A stretch of DNA of 52,478 nt. It comes from a virus. Below the pieces are notes generated by a model. The model was not told the origin of the DNA, ran no database searches, and saw only the letters and a program-made list of their open reading frames with translations. Made by a program: the position numbers and the translations under genes. Below are positions 1 to 52,478 of this stretch, piece after piece; within the stretch, counting starts at the first letter, position 1, and each line of letters begins with the position of its first letter. The stretch lies in IMG/VR virus record IMGVR_UViG_3300025646_000058, positions 1-52,478 of that record; one strand, 5' to 3'.

Positions 1-135
1 AGATTTTATATTTCTAATTAAATCTTCCTTAAATACAGGGTTATACGTACTATCAAAAACTTGTGCTAAACCTCTACCTTGCCCTTGCGATAAACCTAGT
101 GAATCGCCTTGCATTGAATCAAAACTACTATCCAT
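1..135 (-). CDS. Partial hypothetical virion-block protein (N-terminus only)
   Basis: An open frame starts at the ATG at 135-133 and runs off the left edge after 45 codons. It begins MDSSFDSMQGDSLGLSQGQG and is rich in Gly, Ser and Gln. Its start overlaps the last 8 bases of the upstream internal virion gene, the tight coupling seen throughout this block. It is probably a further internal or tail-associated virion protein, but nothing diagnostic is visible in the fragment. Confidence 0.6.
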   Translation of the reverse strand, partial: MDSSFDSMQGDSLGLSQGQGRGLAQVFDSTYNPVFKEDLIRNIKS

Positions 136-907
136 TATTTAACCAATTAAAACCACCACTAAAAGGAGGTACAATACCACCTAAAGAAGAATAATCATCT
201 TGTGCTTCTAGCATATCAGGTAATCCACCTTGTTGAGAAGTATTAATATTATTGCTTTGATTTATGTATGGATTAGTAAAAGTAAAATTAGTATTGCTAC
301 CAGAAGTTTTGTTAGTGTTATTGTTTGGCAAGTTAAAATTAACACCTTTACCGCCCATATACCTATCATACATATCGTAATCAAGTAACATTTTAGAACT
401 ATCAGTTAATCCACCCATCACATTCTGCATACCTGCACCAATTAATCCTTCTGCCATTCTCATTTGATTTAAGAAAGGCTCAAACTCATTTAATTGGAAA
501 TTCATATCTCTCTGCCTACCCATTTCAGCTCTGTTAGCTTGTAGGTTCTGCAAATTGTTTAACCTCATATTAGCATCGGTTGAAGCTAACTGATTTAACG
601 CATCTTGTTGTTGTTGATACACATAAGGTACTCCTGCAATTCCTGCCTTTCTATCTCCTAACTGTCTTAACGCATTTTGCTCTTGGCGTTGCATTTGTTG
701 TAAATACATATTCCTAGTAGCCTCTGGCATACCTTCCAATGCTTGTGTTTTAGCTTGGGTTAAGTTTTGCTGTACCTCCTCTGGGATTTCTCTCATTGGT
801 CTTTCAGCTCTCGCTTTTCTTCTACCCTCTAAAAACTGCAAAATACCAGTACCGCTTTTTACTGCTGCTGGTATTCCTGTTACTAAGCCTAATGTTATCG
901 GATCCAT
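128..907 (-). CDS. Internal virion (cargo-like) protein
   Basis: A 259-aa protein with a glycine/alanine-rich N-terminus, a long Gln/Met/Asn/Arg-rich helical middle (about 45-150) and a low-complexity Asn/Thr/Gly tail. Helical, Gln-rich proteins encoded directly after the tail hub are typical ejected internal proteins of podoviruses (T7 gp14 type; cargo proteins in crAss-like phages). The assignment rests on position and composition only. It follows the small membrane-protein gene with no gap and overlaps the next gene. Confidence 0.5.
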   Translation of the reverse strand: MDPITLGLVTGIPAAVKSGTGILQFLEGRRKARAERPMREIPEEVQQNLTQAKTQALEGMPEATRNMYLQQMQRQEQNALRQLGDRKAGIAGVPYVYQQQQDALNQLASTDANMRLNNLQNLQANRAEMGRQRDMNFQLNEFEPFLNQMRMAEGLIGAGMQNVMGGLTDSSKMLLDYDMYDRYMGGKGVNFNLPNNNTNKTSGSNTNFTFTNPYINQSNNINTSQQGGLPDMLEAQDDYSSLGGIVPPFSGGFNWLNNG

Positions 908-1159
908 TTATATCTTATTAATTGTGTAACATATTCCACTTGTCGCTAAAGATACACACACAATTTGTTGTATATCATAACTCAAAAACAAAGATAATAA
1001 AATCCCACAATATAAACCAATACATTGTGGACAACTTATCATTACCCCTAACTTAGCACTTTTTAAAGTTAGATACTCCCTAAATCCCTTTAAAATGTAA
1101 CTCTTTGTTATTATCATAGCTAATCCATAACTAGATAATATACTGATAAATATATTCAT
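908..1159 (-). CDS. Small membrane protein with CPQC motif (DUF1360-like)
   Basis: An 83-aa hydrophobic protein with probable membrane segments at about 1-18, 50-60 and 64-80. The central ISCPQCIGLYCG stretch resembles the conserved cysteine motif of DUF1360-type membrane proteins. It starts at 1159, overlapping by one base the stop of the 1577-aa tail gene, so it is translated with virion genes. A membrane protein there could act in DNA entry or assembly; that is inference. An AATTGTGTA word lies in its last codons (920-928). Confidence 0.6.
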   Translation of the reverse strand: MNIFISILSSYGLAMIITKSYILKGFREYLTLKSAKLGVMISCPQCIGLYCGILLSLFLSYDIQQIVCVSLATSGICYTINKI

Positions 1160-4100
1160 TATCTTAAATTTCTTTCAGATGGTGCGTAGTTTAACCCTAC
1201 TTGATATACCACTTCTTTTAGTTTTGAGTTAGTAATTAACTTAACTAAGAAACTTCTATCCCTCATTGCATCACCATTGATTTTAGGAAACTCCTCATTT
1301 ACAGTATTTACATCCCTCCAAACTTGCGAATAGTAAATATGCTCCTTACCATCAAACACTAAGTTATCTATATCTTCCTCTAAGAAGTCGTAAACATCAT
1401 TAGTAGTTTCCTGCCCATTTCTAGTTTCTATAATTACATCAAATGGAGTAGTAGTATGTAATGCTATTGACTTAGCAATTTTATTTTTATCCCTTTCCGC
1501 ATTAAAAGGTATCCATAATTCTGATTGATTATTTATACCATAGAATGTTGAATGATTTTCGTTTTGGTCATGTAAAAATAAAGCACCCCTATTAAATGAA
1601 GCTAAAGTTAAACCTATTGAACATAAGTATTCAGGCGTATATGAATAATAAGTTGTCCAATGCTTTGTTGTTTCACTAAACGCTAAAGTAATTGGTTTAA
1701 TATTTATCTCTTGCTTTCTTTCGTATTTAGGTAGGATAGGACTTGTACTAATTGTGTAGACTCCTGTTTCAACATTTCGTTCAATAGTAGTTTCTGTTTC
1801 AAATCCAGAAACATTATTCAACGTTTCAGTTGTAAATAAAATATCCGTACTTTCAGGAACTAACATTGTTTCAACTGATACAGTACCGAAACTTATATTA
1901 CCCACTACTGGAGGTATAAATAATTCCCTAGTTAATTCACCAAAAGCAACTACTAATTCCTCATAAGCTGTATCAAATGAAGTAAAGATTGTAGGCACTA
2001 TTTCACTTGCTAAGTATTGCCCAAACTTATCCTCAAAAAACTCTTTCATTTTTATATCGGATAGTAAAGTAATACCATCATTACTTAACCTACATACCGC
2101 CCCACGTTTATAATCTACAAAGTATCTTTGATTACCATTGTAACAGAAACTTTCAGGGTTTAACGCTATTCCATATTCTCCTGTATAATACACAATTTTA
2201 GATAGTACCTTCTCACTAGCAGCAACAGTACCCTGTCCAAATTGGTCAAATATAACATTCTCCTCCACTAAGATACTTCCTACTTTTAATTCCTGGTAAC
2301 AATCTAATCTTTTATTAAATGAATGTAATCTTTGAATACTACCATAAACTCTATCGTATTGCTCAAAGTTAACATCAAAGAAACTATTTAAGCCATTGAT
2401 TGAAGTTTCAGGTATAAATCTATCACTATAATAAATCGTTGTAGGTCGTCTTAATTGTTTAATATCCATATTAACAATATTAGGTCGCCCTGCATCAGTT
2501 GTTATAAAACTTCTATCAACAAAATCATTAACATAATTAGACTCTACAAATTCACTTGAATAAGTAGTTTCTGTAATAGGCATATTCCTTTGGAATAAAT
2601 AAGTATCTCCCGAAGTGAATTTAACTATTGCAGGTTCAGTGTCTGTTTGGTCTTGTACGTTACCTTTGTGTAATCCATTTTCAATTAGATAAAACTCGCC
2701 TATCTCAAAAAACAAGTTATTCTCTACATCTTTTAATGGAGTATATATCTCAAATAAATCACCACCATTTGTACTCAATGAAGGTAAGTTAAATTCATTA
2801 CGTAAAGTTAAAACTCCTGTACCAATATCATAAGATAAAATCTCTAAATCAAAGCGTGTAGAAAATGGGAAACCTTCCGCACTCTTTATAAATCTTATTC
2901 TATCTCCCTTTGTAAATGTATATACTAATTCACTTCCTTTGTTTACTTCGTTATAAATGTTTACTATATTGTCTATGCTTATATTAATTGTGTAACCATC
3001 ATTACTTGATGTTACATCACCCGATAACGTTTTGTATTCAGTTGTTTTAGAAATGAATTGTATGTAGTTTGTAAAGTTTAATTTCTTAGTTCTTACCCAA
3101 GCATAATGTGTCGCCCATTCAGGTGCTTTATTATACAAGTATCCGCTTACTATTGGTACTGATGAAAATGCGTATTGTGTAGGGTCACCCAAAACACTTT
3201 GTAAACCTATCTTAACCTTATCAGTAAAGAATGGTAAATCTAAGCGTAAATCCTCAATAGTGTTTACTGCTCCACTTCTATTCGCTCTATCATAATAAAC
3301 TATACCAAACTCATAAGATGCACCACGTTTTAAAAAACTAGTACCTAAACCAAATGTAGTTACAGCTTCTATATTACCTAAATCTAATCCAATTTCTGAA
3401 TTATATATTTGTATAGCAGGATCATTGTTAATATCCAAATACATATCAACATTACCCACAATATTATCAGTAACGTTATATCGTATTTGACTATTATTTG
3501 TAAATCCATAAATTGTGCCTGTATATCTTGATTGATTTAAACTTTGTGCAAAGTTATTAAATGAATCAGCGTAAACTATAATATCAAAGTAACCGTTTGA
3601 ATCTGTAAATTGATTATCACCTCTTTCAGCTAAAACAATTAATCCTGGTACAGAACTACCATTATTATCTACTATCCTACCACTTACGTTTGATTTAACA
3701 CTATCTAAAGCAAATCTATTTTTAACTTGCGCTAATAATAATAAACCATCATTATCAGTTGAAGGTATGTTAGTAATAACAGATAAACTTTCTAAAGCTC
3801 CTTTATACATTATTAAAGGAGTTTGTAGTGAGCCTTGTTGTATCGTTAAGAATTGTGTAACATCCGTTTTAATAAAGAAAAATCCGTTATGATCCGTAAA
3901 AGTAAATTTGTTAGCGAAATATCTACTTTGCCCTGCTACATAATTTCTGTTAGCTGTATAAAAACCTTCTGGTATATCATTAGAACCTTTATAATTTATC
4001 CTACTGTAAGTAACCCTTTGTTGCCCCCTTACATCATTTGTAGTGTTATAAGTTTCAGCTTCGTTATCATGTAAATATCCAAATGAAATAGTGTTATCTA

Positions 4101-5892
4101 TGTTCAACTCTTTTCTTTGAGTAGCTAAATTAACCCTTATCTTAGGATATGTAATATCAGCAATTTCAGTTGTGCCAATTTCTTTTACCTCACCACCTTC
4201 TACTTTTACTTTACACTCACAACCATCAATACCACCTACACGCATTGTAAAGGTAGAAGTTCTTTCATACGGTCTTGTAATATCATCATACTCTTCCTTA
4301 GTTGTTAAATGGCTAGCTATCCTTAAAATATATTCCCCATCAGGAATACCTTTTAATTCAAATTCACTATAAACAGCTTGCTGCTCCATTAAGTCAACTA
4401 TCCTTTCAGTATTAACTCTGTTTACAAAAAATACATTTGTAGAACTCATTATATCTGGGGCAACCCTCCTTTGCTTACTTATAGTCTTATAGTTAGTTCC
4501 AACTAAATAAACTACAAATCCAGCTAAAGGAATAGGGTTGTAATATAGTCCATTATTCAGATATTCTTTTTCAGTATCACCATCAGTAGAGTTGTTTCTA
4601 GCTATTAAAGCATGAGCTGTACTTACACTACCGAAATAAGGCTTACCACTATTATCACCATTTAAGTATCTTATTGGTTGACATCTTTGAAACGTTATTG
4701 AGTCATAATACTTTTCACCAATAGCAGCTAAACTTAGGTTTGGTACACCTAATACTCCTGCTGGCATATTGTTTACGTTTCTTATATATATTCTACCCTT
4801 AATTGTGTTTAATTCTTCGTCAGGTAATTGTGCATCCTCAAAAGCTTCATATTGAACATCTAAATCAGCTTCTACTTCTACATTATCATAATCCTCTATA
4901 ATATCACCATACACAATTCTATTACCCTCAATTAACGCCTGCGTTCCAGCTAATAAAGGTAACTTATCAAACAATTTAAGACTATCCCTTACATCAACTA
5001 ATGAATAGTTACCATCGTTATAGAAGTTATATACAAAATCCCCATTACCACTTTGCTCAAAAAAACTAACTGGCTTATCTAAAATTGAAATAAAATCTTT
5101 ACTCTCACTATCTCTTGCTACTATCTCTACACGCTTAACTAATTTACCACCCGAAGGCACAATTACTTGTATAGCGTTATTAAACTGATTAGTAGTTTGT
5201 ATATATGAAGTGTTGCTTATAGTCTGTTTTGATATAGGACTAAATGCACTCTTCTCTCCATCATCATATATGTATCTTGCTTTAAACTGCCATAATTCAT
5301 TACGGAAGTAGTTGACATCAAATTGTGTATCCGTAAAATATTTACTTGTAGGCGGATATAATGGCGGATATTTAACTGCATCAATAATATCTAAGGTAAT
5401 AGGTAAATCATATTTATCTCCTGTTAAACCTGTATTAAATGCTCTTATTGATTTACCAATATTAAATTTTCTTGGTGGATTTAATCTATCCACAAAATAA
5501 ATTAATTGGTTATCATTATCTAAATCCAATACATTCACATGGGTAATCAAATGCTCCTTACTGAAATTCAATAAAGGCGAAATCATAACCATTATGCTTT
5601 GGTCTTGTAGCAAATTATATTGAACAATATGGTGGTCGCCATTACTGTTGTGGTTGAAATAATAAACAATATTATCCCTTTTGTATTCGTAAGCACCAAT
5701 AGTTGTATTCTCTCCTTCTGGTAATTCAATATACCTTATCTCATTACCCTTGCACAATTCAACTGCGTTCTTATTTTCTGAATCACTAGATCCAATTCTT
5801 ACATTTACAGCTTTTCGGCAATAGCCATTTTCCACATCTCTTTCGTCTGTGTCGGCATCCATACCATAAACTACTCGTCTATTCTCTACCAT
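1159..5892 (-). CDS. Very large tail hub / muzzle-like virion protein
   Basis: A 1577-aa beta-rich protein. The N-terminal pattern (GMDADTDERDVENGYCRKAVNVRIG, here split: GMDADTDERD then NGYCRKAVNVRIG) followed by ELCKGN is typical of giant tail proteins of Bacteroidetes phages and prophages, in which a 'GMN.D....L..GEYR.A.NVR' segment precedes repeated strands. About 760-830 resembles a carboxypeptidase-regulatory-like beta-sandwich (SGRIVDNNGSSVPGLIVLAE, then DSNGYFDI). It follows three ring-sized genes, which matches the muzzle or nozzle of crAss-like and T7-like tails. No enzymatic motif was seen. Confidence 0.7.
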   Translation of the reverse strand: MVENRRVVYGMDADTDERDVENGYCRKAVNVRIGSSDSENKNAVELCKGNEIRYIELPEGENTTIGAYEYKRDNIVYYFNHNSNGDHHIVQYNLLQDQSIMVMISPLLNFSKEHLITHVNVLDLDNDNQLIYFVDRLNPPRKFNIGKSIRAFNTGLTGDKYDLPITLDIIDAVKYPPLYPPTSKYFTDTQFDVNYFRNELWQFKARYIYDDGEKSAFSPISKQTISNTSYIQTTNQFNNAIQVIVPSGGKLVKRVEIVARDSESKDFISILDKPVSFFEQSGNGDFVYNFYNDGNYSLVDVRDSLKLFDKLPLLAGTQALIEGNRIVYGDIIEDYDNVEVEADLDVQYEAFEDAQLPDEELNTIKGRIYIRNVNNMPAGVLGVPNLSLAAIGEKYYDSITFQRCQPIRYLNGDNSGKPYFGSVSTAHALIARNNSTDGDTEKEYLNNGLYYNPIPLAGFVVYLVGTNYKTISKQRRVAPDIMSSTNVFFVNRVNTERIVDLMEQQAVYSEFELKGIPDGEYILRIASHLTTKEEYDDITRPYERTSTFTMRVGGIDGCECKVKVEGGEVKEIGTTEIADITYPKIRVNLATQRKELNIDNTISFGYLHDNEAETYNTTNDVRGQQRVTYSRINYKGSNDIPEGFYTANRNYVAGQSRYFANKFTFTDHNGFFFIKTDVTQFLTIQQGSLQTPLIMYKGALESLSVITNIPSTDNDGLLLLAQVKNRFALDSVKSNVSGRIVDNNGSSVPGLIVLAERGDNQFTDSNGYFDIIVYADSFNNFAQSLNQSRYTGTIYGFTNNSQIRYNVTDNIVGNVDMYLDINNDPAIQIYNSEIGLDLGNIEAVTTFGLGTSFLKRGASYEFGIVYYDRANRSGAVNTIEDLRLDLPFFTDKVKIGLQSVLGDPTQYAFSSVPIVSGYLYNKAPEWATHYAWVRTKKLNFTNYIQFISKTTEYKTLSGDVTSSNDGYTINISIDNIVNIYNEVNKGSELVYTFTKGDRIRFIKSAEGFPFSTRFDLEILSYDIGTGVLTLRNEFNLPSLSTNGGDLFEIYTPLKDVENNLFFEIGEFYLIENGLHKGNVQDQTDTEPAIVKFTSGDTYLFQRNMPITETTYSSEFVESNYVNDFVDRSFITTDAGRPNIVNMDIKQLRRPTTIYYSDRFIPETSINGLNSFFDVNFEQYDRVYGSIQRLHSFNKRLDCYQELKVGSILVEENVIFDQFGQGTVAASEKVLSKIVYYTGEYGIALNPESFCYNGNQRYFVDYKRGAVCRLSNDGITLLSDIKMKEFFEDKFGQYLASEIVPTIFTSFDTAYEELVVAFGELTRELFIPPVVGNISFGTVSVETMLVPESTDILFTTETLNNVSGFETETTIERNVETGVYTISTSPILPKYERKQEINIKPITLAFSETTKHWTTYYSYTPEYLCSIGLTLASFNRGALFLHDQNENHSTFYGINNQSELWIPFNAERDKNKIAKSIALHTTTPFDVIIETRNGQETTNDVYDFLEEDIDNLVFDGKEHIYYSQVWRDVNTVNEEFPKINGDAMRDRSFLVKLITNSKLKEVVYQVGLNYAPSERNLR

Positions 5893-5893
5893 A

Positions 5894-6646
5894 TTAGAAT
5901 TTTGGTGCTAATTTATTTCCTTTACGCATTGTTTGTAAAAACTCTTCCTTAGTGAAAGATTTAAACCTCGCAACACTTTTCTTTTTCTCAATGATGTAAT
6001 TTCTTCTAAACACTTCTTTTTGATTTAAAGCTACGTTTAAATTACTCTCCACCATCTTCCAGGTTATGTATGATTTAACTGTATCAATAATATATGGATG
6101 TACTGCAAATTGTCCATCAGTTCTACTTAAATCAGATAGGTACTCCATATAAATTGTGCTACCTCCTGAATATCCCTCTAATGCAATATATCCTAATTCC
6201 TCATTAATCTTGTAGTAGCCATTCATATTCTGCCCACCACCTAAACCAAACATACCTCCTGTAATCTCACCAAAATTAAAAAATGAATGGTCGTTATATT
6301 CCCAATAAATAACTTCACTAATTCCTGTATTACCTGCTGGAGATAAAATCTTACCACAACTATCTACCACCACATCTTTACCTCTTGTAAAGCTAGGGTA
6401 CAATGGTCTAATTTTACCACCTGTATCGTAAATACCTAACGTAATTAATGAAATATAATCTTTTGGTAAATCTACCGTATCATTTGAATTTACAGTTAAT
6501 AATTTTGCAACAGGCTGTCCACTTACATCTAAGTTTAAAGTTCTTAAACAACCCAACGCTAAAGATAAAGCTCTAGCGTATTTGTGTTCAGTATTACCCG
6601 ATTCAAATAACCACTCCCTTACTACACTATCTATTGTTGTATTCAT
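5894..6646 (-). CDS. Tail ring / connector-like protein
   Basis: A 250-aa protein lying one base from the tail hub gene. The C-terminal third is helical and basic (about 185-250), and the middle carries LPKDYISLITLGIYD, an element also seen as LPNDYLHLSTISYV in the 236-aa gene two places upstream. That shared 'LP.DY..L' element suggests related folds. Position and size match the ring proteins that stack under the portal in crAss-like podoviruses. Assignment is by architecture. Confidence 0.5.
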   Translation of the reverse strand: MNTTIDSVVREWLFESGNTEHKYARALSLALGCLRTLNLDVSGQPVAKLLTVNSNDTVDLPKDYISLITLGIYDTGGKIRPLYPSFTRGKDVVVDSCGKILSPAGNTGISEVIYWEYNDHSFFNFGEITGGMFGLGGGQNMNGYYKINEELGYIALEGYSGGSTIYMEYLSDLSRTDGQFAVHPYIIDTVKSYITWKMVESNLNVALNQKEVFRRNYIIEKKKSVARFKSFTKEEFLQTMRKGNKLAPKF

Positions 6647-6648
6647 AA

Positions 6649-7275
6649 TTATTTCACGTTATCAGTTAATACATCTTGTGGCGTTTGCCTCATTGTATAA
6701 TACATTTGAACTACTAATTTAATAATTTCTTCCTGCATATTCAAAGGTAAATCAATATTATCTTCTTGACTATCACTTTGTATTCCACCTACTAGCTTTA
6801 TTAATAGCTTTTCAGGTATAGCAGCAGTATCCAAATTGTGCAAGTATATCCTTGTATTTTCTATGTAATAACCTTTGTTACCCTCTAAGTTAGCTACTAA
6901 CGTTCCTCTAGTTAACGCTAAGAAATCTGTTCTTAATGGCACAAATGTATTAAACTCATCTTGTACTGGCGATACGCTATATAAACCCATACCATTAGGT
7001 AAGTTAACATAACTACTGCTTATCGGTGCGTAATGCTTACATCTTTGTTTATCATATTTTACATTCTCTACAAATGAATAAATAAACGTACCATTCACAT
7101 TGTTCTCACCATCAGCATTTCTATTCTCGTAATAAGATGCTACAATGTACTTACCAAAACATTGGTCAACATACGTTTCTAACTCCTCCTTTGTTACTTG
7201 AACATCAGAGTTTACATCGCCCCCTTGAATAATCCTTTGAGCTTGTTCCGCTATTAAAGTTCTTGTATCTCTCAT
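6649..7275 (-). CDS. Tail ring / connector-like protein
   Basis: A 208-aa protein between two others of similar size. It has a helical N-terminus (RTLIAEQAQRIIQGGD), a mixed core and a helical C-terminus (NMQEEIIKLVVQMYYTMRQ). It includes LPNGMGLYSVSPV, again an 'LPnx' strand as in the flanking genes. It shares one base with the upstream gene stop. Probably one of the stacked ring proteins joining portal to tail hub; no direct motif proves this. Confidence 0.5.
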   Translation of the reverse strand: MRDTRTLIAEQAQRIIQGGDVNSDVQVTKEELETYVDQCFGKYIVASYYENRNADGENNVNGTFIYSFVENVKYDKQRCKHYAPISSSYVNLPNGMGLYSVSPVQDEFNTFVPLRTDFLALTRGTLVANLEGNKGYYIENTRIYLHNLDTAAIPEKLLIKLVGGIQSDSQEDNIDLPLNMQEEIIKLVVQMYYTMRQTPQDVLTDNVK

Positions 7276-7985
7276 TATACGCCTTGTTGTTTAAGTGTTT
7301 CAGAATATTGTACCAATTCAGCTTCACGTAAATTCATACCTAAATATGAAGCACACATAAAAACTAATTCATTCATACAATCTTCTGGTAATTCTATATC
7401 TGTTGATTTATCAATAGAATAAACTGGTTTATTGTTTACCACATCAAATCCCCATACAGGCGTTTTAGGCTTTCTTAAATATACCAACTTAACTGTTGAT
7501 ATAGTTTTAGGAAATATCTCTATCTTATCACCTATAAATCTTGCTACCCCTAACTTACCATTCTTTATTCTTTTACCGAATAGTACAGATGATAATTGTG
7601 CAGCCAACTCCGAATCTCTTAATATGCTAAAGTTAATTAAATCACTCTTTAATTCACCCTCTTTATCTAAATCATTTCTTACGTATGAAATTGTAGATAA
7701 ATGTAAATAATCATTAGGTAATGTTATTATACCGTTATTTACCTTATACGCTTCATTTACTACAATCAAATATCGTAAGTCATCTGTAATCTTTTGGTTT
7801 TGCTCAAAGCCTACCATAGCTGAACCATCAGGCTTTTGCTGTTTAACATTGTGATAGCGTTTAGTTATCAACTCATAAACCGCCCTAGAGATACTCTTAT
7901 TGAAATCTTTAGGAGTTAAAAAACCACTCTGACTTTTATTCGATATGAATTGTAAAAACTCATATACGCTATTTACATTTATCAT
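7275..7985 (-). CDS. Tail ring / connector-like protein
   Basis: A 236-aa protein. The N-terminal MINVNSVYEFLQFISNKSQSGFLTPKDFN pattern (in two parts: NSVYEFLQFISNKSQSG, FLTPKDFN) and the following LPNDYLHLSTISYV strand are familiar from connector proteins of Bacteroidetes podophages. It is the first of three consecutive 208-250-aa genes upstream of the tail hub. Likely a portal-proximal ring protein; inferred from order and the shared LP.DY element. Confidence 0.5.
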   Translation of the reverse strand: MINVNSVYEFLQFISNKSQSGFLTPKDFNKSISRAVYELITKRYHNVKQQKPDGSAMVGFEQNQKITDDLRYLIVVNEAYKVNNGIITLPNDYLHLSTISYVRNDLDKEGELKSDLINFSILRDSELAAQLSSVLFGKRIKNGKLGVARFIGDKIEIFPKTISTVKLVYLRKPKTPVWGFDVVNNKPVYSIDKSTDIELPEDCMNELVFMCASYLGMNLREAELVQYSETLKQQGV

Positions 7986-7996
7986 ATCTTTAAGTA

Positions 7997-10144
7997 TTAA
8001 ATAGAATCAAATGCTGCTATTATATCTGCTTCTGTATATGTTGAATCAATTGGATAACATAAGTTTATTGTAAAACTAAATCCACCCCATTGTGCAGGTT
8101 CATTTGCATCAATAGCTGTTGGATAAGTTTTAGTTGAATCAGTAATACTAAACCCTCCTATTTGTTCTTTATATGAATAATAAGAAGGTACATTAGCTCC
8201 TGAATCAGCTCTAGTAATTAACTTATAAACAGGGAAATTACCTATTGCAGTTCCTACTGAATCATCTGCATCTTTTTGTGAAATAACATTTAACTTACCA
8301 TCAGTATCCAACCTTACAGAACCAAATACAGTGTTTAAAGTAATTACATGAGTATTACCTGTATCTAAAATGTTTCTTTGTGAAAATACATTTTGCCCTA
8401 AAAACATTGTTTGATTAGGAGCTAATACCGTTGGTAAAATTGAACTTTGAGAAATCATAACACCATAAGGATTTACGTTATAACCACCATCAGTTCCTGT
8501 ATAAGTTTGAACATCCACATTGTAAGGACTTTGATAATCACTAAAAGGAGTTCTTAAAGTAGTTGAAGCTCCTGTTTGTGCTAAAGGTATTAATACTCTA
8601 CCTGTAATAAAAACTATCTTACCTACAACTCTAATACTAGGATTAGTCCAACCTACTACTGGTGCAAAACCAAATGTACCATTGTGACTATTCATAACTT
8701 TCCAACCACTATCGTAATTGTTTAAAAAATCATCTGGATTAGCCCATATTCTATTACCTAATGTATCACTTGATAATATATATCCACTTACTAAAGGATT
8801 TCCTAATGAGTTTTCTTTCGTAGCTAATTGTGTAGCATCCACCAAATCTCTACCTCTACTATTCAAGATTAAAGTACCTCTCCACGCTCCTACATATTCA
8901 GCTAATATCACAGGCTTATTACCACTTGTAGGTGATGAAGAAGCTTGTAAATCAGTTAAAGGAATACCAAAGATAGTTACGTTGTTACCATCTAAAGTTA
9001 TTTGTTGGTCAATATAAATAACAAAAGTATCTCCTTCTTTTGGAGTTCCTGCTCCTTGAATTGTCCATGATGAAGTTAATGTTACTGAACTTCCTGTAAT
9101 TCTAACGTATTTCTCATCAACACCTGGAGTTAAATTTAATGTACCTCCACCTGCTGTTAATTCTACATCTTTTCTACCTAAAACTTCTTGTGGAAAATTC
9201 GCACTCCTAAACGCTTCTACTGTTAACGGAATACCTGGTGAGCGTGTTACTTCCCAAAAATCACCATCAATGAATTGTAAGTAAATTACACTATCAGTAT
9301 CTCCTGTAACAAAACTAGCACTATTCGCTAAATTAATATTTCCTAACTCATTAATAGTTACCACCCTAGAAGCATTTAAACCTCTTATGATTAATGAATC
9401 ACCATTAGAGAAACCTTCTGCAATAATATCTGTTAAGTTATCACTTGCAGCTAAACCTTCTGTATCTACCTCTATTTGAGTTAACGTACCTTTTCTATCT
9501 ACTTTAATGCTTCCATCTAAAATTGTGTAAGCACGTATATCAATAGGTGCATTGTAAGGTCGTCTTACAATAAATGATGATATATCGGTTGCACCTGATA
9601 AACTTCCGTATGGAGCAGATACACTATCATTTATCCATACTTTAATACCTGTTTGTGCATCTATAATATCCTGCGATGAAGTACCACCATCTAAATCTGT
9701 TTTAGTAAATGCTAATGTACCTGTTACAGTTGCAGCTAAAGTTGATCCATTTAATGAAGAACCAAATCCAGACTGAATAAATATGTAAACAGTTTCACCT
9801 AATACTTGTGCAGTATAGTTTGGAGTTGAACTAAATGAATTAATAGCTGTTGCAGTTGCATTAGCCAAATCACTTAATGTAGCTCCAGAAATTGGAGTAC
9901 CTGTATCAAATATGGAAACACCATTTATAGTTAAATCTGTTACAGTACCTGTACCACTTGTATAGGTAATTGTAGCTAAAGCTAAAGTTTCCCCAATTAC
10001 AGGACTTGAACATAACAACATTTTATCAGCCTGCTCTTTGCCTGCTTTATTATTTTTAAATGTTGATATAATTGTATCATTGGAATTAGTTAAGTATATT
10101 AAACCTAAACCTGTTCCATATTTTGTTGCTTTGTTAAAACTCAT
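7997..10144 (-). CDS. Beta-rich virion protein, possibly tail or head fibre
   Basis: A 715-aa Ser/Thr/Gly-rich protein without predicted membrane segments. The first 150 residues look like a tail-sheath or Ig-like repeat region (GTVTDLTINGVSIFDTGTPI). The middle resembles trimeric fibre linkers (TVEAFRSANFPQEVLGRKDV), and the C-terminal 200 residues form a receptor-binding-like beta domain ending in TYTEADIIAAFDSI. It overlaps by one base the 608-aa gene upstream. Function is inferred from composition and location between capsid and tail-ring genes. Confidence 0.5.
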   Translation of the reverse strand: MSFNKATKYGTGLGLIYLTNSNDTIISTFKNNKAGKEQADKMLLCSSPVIGETLALATITYTSGTGTVTDLTINGVSIFDTGTPISGATLSDLANATATAINSFSSTPNYTAQVLGETVYIFIQSGFGSSLNGSTLAATVTGTLAFTKTDLDGGTSSQDIIDAQTGIKVWINDSVSAPYGSLSGATDISSFIVRRPYNAPIDIRAYTILDGSIKVDRKGTLTQIEVDTEGLAASDNLTDIIAEGFSNGDSLIIRGLNASRVVTINELGNINLANSASFVTGDTDSVIYLQFIDGDFWEVTRSPGIPLTVEAFRSANFPQEVLGRKDVELTAGGGTLNLTPGVDEKYVRITGSSVTLTSSWTIQGAGTPKEGDTFVIYIDQQITLDGNNVTIFGIPLTDLQASSSPTSGNKPVILAEYVGAWRGTLILNSRGRDLVDATQLATKENSLGNPLVSGYILSSDTLGNRIWANPDDFLNNYDSGWKVMNSHNGTFGFAPVVGWTNPSIRVVGKIVFITGRVLIPLAQTGASTTLRTPFSDYQSPYNVDVQTYTGTDGGYNVNPYGVMISQSSILPTVLAPNQTMFLGQNVFSQRNILDTGNTHVITLNTVFGSVRLDTDGKLNVISQKDADDSVGTAIGNFPVYKLITRADSGANVPSYYSYKEQIGGFSITDSTKTYPTAIDANEPAQWGGFSFTINLCYPIDSTYTEADIIAAFDSI

Positions 10145-11970
10145 TATTTAGTAATTAAAAAGTTTATAAATACTGATTGGTAATTTTCTGTAATGTACGA
10201 TTGTGTTGGCGTACTAACTATATTATCACTAAACGAAATTAAAATATCGTTTACCGCTTTTTTTATAATCTTTAAATCTAACATCTGTAAATCTAACATA
10301 TCTTCACTTGATGAAATTGTATTATCTTGTGAGTTGTATTTAACTACCTTAACTACATTAGCTAATACCTTGTAAGCATCACTTGAAACTTGGAAGTCTT
10401 TTATAGATATAACGTTATTAGATTCTGGATAGTTTAATAAAGATATAGATGCTCTATCCTCTATTGTAGGAGTTGAGAAATCTAATTGTGCAACGTTAGA
10501 AACATTAGTTACTGTAAAGTTTAAACTTGGTCTTGCATTATAAGGTGCAGTTGAAAATCTATATTGAACCTCTAATAAAAAAGACATTTGCTCTACAACA
10601 TCAGGTACAACCCCACTTTTAATTGCAGGCGTGTAAGTTTTATTATTGCTACCATCAATCACCTCATTCACCTCAATAGTTGCTGAATCTTCTAAAGTAA
10701 CTGTTACAATATTTTGTAAAGCGTTTACTAAGTCAGCATCTAAACTTAAAGTAAATGTAGTAGTGTTTCCTGCAACAGTTGATACAACTTTTAATTGGTT
10801 ACTAGCAGATACAATATCTACATTGTTTGTAGAACCTAATCCTTGTATTAAAACGTTTCCTCCATCTTCACAGCTACAATCACTCGTACATCCTGTTACA
10901 GCTTGTATCTCTGCTAATATCTTATCTACATTAGTTGAGTTACCGCATTTTAATTGTGTCTGTAAACTACTTAAATACGAATTGGCTAAGATATACGCAT
11001 TTTTATAGTTATTAGCTAAAACATCATTATTTCCTTTGTATTGTAAATAACTATTTAACGTTTTAGAAATGCAACAATAAATGTCACACAATTTAATATC
11101 ACAAGTAACTTCTTTACTTAAAGTTTTCTCTAAGTAAAAAGTTGCTGAAAATCCATTTGTAAGCGTATAGTAATAATAACCCTTTACAGAAAATTCTTGA
11201 TTACCTGTATAGAAAGTTGAAGTGCTTAATACATTTGTAAATCCTACTATCGGATTTAAGCTTAATACACTTGGGAAAAATATCTTATGCTCTTTAGTAT
11301 ATACTATTCCATTAACAGTATTATCAGTTAAAGATTCAACAAATCCAATTATAGTTCTATCTGTTGTTTTATCATAAGCAATACTATCAATTGTGTAAGC
11401 TCCATCATTATTGCTAGAACCTGATATGTTTACTAATTGTGTAACCTTAAATAATCCTACTACGTTACCACTAAAACTAACTGTATTATCAACTGTACTT
11501 ACAGCTACAATAACAGCAGAATTAATTGGAGTTACCCCTGATAAATTATAAGCAGTTGTATCTGTACTTGTTAATAATGGTGATACACAATCTACATTAA
11601 TACTTAAATCAGCAGTAGGTCTGTCTAAATTAAAATTATATGATTTTGTTCTTGTGAATTGTGTAACCCCTGCATCATCAGTCACAGTTAGTGTTACATG
11701 ATAATCACCTTTAACAATATTGTTAGTACCTACATAAACAGGTAAACCAATATTATCTGATAACCTTGAAGAACTTAAATCTAAATCTGGTGAAGCAAAA
11801 TTTACATTGTCGTAAATTGTTCCACTATCGGATACAATCCTAATTAAACCTCTTACATTTGAGGCAGTTACACCTTGTGAGGAATAATCAGTTACATCTG
11901 TAACCTTTAAAAAACTGGTGGTTTTATCGTTTAAAAAGTTAACCGAAAAATCTATACTACTTATAGCCAT
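10144..11970 (-). CDS. Large beta-rich virion protein
   Basis: A 608-aa protein with Ig-like features in the first 300 residues (VKGDYHVTLTVTDDAGVT), a Cys-rich patch at about 293-301 and 362-373 (CDIKLCDIYCC; CTSDCSCEDGG), and a beta-rich C-terminus. The Cys clusters are unusual for a fibre and could bind metal. It has its own -7 box and follows a terminator, so it probably starts a transcription unit with the 715-aa gene. Structural role likely; exact part unknown. Confidence 0.5.
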   Translation of the reverse strand: MAISSIDFSVNFLNDKTTSFLKVTDVTDYSSQGVTASNVRGLIRIVSDSGTIYDNVNFASPDLDLSSSRLSDNIGLPVYVGTNNIVKGDYHVTLTVTDDAGVTQFTRTKSYNFNLDRPTADLSINVDCVSPLLTSTDTTAYNLSGVTPINSAVIVAVSTVDNTVSFSGNVVGLFKVTQLVNISGSSNNDGAYTIDSIAYDKTTDRTIIGFVESLTDNTVNGIVYTKEHKIFFPSVLSLNPIVGFTNVLSTSTFYTGNQEFSVKGYYYYTLTNGFSATFYLEKTLSKEVTCDIKLCDIYCCISKTLNSYLQYKGNNDVLANNYKNAYILANSYLSSLQTQLKCGNSTNVDKILAEIQAVTGCTSDCSCEDGGNVLIQGLGSTNNVDIVSASNQLKVVSTVAGNTTTFTLSLDADLVNALQNIVTVTLEDSATIEVNEVIDGSNNKTYTPAIKSGVVPDVVEQMSFLLEVQYRFSTAPYNARPSLNFTVTNVSNVAQLDFSTPTIEDRASISLLNYPESNNVISIKDFQVSSDAYKVLANVVKVVKYNSQDNTISSSEDMLDLQMLDLKIIKKAVNDILISFSDNIVSTPTQSYITENYQSVFINFLITK

Positions 11971-11992
11971 TTGTATATTTTTATAATTGGGT

Positions 11993-12000
11993 CAAATATA
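11993..12000 (-). promoter_or_regulatory. -7 box TATATTTG upstream of the 608-aa virion gene
   Basis: The minus strand reads TATATTTG here, a perfect Bacteroidetes -7 box (TAnnTTTG), about 23 bases before the start codon at 11970. The place where a -33 TTTG would be is occupied by the upstream terminator stem and has no exact TTTG, so the promoter may be weak or need a phage factor. Confidence 0.45.
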
Positions 12001-12001
12001 C

Positions 12002-12030
12002 AAAAAAAACCGATAACAATTTGCTATCGG
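12002..12030 (-). terminator. Intrinsic terminator after the 370-aa capsid-block gene
   Basis: On the minus strand a CCGATA / TATCGG stem (6 bp, 9-base loop) is followed at once by eight U. It lies between the stop at 12055 and the next start at 11970, directly abutting a -7 box. The same terminator-then-promoter layout recurs at 20,802-20,841. Confidence 0.75.
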
Positions 12031-12054
12031 CTTTCTATTTTATTTTATTTTTTT

Positions 12055-13167
12055 TTATCCTTCTTTAATTTCGGATAACATCATCTTGATTTTTTGACCT
12101 AAGTCTAAGTCGTTATCAATCAATTCGCAAAACTCTGCCATTGATTTTCCTAAGTTAATATCATTTAATGACTTATCAGAAAACCTTGTCCAGGGACCAG
12201 CTTTATATAAAACTTTATGCTTTAACGCTTCTTTATACAAGATTTCGTTTTCACTATCGTTTGAGGTTACATCTAATCCACTTCTATTTGTAGTGAATGA
12301 AGGCGTTTTCATTAACTTAATTAACTTCTCAATTAACTCATTTGTTTCAGGACTTCTGAAAGATAAATCAGTTAAATACTCTACGTGATTAGTATTGATG
12401 CTAGGTACTTCACATACAGTTTGGATACCTCCTAATGTATATTCAATCTTAGCTCTATCAGCACTTACTTGTAAGTATTGCTCCTCAAAAGCTTTCATTA
12501 CCCAATATTTACGCTTTCTCTCATCAGAGTTCATTTCTTTCTCAAAACGATTTGGATCCATCTGTATCATATCTAATAAGATAGTTCTCATCTCATTCAC
12601 ATTTAACGCTTGGTAATTTCTTACATCAAATGTCATACAGTAAGCCTGTAATTCACTTTCAGTACACTCAAATACTTTACCTTGTAGTTCGTATATCTTT
12701 TTCTTTGTGTCGATAATATTTTCTGATTTTCTTTCTTTATCCTCTTTAAAGAAAATCTCTGGTTTACCTGGCATTCTAAATTCAGAATTAGACCTGTTCC
12801 AATTACACAAATCTAAATATTGTCTTTTTAATTTATCCCTACCATCAACCACTAACATACCATCTACAAAAATGATTTGCCCAAATCGGTTTCTAGGAAT
12901 ATCAATTGAACTTTGCTCATCAGCAAATACACTTGTTTCCCCAGGAATATAACGTATAGTTCTATTACCAGTTCTTTTTTCATTTGTTTTTTTATCTATC
13001 CATGACATATAAACAATATCCTCCGATGGAAGTATTTTGTTTTTTGGATAGTAGCAATCTTCTAATGTTGGATTAACCGCTCGGTTTGTTAAGAAGTAAA
13101 CGTGATTTTTAAAATCATCGTGTGTTGCAGGTTCGTAACCTGTCTTTGGTTTTTCTAATGTGTACAT
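12055..13167 (-). CDS. Capsid-block protein of unknown function
   Basis: A 370-aa charged soluble protein encoded directly after the major capsid gene and bounded by terminators on both sides (13,201-13,229 and 12,002-12,030). It mixes a beta-rich N-terminal third (RTIRYIPGETSVFADEQSSI) with a helical C-terminal half. I do not recognise the family. Position suggests a capsid-associated protein, for example a head-to-tail or auxiliary capsid protein. Confidence 0.5.
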   Translation of the reverse strand: MYTLEKPKTGYEPATHDDFKNHVYFLTNRAVNPTLEDCYYPKNKILPSEDIVYMSWIDKKTNEKRTGNRTIRYIPGETSVFADEQSSIDIPRNRFGQIIFVDGMLVVDGRDKLKRQYLDLCNWNRSNSEFRMPGKPEIFFKEDKERKSENIIDTKKKIYELQGKVFECTESELQAYCMTFDVRNYQALNVNEMRTILLDMIQMDPNRFEKEMNSDERKRKYWVMKAFEEQYLQVSADRAKIEYTLGGIQTVCEVPSINTNHVEYLTDLSFRSPETNELIEKLIKLMKTPSFTTNRSGLDVTSNDSENEILYKEALKHKVLYKAGPWTRFSDKSLNDINLGKSMAEFCELIDNDLDLGQKIKMMLSEIKEG

Positions 13168-13200
13168 TTTATTTAATTTAATTTAGTTTACATTTAATCT

Positions 13201-13229
13201 AAAAAAAAGGGGTAAGAATACCCTACCCC
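13201..13229 (-). terminator. Intrinsic terminator after the major capsid gene
   Basis: On the minus strand GGGGTA pairs with TACCCC (an alternative inner GGGTA/TACCC stem is also possible), followed by eight U. It lies 26 bases past the capsid gene stop at 13255. Terminating after the capsid gene would let it be made in excess. Confidence 0.7.
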
Positions 13230-13254
13230 AATTTTATATCTAATCGTTAAGTCA

Positions 13255-14673
13255 TTAAACTCTTTCGATGTAGAAGAATCTGTTACCTCCAATACCTTGA
13301 AAACCACAAGCATCAGAGTATCTCATTGAGATAATATCTTTACCATTCTCGAATTGTGAGAAACCTTCAACTTTCGCTGCTTTTCTTTGTCTAACACCAT
13401 TCTCATCAACTAAGTAACGAACTCTTAATGAAGACATTTTCTCACCAGTTTTTACATCCATCTTAGCATCAGTTGGGATAATCATACCTTCGTGTGGGTA
13501 TCCGTAACCTTGTGCGCCTAATGATTGTAAATCGTTGAAGCTATCCATTGTTTTCTTCTTGAAGATGTAGTTACCAATTTGGTATTGGTTAAATTGGTAG
13601 TTGATAGCTGCATCTTGACCAAAGCTAAAGTTACCAAAAGTAATTGCTCCGTTCATTCTTGAATCAGCTAACACGTTATCAATAGCTACTGATAACTGAA
13701 TACCACACATAAACAAGTTTTCTTTAGCTCCTTTTTGTGAATCTAAAGTAAATACAATTTGATCCATATCAGCTTTAGTAAATCCTACGTTAGCAGCATA
13801 TCCTAAAGTGTTACCTTGTGATTGGATAAAAGGAATTAAACCTTCTGTTGTCATGAAAGGAGTACCAGCAGCAGCTTCTGCATTTGCTAAAGTTACGTTA
13901 GTTGTTTTCTTGTTAGTTAACAATGCTAACTCTCTAGTGTTTAAGAAACGTACATACGCATCTTCCTCACCTTTTAAGATGTAGTATCTTCCTTTTTGTC
14001 CTGATGGAGAAGTAAATTCTACCCAAGTTTTGATACCACTTGCAGTTGCAGGTAATTCAAAAGTTTCTTTAAACAACTGAATGTTGTTTGAGTATTTAGA
14101 AACCTTAGAAACTCTTGATTCAGGTTGAATATCACCTTCACCAAAAGCATTACCAACGATTGCAATTTCAGTATCAGTACCGTATGCAGGAATTGATTTA
14201 CCAGTTTCTAATGGGATTGCTACGAATGTACCTGCTGCTTTATTAACAGAAGTTACAGTAGCTAAAATCATATCAGAAGAACTAGCAGTTCCACTTGCAG
14301 GTTTTAACGCAATAATATCTCTAACTCTTGCAGCGATAATATCCTTATCAGTTGAACCAACAAAAGGAGATTGTGATAAGCTGTAAGAATCTTTAGCAGC
14401 AGCAGCTAAAGTAAATGTTGCAGCAGCACCTGCTCCAGCACCTGCAGTAGTTGCTTTTAATTTAGGATAGATACGACCCTCCTCAAAGTGGAAGTATTCA
14501 TAACCAGTTACAGGTTTCGCATATCCTGCGTTTAATAAAAATTCAGAAAGGTATTGATTTCCATATCGTTTACCTAACTCGTTGTCAAATTGTGGTTCAT
14601 GCAAATCCATTGCAGATACAAATCCAAAATCTGAACTTGCACCAAAAGAACCAGCTTCAAAAGGTAGTGCCAT
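13255..14673 (-). CDS. Major capsid protein
   Basis: A 472-aa protein with the size, composition and position of a HK97-fold capsid protein: after terminase, portal and scaffold-like genes, and followed by a terminator. The start MALPFEAGSFGASSDFGFVS is helical/loop, followed by an Ala/Gly-rich insert near 73-92 and mixed alpha/beta to the C-terminal GIGGNRFFYIERV. It contains no copy of the AATTGTGYA word, unlike most large genes here. Fold assignment is by context and sequence flavour. Confidence 0.75.
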   Translation of the reverse strand: MALPFEAGSFGASSDFGFVSAMDLHEPQFDNELGKRYGNQYLSEFLLNAGYAKPVTGYEYFHFEEGRIYPKLKATTAGAGAGAAATFTLAAAAKDSYSLSQSPFVGSTDKDIIAARVRDIIALKPASGTASSSDMILATVTSVNKAAGTFVAIPLETGKSIPAYGTDTEIAIVGNAFGEGDIQPESRVSKVSKYSNNIQLFKETFELPATASGIKTWVEFTSPSGQKGRYYILKGEEDAYVRFLNTRELALLTNKKTTNVTLANAEAAAGTPFMTTEGLIPFIQSQGNTLGYAANVGFTKADMDQIVFTLDSQKGAKENLFMCGIQLSVAIDNVLADSRMNGAITFGNFSFGQDAAINYQFNQYQIGNYIFKKKTMDSFNDLQSLGAQGYGYPHEGMIIPTDAKMDVKTGEKMSSLRVRYLVDENGVRQRKAAKVEGFSQFENGKDIISMRYSDACGFQGIGGNRFFYIERV

Positions 14674-14695
14674 AATTAATAAAAAAGTTTAAAGT

Positions 14696-15919
14696 TTATA
14701 TTCCCAAAATTGCTTTTATGCCTAAATCTCTAGGCGATACTGTTTTTGTTCCTCCGCTTTTTTGACTTCCATCAAAATCCACATTGGATATTTCTTTAAT
14801 AATTTCCTCTGCCTTATAGTTAGCATTTTGTTGAATTAAAGTCTTAACAACTGATTTCCAATTCTTCATCATGAACAAGTCTTGTCGCATTGATTTAAAA
14901 TCGAAAGAGTTATTTTCTTTATCAGCATAACGCTTGTATATTTCAGCAGAATCCGTTATAGATTTTTCTACAAACTGTAAATCCTCCTCGTTAACCTTAA
15001 AGTTATATTTTTTATCTTTGTCTAAGTTAAAAGCTATTTCTTTAAAATCGTTTAAGTTAGTCTTTACTGCTGTATTCCATTTCTCAATCATTTCTTTCTG
15101 TTGTAAAGCTTGTTGCTCCATCTTTGCTTTAGCATCTTTATCTAAACCTGTTAAGTCTAGTTTTGGTAAATCAAATTGTGCATCATTCTTTAAAGCAGAA
15201 AGTTCGTTTCTGTACTCTTTAATCTTGTTTCTCAAAGAACTCTTATACCTGTTATTTTCAAGTATCTCTCTCTTATCAGCATCTTCTTCATCAAAGTTTA
15301 TAGCTGAATCATACATCTCTAATTCAATCTGTATTTCTTTATCAGTTAAACCTTCTCTCTTTAATCCCGATACAAATACATCTCTATCGTTTAAAGCGGT
15401 TACATCTAAAGTTTTTACTTCCGCTATTTGCTTTATCTTATTCCAATCTAAATCACCATCCGTTAATAATGATGCCACCTTACTTAACTCTTCCTCACTT
15501 AGTAAAGGTTTCTTTTCCTTTAGTGATTTGTATTCGTTTACTAATTGTGCAACATCCTCAATCTCTAAATCAGGAAAACTCTCCTTAAACTTAGTATTCA
15601 AATCAAATACACTCTCTTCCTTTACTTCTTCTTTATTAACTTCCTTAGTTTCTGTATCAACTGAAAAATCAAACACATCAGAAGCAACATCTTCATTCTT
15701 ATTATCCACCTCTAAGTTTTTACTCTCTTCTGCAACAATAGTTTCAGTTTTTACTTCTTCTTTTGTTTCAGTCTGAACTTCCTCCTTAGGAGCTTCCTCA
15801 CCTTTACCTGCTACAAAATCTTTAAAGCTTGTTTCGGTTTTTAACTCCTCATCCTCTTTTATTTCAGCGGTAACATTAAGACTTTGCTCAATCTTACCCT
15901 TTAAAATTTCCTCTAACAT
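14696..15919 (-). CDS. Acidic scaffold-like capsid assembly protein
   Basis: A 407-aa protein very rich in Glu, Lys and Asp. It has a long disordered acidic N-terminus (about 20-115), coiled-coil helices (about 130-345) and a short C-terminal segment TVSPRDLGIKAILGI that could dock on capsid subunits. Location between portal and major capsid genes is the classic place of the scaffolding protein. A consensus promoter lies just upstream (15,958-15,987). Confidence 0.65.
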   Translation of the reverse strand: MLEEILKGKIEQSLNVTAEIKEDEELKTETSFKDFVAGKGEEAPKEEVQTETKEEVKTETIVAEESKNLEVDNKNEDVASDVFDFSVDTETKEVNKEEVKEESVFDLNTKFKESFPDLEIEDVAQLVNEYKSLKEKKPLLSEEELSKVASLLTDGDLDWNKIKQIAEVKTLDVTALNDRDVFVSGLKREGLTDKEIQIELEMYDSAINFDEEDADKREILENNRYKSSLRNKIKEYRNELSALKNDAQFDLPKLDLTGLDKDAKAKMEQQALQQKEMIEKWNTAVKTNLNDFKEIAFNLDKDKKYNFKVNEEDLQFVEKSITDSAEIYKRYADKENNSFDFKSMRQDLFMMKNWKSVVKTLIQQNANYKAEEIIKEISNVDFDGSQKSGGTKTVSPRDLGIKAILGI

Positions 15920-15957
15920 ATTATATTAAATTAAGATAAATTAAACTTATAATATCG

Positions 15958-15987
15958 CAAATATAATAAAAAAAATCTATAAACAAA
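15958..15987 (-). promoter_or_regulatory. Bacteroidetes-type promoter for scaffold and capsid genes
   Basis: The minus strand has TTTG at 15987-15984, an 18-base spacer, and TATATTTG at 15965-15958. This fits the host-type -33/-7 consensus. Predicted transcription start is about 15,952, some 30 bases before the scaffold start codon at 15919. It overlaps the tail end of the portal gene region boundary at 15,989. Confidence 0.65.
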
Positions 15988-15988
15988 T

Positions 15989-18319
15989 TTATTCAAAAGT
16001 TTTTAAACTATTTCCCTCTTTTTTTTCAGGCACATAATCTAAAGCTTTTTGGAATTTAATCTGCTTGATTTTTTCCTCACCTCTTGTTTCTTCTTTCAAC
16101 AATTCACCCTCTACTGTTATACCTGCTAACTTCATTTTGTATTCATACTCCATTTGAATTTCAGCTAACTTAGCCTGGTTCTTAGCTTGTATCAATTGCA
16201 TTTCAGCTTGTGCAGCAGCCATTGCTGATTGAGTTTGCGCTTCTGCATTAGCTTGTTGTAAAGCTAAAGATTGTTGTTGCTGTAACTCCATACGCTTTCT
16301 ACGTTTCTCTTTCAACAAATCAATAGCAACCTTAGTATTAGTTTTTAATACATCTCTTACCTCTAACGCATCCTCTAAGTCTATATTACCAGTTTGTAAA
16401 GCTCTCTCAACCTCCATTAAGATTTGCTCTATCTCATCAACGTTTGGTAATAAATCTATCTTGATACCCAATGTTGCAGAAGAAACTTCTTTATTCAACT
16501 CTAATATATCAATAGTTTCTTTACCTAAAGCAGGAATAAATCCTTTTAATCCGTTTGGATCATACTTAGATTTCATCTGTAACATTGTACCACAATGAGT
16601 AGCTACTCTATTCATTAATGATAAGAAAGCATCAACCAATGGTCTAGTTGTATTTCTTGAAGAACCAATTGCCATTTTTTGTACTCCAACTAATGTCTTA
16701 CTGTTAGGCGTACTTCCATCTCTAAACTCATTTAAACCAGATACAGTTCGTATCATATCTAAATGGTAATTATACAAACTAATAAATCCTTGTATCTCAC
16801 CAACGTTAAATCCATTTGGTGATGATGATATAGGACTTCTTTGCATTGTATTATTATCCAAATCAGTTCCTCTAAAATAGAAGTTACCTGTTTGGTCGTA
16901 AATCTCTACTAATTCTAATGGAGTAATTGAACCATCACCTTTGCCCACAATTACATTCTCTAATCCTGAAACATCAATCATTAAACCACTAGGTTTAGCT
17001 TTAGCTATAAATTGCTGTATCTTTAAATGAATTAATTGTATCTGGTCTGCGTGCGGTATCATACGCTCTACGATTGACTTATTGTCCATATCGTAAATAT
17101 CTTGTGCGTATATCTTAAACCTACTATGTACTTTACTACTATAAGCATTATTATTTTTTGGTCGTGCCATATTCTTACGTAAACCGTAATTCATTATATA
17201 GTCGCTTCCAACTATCCACATACCATCGTAGTAACACTCTAAATCTTTAGATAATACTTCAATCTTTTTCTTAGATTCTTTATTCGGCTCGTAACCTTTA
17301 CTTTTTTTATTCAAAAAGAAACCATCTTCCTGGTAATATTTCTTTTCGTAAGTAACATTAAAGTTACTACTCTTAAACTCAAAATCTAATACATCAATAT
17401 AGAAGTCATCAAAGTTTTCTAAACTTCTTGAATCATCATAATAGTAAGCACCCTTTTCAGATAACCTATCTACTGAATATCCATCCCTATTTCTACCATA
17501 AGTTTTTACTATATCAATTAATTCCTCATCACTTAACGTTTTATTGATTAACCTTAAATCATGAAAATTCATCTTAACAACCTCTCCTGCATATTCTAAA
17601 TCAGAACAGTCAGGTCTAGTAGTATATGGTATAACTAAATTTCTAGGATCAACATAAGCTATCTTAATATCATAGTTAGCATCAAAGTAAGTTTTAATTG
17701 CTCCCCACTTCAATACTATCATATCTCTCAATACACGCTTTTTGATTTCCGATATTTCATTATTCTGGAATACAAAAGATAAAGCTAACTCAATTGCTTT
17801 TTCACTTGATTGCTTATATGTATTCTTTAAATATGATTGTATCTGCTCCTCATTCTCCATTGTAGGCACTTCTTTATCTACAACAGATGTTCCTGCTATT
17901 TGTTCTAACTCTTTGTTTATATCCTTTAGTAAGAAGTTAGCGTATAGCTTGGCTTTCATTTCGTCAAATTGTGTAAGGCTACGGTCATCAATAGCCTCTG
18001 CCGAAACTCTAAAGTCTTGTTCCATTAATTCACCAACTAACAAGTCAACGAATTTAGGAATGATAGGTATGGGAGTAAAATCTAAATTCAAATATGATTG
18101 GTCGCCATTTAAACCTAATAAATCCTTAAACTTATCTATGCTGTGAGTACCCTCTGCATATTTTCGGTTACGAACAAATTTCTCTTTCTTATTAAACAAA
18201 GAAGATGTATCCCTAGTATATACCTCGTATATAGCTCTAGCGTATTTTAAACCATATTCGTTTTCCGACTTCTCCTCCTTACTTGCTGTCCGAGAAGGAA
18301 AATGATAATTTTTATCCAT
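15989..18319 (-). CDS. Portal protein
   Basis: A 776-aa protein downstream of the terminase large subunit. This is long for a portal and close to the roughly 800 aa of crAss-like portals. It has the usual early segment (NRKYAEGTHSIDKF, then FTPIPIIPKFVDLLVGELME), a central helical stem region and a Gln/Ala-rich coiled coil at about 665-745 that would form the barrel. It would form the dodecameric ring through which TerL pumps DNA. Assignment by order, length and sequence pattern. Confidence 0.75.
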   Translation of the reverse strand: MDKNYHFPSRTASKEEKSENEYGLKYARAIYEVYTRDTSSLFNKKEKFVRNRKYAEGTHSIDKFKDLLGLNGDQSYLNLDFTPIPIIPKFVDLLVGELMEQDFRVSAEAIDDRSLTQFDEMKAKLYANFLLKDINKELEQIAGTSVVDKEVPTMENEEQIQSYLKNTYKQSSEKAIELALSFVFQNNEISEIKKRVLRDMIVLKWGAIKTYFDANYDIKIAYVDPRNLVIPYTTRPDCSDLEYAGEVVKMNFHDLRLINKTLSDEELIDIVKTYGRNRDGYSVDRLSEKGAYYYDDSRSLENFDDFYIDVLDFEFKSSNFNVTYEKKYYQEDGFFLNKKSKGYEPNKESKKKIEVLSKDLECYYDGMWIVGSDYIMNYGLRKNMARPKNNNAYSSKVHSRFKIYAQDIYDMDNKSIVERMIPHADQIQLIHLKIQQFIAKAKPSGLMIDVSGLENVIVGKGDGSITPLELVEIYDQTGNFYFRGTDLDNNTMQRSPISSSPNGFNVGEIQGFISLYNYHLDMIRTVSGLNEFRDGSTPNSKTLVGVQKMAIGSSRNTTRPLVDAFLSLMNRVATHCGTMLQMKSKYDPNGLKGFIPALGKETIDILELNKEVSSATLGIKIDLLPNVDEIEQILMEVERALQTGNIDLEDALEVRDVLKTNTKVAIDLLKEKRRKRMELQQQQSLALQQANAEAQTQSAMAAAQAEMQLIQAKNQAKLAEIQMEYEYKMKLAGITVEGELLKEETRGEEKIKQIKFQKALDYVPEKKEGNSLKTFE

Positions 18320-18341
18320 ATAACATTTATCTATCTATTTG

Positions 18342-18349
18342 CAAATGTA
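18342..18349 (-). promoter_or_regulatory. Possible -7 box before the portal gene
   Basis: The minus strand reads TACATTTG in the 40-base gap between the TerL stop (18360) and the portal start (18319). No TTTG sits at the expected -33 distance, so this is a weak candidate. Confidence 0.3.
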
Positions 18350-18359
18350 ATAAATATTA

Positions 18360-20426
18360 TCAATTGTACCTTTTGTTTTTATATGTTTTTACTAAACTAT
18401 TTATTTTTAGCTTATTAACGCTTAATTCTTCGTGCGTTCTGTTATACCTTGTTGAACCTGCTAATGCCAAAACTGCTGCAACAAACTCATCGTAATCTGT
18501 CCACTTATCTGGCTTAAACGAAATCAGGCACTTGCACAATTTGTTAAATAGCATATTCCCATAACGCTCCTCACTCTCAAAGTACCCCACATTCTCATTG
18601 ATATACATTTCCATCATCTCCATTAAATTCTGCCTTAACTCGGCACTATTCATTGGAATACCTTTCTCCTTCTGTTTCTTTGATGAAAAACTTACGTGCG
18701 TACTCTTAGGTCTATCCATTAAGTAAAACTCCTTACCTTTCATTCTAAAGTAATTAATCAAACCTATCTTGTTATTCTCCGCTAATACCTCACAACCATA
18801 AAATACACAAGCCTTTAATATATCCTCCCAAAAGTCCTCTGGGTTACTTGGTCTGTTTACATACTCGCATACGAACATTTTGCTGAATTGTGCATCCATC
18901 ACGCTCAATTTCTTAAACACATAAAACGCTCCGTTTGAACGCCTACTGTCTGTTGTTATCCTATGGTCAAAGGGGTCAACCCCTGCACTTAAACTCAAAA
19001 AGTTTATCGGCTTTATTACACCTTGCACAATTTGTGTCTTGTTCCTATAATCAACCTCTGGAAACCATAACACACTAAACCTACCATTCTCACTAGGTAA
19101 AAAATCAACAACTGTCTTAGCCTCATCTTTCCATACAAAATTACCTTTCGTTATAAATGAAGCAGGTAAGGTATTGTTATATTCAATCTGCTCATTTAAT
19201 CTTATTACATCAAAGATACTGTCCTTACCATCCATGTAAAAAGCCTCATCAATATCCAATGGATACTTCCTTTTGTGTGAAGCTAATGCAATTGAATTTA
19301 ATCCTATTCTTGATTTTTTAATGTAAGTTAAAGAGCCTTCTGTTATCCACTCACCATCCATACCCATTAATGGTTCTTTTGGATCATTTATAACACTTCT
19401 TCCATATTCATCTATAAATCCTTCCAAACCATGAGTAGCAGGTTTAAAATATCTCAACAATCCTGATGGAGTTGTTTCCCTACCGTTCTTCTCTGCTTCT
19501 GCTAAATCACTATCTAACCATAACCTATAACAATTCTCCCCTCCTTTTTTTTCCATTTCTTCCACAGTCGAAGTGTGCAACGATTTACCTACTACACGCT
19601 TACCTATCTTCAAACACTCTTTCACAATTAACCAACGATTGTAAACATCAACCTCCAAAGTCTTACCTATCTCATCATCATAATAGAACTTCAACTTTGT
19701 ACCATCATACGCCTCCTCCGTACTAGGTTTAAATCCAATAACTGAATTGATTACATCTTTATACGTTTTCTTACCAATCTTCGTAGTCCTTGTTCCTGGC
19801 TCTTCAAACCTCAACTCCTTTTGCGGATTACTATCCCCACTATCTACTGGCTTCATGTAATGCTCCAACTTCTTCCATGAAGAAACTAACTTTGAAAAGA
19901 TAACCTTAGCATCACCCAACGTTTTACTTTGGATACCTGTTAAGCTTTCTTTATTCATAGTCGCTATATTATACAATACAGCAGTCGAACGTGCAGTCTT
20001 ACCATCACGCCTGTTAGTTAATTGCATTAAACCTAAGCACCAACTTAGATTTTCTGTGTATTGAAATAAATGAAAGAAATCCCTATCTGATTCTTTGTAA
20101 AAAGCAAAACCTTCTGGTAATCTCCAATAAACCAAAAAGAAATAATGATGCCCTGTGATATATGTTATCTCTCCACAATTGTAAAACCAAAAGCCTTCTC
20201 TCCTACGTTTAAATTCCCTAGTCAAATATTCAATCTGCTTTTCAGTATCTAACGCATCAAACGCTTTCTCCCCTAATATATCATTTGGTCTAAACCATTT
20301 CTGTTCCTCTACCTTTAAATTCCACCCCATTATCTCCTTCTTGTCTTTAGGACATTCTGGTAATTCAAAGGTATATTCTCCAACAGTTACTTTTCTGTTG
20401 AAGTCTTTAGGTAATTGTGCAACCAT
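18360..20426 (-). CDS. terL: Terminase large subunit (packaging ATPase/nuclease)
   Basis: A 688-aa two-domain terminase. The ATPase part shows a Walker A-like RRDGKT at about 139-144 and a Walker B YYDDEI at about 248-253. The RNase H-like nuclease part shows a first acidic residue in SAGVDPFDH (D484), a second in EVLAENN (about 546-550) and a candidate third in DKWTDYDEF (about 640-647). It translocates and cuts genome DNA at the portal. Its start codon touches the stop of the upstream 114-aa gene, a likely small subunit. Confidence 0.9.
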   Translation of the reverse strand: MVAQLPKDFNRKVTVGEYTFELPECPKDKKEIMGWNLKVEEQKWFRPNDILGEKAFDALDTEKQIEYLTREFKRRREGFWFYNCGEITYITGHHYFFLVYWRLPEGFAFYKESDRDFFHLFQYTENLSWCLGLMQLTNRRDGKTARSTAVLYNIATMNKESLTGIQSKTLGDAKVIFSKLVSSWKKLEHYMKPVDSGDSNPQKELRFEEPGTRTTKIGKKTYKDVINSVIGFKPSTEEAYDGTKLKFYYDDEIGKTLEVDVYNRWLIVKECLKIGKRVVGKSLHTSTVEEMEKKGGENCYRLWLDSDLAEAEKNGRETTPSGLLRYFKPATHGLEGFIDEYGRSVINDPKEPLMGMDGEWITEGSLTYIKKSRIGLNSIALASHKRKYPLDIDEAFYMDGKDSIFDVIRLNEQIEYNNTLPASFITKGNFVWKDEAKTVVDFLPSENGRFSVLWFPEVDYRNKTQIVQGVIKPINFLSLSAGVDPFDHRITTDSRRSNGAFYVFKKLSVMDAQFSKMFVCEYVNRPSNPEDFWEDILKACVFYGCEVLAENNKIGLINYFRMKGKEFYLMDRPKSTHVSFSSKKQKEKGIPMNSAELRQNLMEMMEMYINENVGYFESEERYGNMLFNKLCKCLISFKPDKWTDYDEFVAAVLALAGSTRYNRTHEELSVNKLKINSLVKTYKNKRYN

Positions 20427-20770
20427 TATTTTTTACTTTTCATTGCCATTTCATATACGCTTCCACTTTCCCTATCTATCTCCTGCACATACTCATCACC
20501 CAACCCTGCGTATATCTTATCCAAAGTTTCTACGTACTTAGATATATTATCTGCATACTTAAACGCTCTATCCATAATCTTGTCATCTTTATTCGATGCT
20601 TCCTCTTCGGATATTGCAGACATTAAAATTTTATTGTTGTTGTGGATAAACGTGCGTAAACTCTTATACGTTTCACATTTAATACTATCGGTATTCAAAT
20701 CACGTAATTTAGATTCTAAATGCTCCACATACTTACGTGCTTCCACATCTTTGATTATTGGTCTTTTCAT
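20426..20770 (-). CDS. Candidate terminase small subunit
   Basis: A 114-aa highly charged helical protein encoded directly before terL and sharing one base with it. The helices at about 10-45 and 60-95 could form the DNA-binding and oligomerisation parts of a small terminase. No classical helix-turn-helix is obvious. The assignment rests on size and position. Confidence 0.5.
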   Translation of the reverse strand: MKRPIIKDVEARKYVEHLESKLRDLNTDSIKCETYKSLRTFIHNNNKILMSAISEEEASNKDDKIMDRAFKYADNISKYVETLDKIYAGLGDEYVQEIDRESGSVYEMAMKSKK

Positions 20771-20801
20771 TGTATTTAATTTAATTTGATTTAACTAAAC
20801 A

Positions 20802-20809
20802 CAAATATA
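20802..20809 (-). promoter_or_regulatory. -7 box TATATTTG before the packaging genes
   Basis: The minus strand reads TATATTTG, about 32 bases before the start of the TerS candidate. It abuts the U-tract of the terminator at 20,811-20,841, so the -33 position falls inside the terminator stem and lacks TTTG. Confidence 0.45.
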
Positions 20810-20810
20810 T

Positions 20811-20841
20811 AAAAAAAAGCCTACTAAATTAATAGTAGGCT
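20811..20841 (-). terminator. Intrinsic terminator after the 180-aa virion gene
   Basis: A perfect 9-bp stem AGCCTACTA / TAGTAGGCT with a 6-base loop is followed on the minus strand by eight U. It separates the 180-aa gene (stop at 20935) from the packaging genes. Confidence 0.85.
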
Positions 20842-20934
20842 CTCTTAAAACATGAAGAAATCTAAGAAAAGAAAAGTTGGCAGTACAAATGTAATATTAT
20901 TTTTCTAATAAAATAATCTTTTACTGAAAAAAAA

Positions 20935-21477
20935 TTATAATACTAAATATAAATCACCAACAACAGCAGCAAACGGTAAAGTATCAGCAGTTGCTACAAC
21001 ACCAAACTTAGCGTTACCAGCAACAGCAGGAATGTTAATTACTGTTTGTCCTACTACTAAACCACCGAAATCAGTAGTTGTACTTGTTGAAGTAGCTACG
21101 ATTTTTCTAACTAATACGAAGTTAGGTAATCCAGATACATCAGTTCTGATAGTCAAAATTCCTAATGAGTTACCATCTTCATCATAACCGATTTTTGTTA
21201 AATCAGTATCTAATGATTGTGCGCTTTTTACTCTGTTTGTATTTAAAGCAATATCAACAGCCGAACTGTCCTCTACTGTTTGAAATAAAACCTCCGAAGC
21301 TAATACTAAGTCCTCGATAGCAATATCTGCCTCTACTGTATTAGCAAAGCTTTCTGCTTTGTTTTTGTAAGTTACAGAACAAGTAGATGCACCTGTACTT
21401 ACTACTGTGATAATATCTAAATCGTTAATTAAAACTTCATTACCACTAACATCATTTAAAACGTGTAATTTTGCCAT
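20935..21477 (-). CDS. Probable virion surface (decoration or head-fibre) protein
   Basis: A 180-aa Val/Thr/Ala-rich beta protein with no Cys except one. The C-terminal stretch INIPAVAGNAKFGVVATADT resembles small fibre or decoration proteins found beside packaging genes in Bacteroidetes phages. It is followed by a strong terminator, consistent with high expression. Function inferred from composition and context. Confidence 0.5.
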   Translation of the reverse strand: MAKLHVLNDVSGNEVLINDLDIITVVSTGASTCSVTYKNKAESFANTVEADIAIEDLVLASEVLFQTVEDSSAVDIALNTNRVKSAQSLDTDLTKIGYDEDGNSLGILTIRTDVSGLPNFVLVRKIVATSTSTTTDFGGLVVGQTVINIPAVAGNAKFGVVATADTLPFAAVVGDLYLVL

Positions 21478-21500
21478 TTTGTATTTTTTAAAAGTTTATA

Positions 21501-21764
21501 TTACTCTATATCATTTGTTACCTCTACATCAACACCCTCAAAGTATTTCCATATTACCCTATTCCCATCTTCACGCTTTACCTCAATTATATATCGTTTA
21601 ACCCCATACAACTGTAAGTAATTCTTATCTCTATAAATATCACTTATAGATACCCTTTTCCCCCTCACCATAAACTCCTGACCTAATCTTAAACTAAAGG
21701 CAGTATCCATTCTACCATATACCTTTAATTCATAAATACGACCAGAATCCATATCGTGTAACAT
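21501..21764 (-). CDS. Hypothetical 87-aa protein
   Basis: A small, charged, probably beta-rich protein (GRIYELKVYGRMDTAFSLRL). It starts at 21764, just downstream of a consensus promoter (21,782-21,812), and its stop is 24 bases before the 180-aa virion gene. Unrecognised family; likely co-transcribed with that gene. Confidence 0.6.
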   Translation of the reverse strand: MLHDMDSGRIYELKVYGRMDTAFSLRLGQEFMVRGKRVSISDIYRDKNYLQLYGVKRYIIEVKREDGNRVIWKYFEGVDVEVTNDIE

Positions 21765-21781
21765 ACTAATACTTTTTTTAG

Positions 21782-21812
21782 CAAATATATAACAAATTGT
21801 GTAACCTACAAA
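21782..21812 (-). promoter_or_regulatory. Promoter with an AATTGTGTA word in its spacer
   Basis: The minus strand has TTTG at 21812-21809, a 19-base spacer and TATATTTG at 21789-21782. The + strand word AATTGTGTA (21794-21802) lies inside the spacer, the classic place for an operator that blocks RNA polymerase. Predicted start is about 21,776, before the 87-aa and 180-aa genes. Confidence 0.65.
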
Positions 21813-21973
21813 AATTATATTAAAAAATAAGAGGCTGTTGTATTTGTCCTAGAAATACGGATCATGTTAGCCAATTTCCCCTTATTGTTTATTATTACAA
21901 ATTGTGTTAGTATAAGCAGGTTAAAATCCGTTGGTTTTTATAGTGCAAAATTTTGAATTGCGTAAACAGAGAT

Positions 21974-22910
21974 GTTAGCAGTAATACTACATTTCATCTC
22001 CGATTGAAGTTACTACTGTAAATTCTTTTTCTTTTCTTTTTTCTTCCACCCTCTTTAAAGAAATATTAAAATAATCCATATTATTCTCAATTCCTATAAA
22101 GTTTCTATTGGTATTTATACAAGCAATTCCTGTTGTGCAACTTCCAAATGTATTATCCAAAACAATATCGTTTTCATTACTAAAAGTTTCAATAATATAT
22201 TCTAAAACTCTTAATGGTTTTTGTGTTGGATGAAATCTTAAATCAATATCACTTGAATATTCTTTTGATTTTTGCGGTGTAAATGGTACTCTCCCACTTA
22301 TTATTGATAGTGGGTTTCGCTCTCCTGTATCAACTTTCCTTGTTCTTGTTGTAGGAGAATAAATGGTATTACCAACATATTCATTTTCTTTAAATGTTTT
22401 TCTTTGTGTAATAAACTCTTTTTCCTCAATCAACCATTTTTGTGGATTGTACATGTATTTATTATCAAATGAAAAAACAATTATATTTTCGTGAATTTTT
22501 TGATGTTTTTGGTTTGTTTGCATACCACTACCCGCTTTGTTTTTTAACCAAACAACTTCCTCTTTAAAGCAAGTTATATTAGAATTAATCATTACAGTTG
22601 TAAATGGTTGTGAGCCAAACAATACAATTGGTTTATTTGGCTTTATAATTCGTTTGTATTGTTCCCATAATTTATCAAATGGTATAATTGTATCCCAAGA
22701 ACAACTTGTCGTTCCATAAGGTAAATCACAGCAAATAAAGTCAATACTTTTGTCAGGTATCAATTTCATTTGTTCTATTGTATCTCCGTATCTTAAATCT
22801 ATTGTCATAATTTTATTTTAATATTTTTACCACCACTCAAAAAAAAAAAAAAGAAAAAGGTTCAGTTCTATGAATGAGCATTTGTGGTTAATTACCGTAC
22901 TACTGCTAAC
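21974..22910. repeat. Imperfect inverted repeats flanking the methyltransferase gene
   Basis: GTTAGCAGTAATAC at 21974-21987 and GTACTACTGCTAAC at 22897-22910 are inverted copies, matching at 12 of 14 positions. They bracket the methyltransferase gene at 21,987-22,808 and could be scars or ends of a mobile cassette. About 190 bases on the left (21,790-21,973) hold no gene I can recognise. Confidence 0.4.
21987..22808 (-). CDS. DNA methyltransferase (amino-methylating, N4-C or N6-A type)
   Basis: A 273-aa enzyme. DLPY at 28-31 is the catalytic (D/N/S)PP(Y/F/W) variant, here with Leu for Pro. DNTFGSCTTGIACINT near residue 220 is the SAM-binding FxGxG region, so the catalytic motif precedes the SAM motif. 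It also has LRFHPTQKPLRVLEYII, typical of this class. No restriction enzyme is adjacent, so it is an orphan methylase that probably marks phage DNA against host nucleases. Inverted repeats flank it. Confidence 0.85.
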   Translation of the reverse strand: MTIDLRYGDTIEQMKLIPDKSIDFICCDLPYGTTSCSWDTIIPFDKLWEQYKRIIKPNKPIVLFGSQPFTTVMINSNITCFKEEVVWLKNKAGSGMQTNQKHQKIHENIIVFSFDNKYMYNPQKWLIEEKEFITQRKTFKENEYVGNTIYSPTTRTRKVDTGERNPLSIISGRVPFTPQKSKEYSSDIDLRFHPTQKPLRVLEYIIETFSNENDIVLDNTFGSCTTGIACINTNRNFIGIENNMDYFNISLKRVEEKRKEKEFTVVTSIGDEM

Positions 22911-22911
22911 A

Positions 22912-22946
22912 GCGTATAAAAAACATTAAAACGATTTTTTATACGC
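22912..22946. other. Perfect 12-bp hairpin between genes
   Basis: GCGTATAAAAAA at 22912-22923 pairs perfectly with TTTTTTATACGC at 22935-22946 around an 11-base loop. It lies upstream of the methylase and past the stop of the zinc-ribbon gene (22956). The T run is inside the stem, so it could terminate transcription from either side. It is next to the right-hand inverted repeat of the methylase region. Confidence 0.5.
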
Positions 22947-22955
22947 AAAACGTTA

Positions 22956-23105
22956 TTAAACATTTTCAAAACCTGTCATGTTTGCACAATTAAGACATTC
23001 CAACTCAACCAATCCTAACGGTCTTACCGCTATCCATTCATAGGTACATATATCGCACTTTACAGTTGATACTTCGTGAGGTTCATTTTCTAATTGTGTA
23101 GCCAT
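22956..23105 (-). CDS. Small zinc-ribbon protein
   Basis: From the ATG at 23105 the product is 49 aa with Cys17, Cys20, Cys37 and Cys40 (CDIC and CLNC), a four-cysteine zinc ribbon around a WIAVRPLGLVELEC hairpin. A longer in-frame start exists at 23159, but the 23105 ATG has a GGGAG directly before it and gives the usual length for this phage family. The word AATTGTGTA (+ strand 23092-23100) covers codons 3-5. Role unknown; such ribbons often contact nucleic acid or protein. Confidence 0.65.
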   Translation of the reverse strand: MATQLENEPHEVSTVKCDICTYEWIAVRPLGLVELECLNCANMTGFENV

Positions 23106-23176
23106 CTCCCTTATTTTTATACGTTTCTTCCTTAATGATTTTATTTTATTAATTATCAAATAGTTATGAAAAATAA

Positions 23177-23599
23177 TTAATTTTGCTTAATAACCTTTTC
23201 TGCAAAGATACCATTTCTGTGTAAACATAAACCAATACCAGAACTATCCCATACAGTTAAATTATTATCATTAACTATAATACAAAGTCCACTATAAACA
23301 TATTCCTTATTATCAACCAATGAAATAACTATATCACCTTTATTATACCTCTTATCAATATCATCTGTGCTAATCACTAAATCTTTCTCGATGGCTGCAC
23401 AATTTGAAATCGCCCTCTCCAAATACCACTTCGCCTTCTCCAAATCCTCCCTTACATTATCACTCTTCTTTCCTGCCCTTGATATATACTTAATTACATT
23501 ACCTAAACTAAAATCTAAATTCCAAGCCTCTATTACTTTTATTGCTTCATATACGCTTTCTTTACCACCGTAGTGGTTTGGGTGATTTACTTTTTCCAT
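23177..23599 (-). CDS. DUF3310-family protein with extra C-terminal domain
   Basis: The first 75 residues (VNHPNHYGG, then NVIKYISRAGKKSDNVREDL and KAKWYLERAI) are the DUF3310 signature, a phage family sometimes annotated as nucleotide kinase-like without proof. The remaining 65 residues (KGDIVISLVDNKEYVYSGLC) look like a small beta barrel. It is transcribed with the zinc-ribbon gene. Confidence 0.8.
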   Translation of the reverse strand: MEKVNHPNHYGGKESVYEAIKVIEAWNLDFSLGNVIKYISRAGKKSDNVREDLEKAKWYLERAISNCAAIEKDLVISTDDIDKRYNKGDIVISLVDNKEYVYSGLCIIVNDNNLTVWDSSGIGLCLHRNGIFAEKVIKQN

Positions 23600-23621
23600 C
23601 GTTTCTAATTGTGTGAGGTTA

Positions 23622-23693
23622 TTAAATTATTACTTCTGATGCTTGTACTAACTGTTTTATTCTACTTTCTTTTCCTATTTTTTTTTTAATCAT
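23622..23693 (-). CDS. Possible 23-aa peptide
   Basis: A short frame in the 112-base gap between the DUF3310 and GroES-like genes encodes MIKKKIGKESRIKQLVQASE plus three residues. It is Lys-rich and has a plausible A-rich upstream context, but nothing else supports it. It could be chance. Confidence 0.25.
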   Translation of the reverse strand: MIKKKIGKESRIKQLVQASEVII

Positions 23694-23711
23694 AATATTA
23701 AATTATTATAC

Positions 23712-24383
23712 CTACACAATTCGCCTACCGAACACATGAACCTGGTGAACCACATAAGCTAACTTACCACCATAGTTTATCTTCTTCACATATCGCTTAT
23801 CAGTTATTACCTCATCTCCCACGTTTATCCCATACTCGTTATCATTAACGCTCTTTACTCTATAATACTTCTCACTCGGTTTCTTATTGTTTAACAAGAT
23901 TAAGGTATCAGACTTTAACTTCTCCTCTTCAATAGCCTCCAATAATACCCACTTATCCACCATTACCTCGCCACGCTCCTTGCACAATTTGAAGTATACA
24001 TTCGTCATACTCATTGTCAAATAATTAACCTTATATGGTATAACATACATATACGCATTACCTACCTTTACCCTGTTGGAAGGATCACACAAACTGTGAT
24101 GGAAGTAACACTCATCACCCTCACTTATATCAACACTCACGGAGCTTACACAATTTGAAATCGCTCTAGGCATCTTCATAACCTCACCCCTAAAACATAT
24201 ATTCATTACATCATCTGGTATATAGTCCTCCCTCATTACACTAAACAAACTATCCTTATACAACTTTATCTTCTCTCCACCCTTACCAACTATCTCCCAA
24301 CTCGCACTATCATCCTCTATATCCCTTACTAACATTAAGTCCTTCGCAAAACTTAAACTGTCTAAATCCTTAAATTCTTTCAT
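23712..24383 (-). CDS. Tandem GroES-like co-chaperonin
   Basis: A 223-aa protein that looks like two GroES-type beta barrels in a row. The first runs about 14-118 with SEGDECYFHHS at 87-97; the second about 143-221 with NVGDEVITDK at 187-196 and a strand ending VHVFGRRI, like the C-terminus of GroES. KWVLLEAIEEEKLKSDTLIL resembles the GroES N-terminus and mobile loop. Phage co-chaperonins (T4 gp31 type) help the host GroEL fold the capsid protein. The stop codon lies inside a motif word (TACACAATT, 23713-23721). Confidence 0.6.
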   Translation of the reverse strand: MKEFKDLDSLSFAKDLMLVRDIEDDSASWEIVGKGGEKIKLYKDSLFSVMREDYIPDDVMNICFRGEVMKMPRAISNCVSSVSVDISEGDECYFHHSLCDPSNRVKVGNAYMYVIPYKVNYLTMSMTNVYFKLCKERGEVMVDKWVLLEAIEEEKLKSDTLILLNNKKPSEKYYRVKSVNDNEYGINVGDEVITDKRYVKKINYGGKLAYVVHQVHVFGRRIV

Positions 24384-24389
24384 ATACGC

Positions 24390-24992
24390 TTAATTTATCC
24401 ATTTAATTACTGTTTCTCCTTTATAACCCTTTTCCCATACATACCAAGCATAAGCTACTGCACTACCCTCCTTTTTCTTACTCTCAAAATCACCATTCTT
24501 TGCACACATTATCCTACTGCTTGATACATACACAATTCGTGGCGGAAACTCCATAAACAACCTCTTCCTCCCCTTACCCTCCATAAACTGTAACTTCAAA
24601 AACATAGCAACCTTCCTACCCTCTGGTATTATACTTAACGCCTTATAGATAAACTCACTCGAATACTTATATGGCGGATTAGTTATTATGTCGCCTTCCC
24701 ATTCCAAATTGTGTAAGCCTAAGAAATCAACTCCACCCTCTCCATATCCCCTATCCACCAAATCCGTACTCCTCACTTCATACCCATTACGCTCAAATAC
24801 CTTACTCAAATGACCCTGACCACAACTACACTCCCATATACGCTCACTAAACGTTTCCTCCCTCAACAACAACTCTGCTGCTATTGGGTCTGTTGCGTAG
24901 AAGTCTAACTCCTCCCTATCCTTGTCTGTGTGATTACTTGCGCCTAATGTCTTATAAACGCTATTACTGTTTCCTGTCCAATCTTTACTCAT
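24390..24992 (-). CDS. SAM-dependent DNA methyltransferase-like protein
   Basis: From the ATG at 24992 the product is 200 aa. A SAM-binding ECSCGQGHL at 54-62 precedes NPPY at 105-108, in the order of gamma-type N6-adenine methylases. The N-terminal DFYATDPIAAELLL is typical of phage versions. A longer start at 25079 would add a poorly conserved leader; 24992 is preferred because a -7 box lies just upstream. First gene of the minus block, so probably the earliest expressed of that arm. No partner nuclease is present. Confidence 0.7.
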   Translation of the reverse strand: MSKDWTGNSNSVYKTLGASNHTDKDREELDFYATDPIAAELLLREETFSERIWECSCGQGHLSKVFERNGYEVRSTDLVDRGYGEGGVDFLGLHNLEWEGDIITNPPYKYSSEFIYKALSIIPEGRKVAMFLKLQFMEGKGRKRLFMEFPPRIVYVSSSRIMCAKNGDFESKKKEGSAVAYAWYVWEKGYKGETVIKWIN

Positions 24993-25020
24993 TTTATTTA
25001 CCTTTAAATTAAACCTGCAA

Positions 25021-25028
25021 CAAAGATA
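25021..25028 (-). promoter_or_regulatory. -7 box TATCTTTG for the minus arm
   Basis: The minus strand reads TATCTTTG, about 30 bases before the methyltransferase-like start at 24992. A TTTG exists at 25061-25058 but is 29 bases away, too far for the usual 18-21. The promoter may be incomplete or activator-dependent. Confidence 0.4.
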
Positions 25029-25316
25029 ATTACTATTCACCATTAAAAAAATTTTTGCAAAAACGTTTCCTGTATCCATACGGTGGAGAAAGTAGACTTT
25101 ACCCTTGATAATCAGTACTTTACAAAAATCACTTTTTTGCGAAAATTACCCCGAAAATTACAAAACGTTTCCTCTTTTTTACCCTTTATTTGCAAATTCA
25201 AGTATTTTATAATAATTTTACCCCCGACAATTACGCTAATTGACTTGTCGCAGTTCTTTATCTTTATCTAATTTCGGTGATTACTCGGATAATTCAAACA
25301 ATACTGTGGATGTGTT

Positions 25317-25347
25317 GGGTGGGGATTATACGGGGGGCGGGGCGGGG
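25317..25347 (+). other. Predicted G-quadruplex
   Basis: The + strand has GGG at 25317-25319, then G runs of 4 (25321-25324), 6 (25332-25337), 4 (25339-25342) and 4 (25344-25347), separated by loops of 1, 7, 1 and 1 bases. Four runs of at least four G with single-base loops match the most stable parallel quadruplex class. It stands out sharply from the AT-rich surroundings. Confidence 0.7.
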
Positions 25348-25587
25348 CGTGATCCTCGTGGGAAAACGCAAAACTCAAACTGGGTAGGGGTCAAATTGAA
25401 TTTCAAAACTAAACTAACAAACTGATTTTCAGCGGTTTATGATTGAAAAACTAAACATTTGAACGCCTTATTTTATACCACCTCGAACGTGGGTGTAAAA
25501 ACTACCGACTTTTTTTTACGGATAAAAAACTGAAACTCAAGTATTTAGCGAATATATTCCTATTTTAATTTAATTAAACGCTATTAT

Positions 25588-26004
25588 ATGCCATTTGAAA
25601 AAGGGAATAAATACGGCACTAAAAAAACTGTAAAGCCTTATAAAACTAAGCAATTAACAAAACGCAAATTAAACCACAAGCCACGATATAATAATAATAA
25701 CGTTTTAATGTTCCATTCACTTTTGGAAAAAAAAAATGTTCCGAAGGCTTACTTATCTACTATGCTAAACATTAGCACGCCTAAAATAGCAACTAGATTA
25801 ATTAACACGCCTTTAAATCTTACTTTACAACAACTATTAAATATATCCTTCCTGTTAGATATTAATATAAATGATTTAGTTAATGTTATTATAGAGGATT
25901 TGCACTATTTAAATTGTGTATCATCCTCAAATGAACAAATAAAGCCATTTGTATCAGAAGAAGTAAAAATATTACACAATTCAAGCGAATGGTTTAACCG
26001 TTAA
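25588..26004 (+). CDS. Helix-turn-helix DNA-binding protein, candidate regulator
   Basis: A 138-aa basic protein and the first gene of the plus arm. Residues about 44-105 (LLEKKNVPKAYLSTMLNIST, then LTLQQLLNISFLLDININDL) fit an XRE/Cro-type five-helix domain. The N-terminus is Lys-rich. Divergent position next to the control region suggests it sets the switch between arms. Two copies of the motif word lie in its last 100 bases (25912 and 25973), so it is the leading candidate to bind that word; this is untested inference. Confidence 0.6.
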   Translation: MPFEKGNKYGTKKTVKPYKTKQLTKRKLNHKPRYNNNNVLMFHSLLEKKNVPKAYLSTMLNISTPKIATRLINTPLNLTLQQLLNISFLLDININDLVNVIIEDLHYLNCVSSSNEQIKPFVSEEVKILHNSSEWFNR

Positions 26005-26158
26005 ATAACGCTTTTTTTTTTGCGTATATTCAAAAGATCTTTTTTTGTGTTCATACCTTTTTTTCCCCCTTTGCCAGTCAAACGGTATTTTTTTTTAAAA
26101 TTTTTCTCTCTCATTTTCAACTACTTACAAAAATCTTTCAAATTATTTTATGTTTTTA

Positions 26159-26191
26159 TTTGGAATTTAAAAACATTTATTTGTATCTTTG
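26159..26191 (+). promoter_or_regulatory. Early-operon promoter
   Basis: TTTG at 26159-26162 and TATCTTTG at 26184-26191 with a 21-base spacer match the Bacteroidetes consensus. Predicted start about 26,197. It would drive the run of small genes from 26,226 to the terminator at 32,410-32,442. The 150 bases before it are pyrimidine-rich and contain no gene. Confidence 0.75.
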
Positions 26192-26225
26192 TTTTATCAA
26201 TACGAAACAAATAAAACTTTAAAAC

Positions 26226-26324
26226 ATGAAACAATTAAAAAAACAAAATTCAAGTAAAATTTTTTACGATATATTATTAATGTTAACCGTTTTTGTGATG
26301 GTTATGTTTTTAGCCTACTATTAA
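26226..26324 (+). CDS. 32-aa single-span membrane peptide
   Basis: Encodes a 32-aa peptide: a basic start MKQLKKQNSSK followed by one hydrophobic span (ILLMLTVFVMVMFLAYY). It is the first frame after the early promoter and is followed by the shared leader of the next gene, so it is probably translated. Small early phage membrane peptides often alter the host envelope or block superinfection; no specific function is visible. Confidence 0.55.
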   Translation: MKQLKKQNSSKIFYDILLMLTVFVMVMFLAYY

Positions 26325-26360
26325 CAACAAATAAATTATTAACAATTAAAATTTAAAACT

Positions 26361-26579
26361 ATGGAAAAGGAATTTAAAACACATGGCGCTTATATTTTAA
26401 GCAACACAAACAGTTTATTAATTGAATTATCAAATTGTGGTGACGGTGCGAGGCTTAAATTAAGCGACAAAAACAACGTTGGTAAATGGCAGCAAATTAA
26501 ATATAATAATTTTGGTGATCCGTTTGTTACTTACTATGGAACAAAGTATTATTTAAACGAATTTATAAGAGTTAAATAA
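26361..26579 (+). CDS. Hypothetical 72-aa early protein
   Basis: Starts after a full copy of the repeated leader. The sequence (SNTNSLLIELSNCGDGARLK; KWQQIKYNNFGDPFVTYYGT) looks like a small beta-sheet protein with a conserved-looking Tyr-rich end. Its stop codon overlaps a copy of the motif word (26578-26586). Family not recognised. Confidence 0.6.
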   Translation: MEKEFKTHGAYILSNTNSLLIELSNCGDGARLKLSDKNNVGKWQQIKYNNFGDPFVTYYGTKYYLNEFIRVK

Positions 26580-26589
26580 TTGTGTACCC

Positions 26590-26649
26590 ATGAAAATTAT
26601 TACAATCATTTTATTAACTGTATTAGCAGTATTACAACAAATAAATTAA
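26590..26649 (+). CDS. Possible 19-aa hydrophobic peptide
   Basis: A short frame, MKIITIILLTVLAVLQQIN, begins four bases after a motif word and ends in the next gene's leader. It reads like a signal-peptide or membrane span. Support is only position and composition. Confidence 0.3.
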   Translation: MKIITIILLTVLAVLQQIN

Positions 26650-26670
26650 TAACAATTAAAATTTAAAAAT

Positions 26671-26856
26671 ATGAAAAGGTATCTTAATTTAAAAACAAAC
26701 TACGGCGTTGAAACAGTTGATCAGATCAACTCAAATGATTTTGAAACTTTAAAAGCTTTTAGGCTTGAATTAAAAAGGCTAGTTAGTGAAAATCATTCGG
26801 CAGGTTTATTGGTTTACACCTCACAAAAGGCAGATAAAAGTTGGAAAAAAAAATAA
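26671..26856 (+). CDS. Hypothetical 61-aa early protein
   Basis: Preceded by the repeated leader. Basic, mixed helix/strand protein (NDFETLKAFRLELKRLVSEN) ending in a Lys run. No family recognised. Part of the early operon. Confidence 0.55.
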   Translation: MKRYLNLKTNYGVETVDQINSNDFETLKAFRLELKRLVSENHSAGLLVYTSQKADKSWKKK

Positions 26857-26883
26857 ATTAATAACACTTTAAAATTTAAAACT

Positions 26884-27126
26884 ATGAAAAAAATAAATGA
26901 TACGTCTAAACTTTATAAAATATACGGTTTAGAATTTCCATTGACTTGCGATTTAGTAGCTAAATTTATTTTTGGCGTAAAAGATAGCGACAACGAAATA
27001 ATAAAAGCAATTAAAAACAATAAAATTTGCGAATATGATTTAAGTAGTTTTTTTATTAACTATGAATACAATTGGCAAAGTGATATTTATTTTATAGAGG
27101 ATTATTTAAGTAAATTAATAAATTAA
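26884..27126 (+). CDS. Hypothetical 80-aa early protein
   Basis: Preceded by the repeated leader. Mostly helical, rich in Asp, Tyr and Lys (LVAKFIFGVKDSDNEIIKAI). No family recognised. Early operon member. Confidence 0.55.
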   Translation: MKKINDTSKLYKIYGLEFPLTCDLVAKFIFGVKDSDNEIIKAIKNNKICEYDLSSFFINYEYNWQSDIYFIEDYLSKLIN

Positions 27127-27147
27127 TAACAATTAAAATTTAAAACT

Positions 27148-27591
27148 ATGAAAAAGGAAGAAAAAATTAAAAAGGCAATTTTAAGCAACAAAAATTTATT
27201 AAAAAATATAGTTGCAAGCGTTTACGCTGATACTCAAGAAGAAGCTATAAATTATTTTATTGACAATGCACAAAGGTACATTAAAGCAATAAAAGAGGAA
27301 CGTGTAATTTGTAATATTATAAGCGTATCCAAAAGTGGTATGAGTCGTAGGCTTGAATTTAAAGAATTTAGTTATGATACTAAACAAAAAAGGGGCTTTT
27401 TATACCAATTCCATGTATTTTTTAAGTGTTTAGGCTATAAAAATAATGGCAATGGCTTTTTAATTAATGGTTGTGGTATGGATATGGTATTCCACACTAA
27501 TTACACTATCATAAATCAATTGTATCATTTAGGTTTTATTGATAAAGATACTTGTAATATTTTGGCACAAAAAAAGCCTAAATCGGTTTAA
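27148..27591 (+). CDS. Hypothetical 147-aa protein with SKSGMSRR and GCGMDMVFH motifs
   Basis: The segments ISVSKSGMSRRLEF (about 57-70) and GCGMDMVFHTNYTI (about 112-125) are conserved hallmarks of a small protein family I have seen on phages and mobile elements, with no established function. The N-terminal 50 residues are helical. It has the shared leader, and its stop is followed at 27595 by a motif word and then a structured spacer. Confidence 0.65.
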   Translation: MKKEEKIKKAILSNKNLLKNIVASVYADTQEEAINYFIDNAQRYIKAIKEERVICNIISVSKSGMSRRLEFKEFSYDTKQKRGFLYQFHVFFKCLGYKNNGNGFLINGCGMDMVFHTNYTIINQLYHLGFIDKDTCNILAQKKPKSV

Positions 27592-27603
27592 TAAAATTGT
27601 GTA

Positions 27604-27673
27604 AACAGTCGAATAAGCGACTATAAAAAGACTTTAGGCTTATTGCGTTTAATGGGGTACTTTGCCCCATTAA
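27604..27673 (+). other. Two intergenic hairpins
   Basis: TTAATGGGG at 27649-27657 pairs perfectly with CCCCATTAA at 27665-27673 (9 bp, 7-base loop). Upstream, AATAAGC (27612-27618) pairs with GCTTATT (27638-27644), competing with a small GTCG/CGAC hairpin. No U-tract follows, so this looks like mRNA processing, stability or attenuation structure in the 124-base gap between genes rather than a standard terminator. Confidence 0.5.
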
Positions 27674-27715
27674 GGTAGTTAACAAATTGTGTATTAATCT
27701 TAAAAATTAAAAGTT

Positions 27716-27916
27716 ATGGATATTTATTTAATTAAAGACAGTGAAAATTTATATTTTTCACGTAGTTTCAACAAAGAAAAATGGATCAATAATAGAGAAT
27801 TAGCTTATACTTATACGCTTGAGGAAGCAAAACAAATATTTGAATTTTTAAGTAGAATTAAGCAAGATTTAAGCATTGAAAATTATAAAACAAGTGAAGT
27901 AATAATTAAAAATTAA
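27716..27916 (+). CDS. Hypothetical 66-aa early protein
   Basis: Acidic-basic mixed protein (MDIYLIKDSENLYFSRSF; YTLEEAKQIFEFLSRI). The 'TLEEAK' element recurs in the next gene (DTLEEAKKHLDNEI), suggesting the two are diverged relatives of one another. Such 'yxTleEAk' segments are common in small phage proteins of unknown role. Confidence 0.55.
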   Translation: MDIYLIKDSENLYFSRSFNKEKWINNRELAYTYTLEEAKQIFEFLSRIKQDLSIENYKTSEVIIKN

Positions 27917-27920
27917 AGTT

Positions 27921-28199
27921 ATGGAATTAATTAATGTAAAAATCGGTACTGCAGAACACAAACTTATTAAAGGTTATAACTATCAAGTAACTTCAAGGTT
28001 TATTGATGATAATATAAGTGGTGAGGTATTTAATTTTGATACTCTAGAAGAGGCTAAAAAGCATTTAGATAATGAAATAAATACGCATATTAATTTGTTA
28101 AGTGAGCTTGAAAATACTTTGTTAAAAGCATTGGAATTAAGTGAACAACTAAATTTAGATATTAGTGAAAATTTACACGAAATTATTGATAATTTATAA
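27921..28199 (+). CDS. Hypothetical 92-aa early protein
   Basis: Starts four bases after the preceding stop. It has a strand-rich N-terminus and a helical C-terminal half (LLSELENTLLKALELSEQLN) with coiled-coil character, plus a DTLEEAKKHLDNEI element shared with the previous gene. No known function. Confidence 0.55.
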   Translation: MELINVKIGTAEHKLIKGYNYQVTSRFIDDNISGEVFNFDTLEEAKKHLDNEINTHINLLSELENTLLKALELSEQLNLDISENLHEIIDNL

Positions 28200-28210
28200 A
28201 AATTAAATTT

Positions 28211-28471
28211 ATGGATACTTACATTAAATACAAAAAAATAAAAGATTATCAAAATAAAATAGTAGATAGTTTATCCTATAAATTAAACTTATACCCAAAA
28301 GATAACAACGGTTTAATACATGATAGTATAACAAAAACAATTGAATTTAAAGAGTTAAAAAATAAATTCAATATTGAATTTAAAAAACTGCAAAACATTA
28401 ATAAAATTGGAGTTAAAATGTATAAAAAAGATATTTTAAAAGATATAGAGGAAAAAAGAAAAAAAAAGTAA
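28211..28471 (+). CDS. Hypothetical 86-aa basic early protein
   Basis: Lys/Ile/Asn-rich helical protein ending in KRKKK. The reverse strand also has an open frame over the same bases, but this strand fits the operon and has an A-rich leader. The basic tail could bind nucleic acid; unproven. Confidence 0.5.
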   Translation: MDTYIKYKKIKDYQNKIVDSLSYKLNLYPKDNNGLIHDSITKTIEFKELKNKFNIEFKKLQNINKIGVKMYKKDILKDIEEKRKKK

Positions 28472-28493
28472 TAACCATTAAAATTTAAAAGCC

Positions 28494-29081
28494 ATGAAAA
28501 CAATTGCAATCTATCAATTTTCGGAATTAAGCGAAAATGTAAAACAAAAAGTAGTAGAAAATTTTGATACTGAATTAATACATACAGATCATATTTATTA
28601 CGATGCTCAAGAAACGTTTAAACAGTTTAACGAAAATATAGCCTACAAGCTTAAATACATGGAAAATGAGGATATAACAGGTTTAAGGCTACATAAATGG
28701 ATATTAAACAATTTATATGATGATTTGTTTAAACCTAAATTTATTAATAGTATTAAAAAAATAATAAAACATAAAAGGTTAAAAAATAATTATTACAAAA
28801 ATGGCAATGTTTCAAGTTTTTACTATTCTGCTATAAATGTAAATAATTGTTGTGTGTTAACTGGCGTTTGTTATGATGAAGATATATTAAAACCTATGTA
28901 TCAATTTTTGAATAAACCGTACGATATAACATTTAGACAATTAATAAATGACTGCAAAGAAAATTTAGAGAAAAGCTTGCAAAGTGAATTAGATTATTTA
29001 ACAAGTGAGGAAGGTATTATAGATCATATATCTTGTAATGATTATATATTTACTGAAAATGGTAATATTGTCAATATTTAA
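28494..29081 (+). CDS. Conserved phage-type early protein (ELSENVKQKV family)
   Basis: 195 aa. The opening MKTIAIYQFSELSENVKQKV is the hallmark of a widespread phage and mobile-element family without known function, in which a 'Y.F.ELSe.ak..a' start is followed by an 'Y' / 'F' rich domain. The shared leader is present. A motif word begins on the base after the stop codon (29082). Confidence 0.6.
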   Translation: MKTIAIYQFSELSENVKQKVVENFDTELIHTDHIYYDAQETFKQFNENIAYKLKYMENEDITGLRLHKWILNNLYDDLFKPKFINSIKKIIKHKRLKNNYYKNGNVSSFYYSAINVNNCCVLTGVCYDEDILKPMYQFLNKPYDITFRQLINDCKENLEKSLQSELDYLTSEEGIIDHISCNDYIFTENGNIVNI

Positions 29082-29121
29082 AATTGTGCAAGCATAAAAA
29101 AGTAGTAACGAATTAAAAAAT

Positions 29122-29373
29122 ATGAACATGAAAAATTATAGTTTACAAACTTGCGAAAATGCAATAGATAAATATGTTAATGAATTAGGCGGATATTGTA
29201 CGCAAATATATGAGGGTACTTTAGGTTTAGGTTTTTTGATCCTGCATGATGCGCCTGGATATAAACACATATTAATTAAGGAATATTTTATAAATAGTTG
29301 GAATAGTGGACACAAAGTAACAAAATATAAAGTTTTGCCAAAAAAATATAGAAACTTAATAAATTCAATTTAA
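29122..29373 (+). CDS. Hypothetical 83-aa early protein
   Basis: A small protein with two Cys (QTCENAIDKY; LGGYCTQIYEG). An internal ATG two codons later is an equally good start. It has a compact alpha/beta look. It directly precedes the clamp-like gene. Unrecognised family. Confidence 0.5.
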   Translation: MNMKNYSLQTCENAIDKYVNELGGYCTQIYEGTLGLGFLILHDAPGYKHILIKEYFINSWNSGHKVTKYKVLPKKYRNLINSI

Positions 29374-29393
29374 TAATTTTAAAACTAAAAAAC

Positions 29394-30683
29394 ATGAAAA
29401 ATTTAGAAAAGTTAGTAAACAAAAAAACTAAAGTGTTTAACGAAAAAAACGGTAGTGTAATATACCTTACGGATGATATTAAAGTCGTAACATTTGACAA
29501 TTTTAAAAATGTTAACGGTAAGTTAGTTAAAACCAATGAAATTGGTGATAAAGATATAGTTTTATCAAAATTAGAAAAGATACAAATAAAAAATAGTATT
29601 GATATAACAGAAGCCATAAAAACTAACCTTGAAAAAATAAAACAAGCAAGTAAATTTGTTGGTAAAGATGAGTTACGTCCCGTTATGAATTACGTTTATA
29701 TTGATAAAGGTGATGTTGTGGCTACTGATGCGCATATATTGGTCAAATATTCAAATTGTGTAGGCTTAGAGGGGGTAAATGATAAGTTTATACATCCAAA
29801 AGTAGTTAGCTTGTTAGAGGAAGCTAAAAGCATAAAATATGACTCCAGATTCATGTATGCAGAATTTAACGATTATTATTTAATTGCAACTGATAACGGT
29901 ATTGGTAAATACCCTAATTATAATGCAGTAATAATTAGAGATGAATTAATCGAAAATGCTGTAAATATTAATATTGATGAAAATTATAAAGATGCTTTAA
30001 ATTTTGTAAATAAAGTTACTAATCAATTTAGTATATACGATAATAAGGCAAAATATTACTTTGAGGAGGAAGGGCAAATTAAGGAATTTAATGTAAAAAA
30101 GGCAAATGTTAGTTTAAGTGAAAATTTAACTATAATGCTAATGCCTTTAATGCAAGATAAAAATTTACCTAACAATCATGATATATCGTTTAACGCTTTA
30201 AAACTTAAAAAAATAGCTGATACCTACAAAGTAAACAATCTTAATATTAATTATGCGAATAGCAATAAACCAATTTTAATAACATTTGAACAAATCGAAA
30301 AAACAAAAAAAGTAGTAACAAACAAACAAACAGATATGGAGGCAATAATAAAACAAATGGCAGAAAAAATTGCTCAACTTGAAGCGCAAATAAATAATCA
30401 AGTAGTAACCGAAACAGTTAAACAAGTTGAAACAGTTAAACAAGTTGAAACAGTTAAACAAGTTGAAACGGTTAAACCTAAAATTGAAATAGTTGATTAT
30501 AGCGAAAAGAGTATTATGGTATATGGTGACACTAAACTAATTAAAGATAAATTACTAAATGCTAATATAAACGCAAGGTTTAATCCTTTTCTAAAATTAA
30601 ACGGTATTAAAACGCCTGGCTGGATCATATCTAATAAACATAAAAGTGTTGTGGAGGCTATTATTTCAAATTGTGTAGCCTAA
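29394..30683 (+). CDS. Sliding-clamp-like protein (DnaN type) with repeat linker and extra C-terminal domain
   Basis: 429 aa. Residues about 70-310 resemble bacterial beta clamp domains: DELRPVMNYVYI (92-103) and VVATDAHILVKY (108-119) match the clamp's 'RPVL.gv' and 'atDghrl'. A coiled coil (about 315-340) and three VKQVET repeats (about 340-361) form a linker. The last 65 residues (IEIVDYSEKSIMVYGDTKLI, then GWIISNKHKSVV) form a domain seen at the ends of other Bacteroidetes proteins. Likely a processivity or protein-recruiting clamp. Motif words lie at 29754 and 30669. Confidence 0.65.
   Translation: MKNLEKLVNKKTKVFNEKNGSVIYLTDDIKVVTFDNFKNVNGKLVKTNEIGDKDIVLSKLEKIQIKNSIDITEAIKTNLEKIKQASKFVGKDELRPVMNYVYIDKGDVVATDAHILVKYSNCVGLEGVNDKFIHPKVVSLLEEAKSIKYDSRFMYAEFNDYYLIATDNGIGKYPNYNAVIIRDELIENAVNINIDENYKDALNFVNKVTNQFSIYDNKAKYYFEEEGQIKEFNVKKANVSLSENLTIMLMPLMQDKNLPNNHDISFNALKLKKIADTYKVNNLNINYANSNKPILITFEQIEKTKKVVTNKQTDMEAIIKQMAEKIAQLEAQINNQVVTETVKQVETVKQVETVKQVETVKPKIEIVDYSEKSIMVYGDTKLIKDKLLNANINARFNPFLKLNGIKTPGWIISNKHKSVVEAIISNCVA
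30411..30477 (+). repeat. 18-bp coding minisatellite
   Basis: Three perfect tandem copies of an 18-base unit (GAAACAGTTAAACAAGTT) at 30411-30464 are followed by a diverged partial copy to 30477. Each unit encodes one ETVKQV hexapeptide of the clamp-like protein's linker. Perfect identity indicates recent slippage or recombination, so copy number is likely to vary between relatives. Confidence 0.9.
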
Positions 30684-30725
30684 AAAAAAGTAAATAAATT
30701 ATAAACCAAATAAAAATTAAAAACT

Positions 30726-31268
30726 ATGAAAAAAATGATTTTAGCGTTTAAAATTGCTCGAGGTGGCAGATTTAATAATCAAGGATATTTATATTTTTTA
30801 GGTGATAAAGATATAAACGAATTTACAAATGATTTGTTCCTTGTTAATGAGGAATATTTAACAAGTAATGGCGATAAAGTAGGTTTAACCGAAGATGATT
30901 GTCAAAGTGGTATAGGTAAGATTGATATAGATGGTAATTATAACACTATTTACACAAAATACAGTGATGATCTAACAGAAAAGGAGTTTGAAGCTATATT
31001 AAGGGAAAAATTGTGGAATACTGATACTATTGTCGAAAATTCAAACTTTGCCCTAACTTGCCAAACTTTTAAAACTAATGCAAATATTTTTCAGGGCGAA
31101 AATGGAGCGTATAATTTAAGCCTTGAAGGTTTTGAGGAATATTCGCTGGATGAGGCAAAGGAATTTATTAAAAATGAATTGCCATTTACATTTTGCCCTA
31201 ATGATTTTGAAAAAAATGTATGGAGTAAATTGTCTATTGTTTTATCTAATGTTTATCATTTATCTTAA
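30726..31268 (+). CDS. Hypothetical 180-aa early protein
   Basis: The N-terminus (FKIARGGRFNNQGYLYFLGD) contains an 'ARGGRFNN' element found in several phage hypothetical proteins. The rest is acidic. The final codon and stop overlap a motif word (31267-31275). No function known. Confidence 0.55.
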   Translation: MKKMILAFKIARGGRFNNQGYLYFLGDKDINEFTNDLFLVNEEYLTSNGDKVGLTEDDCQSGIGKIDIDGNYNTIYTKYSDDLTEKEFEAILREKLWNTDTIVENSNFALTCQTFKTNANIFQGENGAYNLSLEGFEEYSLDEAKEFIKNELPFTFCPNDFEKNVWSKLSIVLSNVYHLS

Positions 31269-31279
31269 TTGTGCAAGCT

Positions 31280-31441
31280 ATGAACGAAAAAATACAAATT
31301 GCCTCCGTACAATGTGCGGAGGAATACCTAAACTTAACTATTGTTGAGTTGGAAACAGGGCAAAAAAGGGAAAAAATAAGATTTTTTTTGGATCTTGAAT
31401 TGCTTATACTTGAAGCGAATAAAAATATTAATTTGAATTAA
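31280..31441 (+). CDS. Hypothetical 53-aa early protein
   Basis: A 53-aa acidic frame (MNEKIQIASVQCAEEYLNLT, ending NINLN) begins four bases after a motif word and fills the gap between two early genes. Its codon use and spacing fit the operon. No homology recognised. Confidence 0.5.
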   Translation: MNEKIQIASVQCAEEYLNLTIVELETGQKREKIRFFLDLELLILEANKNINLN

Positions 31442-31478
31442 TTAAATAAAATAGTATTAACATTTAAAATTTAGAAAC

Positions 31479-32144
31479 ATGAAAAAGTATGCAGAATTAA
31501 CACAAACAGACAGAGTAACATTAGATTTTTTAGGATTAAAAACCTTAGATCAAGCAAATGAAAATTCAAGTCATAACGAATATAGTAAAAAATATGCCTT
31601 AGAGGAATTAGAGTTTTTACAAACAAATTTTAAAAACTATGTTTCAACAATAGTTTATTGTAAAGCTACTGAATTAGAGTGTAATTTTTTAGATAATATT
31701 CAAGCTTGTTTAATTGTTGATGGTTATATTTTAAGCGTATATATTTATAAGGGGAAAGTTCATTTATCACCTCATTACAAATATTTTTGGTTAACTAAAA
31801 ATATTAATTTTAATGAACCTGAACCAAACAAAATTGGCGTTTTTAGCGATAAAAAGATAAATGACTGGATAAATTATTGTAAAGCTAAAATTGATTATTT
31901 AATAAAACAAAATGCAAAGGATATTATTCATACTGCTAAAATAGAGAAGGAAACGGTTTTGTTTTTGAAAAAATTAAATAAGTATTTAACGCATGATAAT
32001 GGTGATTCAAAACACTATAAAATTGGCGGATTGATAGATATTTATTTCAAAAAAGATAATACAGTAACCGAAGCTAAATATCAATTTAATGTTAGCATGA
32101 GTAATAACAGTAATGTATTAGAGTTGTTGAGTATATTAAAATAA
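31479..32144 (+). CDS. Hypothetical 221-aa early protein
   Basis: Preceded by a copy of the repeated leader. Mixed alpha/beta with aromatic-rich strands (YILSVYIYKGKVHLSPHYKY) and a helical middle. No family recognised. The stop is followed at 32149 by a motif-word hairpin. Confidence 0.6.
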   Translation: MKKYAELTQTDRVTLDFLGLKTLDQANENSSHNEYSKKYALEELEFLQTNFKNYVSTIVYCKATELECNFLDNIQACLIVDGYILSVYIYKGKVHLSPHYKYFWLTKNINFNEPEPNKIGVFSDKKINDWINYCKAKIDYLIKQNAKDIIHTAKIEKETVLFLKKLNKYLTHDNGDSKHYKIGGLIDIYFKKDNTVTEAKYQFNVSMSNNSNVLELLSILK

Positions 32145-32148
32145 TTAA

Positions 32149-32186
32149 AATTGTGTAGCCTTCTGAATTAAGGAGGTTACACAATT
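32149..32186. promoter_or_regulatory. Hairpin made of two inverted motif words
   Basis: AATTGTGTA (32149-32157) and TACACAATT (32178-32186) face each other, giving a perfect 9-bp outer stem. Inside, CCTT and AAGG continue the pairing. It sits between the 221-aa stop and the 60-aa start (32204). No U-tract follows, so it is more like an operator or mRNA structure than a terminator. Confidence 0.6.
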
Positions 32187-32203
32187 AACTAAAATCTTAA
32201 ACA

Positions 32204-32386
32204 ATGGTAAAGGGTAATTTTTATAACAAGGAATATGTTAGTATCCAAATGGATTATTTAAAGGTAGTAAATTGTGTACTATCCTGCATTAATCAAATAC
32301 AATTGGATAATGCGAATAAACTAAAGGAATTTTTTAAACAAAAACATAAAAGTAATATGTTTTATAAGGATTTTAATTTTGAATAA
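32204..32386 (+). CDS. Hypothetical 60-aa early protein
   Basis: Last gene of the early operon. Short, helical, with two Cys (YLKVVNCVLSCINQIQ). It carries a motif word in its coding sequence (32270) and another four bases after its stop (32390). Function unknown. Confidence 0.5.
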   Translation: MVKGNFYNKEYVSIQMDYLKVVNCVLSCINQIQLDNANKLKEFFKQKHKSNMFYKDFNFE

Positions 32387-32409
32387 TTAAATTGTGTATC
32401 CATAACCAA

Positions 32410-32442
32410 AAGCCTAGCTATTAATTTAGTTAGGCTTTTTTA
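32410..32442 (+). terminator. Intrinsic terminator of the early operon
   Basis: AAGCCTAGCTA (32410-32420) pairs with TAGTTAGGCTT (32427-32437), 11 bp with one G-T pair, followed by a U-tract. It ends the transcription unit begun at 26,197. Confidence 0.85.
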
Positions 32443-32632
32443 TTTGTTTTAAGCCATTATCTTTTTGTAAATGGTATAAGTATATCAAAACGATATAAAA
32501 GTTTGTTAGGATTAAAATAAATAGCTTATAATTTAATTGTAGTAGTGTTTTTATATACGCTTTTTTATCCTGGAGCTGGATTTTTTGTGTTTCATTTATT
32601 TTTATGCGAATAAATAAGTAGCTCCCGAACCT

Positions 32633-32705
32633 TAAAAAAAAACCGATTAACAAATCACCTTAATCAAAAGGAACTCATTAATCGGTTAAAACTATGCCCA
32701 AAACA
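32633..32705 (-). ncRNA. Candidate small RNA (about 70 nt)
   Basis: A full-consensus minus-strand promoter (32,711-32,742) points into a short segment that ends in a perfect 10-bp stem, AACCGATTAA / TTAATCGGTT (32687-32678 with 32650-32641), followed by about seven U. The 27-base loop holds a second small stem, CCTT / AAGG. There is no reading frame inside. The layout is that of an independently transcribed small RNA. It lies in the 560-base gap between the early operon and the VirE-N-like gene, whose remaining bases hold no gene I can see. Confidence 0.6.
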
Positions 32706-32710
32706 GAATG

Positions 32711-32742
32711 CAAATATAAAGTGTTTTTTGATTAAAAACAAA
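32711..32742 (-). promoter_or_regulatory. Promoter of the candidate small RNA
   Basis: The minus strand has TTTG at 32742-32739, a 20-base spacer and TATATTTG at 32718-32711, a full match to the Bacteroidetes consensus. The only thing downstream before a strong terminator is the roughly 70-base RNA. Confidence 0.7.
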
Positions 32743-32945
32743 AAAAAATGAGGTTTTATTTGTTTATCCAAAGTAAAATAAGTAGTTTTGCAATTGTAAG
32801 TTTAAAAATTGATTGTATTAATTAGTTTTTAATTGTTTTATTGTCTTGTTTAGATGTTAGGGCATTGAGTTGCTACTTTGCCCGAAGCATCATTTTTTAA
32901 AACAGGAAATAAAAACTTACAACACAAGATAATAAAACGTAAACT

Positions 32946-34220
32946 ATGATTAATACCTATGAGTGTGTTAGTAAACCACAAGTAAAAGATACTATTCCTA
33001 TTCAAGTTTGGCTTGACCAAATTAAAAAATCAAAGTATTCAGATTTAATTATTAGCGCAAGAAACGGTATTACGTGCTACGATACAGTTAAAAAGATTTT
33101 ACCTTGTACTACGTTTAACTTTTTATTTAAAGGATTTAAAAACGATAAAAATATAATTAAACCTACTGGATTTATATATATTGATGTAGATAGTAAAGAT
33201 TTTAATATTAATACCATTAACAAAAAAAAGGTATTTTCTTACTACAAATCATTTGGAGGTAAAGGTTATGCGATTATAGTTAAGGTAAAAAATATTGATA
33301 TAAACAACTTTAAAGAAACTTATATTGGTATCTGTAAAGATTTGAACATAATTGATTTTATAGATATTAACGCTATTAAAAAAACACAATACAATATATT
33401 ATCCTACGATGAGGATATTTACATTAACCTAGATAGTGAGGAATTTAACAGTAATAATTATACTTTAAGTGATACTAACTTAGCACCCACTAAATTGGTA
33501 AAAGAAAAAAAAGATCCATTACAGTCCCTATTACATAAAAAAGAAGAAGATAAAAGAGTATATAGAACCGTAATGGGACTAAAATTAGGTAGGAACAAAA
33601 AAAAGGGATTTCAGAAAATTAGATACAATAATATAGATGAGTTATCAAAAAAAGAAACAGAAGGAATATCGTACAAAATAGATTGGGAAGGTTATGATTA
33701 TGTAGAGTGTTATGTTCCAAAAAAAAAGATATTAAAAGGTAATAGAAATAACAGCTTATTAAGTTATATAAATAATCTCGTATGGCTTAATCCCGAATTA
33801 TCAATCAACTTAACTATAAAAATAATTTCCAATGTAAATACAGTTATGTTTGTAGAACCATTAAGTAAAAATGAAATATTTAATGCAGTAAAATCTGTTT
33901 TTGAGTACAAAAATAACGGATTATTGAAACCTATATACTCAAAAAGAAAGCGTAAATTTTTATTTAACTCCGATTCAGGATATAGTATGAAAGATAAGTT
34001 AGAAATAGTAGCATCAGAAGTAAATAAAAAAAGAGTTGATAACAGTAAACAGAAAATTTACTCATTTATAGAAAATTGGGATTTTAAAAAAGAAGGTAAA
34101 ATATCACAAGTATCATTACAAAAAGTATCGAGTATGAATATAAAAACAATAAAGAAGTATTACCCACAATTCAAACAATACATATCAGAATTAAACCAAC
34201 AATATAAACAAAATCTATAA
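32946..34220 (+). CDS. VirE N-terminal / BT4734-like protein, probable replication or primase-related
   Basis: 424 aa. The N-terminal 150 residues match the BT4734-like domain of Bacteroidetes VirE-type proteins. FIYIDVDSKDF (about 77-86) supplies the paired Asp residues found in primase-polymerase-like folds, and a KSFGGKGYAIIVKV strand follows. The C-terminal half is basic and helical (VSLQKVSSMNIKTIKKYYPQ), possibly a winged-helix DNA-binding part. A replication-initiation role is likely but not shown. The 200 bases upstream have no clear consensus promoter. Confidence 0.55.
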   Translation: MINTYECVSKPQVKDTIPIQVWLDQIKKSKYSDLIISARNGITCYDTVKKILPCTTFNFLFKGFKNDKNIIKPTGFIYIDVDSKDFNINTINKKKVFSYYKSFGGKGYAIIVKVKNIDINNFKETYIGICKDLNIIDFIDINAIKKTQYNILSYDEDIYINLDSEEFNSNNYTLSDTNLAPTKLVKEKKDPLQSLLHKKEEDKRVYRTVMGLKLGRNKKKGFQKIRYNNIDELSKKETEGISYKIDWEGYDYVECYVPKKKILKGNRNNSLLSYINNLVWLNPELSINLTIKIISNVNTVMFVEPLSKNEIFNAVKSVFEYKNNGLLKPIYSKRKRKFLFNSDSGYSMKDKLEIVASEVNKKRVDNSKQKIYSFIENWDFKKEGKISQVSLQKVSSMNIKTIKKYYPQFKQYISELNQQYKQNL

Positions 34221-34256
34221 AAACGCTGCACAATATAGATAAAAAATTATTTGAAA

Positions 34257-34289
34257 TTTGGAATAAATAATAAAAAGTATATATCTTTG
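34257..34289 (+). promoter_or_regulatory. Promoter upstream of the 87-aa gene
   Basis: TTTG at 34257-34260, 21-base spacer, TATCTTTG at 34282-34289. Predicted start about 34,295, only about 10 bases before the ATG at 34305, so the leader would be very short. A near-motif word (TGCACAATA) lies about 20 bases upstream of the -33 box. Confidence 0.7.
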
Positions 34290-34304
34290 AAAAAAAGTTA
34301 GGCA

Positions 34305-34568
34305 ATGATAAGTAAAAAGTTAAACATATTACAAAATGTATTTAAGGTAAAGGATAGATATTTCCTACTTCAAGATTATACATTTGCTTATTGTTTAAAA
34401 ACAGGTAAGAAGTACGAAGGCAACGTTTACAAGACTTTTTTAGATAGTAGATTGTTATCAGGTAATAATGCTACTGATATAATCGAAATAGAACAGAACC
34501 AGGAATATTATGATGGTATATTGGGGATGTATTATTCGATTTTAAATTGTGTAACCAACTTAATTTAA
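34305..34568 (+). CDS. Hypothetical 87-aa protein
   Basis: First gene behind a consensus promoter. Tyr/Leu-rich (VKDRYFLLQDYTFAYCLKTG), probably a compact beta protein. A motif word is in its final codons (34545-34553, read N-C-V). Family unknown. Confidence 0.55.
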   Translation: MISKKLNILQNVFKVKDRYFLLQDYTFAYCLKTGKKYEGNVYKTFLDSRLLSGNNATDIIEIEQNQEYYDGILGMYYSILNCVTNLI

Positions 34569-34575
34569 TATAATC

Positions 34576-34893
34576 ATGAAGAAAAAAATCCAGGAAACAG
34601 AAGTTTACAAAAAGTACATTCAATTAATGAGTTACGGATTTGATTGCACAATTGAAAAAAGCGTTAATCTACTTTACTCACCAAAGGAATATGTAGCTTT
34701 ATTTGTAAATAACCCTAAACAATTATTAACATTATCGCTACACGCAGGAAACTTTGAAATTATATTGTGTAAGATGCACAATACGGATAGAGTATATGAA
34801 GTGAGGATGCCAGTACACAATTTGGATTGGGCAGAACAAATAGATTTTGAAGGATTTAATCCTCCTGCTTTATTACCTGATAAAAATGCGTAA
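34576..34893 (+). CDS. Hypothetical 105-aa protein
   Basis: Follows the 87-aa gene by seven bases. Mixed alpha/beta (LMSYGFDCTIEKSVNLLYSP). It holds three motif-like words in 180 bases: exact ones at 34645 and 34814, and an overlapping inverted pair of one-mismatch copies at about 34,767-34,785. Function unknown. Confidence 0.55.
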   Translation: MKKKIQETEVYKKYIQLMSYGFDCTIEKSVNLLYSPKEYVALFVNNPKQLLTLSLHAGNFEIILCKMHNTDRVYEVRMPVHNLDWAEQIDFEGFNPPALLPDKNA

Positions 34894-34929
34894 ATCAAAT
34901 AAAAATCAATAACCTTAAATTTAATTAAA

Positions 34930-35418
34930 ATGAAAAAATTATTTATCTCATTATCATCATTAGTATTATTATCTTGTTCAACAACAACTGTAACAGAAGA
35001 AACTGTAGTAGTAGATCCTTACTTTAAAAAAGCTTATTTCAGTAATGAATTTGGTACAATAGACTCTACACAATTTGGATATTTAGCAATTGAAGATGGA
35101 ATATATAGAACTGATACAGATTATGAATTAAAAGTAAAAATTGCGTATAGTCCAGCAGATAGTTTATTAGCTTTTACGTTTTATGAACATGGTGAGTATG
35201 AAGCACAATTTGAAGAAAATGTATTTGTAGAATTAAAAATAGAAAATGAAGAAACTGTAAAGTTAATGACATTTGATAATGTTTGTTATGATAATAGAGT
35301 TTTAACAAAACTATTAAAATCTACAAATAAAGAAGTTTTAAAATGTAAAGTGTATTTAGATTATGGAAATTATAACTTTACTTTAAACGTAAATGAGTTT
35401 AAAAAAATATTAAAGTAA
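34930..35418 (+). CDS. Secreted lipoprotein
   Basis: 162 aa with a type II signal peptide: MKKLFISLSSLVLLSC, lipobox LLSC with the lipidated Cys at 16. The mature part is acidic and beta-rich. It would be anchored in the cell envelope facing the periplasm or surface. Phage lipoproteins in replication regions often block superinfection or receptor function; here that is inference. The structured RNA region begins just after the stop. Confidence 0.7.
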   Translation: MKKLFISLSSLVLLSCSTTTVTEETVVVDPYFKKAYFSNEFGTIDSTQFGYLAIEDGIYRTDTDYELKVKIAYSPADSLLAFTFYEHGEYEAQFEENVFVELKIENEETVKLMTFDNVCYDNRVLTKLLKSTNKEVLKCKVYLDYGNYNFTLNVNEFKKILK

Positions 35419-35429
35419 TTAAAATAATG

Positions 35430-35706
35430 TAGCTAAGAGAAAGTTCAGGAAGCTTAGCATAAGTTAATTCCTGGTAATTGATTAACCTATAAACAAACAT
35501 TATTTTATATTAATTAAAATATAAACTCTTCAATGCTAATGGAGAAGCAAGTGAACCAGTGGAAAACATACAATTAAACCACCAGATATTTCACAACACA
35601 ACCAAGAGTGTTAGCTTTGAAGTTAGACTATCATAAATTAAATATGTAGCGACAGCAGAAATGACTAACTGCGATAGGTCAACTTGGGGACATTGAAGAG
35701 TTTTTT
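35430..35706 (+). ncRNA. Highly structured RNA region, possible new ncRNA or remote RNase P-like RNA
   Basis: In a 328-base gap without genes, many complementary segments nest. A 12-bp closing stem (35524-35535 with 35691-35702, ending in U6) encloses GCTAA/TTAGC, GTGAA/TTCAC and GTGG/CCAC arms on one side and an AAGTT+CTATC / GATAG+AACTT arm with an inner GCAG/CTGC hairpin on the other. Upstream are GCTAAG/CTTAGC and GTTAAT/ATTAAC hairpins whose loops are complementary (CAGGAA 35446-35451, TTCCTG 35468-35473), and an AU hairpin (35504-35525). Short segments recall RNase P conserved regions, but the overall layout differs. Confidence 0.6.
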
Positions 35707-35746
35707 AAATTATATAAGGCATTAAAAACTATTTATTTGAATAATT

Positions 35747-36139
35747 ATGATAGATATATTTATATTTTTAGCAATAATAACTCCATTAATAGTATTGCTA
35801 GAACGCAGAAATAAACAAGTTAAATCTTTAATGATAGAAAACCAAATATTAAAACACGATGCCCCTAGTAGAATAGTTGATACTTATCGGATAAAAGTCT
35901 CAGAAGATAATCTTAAAGCTACAATAGAATGTGGAGCTTATCCTAAAGGAATGAAGATTATATTTTTTACTAAATCGGATAATGAAACGTTAGGTACGTA
36001 TGATTTAACTTTAAAAGAATTATTAAATATTTTACAAGAGCATAATAATAAAAATAATTTTCATGGCTATTGTTCAAAAGAAACAGTAGAAGGTAAGAGA
36101 TGTAAATATATTTGTGATAAACCTGAATGTGGTTGGTAA
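35747..36139 (+). CDS. Membrane-anchored hypothetical protein with Cys-rich tail
   Basis: 130 aa. One N-terminal membrane span (IDIFIFLAIITPLIVLLE) with a following coiled stretch, then a soluble domain and a C-terminal Cys cluster (GYCSKETVEGKRCKYICDKP plus ECGW) that could bind zinc or form disulfides. Located right after the structured RNA region. Function unknown. Confidence 0.55.
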   Translation: MIDIFIFLAIITPLIVLLERRNKQVKSLMIENQILKHDAPSRIVDTYRIKVSEDNLKATIECGAYPKGMKIIFFTKSDNETLGTYDLTLKELLNILQEHNNKNNFHGYCSKETVEGKRCKYICDKPECGW

Positions 36140-36159
36140 AAATTAAAATAGAATAAATA

Positions 36160-36372
36160 ATGAAATTAATTTACTTACTAATACTTCCAAGCCTAGCCTT
36201 TGCACCATCTAACAATATACAAATAAAGCAAAGGTTTGACTATGCCGAATATTTAAGGCAAAAAATAAATTGTATTTTGGAGCTGGAAGATGGATCTAAT
36301 TATTGGGAGTTTAAAAACAAGACAAAGGATAAAGAATTATTAATTAAAAAATATTTAGAGAGATGGAAATAA
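36160..36372 (+). CDS. Small secreted or membrane-anchored protein
   Basis: 70 aa beginning with a signal-like hydrophobic stretch MKLIYLLILPSLAFAPSN, with a possible cleavage after AFA, followed by a charged helical domain. Its end overlaps the next start by 10 bases. Unrecognised. Confidence 0.5.
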   Translation: MKLIYLLILPSLAFAPSNNIQIKQRFDYAEYLRQKINCILELEDGSNYWEFKNKTKDKELLIKKYLERWK

Positions 36373-36605
36373 AAGACTTAAAACAGCCATACAAAGAAAA
36401 TAGCAAAAGATACTTTATAGTTTCTTATTCAGGTAAAATTAATTCAAACATCTTTGTAGGTTTTACTGATTTTTCAACAGACGGATGTTTTTTAAATCTT
36501 AAAACAACAGTTGATTATATAAAAGAAAAACAAGGAATAAAAGAATGCGTTATTACCAACATAATGGAAATAAGCGAACAAGATTTTAATGATTGGAATA
36601 ATTAA
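36363..36605 (+). CDS. Hypothetical 80-aa protein
   Basis: Compact alpha/beta protein (YFIVSYSGKINSNIFVGFTD; IKECVITNIMEISEQDFNDW). The pattern 'vIlni.elsk.dy..w' at the end is common in small Bacteroidetes phage proteins of unknown role. Overlaps the upstream gene. Confidence 0.5.
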   Translation: MEIKDLKQPYKENSKRYFIVSYSGKINSNIFVGFTDFSTDGCFLNLKTTVDYIKEKQGIKECVITNIMEISEQDFNDWNN

Positions 36606-36626
36606 ATTTAAAAAAACACTAAGAAA

Positions 36627-36980
36627 ATGAAACTAACTAAAGAGCAAAGAGATAACATAACCAAACTAAGTGCTTTATGTTCAATTCAAACACTTATGTT
36701 TAGCGGTTGCAAGGCTGATATTATAGCTATGAACACCCATACTTTAAAGCAAAGTTACAAATACGATACTTTATCAAAACCTAACAAAAAAGTAGTTGAT
36801 AAGAAAATAGCAGAAGCGGTTAAGGGGTTAAGTCTAACTATTGAAACGGTTATAAAGGTAAACGCAAGGATTGAAACATCAATGCGAAACACTTTAGGCG
36901 ATGAAGTTGTTGATGCTTTGATTGATGAGATAGATTTAGCATTAGATAAAGTTGAACTTGATAAATATTTGAAAAATTAA
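36627..36980 (+). CDS. Helical 117-aa protein sharing a C-terminal tag with the next gene
   Basis: All-helical, Lys-rich protein. Its last 13 residues, ALDKVELDKYLKN, are repeated almost exactly at the end of the adjacent methyltransferase, although the bodies of the two proteins are unrelated. The rest shows no known family. The tag may be a shared interaction peptide or the mark of a recombination event. Confidence 0.55.
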   Translation: MKLTKEQRDNITKLSALCSIQTLMFSGCKADIIAMNTHTLKQSYKYDTLSKPNKKVVDKKIAEAVKGLSLTIETVIKVNARIETSMRNTLGDEVVDALIDEIDLALDKVELDKYLKN

Positions 36981-37737
36981 AATAAAGTAAAATGAACAAA
37001 ATATTTAATGACAACGCAATAGCAATAATGGACAGGATGATTGCTAAAAACTATAAAGTTGATTTAATTGTAACAGACCCTCCATATAAAATTACGGCAA
37101 GGGGTAATGGTGGAAATAGTGGGGGTATGTTTCAAAAGAAAGAAGTTAATAACGGTAAAATATTTAAAACTAATGATTTAGAAATTGAAGATTGGTTGCC
37201 GAGATTTTACAATATACTTAAAGATAATTCACATTGTTATATTATGACAAACAATAAGAATATAACAAATTACTTAAAAGTTATTGATACCATGTATTTT
37301 AATGGAGATAAAAAACAAAAATTTCATTTCATTAAAAATCTTATATGGGTAAAGGATAATAAAATAATGGGGCAAACCTATATGTCACAATTTGAATATG
37401 TAATTATGCTAAGAAAAGGAGAGCATAAAAAGATAAATGATTGCGGTACTTCTGATGTTTTGCAATTCCCTAATAAAAAGATGAAAGGAGAAGACGGAAA
37501 AACAATTCACGATACCGAAAAACCTATCGACTTAATGAAAGTTTTAATTCAAAATTCATCAAACGAAAATGATATTATTTTTGAGCCTTTTATGGGTATT
37601 GGAGCAACTTGTATTGCTAGTTTATTATCAAACAGACAATATATTGGCGTTGAACTTGATGAACACTATTTCAAAATTTCAGAAGAACGATTAAAAAAAG
37701 CACTTGATAAAGTTGAATTAGATAAATATTTGAAAAA
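36939..37737 (+). repeat. 38-bp direct repeats at the ends of two adjacent genes
   Basis: Copies at 36939-36976 and 37700-37737 match at 34 of 38 positions. All four differences fall in two Leu codons (TTA versus CTT, swapped between the copies), so the encoded ALDKVELDKYLK is unchanged. The repeats exactly bracket the methyltransferase gene. Confidence 0.85.
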
Positions 37738-37750
37738 AGAAAAGTTATGA
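36992..37750 (+). CDS. DNA methyltransferase (N4-C or N6-A, DPPY type)
   Basis: 252 aa. Catalytic DPPY at 29-32 comes before the SAM-binding FEPFMGIGATCIA at about 196-208, and HDTEKPIDLMKVLI matches the conserved 'kP..l...li' region; a beta-class amino-methylase. Its C-terminal ALDKVELDKYLK tag is shared with the preceding gene. No restriction partner is near. It would methylate phage DNA, in addition to the enzyme at 21,987-22,808. Confidence 0.85.
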   Translation: MNKIFNDNAIAIMDRMIAKNYKVDLIVTDPPYKITARGNGGNSGGMFQKKEVNNGKIFKTNDLEIEDWLPRFYNILKDNSHCYIMTNNKNITNYLKVIDTMYFNGDKKQKFHFIKNLIWVKDNKIMGQTYMSQFEYVIMLRKGEHKKINDCGTSDVLQFPNKKMKGEDGKTIHDTEKPIDLMKVLIQNSSNENDIIFEPFMGIGATCIASLLSNRQYIGVELDEHYFKISEERLKKALDKVELDKYLKKEKL

Positions 37751-37992
37751 AAACAGCAATACAAGAATTAATAAAAGACTTAGAGTTAGAGATAAAAAAA
37801 TTAAACTCTAATCATAGAGATGAATATATGGAGCAAGGCGGTATAGAGAAAGCGATAGAATTATGTGAGCATTATATGACAAAAGAAAATGAACAAATAG
37901 AAAAAGCATTTGAAGAAGGTATGTTTCATCACTCAAACGGTTTAACCCCTAAAGAGTATTACCAAGAAACATACAATAACATAATACTATAA
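37747..37992 (+). CDS. Hypothetical 81-aa acidic helical protein
   Basis: Start overlaps the methyltransferase stop (ATGA). Glu-rich helices (DLELEIKKLNSNHRDEYMEQ), with a 'HYmtkEneqi..AfeeG' pattern near the end typical of small phage proteins of unknown role. Confidence 0.5.
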   Translation: MKTAIQELIKDLELEIKKLNSNHRDEYMEQGGIEKAIELCEHYMTKENEQIEKAFEEGMFHHSNGLTPKEYYQETYNNIIL

Positions 37993-37994
37993 AA

Positions 37995-38177
37995 ATGAAA
38001 CCACTAACACTAGAATACGCCACAGAAAACAACTTTACAGCGGTTGACTACGTGAAGTATTTTAAACCTGACTGGAGCGATGAAGCTTGTTTTGACCTAT
38101 TAATGGAAGAAACTAGCTACCCTTTTGACTTTGAAAGAATGATAAAACAGTTAAACAACAAATTTTGTGTGAAATGA
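37995..38177 (+). CDS. Hypothetical 60-aa protein
   Basis: Acidic, aromatic-rich (FTAVDYVKYFKPDWSDEACF). It begins two bases after the preceding stop. Unrecognised. Confidence 0.45.
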   Translation: MKPLTLEYATENNFTAVDYVKYFKPDWSDEACFDLLMEETSYPFDFERMIKQLNNKFCVK

Positions 38178-38362
38178 AAGAACAATATTTCAAAATCTAC
38201 GATAACAACAATATCCTCGCATTAGTTAGTCCTACTATTGAAAGCGTTTATGATTACTTAATGGATATGCAAATGTTTGAAGATTTAAACCTTTGGAATA
38301 TGGAAGTGAATCAGGTAAAATGGTTAACTAATAGTTGGTATGTTAAAAAAGTAATGATTTAA
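38174..38362 (+). CDS. Hypothetical 62-aa protein
   Basis: The ATG at 38174 overlaps the previous stop (ATGA), which is why it is preferred over a TTG nine bases upstream. Acidic with Trp residues near the C-terminus (FEDLNLWNMEVNQVKWLTNS). Unrecognised. Confidence 0.45.
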   Translation: MKEQYFKIYDNNNILALVSPTIESVYDYLMDMQMFEDLNLWNMEVNQVKWLTNSWYVKKVMI

Positions 38363-38373
38363 AAGAATAAGAC

Positions 38374-38757
38374 ATGAAGAAAAAAGATTTAATGGATTTT
38401 TTATTTTACCTTAACGATAAAGGATTAATAAATAACTATGATTTTGATTATGAAAAAGAAATACATAAATACTTAAACAAAGATAAGCACTCTAGAAAGC
38501 CTTTGTTGGATATATTTAATGAAGTGTGCAACAGATTAAACGTACACCCAAATGAAGTTAAAGGCAGAACTAGAGCAGAAGAATTTGTACGTGCTAGAAT
38601 AGTTTACACAATTATCGCCTTGACACACGAATACAGGTTACAACAAATAGGTAAACTAATTAACCGCCATCATTCAAGTATTATCCACTATAAATCAGAA
38701 TACGAAAATATTAACTATAATCCTAAACTTTTAAATGATTATCTAAAATGCGTGTAG
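38374..38757 (+). CDS. Stand-alone DnaA domain IV-like DNA-binding protein
   Basis: 127 aa. Residues about 42-110 match the C-terminal DNA-binding domain of DnaA: LLDIFNEVCNRLNV, then RTRAEEFVRARIVYTIIAL, then IGKLINRHHSSIIHYKSEY, the last corresponding to the DnaA signature 'IG..fggrdHstV..a'. The AAA+ ATPase domain is absent. It could bind DnaA-box-like DNA at the phage origin or compete with host DnaA. Next to replication genes. Confidence 0.75.
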   Translation: MKKKDLMDFLFYLNDKGLINNYDFDYEKEIHKYLNKDKHSRKPLLDIFNEVCNRLNVHPNEVKGRTRAEEFVRARIVYTIIALTHEYRLQQIGKLINRHHSSIIHYKSEYENINYNPKLLNDYLKCV

Positions 38758-39044
38758 GTGATAAAGTAGTTTGTATCAATGATAGAATTGATCCAGACAA
38801 ATTAGAAGAAATTAAAAACGATTTTGAAAATTGGATTGTAAAAGGAGAAGTTTACACAATTAGAGAAATCCTAGACAACGATGGAATAGTACCAGCACTA
38901 TTATTAGAAGAGGTACACAATTTTCCTAAATTCTTTAAATTAATTAATAGAGTACAAGAACCTGCATTTGCAACTTGGAGGTTTAGCAAATTTGAAATGC
39001 TAAAAGAGGAAATGAAGCTTGTTGACCATGAAGCTTATTGTTAG
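38748..39044 (+). CDS. Hypothetical 98-aa protein with SH3-like start
   Basis: Opens with MRVGDKVVCINDRID, a beta-barrel start common in small phage proteins; the middle GEVYTIREIL is also typical. It overlaps the DnaA-like gene by 10 bases. Two motif words lie in its frame (38853 and 38914). A similar 'GDKVRIVN' start occurs in the gene at 45,331. Confidence 0.55.
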   Translation: MRVGDKVVCINDRIDPDKLEEIKNDFENWIVKGEVYTIREILDNDGIVPALLLEEVHNFPKFFKLINRVQEPAFATWRFSKFEMLKEEMKLVDHEAYC

Positions 39045-39118
39045 ATAAAATCTATTAAAAACAAAATAAAATAGATAAATAATATATAAAATTATTTTAT
39101 TTTTAGAAACAAATTAAG

Positions 39119-39126
39119 TAACTTTG
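39119..39126 (+). promoter_or_regulatory. -7 box TAACTTTG
   Basis: TAACTTTG fits the TAnnTTTG consensus, 12 bases before the ATG at 39139. The -33 position is T-rich but has no exact TTTG. It probably drives the HTH, recombinase and primase-helicase genes. Confidence 0.5.
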
Positions 39127-39138
39127 AAAAAAAATACA

Positions 39139-39345
39139 ATGAAAAAAGTAAACGAAAAATTACCAGATTTAATTAAGTTCCTTGAACAGCCAGGTATAAA
39201 CAGGAATGGTTTATTTAGGGAAATAGGAATTAGGCGTGAATTAGTTGATGTAGTTATACGCAGAGGAAAATTAACAGAGAAGTTTTATTTAAGGATATTA
39301 CCACAGTTAGAAAAGTATGGATACAAAGATACCGAAAACAATTAA
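39139..39345 (+). CDS. Small helix-turn-helix-like protein
   Basis: 68 aa from the ATG at 39139; a TTG further upstream lies inside the -7 box and is unlikely. The core (GLFREIGIRRELVDVVIRRG, then FYLRILPQLEKYGY) resembles a short HTH found in phage excisionase or Cro-like proteins. First gene behind its own promoter, just before a serine recombinase, so it may regulate this unit. Confidence 0.5.
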   Translation: MKKVNEKLPDLIKFLEQPGINRNGLFREIGIRRELVDVVIRRGKLTEKFYLRILPQLEKYGYKDTENN

Positions 39346-39517
39346 GGATTGTGAAACTTATGAGGATTACTTTGTTTGGTTACAATTAAATGTTCCTCAC
39401 TATGTTTCACCACAAAGATTACAAGGTAATCAACACGTTAAAGTATTTAAGACACCAACAACAAGAAGAAAAATGTGTGAGATGCTTGCACAATTATTAC
39501 ATGAACAATTAAAATAA
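39317..39517 (+). CDS. Hypothetical 66-aa protein
   Basis: Overlaps the HTH gene by 29 bases in another frame. Contains YVSPQRLQGNQHVKVFKTPT, basic and possibly DNA-binding. It ends one base before the recombinase start. Not recognised. Confidence 0.45.
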   Translation: MDTKIPKTIKDCETYEDYFVWLQLNVPHYVSPQRLQGNQHVKVFKTPTTRRKMCEMLAQLLHEQLK

Positions 39518-39518
39518 T

Positions 39519-40169
39519 ATGAAGAAGGCAATTGTGTATATAAGAGTTTCAACTGATGACCAAGCTAATTCGGTTGAGATGCAAGAAGAAAAGTGTGTAG
39601 CATACTGTAATTTTCATGGCTACACAATTGATGGCGTTATCAAAGATATAAACATATCAGGAAGCAGTAAACTATTCACTAGAGAGGGAGGTAAACAACT
39701 TAAAAGTATTAAAGATGTAAATATTATTACATTAAAGCTAGATAGGATGTTTAGGAATGTTCTAGATTGTTTAAATTCTTTGGATCATTTCACAGAGAAT
39801 AATTGTGCATTGACCTTTGTTGATATGGGAGGTATGAGTATGGATACCTCAAGTTCTTTAGGTAGGTGGTTTATTACTATGCTTTCAAGCTTTAGTGAGT
39901 TGGAGCGTAATATTATTGCAGAGCGTACTACTTCGGTTTTAAGGAGTAAAAAAAGTAGAGGTGAGCAATACAATGGTACAGCACTATTTGGCTTTAAATA
40001 CGTGGATAAAAAGATAGTTGAAAGTGAGGATATTGAAATAGTTAAGGATATAATCGCAAGGTTAAAGCGTAAAGAAAAAAAAGCGGATATTTGTAGGGTA
40101 CACAATTTGCCGAATTTTAAGAAGATTTACAACATACAGAAAAGAGAAGAATATAAATACCTTTGGTAA
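39519..40169 (+). CDS. Serine recombinase (resolvase/invertase family)
   Basis: 216 aa. The N-terminal catalytic domain has AIVYIRVSTDDQ with the nucleophile Ser11 and Arg9, then KLDRMFRN and SSFSELERNIIAERT (the conserved E-helix). The last 60 residues form a short DNA-binding tail (KKADICRVHNLPNFKKIYNI), much shorter than in large integrases, so it fits a resolvase or invertase. It could resolve genome multimers or invert a segment. Motif words at 39530, 39621, 39801 and 40099. It overlaps the primase-helicase start. Confidence 0.85.
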   Translation: MKKAIVYIRVSTDDQANSVEMQEEKCVAYCNFHGYTIDGVIKDINISGSSKLFTREGGKQLKSIKDVNIITLKLDRMFRNVLDCLNSLDHFTENNCALTFVDMGGMSMDTSSSLGRWFITMLSSFSELERNIIAERTTSVLRSKKSRGEQYNGTALFGFKYVDKKIVESEDIEIVKDIIARLKRKEKKADICRVHNLPNFKKIYNIQKREEYKYLW

Positions 40170-42238
40170 TGATTGAATATATAAAAAAAATACAAGCACT
40201 AGGCTACACAATTTTCCCACTAAACAGGAATAAAGAACCTAACTTTAAAAAAGGAGGTGTCATTAATACCTATTCATGGGCAGATTTTAATCATACTAAT
40301 CCGTTTCCATTAAATGATGAAACAGAAAAGCTATTTATATACTTAGGGGTATCTTGTGGTAAAGCTTCAAACAATTTAGAGGTTATTGATGTTGATTGTA
40401 AGTATGAATTAAATCAGGATTTATGGAAAGAGTATTCGGAGTTGTTGAAAGATAATTTATCAGAGGAAACCTATTCCAAATTGTGCATCATTAAGACTGT
40501 TAACAACGGTTACCATATCTATTACAAATGTGGTGTAATTGAAGGTAATAAAAAACTTGCACAAAGAAGTTTTACTAAGGAAGAAAAAAACGCTTTGTTT
40601 TTACAGTTAAAAGCTGATGGAGTTGAAAAGGAAAAAGCTATAAATACTTGTAATAGTAAACGTGCAACGTTAATTGAAACTAGAGGAGAAGGTGGTTATG
40701 TTGCAACATACCCTAGTGATGGCTACACAATTATACAAGGAAGCTTTGAAACAATACCTACCATTACAGAAGAGGATAGAGATATTATCATGTGTTGTGC
40801 TAAGGCAATGGACTTAATGGAAGAGGAAACAATAATTGAGAAAAAAGTTTCCTTACCTGTTTGGGAAGAAGGTAAAAAGCCTTGGGATGCCTACAACGAA
40901 CAAACTACTGCTTCTGATATGGCTGATTTGTTTACTCGTAATGGCTACACAATTACTAAACGTATTAAAAATAAAATCTACATCAAACGACCAGGAGGTA
41001 AATCACAATCAGGAAACATTAAAGAAGATGTTAAACTGTTTGTAGCTCATTCAAGCAATACGCCCTTTGAAGTTGGTAAAGGTTATCCTGCATCAGGAGT
41101 ATTTGCGGTACTAGAATGTGGTGGTGATTTTTCACTAGCAGGTAAGAAGTTACTTGAAATGGGATATGGTGATAAACCTAAAAAGAAGTTATCAAATGAT
41201 TTTGAGATTTTATCTGAAACGTTTGAGCCTGAAAAATATGTCGCTAAAACTAATAAAAATAAGGAACAGATTGAGAAGTTTTTACGTGGTGAATATGCAA
41301 TGGGTTTATCAACTGGGTATGAATCATTAGATGAATACTATATGTTTAAGCAAGGTAAATTTGATGTGTTTTTAGGACATGAGAATATAGGTAAATCTAC
41401 AATACTTTGGTATATGTGTGTACTTGCTAATATCTTGCACAATTGGAAATGTATAATCTACTCAACAGAAAACGATGCTTGGGTAGTACAGAAACAAATG
41501 ATGGAATTTTTAGTAGGTAAAAAAATGAGTTTGTTTACTGAAAAGGAAAAAGAGATTTCTTACGAATGGTTCGATAAAAACTTTGTGATAATTGAAAATG
41601 AAAAGTTATTAGCGTATAACCAAATACTACAAGTTGCTGAATCGTTTTTACTAAAGGGCGAATATCAGGTATTGATGATAGATCCATACAACACTTTATC
41701 ATACAATTGGGAAGGATTAGATAGGCGCATGGGGTTACACGAATATCATCACCACGTGGCTACACAATTCAAACAATGGAGCAAAAACATAAATTGCAGT
41801 ATATGGTTAAATATGCACCCAGTAACAGATGCGTTAAGAACAGTAGAGGCATCAGGAGATTTTAAAGGATTAAGAAAACCTCCTATTTCTTCACAAGCAG
41901 AAGGTGGTGGTAAATGGGTAGCTAAAGCTGATAACTTTGTAGTATTACACCGTTATACTAAACACCAAACTGAAAATAACGTAACGTTTTTTGATGTGCA
42001 TAAAGTAAAAGAAACCTTTACTGGTGGTAAACCAATGATAGATGGTAATGCTTTTAAATTAAGATTAACTAACTATGGAGGTTTTATAGGTTTTTTTGAT
42101 GAACAAAATAGAAATCCTTTATTGGGTATATTCAAAAAAAGGTTTATCTTTGGGGAGCAAATGGAAATTAAAGAAGAAATTGAAGAAAAGCCTAAAAGTA
42201 GATTATCTAAATGGACTGATATAACAGCTCCTTTCTAA
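40169..42238 (+). CDS. Bifunctional primase-helicase
   Basis: 689 aa from the ATG at 40169. The N-terminal part (about 1-215) resembles primase-polymerase N-terminal domains: IFPLNRNKEPNFKKGG, NLEVIDVDCK (Asp74/Asp76) and NGYHIYYKCG. The C-terminal part (about 375-690) is a RecA-like DnaB-type helicase: FLGHENIGKST is a Walker A variant (403-411), and VLMIDPYNTLS Walker B. It unwinds DNA and primes lagging strands at the phage fork. Seven motif words lie in this gene. Confidence 0.85.
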   Translation: MIEYIKKIQALGYTIFPLNRNKEPNFKKGGVINTYSWADFNHTNPFPLNDETEKLFIYLGVSCGKASNNLEVIDVDCKYELNQDLWKEYSELLKDNLSEETYSKLCIIKTVNNGYHIYYKCGVIEGNKKLAQRSFTKEEKNALFLQLKADGVEKEKAINTCNSKRATLIETRGEGGYVATYPSDGYTIIQGSFETIPTITEEDRDIIMCCAKAMDLMEEETIIEKKVSLPVWEEGKKPWDAYNEQTTASDMADLFTRNGYTITKRIKNKIYIKRPGGKSQSGNIKEDVKLFVAHSSNTPFEVGKGYPASGVFAVLECGGDFSLAGKKLLEMGYGDKPKKKLSNDFEILSETFEPEKYVAKTNKNKEQIEKFLRGEYAMGLSTGYESLDEYYMFKQGKFDVFLGHENIGKSTILWYMCVLANILHNWKCIIYSTENDAWVVQKQMMEFLVGKKMSLFTEKEKEISYEWFDKNFVIIENEKLLAYNQILQVAESFLLKGEYQVLMIDPYNTLSYNWEGLDRRMGLHEYHHHVATQFKQWSKNINCSIWLNMHPVTDALRTVEASGDFKGLRKPPISSQAEGGGKWVAKADNFVVLHRYTKHQTENNVTFFDVHKVKETFTGGKPMIDGNAFKLRLTNYGGFIGFFDEQNRNPLLGIFKKRFIFGEQMEIKEEIEEKPKSRLSKWTDITAPF

Positions 42239-42277
42239 AAATAAATAAATCAAGTAATAACTAAATCAAATCAAACA

Positions 42278-42934
42278 ATGGCTAGAGGAAATCAGCAAGA
42301 CAACTACACTAACTTTTATGTAAAGTTGGTAGGATTGAAAAAAGGAAGCAAAGAATGTTTCTTTGAATTTAAACAAAAAAAGGGCGACAAGTACGAAGTT
42401 GTTGATAAGCAACAAACTTTTGAAGGCTTGCTAGAAACTATCAAAGTTAAAGAAATTGAGCATGAAGGTAAGAAAAAACCTGTGTTAGAAATTATCCTGC
42501 GTGATGATATTGCAGCAGAAAGATATTTCTTGAATATGGGTATGAGTAATATTTCAAGGCAATTAATTTCTTGCTTACATTCAGCAGAAAGCTTAAACCA
42601 TTTATCATTCTGGACTAAAATGGGAGATAATGGTTTTCCCATCCTAGTAACTAAAGCCAATAATAGTAGTGATAAACTACAATGGGGTTTAGATATGAAA
42701 GAGTTATCTGCTAAGTATGTTACTGAACATAAAGTAGGTGATGATATTATCAGAGTGTATAAGGAGTTGGATAACTACTTATTAACGCAAATTTTACCTG
42801 GTGTCATATCTAAAATTGTGCAACAACCTAAAGCAAGTATAATGACTGTTAAAGATAGTGTACCTGCGGAAGTTGTAAAGCCTAATGTTTATGAGGCTAG
42901 TGAAGAAGAAGGTGATGATGATTTACCATTTTAA
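42278..42934 (+). CDS. Single-stranded DNA-binding protein
   Basis: 218 aa. OB-fold-like strands at the N-terminus and an acidic tail ending EEEGDDDLPF, the C-terminal type that SSB proteins use to recruit partners. Encoded directly after the primase-helicase. Protects ssDNA at the fork and during recombination. The exact SSB family was not resolved. Confidence 0.7.
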   Translation: MARGNQQDNYTNFYVKLVGLKKGSKECFFEFKQKKGDKYEVVDKQQTFEGLLETIKVKEIEHEGKKKPVLEIILRDDIAAERYFLNMGMSNISRQLISCLHSAESLNHLSFWTKMGDNGFPILVTKANNSSDKLQWGLDMKELSAKYVTEHKVGDDIIRVYKELDNYLLTQILPGVISKIVQQPKASIMTVKDSVPAEVVKPNVYEASEEEGDDDLPF

Positions 42935-42941
42935 TTAATAC

Positions 42942-42957
42942 TGCCCCTTCGGGGGCA
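42942..42957 (+). terminator. UUCG-tetraloop hairpin after the SSB gene
   Basis: TGCCCC (42942-42947) pairs with GGGGCA (42952-42957) around a TTCG tetraloop, an exceptionally stable RNA hairpin, unusual in this AT-rich DNA. No U-tract follows, so it may protect the SSB mRNA 3' end or cause pausing rather than full termination. The next ATG is eight bases downstream. Confidence 0.55.
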
Positions 42958-42964
42958 TTATACT

Positions 42965-43231
42965 ATGGAAATATATCCTGACCTAAAGATAGTTGAAACA
43001 GACAATTCATTTGAACTATCAACGCACGTAAGATTGTTTTATAAAGGTGAAAGCTATTTAACCTATGTATTTGAACAAGTATTTTTTGATAATGATGGGA
43101 AATTAGCAAGAAAACATTGTTTACAAAGCTTTATAAATACAATTGATTTGGTGCATACACAATTGGAAATCACAGAACAATTAATAACTAAAGAAATAGT
43201 AATAAAAGAAAATGGAAAAGGCAAAGATTAA
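42965..43231 (+). CDS. Hypothetical 88-aa protein
   Basis: Acidic, beta-rich (DNSFELSTHVRLFYKGESYL). It overlaps the next gene by 20 bases. A motif word lies at 43156. Function not recognised; close to the SSB gene. Confidence 0.5.
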   Translation: MEIYPDLKIVETDNSFELSTHVRLFYKGESYLTYVFEQVFFDNDGKLARKHCLQSFINTIDLVHTQLEITEQLITKEIVIKENGKGKD

Positions 43232-43613
43232 CCAGATTTATTTGGATAGCTTTAAAGATGCTAAACAAACACACTTTGATTTGATATGGGATTTAATCCA
43301 TAGTACAAACAAGGAACAAGATTATCGCATATTTGTTGATGATTTTAATTCAATATTGGAACGTAACTTTAAGTATGCAGACCAAAAGGCACAAAGGCAG
43401 TTTAAATCATTAAGAAAAGCAGGTTACACTTCGGAGGATGATATAAAAGTGTTTAAAGCATTAAAAGATGATCCATTTCATTCCGAATGTGATTACAGAT
43501 TTTGTACTCCTGAATATATTACACGCATGAATATATATGAAAAGTACAGAAACCAGTACAGAGAAGTAAAGAAAATTAATCCAAGTGAAATTAAAGCAAA
43601 TCCTTTTAGATAA
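43212..43613 (+). CDS. Hypothetical 133-aa protein
   Basis: Mostly helical, charged protein (SILERNFKYADQKAQRQFKS), with the motif AGYTSEDDIKVFKALKDDPF typical of small conserved proteins beside phage replication genes, and CTPEYITRMNIYEKY near the end. It ends at the first base of the MazG-like start. No assigned function. Confidence 0.5.
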   Translation: MEKAKINQIYLDSFKDAKQTHFDLIWDLIHSTNKEQDYRIFVDDFNSILERNFKYADQKAQRQFKSLRKAGYTSEDDIKVFKALKDDPFHSECDYRFCTPEYITRMNIYEKYRNQYREVKKINPSEIKANPFR

Positions 43614-43915
43614 TGAATACAGACTTATTATTTGACCTTATAGTAGCATGGGGTAAAGAACGTGGCATTTTAGATAAAGCTACGGTGCGTACACAATTTG
43701 AAAAATTAATGGAAGAAGTATTAGAATTACACGAAGCCATAGTAACCGATAACGAAAAAGAATTTAAAGATGCTGTGGGTGATTGTGTAGTGGTATTAAC
43801 GCTTCTTTGTAAGTTAAAGGGGGTTGATATTAATAATTGTGTAAACATCGCATACAACGTAATTAAGGAGCGTACAGGTAAAATGGTTAATGGTACTTTT
43901 GTAAAGGATAAGTAA
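43613..43915 (+). CDS. MazG-like nucleotide pyrophosphohydrolase
   Basis: 100 aa. KLMEEVLELHEAI (31-43) gives the EExxE metal-binding motif and KDAVGDCVVVLT (52-63) the second acidic pair D53/D57 of the all-alpha NTP-PPase fold. Single-domain MazG-like enzymes in phages hydrolyse dNTPs or alarmones. Three motif-like words occur in 160 bases, exact ones at 43690 and 43836. It overlaps both neighbours by one base. Confidence 0.8.
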   Translation: MNTDLLFDLIVAWGKERGILDKATVRTQFEKLMEEVLELHEAIVTDNEKEFKDAVGDCVVVLTLLCKLKGVDINNCVNIAYNVIKERTGKMVNGTFVKDK

Positions 43916-44118
43916 TGGATATAGCGTATATTTATACCAATGGTGAAGATACTAAAGTTTTTGGTTCGGAGCTTACACAATTAGACCACGACAACCTAAC
44001 CGAAAACGATTACCATTTAACTGCTTCTATACATACAGTTGAGCTAATTAGAAAATTGTGCAACGTTGAAAATAAAGAACGACACCAAATAATTGATAAA
44101 CTATTTAAGCATATATAG
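43915..44118 (+). CDS. Hypothetical 67-aa protein
   Basis: Acidic protein (AYIYTNGEDTKVFGSELTQL). Motif words at 43974 and 44054 are inside the gene and at 44170 in the gap after it. No recognised family. Confidence 0.45.
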   Translation: MDIAYIYTNGEDTKVFGSELTQLDHDNLTENDYHLTASIHTVELIRKLCNVENKERHQIIDKLFKHI

Positions 44119-44215
44119 ACTAAATCTATTAACGCTTTATTATTGATAGAAACAATCAATTAAAAACCTTGCACAATTTAAAATAGTAACCTTAATTTAG
44201 TAAAAAAAATAAACA

Positions 44216-45331
44216 ATGAAAGATTTTCCAAAAGAATTGGCGCACCTTACACAATATGCTAAATACTGCAAAAAACTAAAGGAAGGAGTATATGGCTTTT
44301 TTATTAATCAGTTTAATCCTGATGGCACAAAGAACATAGACTGGTATGAATTTAGAAAAAACACTTTAGGTGCTTCTGAAACTGCAACTGCTTGTGAAGG
44401 TGGTTATGATGAGTATGGAGTAAGAGCTAAATTGTTTTGGAGTAAAGTAGGTGCTAAATTTCCTGAAATAAAATCTAAATTTACCTTTTGGGGGTTAGAA
44501 TTAGAACGTAATGTTGCTAATGCTTGGAAGTATTATGATGGCTCGGAAGAAGGGTATATCGATAATAGATACAACGCAAATGTTATTCGTGAATTTCAAG
44601 ATTTAAACTGTTATGCTATTAATATTAAGTATCCTTATCTTTCTGCATCTTTTGACTTTCTTGTACCAGAAGGGCAAGTAAATCCATTTAGTGGTGAGGT
44701 TGTGAATTTTTCGTATCCTTTAGAGATTAAAACTATCTCTTTAGCTGCTGCTGAAAAGTACGAAACAGGATTGCCTGTTAGATACATATTCCAAACTCAC
44801 CAACAAATGATTATCTGGGAATGTGATTACTGTGAGATTGCTGCACTAAAAGGTGGTACTGATTTTCAAGTTTACCCTATTAAAATGGTTGATAGTGTAA
44901 AGGAAATGGTATTGAAAGAAACTAAGGAGTTTTGGGATTTAGTTGTTGAAGCTAGACCTATTTACAATGAGTTAGAAATAACTTTTGATAATGATAAAAA
45001 ACAACAATTAAGAGAGCAATTAGATAACTTAGAACCTGAACCTGAACAAAATAAAGGTTACGAGGATTTTTGGAAAGAAAAATATAAGGAAGGTAGTATT
45101 GCTAAAGAATTAGTTGGTACTGATGATGATTTCCAAATTGCTGTTGCTTATAAAGATATTCTTGAAGAAGAAAAGGAATTATCAACTAAAAAACAATTAA
45201 TTAAAAATCACTTGCTTTATATTATGAAAGATTATGAGGAACTTACTTTTGGTGATAAAGGTAGGGTAGTACATAGAAATAATCCAGGTAGTAGAGCTTA
45301 TTTTGGAGTTAACATTAAGAATTATAAGTAG
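44216..45331 (+). CDS. YqaJ-type viral recombinase exonuclease
   Basis: 371 aa PD-(D/E)XK nuclease. GASETATACEGG (52-63), GLELERNV (93-100, Glu), YLSASFDFLV (141-150, D147), PLEIKT (168-173, E170 and K172) and THQQMIIW (194-201) are the ordered YqaJ/lambda Red-alpha signature. It degrades one strand of duplex DNA to give the ssDNA used by the annealing protein at 45,864-46,568. No internal exact motif word occurs. Confidence 0.85.
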   Translation: MKDFPKELAHLTQYAKYCKKLKEGVYGFFINQFNPDGTKNIDWYEFRKNTLGASETATACEGGYDEYGVRAKLFWSKVGAKFPEIKSKFTFWGLELERNVANAWKYYDGSEEGYIDNRYNANVIREFQDLNCYAINIKYPYLSASFDFLVPEGQVNPFSGEVVNFSYPLEIKTISLAAAEKYETGLPVRYIFQTHQQMIIWECDYCEIAALKGGTDFQVYPIKMVDSVKEMVLKETKEFWDLVVEARPIYNELEITFDNDKKQQLREQLDNLEPEPEQNKGYEDFWKEKYKEGSIAKELVGTDDDFQIAVAYKDILEEEKELSTKKQLIKNHLLYIMKDYEELTFGDKGRVVHRNNPGSRAYFGVNIKNYK

Positions 45332-45597
45332 TGAGATTTAAAATAGGCGACAAGGTAAGGATAGTTAATTACGGATCTAAATTAAAAATCCGTAAAGATG
45401 AATACAAAGATTTATCAATAACATTTCCTATCATTAAAGAAGAAGGTGATTTTTACATTACAGATATGAGTAGAGAAAAAATAGGTAAGGAAACTATTAT
45501 AACAAAAGTATCTGATGGGCAATACGCTACTGAATTAGTTTCATGGCTTAATGATAACCAATTAGAATTAGTAAACGATACACAATTAGATATATGA
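45331..45597 (+). CDS. Hypothetical 88-aa SH3-like protein (GTG start)
   Basis: Starts with GTG overlapping the exonuclease stop. MRFKIGDKVRIVNYGS and the later KETIITKVSDGQYATELV give a small beta barrel resembling KOW/SH3 folds. A motif word lies 10 bases before the stop (45579). Role unknown, possibly nucleic acid or protein binding. Confidence 0.5.
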   Translation: MRFKIGDKVRIVNYGSKLKIRKDEYKDLSITFPIIKEEGDFYITDMSREKIGKETIITKVSDGQYATELVSWLNDNQLELVNDTQLDI

Positions 45598-45860
45598 AAA
45601 TAACAATGCCAGACAACAAGGAGTATGATGTAAACATATACTTTACTGTTAGAATGAATGGTTACGGTAGTTGGAAGATAACTGCAAATTGTGGTGATAA
45701 CGAAAAGACTATTACAACCAACAAAATGTACCTTATAGAAGGTATATACACTACTAATAAACCTAAAGATGAATACATATATGATTCATTTAAAAGTGAA
45801 TTTGAAGGGTGGCTTTGGTTTATATTAGATAAAAACTCAATAGGTAATTTTAAAAACTAA
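45594..45860 (+). CDS. Hypothetical 88-aa protein
   Basis: Beta-rich protein (YFTVRMNGYGSWKITANCGD), overlapping the previous gene by four bases (ATGA) and lying three bases from the annealing-protein gene. No recognised family. Confidence 0.5.
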   Translation: MKITMPDNKEYDVNIYFTVRMNGYGSWKITANCGDNEKTITTNKMYLIEGIYTTNKPKDEYIYDSFKSEFEGWLWFILDKNSIGNFKN

Positions 45861-45863
45861 AAA

Positions 45864-46568
45864 ATGGACAAAGATTTTAATCAAAAATACAAAAAAGTTA
45901 AACAACGTATTGTTGAACTAAAAGAACAAAAATTATGGGATGATGTTAATATCAACACCGAAATAGTTAAGATTGATAAAAAACTAGATAGCGTTAATAA
46001 AGAAAAGCTATACGCTATTGTTAAAGCTACGGTTGAAATTGGTGGTAAATCATTTACTGCACACGCAATGGAAACAGAAGGAGTTGGTGATATTAACTAC
46101 CTACACTTTATCGAAAATGCTGAAACTTCTGCTGTGGGTAGAGCTTTATCATTTGCAGGTATCAAAGATGAAGAAACTACTGATATTGCCTCTAAAGAAG
46201 AAATAGAAACTGCAAAAGAGCAATTAAAGGATGTGAACATTGAAAAGCGTAAAGAAGTTGCACAAAACTTAATTGAGCAAACTTTACAAAAGAAACAATT
46301 AGGTATTACTGATGTAGTAAAACCTAAACAAGTTAAGTTTGATGAAAGTAACATACCAGTATTTGCTGAATTAGGAAATAATAGTATCAGACCTAAAGCA
46401 GAGAGAGAAAAGATTATTACGTGGCTTAAATCTGTAAAGAAGTTTGATGAGAATGTACTTATAGGTGCTTTGATTGCTTCGGAAATGAGTATTAAGTTTA
46501 AATCATTTAATGAATTAATCAATAAAGGATCATACCAAGATATTTTAAACACTTTTAAACATTTATAA
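45864..46568 (+). CDS. ssDNA annealing protein (Erf/Rad52-like)
   Basis: 234 aa. FIENAETSAVGRALSFAGIK at 82-101 is the core of Erf-like and related phage annealing proteins, preceded by a strand-rich segment (YAIVKATVEIGGKSFTAHAM). The C-terminal half is helical. With the YqaJ exonuclease it forms a Red-like recombination pair; it anneals complementary ssDNA. The subfamily was not settled. Confidence 0.7.
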   Translation: MDKDFNQKYKKVKQRIVELKEQKLWDDVNINTEIVKIDKKLDSVNKEKLYAIVKATVEIGGKSFTAHAMETEGVGDINYLHFIENAETSAVGRALSFAGIKDEETTDIASKEEIETAKEQLKDVNIEKRKEVAQNLIEQTLQKKQLGITDVVKPKQVKFDESNIPVFAELGNNSIRPKAEREKIITWLKSVKKFDENVLIGALIASEMSIKFKSFNELINKGSYQDILNTFKHL

Positions 46569-46909
46569 TGGAAAAGGAAGAATTTGTTTCTATAATGAAC
46601 AGTATTGAAAAGCATTATAGACAATACCAAAACAAAACCAATGTATTATCTACACAATTAGGTGGTAATATAGATTTTATCGGTGGTGAATTTGTTGATA
46701 TTGTAGTTAGAACATTACAGCAAGTATTTCCTCCTTACATTGATAAAGATGGTAAAGTACACTGCACAATTGAATACTATATGTACGATTTAGATTTTGG
46801 TAAACGTACAGACTTATCTATTACACATATAGATAATGGAGTTGAAAATAAAATATTATTAACTGATGCAGGTAAGCTGTATGATTACTTAACTACTTAT
46901 GGAGTATAA
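46568..46909 (+). CDS. Hypothetical 113-aa protein
   Basis: Overlaps the annealing gene by one base. Alpha/beta protein (GGEFVDIVVRTLQQVFPPYI; IEYYMYDLDFGKRTDLSITH). It contains motif words at 46651 and 46763. Conserved-looking but not assigned. Confidence 0.5.
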   Translation: MEKEEFVSIMNSIEKHYRQYQNKTNVLSTQLGGNIDFIGGEFVDIVVRTLQQVFPPYIDKDGKVHCTIEYYMYDLDFGKRTDLSITHIDNGVENKILLTDAGKLYDYLTTYGV

Positions 46910-47726
46910 ATATAAATCAAAGGAAGAGGAGTTTTTTGCGTTGTGGTTAGATGAATTGTGCAAGCATGGGTTTATTGTTGAATATGTTTATGAGCCTAAA
47001 CCAATATTGTTATCGGATAAAGTAGAAAGAATCGTTAATGTAAAAGGTAAGTTAGCTACACAATTTGTGTTGCACCCTCACGAATATACATACGATTTTG
47101 AAATACTTTGGGATACTAAAGCAATAGGTATATTCGCTACACAATTTGAAGCAAAACAAAAATCCCAAACACCATTATATTGTGATAAAGAATATGTAAG
47201 CTACATAGAGATTAAACCTGAATTTGATTTTAAAAATATGACTAGAGAAGTTATGATTAATCTAAAATGGGTTTACGAGAAACATAAAATCTTTGTGAAT
47301 TTAGTTAAGATACCTAGTTTTTTTAAAAAATCTTTTACTCCATATAAATTTTTACAGAATAAAAACGGAACAATGAAGAAGATTAAGTACACGCCTATTT
47401 TGAAGTTTGCACAATTCTTATCGAATGCACTAGCAAAAACCAATAGAGAAATAGAAGTATCCGTAGAAGGATGTATTGCTAACGTAAAACTAATTGATAA
47501 ACATTCGCATTTAGTTTTTCCTGGTGAAATTGAATTAGAAGTTGAATTTACTTATGAAATTGATGAGTATGAAACAGGTGATGGAGTTACTACACCTAGA
47601 GAGAAATGGATGGATGTTACAGTTAAAATTGAGGAGGTTACACACTTAGGAATGGAAATAACCTTAGAAAGCAAAACCTTACACTCAATAGAGGAATTAA
47701 TAATTGAAGAGATAAAAAATAAATAG
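46899..47726 (+). CDS. PD-(D/E)XK nuclease-like protein with C-terminal extension
   Basis: 275 aa. KSKEEEFFALWLDELCKHG (7-25), EYTYDFEILW (62-71, D66) and YVSYIEIKPEF (99-109, E104 and K106) match the E/D/ExK order of RecU- or DUF1064-type nucleases. The C-terminal 110 residues (EGCIANVKLIDKHSHLVFPG; TVKIEEVTHLGMEITLES) form a second beta-rich domain. Could resolve branched DNA from the recombination genes. Motif words at 46954, 47057, 47138 and 47408. Confidence 0.65.
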   Translation: MEYKYKSKEEEFFALWLDELCKHGFIVEYVYEPKPILLSDKVERIVNVKGKLATQFVLHPHEYTYDFEILWDTKAIGIFATQFEAKQKSQTPLYCDKEYVSYIEIKPEFDFKNMTREVMINLKWVYEKHKIFVNLVKIPSFFKKSFTPYKFLQNKNGTMKKIKYTPILKFAQFLSNALAKTNREIEVSVEGCIANVKLIDKHSHLVFPGEIELEVEFTYEIDEYETGDGVTTPREKWMDVTVKIEEVTHLGMEITLESKTLHSIEELIIEEIKNK

Positions 47727-47728
47727 TC

Positions 47729-47974
47729 ATGATAATAGAAAGAAAAGACATCGAAACAGTTAGCGTTACTCTTCCAGAGTATTTATTAATTAAACAAGAA
47801 AAGATACGTAGTTTACCTTGTGATATACGCAAGAAATATATCCAAATTGTGTGTGCAGGTAAACATAACCTATCCGAAGCTATGATTTGTAAGCGTTTAG
47901 TTTCAAGCGAGAAGGTTACACACTTTAAAAAAGCTATAACCTTAAACTACATTATCAAATGGGAAAAGAATTAG
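47729..47974 (+). CDS. Hypothetical 81-aa protein
   Basis: Basic helical protein (LPCDIRKKYIQIVCAGKHNL, then SEKVTHFKKAITLNYI), possibly DNA-binding. It starts three bases after the nuclease stop. Near-miss motif words at 47845 and 47917. Confidence 0.45.
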   Translation: MIIERKDIETVSVTLPEYLLIKQEKIRSLPCDIRKKYIQIVCAGKHNLSEAMICKRLVSSEKVTHFKKAITLNYIIKWEKN

Positions 47975-48237
47975 ATATGTTTATTGAGATATGGAAAGAA
48001 AGACCTCACTATTCAGAAGTATCAGGTGAGCCACTAGGTAGCTTTAATGTTGCTTATTTTTCACATTTACTATCTAAAGGTGCTTTTCCTGAACATAGAT
48101 TAAATAAAGATAATATAATGCTTAAAACAATTGAAGAGCATATGCTTTGGGAAACAAGTGATAGAGAAAAGTTAAGGAAGATACCTAAATGGGAAAAGGT
48201 ATTTGAGCGTTATGATAAACTAAAATTTAACGGATAA
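47959..48237 (+). CDS. Hypothetical 92-aa protein, end of the plus arm
   Basis: The sequence IEIWKERPHYSEVSGEPLGS followed by FSHLLSKGAFPEHRLNKDNI resembles a conserved family of small Bacteroidetes phage proteins with 'RPH.SevsG' and 'sHil.KGayp..rl', with nuclease-like (HNH-type) flavour but lacking a clear HNH. It ends convergently with the spanin-like gene, overlapping by 18 bases. Confidence 0.55.
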   Translation: MGKELDMFIEIWKERPHYSEVSGEPLGSFNVAYFSHLLSKGAFPEHRLNKDNIMLKTIEEHMLWETSDREKLRKIPKWEKVFERYDKLKFNG

Positions 48238-48735
48238 ACCTACTGTTGGGGTTCTATTATAAATATTAAATCCTACTTCCGCCTGGTATCTATCCCATAA
48301 ATAAGAAGCTTTTGGGGTGATGTTTTGGTATCCAAATTGTGTACCGATGTAAATTCCTCTTGGTTGTATTACATTAGTTATTTTAACCGTATCAACTCTG
48401 TGGTATGAAGGAATATTCGCTGTGTATTTTATATCTGTATTTAGTAATGTACCATTCACAATTTGTTTAATTTCCATATCAATTAACGTATCCTTATATT
48501 CAGTTAAATATTCGTTAGCTTGCACAATTAGGATACTGTCGATTATCGTATCCCTAACCACTCTAACAATTGTTGCAGGAATACTAGGTGCATAAACTGT
48601 TTTAGTTACATATACAGTATCAGTTTTACCTTGTATGTATTCAGTCTTAGTTTCAGTTACTTTTACTCCACATTTTTTAAAAGTAATTAAAAATAAAACT
48701 ACCATTAAACCTATAATTATAATATTATTTCTCAT
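48220..48735 (-). CDS. Spanin-like envelope protein
   Basis: 171 aa from the ATG at 48735, which overlaps the PAS gene stop (ATGA); two ATGs lie further upstream. One N-terminal span (IIIIGLMVVLFLITF) leads into an extended Thr/Val-rich stalk (TKTEYIQGKTDTVYVTKTVY), and the C-terminus (GIYIGTQFGYQ; AEVGFNIYNR) looks like a beta barrel or outer-membrane piece. It fits a spanin-type protein bridging inner and outer membranes in lysis. A common Bacteroidetes phage type; the role is inferred. Confidence 0.55.
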   Translation of the reverse strand: MRNNIIIIGLMVVLFLITFKKCGVKVTETKTEYIQGKTDTVYVTKTVYAPSIPATIVRVVRDTIIDSILIVQANEYLTEYKDTLIDMEIKQIVNGTLLNTDIKYTANIPSYHRVDTVKITNVIQPRGIYIGTQFGYQNITPKASYLWDRYQAEVGFNIYNRTPTVGLSVKF

Positions 48736-49127
48736 ATATTTCTGCATGTGCAAACTAAGTAATTATTCGGCAACAAAGTTAAATAAACTTCTTCTTTTAC
48801 TTCATCACCATTTTTTGCGTAACCAATATATTTTCCGTTCCATTTGCCATTAGCAAATATAATAGGAAAAACTATCGTTTTAAAATATTCAACATCATTA
48901 GGCTTGTATAATATCTCCCATTTTTTACCTGTCAATTCTTCAACCGTATAACCAAACATTTCTGCATGAGCTTCATTGAGATAAATATACTCGCCATTTT
49001 CGTTAAGGATAGCAATACCCTCGTGGCTAGTATTAATTGCCAACCTTAGCAACTCATTTTGCTTAAATAATAAGCTTATTTTGTCGCTTAAAGACTTGAT
49101 TTCTTCAATATTACTCAAAGATTTCAT
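48732..49127 (-). CDS. PAS-domain protein within the lysis genes
   Basis: 131 aa. A helical N-terminus (1-24) precedes a PAS fold: LRLAINTSHEGIAILNENGE (27-46), YLNEAHAEMFGY (49-60), EELTGKKWEIL (63-73) and a C-terminal strand pair with KNGDEVKEEV. It has no kinase, HTH or other effector domain, so it is a sensor or protein-binding module alone. Its gene lies between the coiled-coil membrane protein and the spanin-like gene, one base from the former. It may sense a small molecule or signal and act on a lysis partner; that is speculation. Confidence 0.8.
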   Translation of the reverse strand: MKSLSNIEEIKSLSDKISLLFKQNELLRLAINTSHEGIAILNENGEYIYLNEAHAEMFGYTVEELTGKKWEILYKPNDVEYFKTIVFPIIFANGKWNGKYIGYAKNGDEVKEEVYLTLLPNNYLVCTCRNI

Positions 49128-49128
49128 A

Positions 49129-49455
49129 CTAAATTTGTTTTAAAATCCACGAAATTATAAAACCTACGACTAATTCAATAGCAATTAATAACCCTATTGC
49201 TTTAGACCATTTGTTTTTTTGATCGTAAACCTCATCTTTAACTTCTTTCATTTGTCTAGGTGACCATGTTTCGGTTACCTCTTTTTGCCAAACTTTTATA
49301 TCCTGAATTTCTTTTTCGGTAGTGTGAACCTTAGCAATGTCACGGCGTAAATTCTCAAATTTTAAATCAATATCCGCCTTTAGCTTGTCGATTGCATTTC
49401 TATTACGCTCTAACTCGTTTAATATTAATTTTGTGAAGTCGTCTATTTCTTTCAT
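49129..49455 (-). CDS. Coiled-coil protein with C-terminal membrane anchor (XhlA-like)
   Basis: 108 aa. A long charged coiled coil (about 5-75) ends in one C-terminal membrane span (AIGLLIAIELVVGFIISWIL). The layout is that of haemolysin XhlA-type proteins that help phage holins. It is placed between the holin and PAS genes. A weak -7 box lies upstream at 49,485-49,492. Confidence 0.6.
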   Translation of the reverse strand: MKEIDDFTKLILNELERNRNAIDKLKADIDLKFENLRRDIAKVHTTEKEIQDIKVWQKEVTETWSPRQMKEVKDEVYDQKNKWSKAIGLLIAIELVVGFIISWILKQI

Positions 49456-49518
49456 TATTATATATAGATATATATTAAAGTTTACAAAAATAAAAAATTA
49501 GTTAATATTTACACTACT

Positions 49519-49758
49519 TTAATCTTTATTTAATTTTATATTTTCTGCAATTGTGCCACCTGCTAATAAACTTGCACCAGTTACTATACTAAATTCAATT
49601 ATTGAAATAGTAGTACTGCTTTCAACACCATCAAATTGAACTTTAATTATATAGTATGAACTAATTAATAATGCCCATAATACTAATACTACTCCAACAA
49701 ATCTTTTACTAGATACGTTAGAGTTTTTATCAAAGATACCTTTTATCCAATTAATCAT
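49519..49758 (-). CDS. Holin (two-span)
   Basis: 79 aa with two membrane spans, about 21-41 (FVGVVLVLWALLISSYYII) and 52-68, and a charged C-terminus. The N-terminal SSKRFVG is a frequent start in Bacteroidetes phage holins. It lies directly after the amidase gene. It would form the lesion that releases or activates the amidase. Confidence 0.7.
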   Translation of the reverse strand: MINWIKGIFDKNSNVSSKRFVGVVLVLWALLISSYYIIKVQFDGVESSTTISIIEFSIVTGASLLAGGTIAENIKLNKD

Positions 49759-49768
49759 AACTATTTAG

Positions 49769-50248
49769 TTAAAATATATAATTGCCAATTTCTTCCTTTA
49801 CGAATTTCTTTACATCAAAGTTAGGACAAGTTTTACCTTTGTCTAAATCTGTGTGCCCAAAAAACTGTTCTTGACTTAATATTTTTCTATCAATTAATTC
49901 TACTATCAAATACGCTAAAGTTTTTTTCTGTTCATCAGTTCTTTCATCTTTACCTTTAAATCCACCAATTAAACAAATGCCTAAGTTACCAGTATTAAAT
50001 CCTCTTACGTGCGCTCCTGTTTTATTTATATCTCTACCTATTTGTATGTTTCCATTAGGTAAAACAACTAAATGATAACCAATTTCTTTAAACCCTCTTT
50101 GTTTATGCCACAATTCAATTTGTTCTGCTTTATCTCCCCTATTAACAGGGCTATCACTTACATGAATTGTGCAACGTGTTAACTTTTGTGTTATAGTAGG
50201 AAAGTTTTTTAAAAACTCTTCTAATGTAAAAATATCAAACTTTTTCAT
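49769..50248 (-). CDS. N-acetylmuramoyl-L-alanine amidase (T7 lysozyme type endolysin)
   Basis: 159 aa from the ATG at 50248, two bases after the preceding stop; an in-frame ATG 60 bases upstream would overlap that gene and is less likely. Zinc ligands match T7 lysozyme: H29 (TIHVSDSP), H132 (FFGHTDLDKGKTC) and C141, with Y58 (IGYHLV) and K139 as catalytic helpers. Cuts the amide between muramic acid and L-alanine. No signal peptide, so it depends on the holin. Confidence 0.9.
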   Translation of the reverse strand: MKKFDIFTLEEFLKNFPTITQKLTRCTIHVSDSPVNRGDKAEQIELWHKQRGFKEIGYHLVVLPNGNIQIGRDINKTGAHVRGFNTGNLGICLIGGFKGKDERTDEQKKTLAYLIVELIDRKILSQEQFFGHTDLDKGKTCPNFDVKKFVKEEIGNYIF

Positions 50249-50249
50249 A

Positions 50250-50738
50250 CTAATAAACCAAATTAAATTCTGTAAATAATCTAGCACTAACTTCATTGTA
50301 TAAATCAATTATCCATTGAGGTTTTTCTTGCCTTTTTCCTTTTATATAATCTCTAAAATTAAAAAATGGTCTAGCCATTCTTACTACTTGAAATTGCGTT
50401 AATGCCCAGGCTTCACTATTACCGCTACACAATTCGATATATAAAAATATAACATCATTCTCATAACAACCAAACCCCATACGTGAAGGATAATCGTGAA
50501 AGAATACAGATAAGTTACCTGCATATCTATCTTTGATAAATGTCTTACCATCAAACCCTCTAGTTTCCCAATACCTACTTCTAAATATCATTTCAAGATT
50601 ATTCCTAAATGATATACCTAAGTTAAAATCCTCTGCTTGTTTTAAGTAGTTTTTCCAAACTGATTTTTCACTAAAGAATCTAAATTCATATCCAAATAGT
50701 TGATTCTTATAAGGTGATGTGTAAGGTTTATATTCCAT
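50250..50738 (-). CDS. Hypothetical 162-aa protein in the lysis block
   Basis: Aromatic-rich soluble protein (FLYIELCSGNSEAWALTQFQ). The segment LSVFFHDYPSRMGFG has an HDY element reminiscent of DUF1353-type proteins found beside phage amidases, but the match is weak. It lies between the small lipoprotein and amidase genes. Function unknown. Confidence 0.5.
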   Translation of the reverse strand: MEYKPYTSPYKNQLFGYEFRFFSEKSVWKNYLKQAEDFNLGISFRNNLEMIFRSRYWETRGFDGKTFIKDRYAGNLSVFFHDYPSRMGFGCYENDVIFLYIELCSGNSEAWALTQFQVVRMARPFFNFRDYIKGKRQEKPQWIIDLYNEVSARLFTEFNLVY

Positions 50739-50740
50739 AG

Positions 50741-50878
50741 TTATTCAATTATATAAGGATAGTGAGGATGTTTTTTATAGTCTATTTTTTTATTAATTGT
50801 GCAACTATTAAATAGGTACATAAATATACCCATTAATACTATAAATGCAACTCTTTCAAAATTAGATTTGGGTTTCAT
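50741..50878 (-). CDS. Small lipoprotein, possible outer-membrane spanin
   Basis: 45 aa, too short for most gene callers. A type II signal peptide (FIVLMGIFMYLFNSC, lipidated Cys at 26) is followed by a 19-residue basic tail TINKKIDYKKHPHYPYIIE. It lies among lysis genes, two bases before the 162-aa gene. Outer-membrane spanin subunits are small lipoproteins like this. Alternative: an envelope immunity lipoprotein. Confidence 0.55.
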   Translation of the reverse strand: MKPKSNFERVAFIVLMGIFMYLFNSCTINKKIDYKKHPHYPYIIE

Positions 50879-50880
50879 AT

Positions 50881-51516
50881 TTAACAAATTATTATTCTTC
50901 TTCTTGCTACTGCCAATTCTGTAATCTCAATACTCATTATAACACTTGTAGCAGTGGCGCCACCCTCTATCGTTTTACTACCTGATGTTAATGATGGACT
51001 TATACCACCCCATGTAAAGTTATTAATATTATGGTTCCAGTCAACAGGTCTACTTGTACCTTGTGGTATCTCAATATAAGCAGCAGTACTGTTACCTCCA
51101 ATACATGAACCTAATATCATACTATTTGCTAATATTGTAAGGCTTGTAGTTGATGGATTAGCTTGTGTACCATTATAAGCAGTTACCCCAACTCCATTTG
51201 ATCCAGTAAATGAGTAACAAACTGTTGAAGTACTATTCCAACTTCCACCACTTAAAGTAACAGCAACTGTATTAACACCTGTTGGTGGGTTCTTTAATTC
51301 CCAAACTGTCCAGTTAGTAGAATATGGTGTAGATTGATTTCTTTTATTAGTCATACTAACTCCACCATAAGTAACACTACTTGTTGATACTGCAGGTGCA
51401 GATACTATTATAACTAAACATCCATCAGAACCAGTATTTTGGTTATGGCTAAATGAATAACTACTACCTGCTGGTACTCTTACATCTGTCGTTCTATTTC
51501 CTTCTACTAATGCCAT
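50881..51516 (-). CDS. Beta-rich fibre or receptor-binding protein
   Basis: 211 aa, rich in Ser, Thr, Gly and Asn (VTYGGVSMTNKRNQSTPYST; VAVTLSGGSWNSTSTVCYSF), a jelly-roll-like composition seen in phage tail proteins and surface lectins. The C-terminal SIEITELAVARRRIIIC is typical of a class of prophage structural proteins. One base shared with the next gene upstream. Inferred role: host attachment. Confidence 0.5.
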   Translation of the reverse strand: MALVEGNRTTDVRVPAGSSYSFSHNQNTGSDGCLVIIVSAPAVSTSSVTYGGVSMTNKRNQSTPYSTNWTVWELKNPPTGVNTVAVTLSGGSWNSTSTVCYSFTGSNGVGVTAYNGTQANPSTTSLTILANSMILGSCIGGNSTAAYIEIPQGTSRPVDWNHNINNFTWGGISPSLTSGSKTIEGGATATSVIMSIEITELAVARRRIIIC

Positions 51517-51800
51517 TATATGTATGGGTTTATATCAGTTATTTCATTTAATCCCATTCCCTCCACAGATGTGGTAATTTGATGTGCCTCATAAACTGCA
51601 GGAGTGGTATCAAAGAATACGGAAATGTTAATTGCCCCACTCTGTAAATCTGACCTATTGTTATCAATCCAATTTCCATACGTTGATTCATAGTTGCTAT
51701 TGATTAAAGCACAGTCCTCCATATTAATTAAATAACCCAATGGAGTAAAATTAACATTTCCATTAACTAACTTTATTTCATTTAAAATACAGTATTCCAT
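51516..51800 (-). CDS. Hypothetical 94-aa virion-type protein
   Basis: Small beta-rich protein (AINISVFFDTTPAVYEAHQI) coupled by one-base overlaps to genes on both sides. Probably a tail accessory. No known family. Confidence 0.5.
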   Translation of the reverse strand: MEYCILNEIKLVNGNVNFTPLGYLINMEDCALINSNYESTYGNWIDNNRSDLQSGAINISVFFDTTPAVYEAHQITTSVEGMGLNEITDINPYI

Positions 51801-52300
51801 TAGTCTATTGTATATCTTATATCTATTGTTATTCTAACATTTGTTCCAGATGCCGCAGTTGTTTCAAACCATACCCAACTATTTGCTGGTATTGTTGCAT
51901 CACTAAGTGTTGCTACGTTACCAGTAGTAGTACTTGTAGTTGCCGCAGAAGTAGTTAAAGCATTACCAGCAGCATTTCTATCTGTACTATGTTTTAATTG
52001 GTAAGTTGTACTTGGTGTAGTACCTACACTTACAGCAATCACCTCTTGAACTGTTATTGCAACATCAGTCCTAAATATTGTCATATCTTCTGTTGCAGTT
52101 GGTGCTTCAAGAGTAAATGTTTTGTTGAAAATAGCTGATGCACTATCAATTAAAGGTGTTAAATTACCTGAACTATCTTTAAGAGTTAATTTATTATCAG
52201 CGCTATTGATAAAGATAGAATAGTGTCCTGTATCAGGATTTTCAACATCTCCTGTTACAATTGACTTTATACTAAAATAAGGGTATTTTAAATTTATCAT
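51800..52300 (-). CDS. Probable tail fibre or decoration protein
   Basis: 166 aa. YSIFINSADNKLTLKDSSGN is a fibre-type repeat, then KTFTLEAPTATEDMTIFRTD and a Thr/Ala-rich beta domain. This pattern is common in phage neck or tail appendages. The start overlaps the stop of the partial upstream gene by one base. Confidence 0.55.
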   Translation of the reverse strand: MINLKYPYFSIKSIVTGDVENPDTGHYSIFINSADNKLTLKDSSGNLTPLIDSASAIFNKTFTLEAPTATEDMTIFRTDVAITVQEVIAVSVGTTPSTTYQLKHSTDRNAAGNALTTSAATTSTTTGNVATLSDATIPANSWVWFETTAASGTNVRITIDIRYTID

Positions 52301-52478
52301 TATTTCTCGTTTATTTGTGCGTTATATTGTTCCAGTAAGGCTCTATGTTCAGGTAATAAAGTATTCACATAAACATATACTAATCCATTTTCTCTAATAG
52401 TTTCAATGTTATTTTCCTTACGATAAACTGCTATTTCAGGATAATCACCTAACATATTTAAGCAATCATCATTTGATT
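52300..52478 (-). CDS. Partial hypothetical protein (C-terminus only)
   Basis: An open frame enters from the right edge and ends at a TAA at 52302-52300, giving the last 58 residues (NDDCLNMLGDYPEIAVYRKE, then NIETIRENGLVYVYVN, ending LLPEHRALLEQYNAQINEK). The stop overlaps the next start. Soluble, mixed charge; no family recognised. Its start lies outside the window. Confidence 0.6.
   Translation of the reverse strand, partial: SNDDCLNMLGDYPEIAVYRKENNIETIRENGLVYVYVNTLLPEHRALLEQYNAQINEK

Follow-up and report, generated by a model that had tools for sequence, protein, structure and literature searches.

The nine-letter word AATTGTGYA, which is non-palindromic, occurs 83 times in the genome of a phage and is retained by selection, even in its intragenic copies. 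The window, i.e., the whole stretch of viral DNA analysed, is 52,478 nucleotides long. As the best explanation, which is offered tentatively, the 83 copies may be recognition sites in double-stranded DNA that are read either way by a protein coded by the phage, and the array would mark or organise the phage DNA.

Abundance and exactness of the word

An earlier, sequence-only reading had counted about 83 copies by eye, 44 forward and 39 reverse, where about two were expected. The exact count agrees (44 and 39), with T at the Y position in 53 copies and C in 30; the first copy starts at 920 and the last ends at 50,803. In 200 dinucleotide-preserving shuffles the mean was 2.5 copies and the maximum 7, far below the real number, and an order-2 Markov model expects 2.7. 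Chance and composition are thus ruled out as the source of the word. It ranks top in over-representation among the 9-mer patterns of the window, and its density of approximately 1,580 copies per Mb makes it a very dense selected word; across the phage group there is one copy per 630-740 letters (about 1.4-1.6 sites/kb). Neighbour words with one mismatch stay at or near background, the biggest excess being that of AAGTGTGYA (22 vs. 5, summed over four genomes). Around the exact core, a softer extension is seen, C W core N S C W Y C. Intervals between copies are close to random (CV 1.1, with 3.5 kb as the largest gap), and a regular-spacing rule was therefore rejected. The sequence-only reading knew of no described system with this word, and none was found; among the papers searched, none contains it.

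Copies of the word in the window (coordinates, strand, sequence; "all four" marks a position shared by this phage and the three relatives described below):

920..928, +, AATTGTGTA, all four
1750..1758, +, AATTGTGTA
2189..2197, -, AATTGTGTA
2986..2994, +, AATTGTGTA, all four
3851..3859, +, AATTGTGTA
4826..4834, +, AATTGTGCA
4910..4918, -, AATTGTGTA, all four
5321..5329, +, AATTGTGTA, all four
5751..5759, -, AATTGTGCA
6834..6842, +, AATTGTGCA, all four
7594..7602, +, AATTGTGCA
8826..8834, +, AATTGTGTA, all four
9521..9529, +, AATTGTGTA, all four
10484..10492, +, AATTGTGCA, all four
11389..11397, +, AATTGTGTA, all four
11435..11443, +, AATTGTGTA
11657..11665, +, AATTGTGTA
15174..15182, +, AATTGTGCA, all four
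15543..15551, +, AATTGTGCA, all four
17967..17975, +, AATTGTGTA, all four
18533..18541, -, AATTGTGCA, all four
18886..18894, +, AATTGTGCA
19024..19032, -, AATTGTGCA
20413..20421, +, AATTGTGCA, all four
21795..21803, +, AATTGTGTA, intergenic
22983..22991, -, AATTGTGCA
23092..23100, +, AATTGTGTA
23396..23404, -, AATTGTGCA
23713..23721, -, AATTGTGTA
23981..23989, -, AATTGTGCA, all four
24147..24155, -, AATTGTGTA
24529..24537, -, AATTGTGTA
24707..24715, +, AATTGTGTA
25912..25920, +, AATTGTGTA
25973..25981, -, AATTGTGTA
26578..26586, +, AATTGTGTA, overlaps stop codon
27595..27603, +, AATTGTGTA, intergenic
27685..27693, +, AATTGTGTA, intergenic
29082..29090, +, AATTGTGCA, intergenic
29754..29762, +, AATTGTGTA
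30669..30677, +, AATTGTGTA
31267..31275, +, AATTGTGCA, gene junction
32149..32157, +, AATTGTGTA, left arm of inverted word pair between genes
32178..32186, -, AATTGTGTA, right arm of inverted word pair between genes
32270..32278, +, AATTGTGTA
32390..32398, +, AATTGTGTA, intergenic
34545..34553, +, AATTGTGTA
34645..34653, -, AATTGTGCA
34814..34822, -, AATTGTGTA
35067..35075, -, AATTGTGTA
38605..38613, -, AATTGTGTA
38853..38861, -, AATTGTGTA
38914..38922, -, AATTGTGTA
39487..39495, -, AATTGTGCA
39530..39538, +, AATTGTGTA
39621..39629, -, AATTGTGTA
39801..39809, +, AATTGTGCA, all four
40099..40107, -, AATTGTGTA, all four
40205..40213, -, AATTGTGTA
40479..40487, +, AATTGTGCA, all four
40724..40732, -, AATTGTGTA, all four
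40946..40954, -, AATTGTGTA, all four
41436..41444, -, AATTGTGCA, all four
41761..41769, -, AATTGTGTA, all four
42814..42822, +, AATTGTGCA
43156..43164, -, AATTGTGTA
43690..43698, -, AATTGTGTA
43835..43843, +, AATTGTGTA
43974..43982, -, AATTGTGTA
44054..44062, +, AATTGTGCA
44170..44178, -, AATTGTGCA, intergenic
45579..45587, -, AATTGTGTA
46651..46659, -, AATTGTGTA
46763..46771, -, AATTGTGCA
46954..46962, +, AATTGTGCA
47057..47065, -, AATTGTGTA
47138..47146, -, AATTGTGTA
47408..47416, -, AATTGTGCA
48335..48343, +, AATTGTGTA, all four
48521..48529, -, AATTGTGCA
50165..50173, +, AATTGTGCA
50426..50434, -, AATTGTGTA
50795..50803, +, AATTGTGCA, intergenic

Conservation among related phages

Three other phages, at 75-91% nucleotide identity, carry the identical word in 96, 101 and 94 copies, and it is kept in place. 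At 75% identity, 62-69% of aligned word sites are kept vs. 12% of other 9-mers; at 84% identity the values are 81-88% vs. 29%, and at 91% identity 89-97% vs. 55%. Indeed, 23 sites are co-located in all four phages. Third codon positions show the same trend, with an identity of 0.87-0.90 within words vs. 0.64 outside. Group-specific genes, without a homologue in the three relatives, hold 1.41 words/kb vs. 1.51/kb in shared genes. Remoter relatives sharing mainly structural genes have 0-1 copies. In a pair-pattern scan of IMG/VR, the matches listed were mostly chance, and the only one among them that looked like a genome-wide case was a contig of the same phage.

Coding context and orientation

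As the sequence-only reading had stated, copies lie in genes and gaps, on both strands and in all three gene phases: 72 of the 83 are intragenic (47 antisense and 25 sense) and 11 are not entirely within a gene. The frames given there, Y-T-I at 39621, 40724 and 40946, T-Q-F at 47057 and 47138, and H-N at 38914, agree with the phases computed here. Its view that the word is not explained by protein coding is borne out by positional conservation in the diverged relatives and by conserved synonymous sites within the word. Density is 2.8/kb in replication genes vs. 1.1/kb in structural genes; a simple self tag does not require such unevenness, which speaks against one. In the early region, several copies are found at gene ends, and the intergenic copies mostly point with transcription, an observation against the best explanation given above.

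The word has also affected the proteins. Peptides able to encode it number 80 vs. approximately 20-28 for proteins that were shuffled or modelled; five other phages have 8-22 word-compatible peptides per 16,000 amino acids. Compared with chance, such peptides are enriched about fourfold, so the proteins have been bent by the word. To call the permitted positions saturated, with 70-odd of them filled, would be too strong, because chance alone would leave about as many unfilled as the 9-18 seen per genome; the claim is thus limited to bent proteins and does not extend to every chance being taken. The word is a natural test of a DNA-level code competing with protein coding.

Permitted positions are filled at 63-93% in each combination of gene strand and word strand, and their use is approximately equal on both strands in both arms. 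Strand preference thus tracks what the peptides permit, and the site is non-polar. Preferences in the 3' flank are also similar in sense, antisense and intergenic copies. Selection had been said to act on DNA or RNA; the nucleic-acid level stands and is narrowed, since indifference to orientation favours double-stranded DNA over RNA. The same indifference counts against the stoperator and polar Chi-like roles suggested earlier and against KOPS-like use; polar use of any of these kinds (stoperator, KOPS, one-way Chi) is ruled out.

Proposed role and candidate readers

The site would consist of a hard 9-bp core, AATTGTGYA, inside an asymmetric stretch of approximately 17 bp. A sequence-specific protein encoded by the phage group may bind it in either orientation, and the words jointly would form an array that marks or organises the phage DNA as such. 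Group-wide retention, even inside genes, suggests a phage protein that reads the whole genome by its tag. Its most likely use would be as a 'self' tag, recognised either by the replication, recombination or packaging apparatus of the phage itself or by a genome-coating protein. That one invariant, non-polar word is a self code by which phage machinery tells phage from host DNA is possible but doubtful; selection would then suffice to conserve silent sites and to remodel many proteins of the phages. If such a tag exists, it bears on discrimination of self and host DNA in replication, recombination and packaging. We infer that the reader is phage-coded, a host-coded one being less likely, and which protein it is and what purpose it serves are guesses. 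The prediction is a phage DNA-binding protein, as yet putative, with an exact 9-bp requirement. Candidates are as follows:

38374..38757, +, candidate reader, DnaA domain-IV-like HTH protein
39519..40169, +, candidate reader, small serine recombinase with conserved basic C-terminal tail
40163..42238, +, candidate reader, Prim-Pol/helicase replication protein
44216..45331, +, candidate partner, RecE/YqaJ-like exonuclease
25588..26004, +, less favoured candidate reader, Cro/C1-type HTH protein

The DnaA domain-IV-like protein is found in all four word phages with the signature [KR][DH]HSS[IV]IH kept. Its family has many members in phages that lack the word, and 57 contigs with DnaA-domain genes lack a genome-wide word, so that the domain is not a sufficient cause. 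The Prim-Pol/helicase probably starts at the ATG at 40,169. The exonuclease shows 80% identity across the word phages, and its alignment found no relative in bacterial genomes. The Cro/C1-type protein, from which the sequence-only reading would have started the search for a reader, is found in the four word phages only. AlphaFold models it with low confidence (mean pLDDT 65), and its best hits in the PDB, Cro/C1-type HTH proteins, all have E >0.1. All four phages have the identical word, yet in each of them the recognition helix of this protein carries different residues at the probable base contacts, and the protein is for this reason not favoured.

Alternative explanations

The words might instead be replication signals, at which the Prim-Pol/helicase primes the lagging strand or to which the DnaA-domain protein binds as to a DnaA-like box; this is unlikely. 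Both genes are present in all four word phages, density peaks in the replication region, and the core holds TGTGNA, the inner part of a reversed DnaA box. The related Prim-Pol of the archaeal plasmid pRN1 makes primers that begin at GTG. However, known Prim-Pol specificity is only about 3 nt, so that selection on an exact 9-mer is unexpected. The word-less contigs with DnaA-domain genes and the equal filling of permitted positions on both strands of both arms are also against this role, and the classical DnaA box TTATNCACA is not enriched, with only 2 copies in the window.

It is rather improbable that a repressor such as the Cro-like HTH protein binds the words and blocks transcription as in a stoperator array. 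The many asymmetric copies genome-wide resemble those of Cluster A mycobacteriophages, the protein is restricted to the word phages, and the pair at 32,149/32,178 and several early-region copies at gene ends would fit. On the other hand, L5 sites follow transcription and fail when reversed (PMC9283540), and stoperator motifs drift between related phages (PMC6550527), whereas the word is identical at 25% divergence. The predominance of intragenic, mostly antisense copies and the varying recognition helix also argue against a repressor.

Molecular drive, in which recombination during co-infection favours word-bearing DNA and copies pile up without benefit, as in the biased uptake of Haemophilus USS, appears quite improbable. 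The phages do encode the RecE-like exonuclease and further recombination proteins, but we know of no comparable sequence bias for RecE-type systems. The form and density of the word are like those of uptake sequences; H. influenzae, for example, has 1,465 cores of nine bp (PMC7811141). Uptake words are, however, under-represented in new segments (PMC7811141), and the group-specific genes here are as word-rich as the shared ones.

A signal read by the host, such as a Chi site shielding phage DNA from a host nuclease, is very improbable. The word is exact, asymmetric and dense like Chi, but it lacks polarity in the phage, and in the 396 Bacteroidota genomes sampled its density does not exceed about 50 per Mb. 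In the one genome listed the two strands are mixed, an apparent one-strand pattern having proved to be an artefact. A host Chi or uptake word, both proposed earlier, was therefore rejected within that sample. Finally, an artefact of codon use or composition, for which the mostly intragenic location might speak, is already refuted by synonymous shuffles (approximately 10 copies), the dinucleotide shuffles, the peptide counts, silent-site conservation, and copies that also lie between genes, occur in every gene phase and in either orientation, and share their 3' flanks.

Comparison with known systems

DNA uptake sequences are a feature of competent bacterial genomes, and the uptake machinery is their reader. 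Like the USS of Haemophilus and the DUS of Neisseria, the word has a 9-10-bp core with softer flanks, at about 1/kb, on both strands and with intragenic copies. Unlike them, it belongs to a phage genome, shows no shortage in group-specific genes, and is not enriched in the sampled Bacteroidota genomes. Chi sites (RecBCD/AddAB) are enriched and polar in the host genome; the word shares their shortness, exactness and asymmetry, but neither polarity nor, in the same sample, enrichment. DnaA boxes share the TGTGNA core, and the phage encodes a DnaA-domain protein; in the word, however, the TTAT part is absent and AAT is required instead, and the reversed word TRCACAATT has G/C at the second T of the DnaA box.

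The stoperators of L5 number >20 sites of 13 bp, which are situated in promoters and short gaps and run in the direction of transcription (PMC9283540, PMC6550527). As in Cluster A phages (L5, TipsytheTRex), many asymmetric sites are spread across the genome, some at gene ends. Unlike there, the word phages have 83-101 sites in both orientations, neither following transcription nor confined to promoters and short intergenic gaps. The SPBRE of Bacillus phage SPbeta, also a repeated phage DNA element, is a 15-bp repeat with approximately ten copies in promoter regions, bound by MrpR; only after 24 years was this reader identified, as a recombinase-like protein (PMC10516654). The words are not confined to the promoter regions of about ten genes. 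None of the described phage systems compared here matches the word, and, if the reading as a self tag is true, it would be a phage-encoded self code unlike stoperators, Chi and uptake sequences.

Count and form of the word

Exact counting of AATTGTGYA in the window gave 44 copies on the plus strand and 39 on the minus strand, precisely the forward and reverse numbers of the sequence-only reading. In 200 dinucleotide shuffles of the window the mean was 2.5 and the maximum 7, against 83 observed, and no other 9-mer pattern that has a pyrimidine at that position is as common. Its one-mismatch variants stay at or close to background, both in the window and when four genomes are pooled, and thus the requirement for the word is close to all-or-none. 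Soft preferences flank the core (C at -2, G or C at +10, C or A at +11, A/T at +12, pyrimidine at +13, C at +14). Since the three-prime preferences are present in sense, antisense and intergenic copies, they are part of a roughly 17-bp DNA site that lacks dyad symmetry. Spacing between words in the window is near-random. At 32149-32186, between two early genes, two facing words form an inverted repeat with 19-nt arms.

The window differs from expectation in other words as well. GCGTATA is about fivefold over-represented (27 vs 5; e.g., 23550, 24383, 32554), with only 10-13 copies in each of three relatives. Words containing GATC, GTAC or GTATAC are strongly depleted across the window (observed/expected: AAGATC 4/39, TGATCA 1/19, TGTACA 2/23, GTATAC 1/19), which suggests restriction avoidance.

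Phages carrying the word

The window represents a fragment of the genome of a Bacteroidota-type phage. About 33% identity was found between its terminase and those of Elemovirus and Maribacter phage Panino, and its Prim-Pol/helicase shares 28% identity with that of Cellulophaga phi38:1. It is not a complete genome; about 13 kb of tail genes, found in G001 at 21.5-35 kb between homologues of the window's two ends, are absent. G001, a relative of 70 kb whose terminase is 78% identical, came from an alignment-based scan, and two further relatives, G016 and G017, from a RecE scan. G016, which carries a 127-bp terminal repeat, is probably complete at 63 kb. The word occurs 96, 101 and 94 times in G001, G016 and G017, and also in near-identical contigs; relatives with terminase identity of 46% or less have 0 or 1 copies. 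The sample is four distinct genomes, known from sequence, and gene calls in the window are our own, from open reading frames.

An unrelated contig, IMGVR_UViG_3300020042_012680, has ten AATTGTGYA at multiples of 45 bp (63,215-63,853); these form a tandem repeat, as opposed to a genome-wide word. The DNA methyltransferase gene of the window (21987-22808) shares about 87% DNA identity with Flavobacterium phage mymlan6-1 and, in parts, up to 90% with G001, in which its location is different; it was not found in G016 or G017, and is a mobile gene.

Another genome-wide word, CACTATCA, occurs in Panino, phi38:1 and Calle_1. It is nearly confined to one strand whichever way the genes run (24:2, 1:15 and 14:0, respectively, where 1-2 copies would be expected), and 61 Bacteroidota genomes show little enrichment of it. 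In MW202828.1 the palindromic core TCGTTAACGA occurs 14 times without mismatch, chiefly at 43.7-60 kb and usually in the form GTGTCGTTAACGACAC; the copies that were examined resemble operators, most of them being close to gene ends within the early region.

Conservation and selection

In the three relatives the word is conserved by position far above other 9-mers. Of the words aligned at 91% identity (G001 against G016), 89 of 100 and 89 of 92 are retained, compared with 55% for 9-mers overall; the values are 81-88% vs 29% at 84% identity, and 62-69% vs 12% at 75%. When the window and G001 were aligned independently under protein guidance, 27 of 53 sites were kept vs 9.6%, and 23 window sites have the word at the identical place in all four phages. 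Losses between close relatives are mostly one or two point changes. Third codon positions, compared only between codons that share their amino acid and their first two bases, are identical at 0.87-0.90 inside words and 0.64 outside. In a 99% identical contig, with 220 differing bases elsewhere, none of 32 aligned words was changed. Kept sites, silent positions and unchanged words together show purifying selection on the word as nucleic acid; that selection acts on DNA or RNA had been supposed in the sequence-only reading.

The word within genes and proteins

Seventy-two words lie wholly inside genes (47 antisense, 25 sense), with every phase used, where synonymous shuffling predicts about 10. 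Protein coding thus fails to explain them, in agreement with the sequence-only reading. The window proteins contain 80 permitted places, where synonymous codons could spell the word; the number is 20-28 in shuffled or first-order modelled proteins and 8-22 per 16,000 residues in five other phages. The true word fills 71 of the 80, against about 9% for shuffled words, a figure slightly high since 1 of 300 shuffles equalled the true word. By comparison with the shuffled proteins and the five phages, this surplus and its filling suggest that some 50 of the word-compatible peptides in the phage proteins are there because of the word. Antisense spellings (Y-T-I, T/A-Q-F/L) are permitted more often than sense spellings, which accounts for the antisense surplus. 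Use of the permitted places is 63-93% for every combination of gene strand and word strand in all four phages, and the site thus has no strong polarity. We do not claim that all are filled, since 9-18 per genome are unfilled, near the chance number.

Possible roles and candidate readers

A word read by the host, such as Chi, an uptake signal or KOPS, is expected to be enriched in the host. Among 396 Bacteroidota genomes it never exceeded about 50 per Mb, whereas the window has about 1,580 per Mb; this is strong but not final evidence against a host signal. In the single genome listed in detail, copies were mixed on both strands.

Four likely sequence-specific binders are shared by all four word phages (coordinates are those of the window):

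38374..38757 (+), DnaA domain-IV-like protein
25588..26004 (+), Cro/C1-type HTH protein
39519..40169 (+), small serine recombinase
40163..42238 (+), Prim-Pol/helicase

The DnaA-domain protein retains its DnaA signature, but the classical DnaA box neither matches the word nor is enriched, and no genome-wide word was found in 57 contigs with such proteins. The HTH protein, earlier put forward as the first candidate reader, is found only in word phages, and its low-confidence structure model matches Cro/C1-type proteins, whose normal targets are palindromes; against it, its recognition helix starts with TPK, ATE, HTK and APT in four phages sharing the identical word. In the serine recombinase the catalytic motifs are retained and a basic tail is conserved. 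Sequence comparison does not favor one of the four as reader.

A dense, exact, orientation-free and near-randomly spaced array best fits a mark working by presence. Our tentative reading, which we hold at somewhat below even chance, is that the array is a tag by which a phage protein would pick out the phage's own DNA to be replicated, recombined, packaged or coated. The rival readings are priming or initiator sites, a repressor array, molecular drive and a host signal.

Comparison with known systems

SPBRE of SPbeta is located in about ten promoter regions (PMC10516654). The nearest phage precedent is the stoperators of Cluster A mycobacteriophages. Those of L5 are oriented with transcription and non-functional when reversed (PMC9283540), and Cluster A motifs change between related phages (PMC6550527), whereas the present word occurs in both orientations without strong polarity and is identical in four diverged phages. 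Nearest in form are uptake sequences, which belong to competent bacteria and are rare in new segments (PMC7811141); in contrast, the word is found at 1.41 per kb in genes specific to the window and 1.51 in shared genes.

Follow-up and report, generated by a model that had tools for sequence, protein, structure and literature searches.

We conclude that positions 35523 to 35703 (plus strand) of the DNA analysed here, a 52,478-base IMG/VR virus record referred to as the window, encode a member of a phage-borne family of structured RNAs, and its standing as a previously uncatalogued family is well supported. Pattern scans of IMG/VR together with a covariance model, R1, assign the family to 24 virus records including the window, with 18 distinct full-length members; one member, L188, is cut by a contig end and is not full-length. 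The model finds the window RNA at 35519-35712 with 159 bits, the window being one of its training sequences. Between the outer strands of the closing stem, P1, members measure 156-234 nt (the family as a whole, about 150-250 nt). The consensus begins AAACTCTCCAAnGCTAATGGATRAGCAAGTGA, continues with a first arm, TCACAACACTTCCAAGAGTGTTAGCTTTGAAGTTAGRTA and a second arm, and ends TAYTCCACTTGGAGGACnTTGGAGAGTTTTT. Compensatory changes exceed both shuffled and slid controls, and tolerance of G-U pairs is specific to one strand, as expected of a structured RNA family.

The window derives from a tailed phage, with PHROGs assignments that include terminase, portal, and virion proteins. Among named phages, the matches to its portal protein are nearly all Flavobacterium and Cellulophaga phages, at ~30% identity, and Flavobacterium or Chryseobacterium phages are among the best named matches of proteins from two carriers, a terminase and a RecA. 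Judging from these portal, terminase, and RecA matches, the hosts of the carriers are probably Flavobacteria-type. The window also encodes, by Pfam and on the plus strand, a DnaA C-terminal-like helix-turn-helix protein (38374-38757), a resolvase-domain protein (39519-40169), and a Prim-Pol protein (40163-42238), all in the presumed early gene region.

The RNA occupies a gene-free gap, as the initial annotation had recognized: ORFs of at least 40 aa are absent on both strands between those at 34930-35418 and 35747-36139. That annotation had read all of 35430-35706 as strongly structured; the RNA fold is real, though not with the limits or the identity first given to it. Against shuffled sequence the interval folds moderately beyond chance (z -1.88; minus strand, z -2.35), so energy alone is insufficient for a claim of structured RNA. 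The exact unit 35523-35703 reaches z -2.5, and the 18 members average z -2.9. It is conservation, not energy, that puts the RNA beyond chance, through covariation across 17 aligned members and a second copy in L003, a 6-kb viral contig with unrelated flanks that was found by scanning viral contigs with a 17-base string from the 3' part. Over the span between the start of the closing stem and the U run, L003 and the window are near-identical (BLAST E 4e-58), the exception being 23 bases deleted between AACCA repeats in arm 1 of L003. The closing stem is the limit of homology on either side, and therefore the hairpins that lie upstream in the window are not part of the RNA. These had been taken for a kissing pair; their stems and the complementary CAGGAA/TTCCTG are readable, but in the predicted fold the two segments pair directly with each other, and the region is missing from L003. 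The perfect closing stem with its U6 tail stands, at 13 bp (35523-35535/35691-35703, the six U being 35701-35706), as do several helices nested inside it. The features of the window RNA are as follows.

Positions 35432-35485, plus strand: two AU-rich hairpin-like repeats, outside the family and missing upstream of L003.

Positions 35523-35703, plus strand: the whole RNA unit, from the 5' to the 3' strand of P1, delimited by the homology to L003 and the 17-member alignment.

Positions 35523-35535, plus strand: 5' strand of P1, AAACTCTTCAATG, with compensatory changes at several P1 pairs.

Positions 35536-35539, plus strand: 5' strand of P2, CUAA, partner of UUAG at 35623-35626; paired in 15 of 17 members, otherwise invariant, and favored by energy in 17 of 17.

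Positions 35545-35548, plus strand: 5' strand of P2', AAGC (RAGC in the family), partner of GCUU, with A-U/G-U alternation and 100% of cells paired.

Positions 35551-35594, plus strand: P3, GUGA (35551-35554) with UCAC (35591-35594), enclosing arm 1, from comparison of arms.

Positions 35595-35612, plus strand: conserved hairpin AACAC/GUGUU, of five invariant base pairs, with CCAAG (35602-35606) in its loop.

Positions 35614-35617, plus strand: 3' strand of P2', GCUU, pairing with AAGC at 35545-35548.

Positions 35623-35626, plus strand: 3' strand of P2, UUAG, on the same pairing and energy evidence as CUAA at 35536-35539.

Positions 35627-35681, plus strand: P4, CUAUC (35628-35632) with GAUAG (35673-35677), enclosing arm 2; all six columns change on both sides.

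Positions 35683-35687, plus strand: CUUGG, proposed pseudoknot partner of CCAAG, complementary in 17 of 17 members and almost invariant.

Positions 35691-35703, plus strand: 3' strand of P1, CATTGAAGAGTTT, followed by U to 35706, with compensatory changes and a U run of 3-6 in all members.

The elements follow in the order P1, P2, P2', a junction, and then P4 with arm 2. P1, which closes the unit with 12-13 bp in the family, occurs in the compensatory variants CTCTTCAATG/CATTGAAGAG, CTCTCCAAG/CTTGGAGAG, CTCTCCAACG/CGTTGGAGAG, and CAGCCTCAAG/CTTGAGGTTG, and where members differ in its extra pair beside the junction, the two sides have mostly come or gone together. P2 joins CUAA to the second UUAG, in agreement with the free minimum-energy fold of the window; pairing with the first UUAG was rejected, as the second-UUAG model is lower in energy in 17 of 17 members. 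P2' opens into the junction, which bears P3 (arm 1) and the nearly invariant AACAC/GUGUU hairpin, and the CUUGG complementary to the loop of that hairpin stands just 5' of the P1 3' strand.

Covariation across the 17 members is clear. In an unfitted MAFFT alignment the score is 0.160, against 0.081±0.009 for shuffled alignments; the alignment fitted to the model, and so biased in its favor, gives 0.214 against 0.090±0.011; and sliding the structure along the alignment reduces the score to 0.02-0.07 (0.03-0.07 for the MAFFT alignment). Because shuffling does not preserve the relatedness of the sequences, better evidence comes from the slid control and from the independent changes in P1. The support differs among helices. 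The columns of P4 differ largely because whole arms differ, so that what is conserved is the closing of unrelated arms by a helix at one place. P2 and the conserved hairpin are near-invariant and are predicted from complementarity and energy rather than covariation. The pseudoknot between CCAAG (35602-35606) and CTTGG (35683-35687), which was absent from the initial annotation, is likewise proposed from segments that are complementary in 17 of 17 members and hardly vary.

Across the family, G-U pairs outnumber A-C mismatches 25:2, which shows that the structure operates at the RNA level and that plus is its functional strand. This ratio also bears on whether the unit is a mobile or recombination element acting as DNA, of the MITE or attC kind, as near-identical copies amid unrelated flanks, terminal inverted repeats, and swapped arms might suggest. 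Such an element is largely refuted, and we rate it very improbable, by the G-U bias, by compensatory changes inside the unit, and by its occurrence as a single, mostly co-oriented copy rather than as several copies in both orientations.

The family alignment also refutes the earlier suggestion of a diverged RNase P RNA, the probability of which we put at close to nil. A few words do resemble conserved regions of RNase P, but Rfam covariance models for RNase P match neither the window at E ≤ 5 nor other members at E ≤ 10, and the words lie partly outside the unit 35523-35703 (GAGAAAGTTCAGG, upstream) and partly within exchangeable arms that other members do not have (AGTGGAAAACATAC and CAGAAATGACTAA). 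Nor do the CRI- and CRV-like words pair as an RNase P-type P4 inside the RNA: the former, at ~35438-35450, is outside the unit, and the latter is in arm 2, which other members do not possess. The companion proposal, that the region holds a novel structured RNA, is borne out by a conserved, covarying family outside Rfam.

Searches beyond the 24 records are consistent with novelty. The interval 35430-35706 has no Rfam match, and the surrounding 1 kb yields at E ≤ 5 a single match, to a snoRNA within the upstream ORF, that is due to chance; across the members, gathering and relaxed (E ≤ 10) scans return nothing but neighboring tRNAs and chance matches. At the DNA level, the three members compared with 50,697 named phages, that of the window among them, have no match there, nor does the window member match any of 72,556 plasmids. 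When 84,980 species genomes of bacteria and archaea were scanned twice by pattern, no true member emerged, although such scans detect only close matches to one stretch and distant bacterial relatives could escape them; the sole hit, in a Methylobacter contig, was rejected as being without the other conserved segments. A 21-nt match in an unannotated record (H21) looks like chance, and weak model hits (L147/L198, L302, L019, L263, and L189) were discarded as lacking the hairpin and P1 or as coding-like. Relatives of the downstream protein, sought as a synteny anchor, were not found, and a literature search in general terms, with partial coverage, returned no description of the 35523-35703 RNA.

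The family exchanges its arms around a nearly constant core. Members are 0.92 identical in the core (median), even among phages with almost no common proteins, while arm identity is bimodal, being either 0.96-1.00 or, for unrelated arms, a median of about 0.55. Arm 1 of the window is 98% identical in L009, 23 nt shorter in L003, and replaced in other members; arm 2 has an identical copy only in L003, so that the window and L009 have arm 1 in common and differ in arm 2. Conversely, L007, L009, and L166 have arm 2 in common with different arms 1. Arm 1 only is in common in the pairs L007/L252, L013/L230, and L290/L297, and arm 2 only in L253/L297. In L007, L009, and L262 the RNA occupies one genomic site in related phages, with upstream flanks 83-89% identical, yet each carries a different arm 1, and L262 differs in arm 2 as well. 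The conserved core presumably supplies the homology for this exchange. An additional hairpin, GCCUGAAAAGGC/TTGCCTGAAAAGGCTTTA, is present in both L255 (5530-5748, minus strand) and L262 (908-1111, plus strand) in the internal loop between P2' and P2. When the arms from five genomes were compared with those genomes, no target emerged: matches did not go beyond shuffles except for one 15-mer of L255 arm 1, which was equalled in 4 of 200 shuffles, one of 15 tests. Arm 2 of L259 (1418-1647, plus strand) contains a tRNA T-arm-like GTGGTTCGAGTCCAC preceded by a D-arm-like TAGCTGAAGTGG, as if it were a captured tRNA fragment.

The genomic setting of the RNA permits two readings. In 12 of 18 members a same-strand upstream frame ends 1-20 nt before P1, at least four U follow P1 in 16 of 18 (the run being 3-6 overall), and the nearest neighbors on both strands are nearly all co-oriented with the RNA, the exceptions being short, possibly spurious frames. 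The position just past stop codons suggests that the RNA is carried on operon transcripts, with the closing stem freeing or protecting it. The same position and U run would equally suit a cis-acting intercistronic element that serves the 3' end of the preceding gene as a transcription terminator, a block to exonucleases, or a mark for processing, with no separate RNA. This is the main rival to a trans-acting RNA, and we consider it unlikely. Each of the 22 complete member records searched (up to 171 kb) holds one copy, the weak second hits being antisense reflections of that one locus; a generic terminator or stabilizer, by contrast, should recur. Adjacent genes vary between carrier phages and are unrelated, which argues against a switch for a single pathway (tRNA genes adjoin the RNA in 3 of 18 members). 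Nor does a terminator need a conserved three-way core, a loop pairing, or arms. Finally, L007 and L009, the members with the shortest U run after P1, have just 3' of the RNA a separate hairpin, ATTACTAT-TCAGAC-ATAGTGAT, followed by TTTTTT, which is probably an intrinsic terminator.

Several carriers have gene neighborhoods of separate interest. L006, L013, L166, L230, and L252 encode an apparent ammonium transporter (Amt), accompanied at four of the five loci by a PII/GlnK-like protein of 112 aa and at two by a porin-like gene, all named from sequence reading alone; the position of the RNA around this cluster differs among the five. In L259 and L261, a terminase large subunit apparently split by an intein lies 3' of the RNA.

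Next among the alternatives is a self-cleaving or otherwise catalytic RNA that would process phage operon transcripts. The compact, putatively pseudoknotted core with its many invariant, mostly unpaired bases would fit such an activity, and the window phage does carry a Pistol self-cleaving ribozyme (27607-27680, plus strand; 60.7 bits against an Rfam cut-off of 34.5) that starts 15 nt past the stop codon of another gene, ORF 27148-27591, the same type of site as that of the 35523-35703 RNA. However, that separate ribozyme is the only match to a ribozyme family in Rfam, and outside P1 no invariant base marks a cleavage site. The long P1 closes both ends of the unit, which sets it apart from known small ribozymes. 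A catalytic role therefore appears improbable.

We lean towards a phage noncoding RNA that acts in trans, probably on a host factor, through a nearly invariant core furnished with exchangeable arms. The RNA would be transcribed within a phage operon transcript; a few phages may have a separate promoter for it. The Bacteroidota promoter box TAnnTTTG stands just upstream only in L003 and L253, and therefore a dedicated promoter of this kind is not a common feature of the family. P1 would then release the RNA from the operon transcript or stabilize it, and the RNA may fold into a compact pseudoknotted body. No phage protein is common to the carriers compared: when the window was compared with four other carriers (69-103 kb), each of its ORFs had a match in two of them at most. 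For this reason the conserved core would most likely engage a component supplied by the host (the ribosome, a tRNA- or RNA-processing enzyme, and a defense protein are candidates) or function as RNA alone, with the arms replaceable. The single copy and the lack of common neighbors, together with the lack of a common phage protein, likewise point to action in trans via the host or as RNA alone. A bolder version, which we offer tentatively and consider doubtful, is a modular anti-host RNA in which the pseudoknotted core is the handle for a host component and the arms are specificity modules traded by Flavobacteria phages via recombination, so that related phages such as L007, L009, and L262 would carry different arms at one site.

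The family differs in several ways from known phage and environmental RNAs. GOLLD, a phage-borne noncoding RNA that often lies close to tRNA islands, consists of a 3' region that is universally conserved and a 5' region that is less so (PMC12286853). Many GOLLD RNAs are longer than 800 nt and assemble into RNA nanocages. ROOL is a pseudoknotted RNA of phages and prophages, also often near tRNA islands and without a known protein partner (PMC12286853). The family studied here resembles GOLLD in being phage-borne and in its conserved-plus-variable plan. However, members of GOLLD or ROOL would have an Rfam match and a length well above 500 nt (about 660 nt for ROOL), whereas this family, with members of 156-234 nt, matches no Rfam model, falls in the 150-250 nt range, and adjoins tRNA genes in only 3 of 18 members. 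Flavo-1, Bacteroidales-1, Gut-1, and whalefall-1 are candidate structured RNAs of Bacteroidetes or environmental origin that came from comparative genomics, some of the class being known only from environmental sequence (PMC2864571). Those with Rfam entries were scanned and none matches, and the present family was seen only in viral contigs. There is also a likeness to the packaging RNA (pRNA) of phi29. That RNA is phage-encoded, about 170 nt long, and has paired ends and loop contacts. It thus resembles the window RNA in size, ends, and contacts, but the family has no Rfam match and is carried by unrelated phages without a tie to packaging genes, preceding a terminase only in L259 and L261.

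A nearly invariant core with swapped arms, maintained across unrelated viruses, suggests that the RNA has an important task in infection; that such dissimilar phages conserve the core speaks for a role that is host-directed or RNA-only. Structured phage RNAs lacking an assigned function, such as GOLLD and ROOL, are an open problem, for which a ~180-nt family is small and tractable. The natural arm swaps amount to a ready-made mutant set, and a synthetic version of the RNA could be tested in laboratory Flavobacteria.
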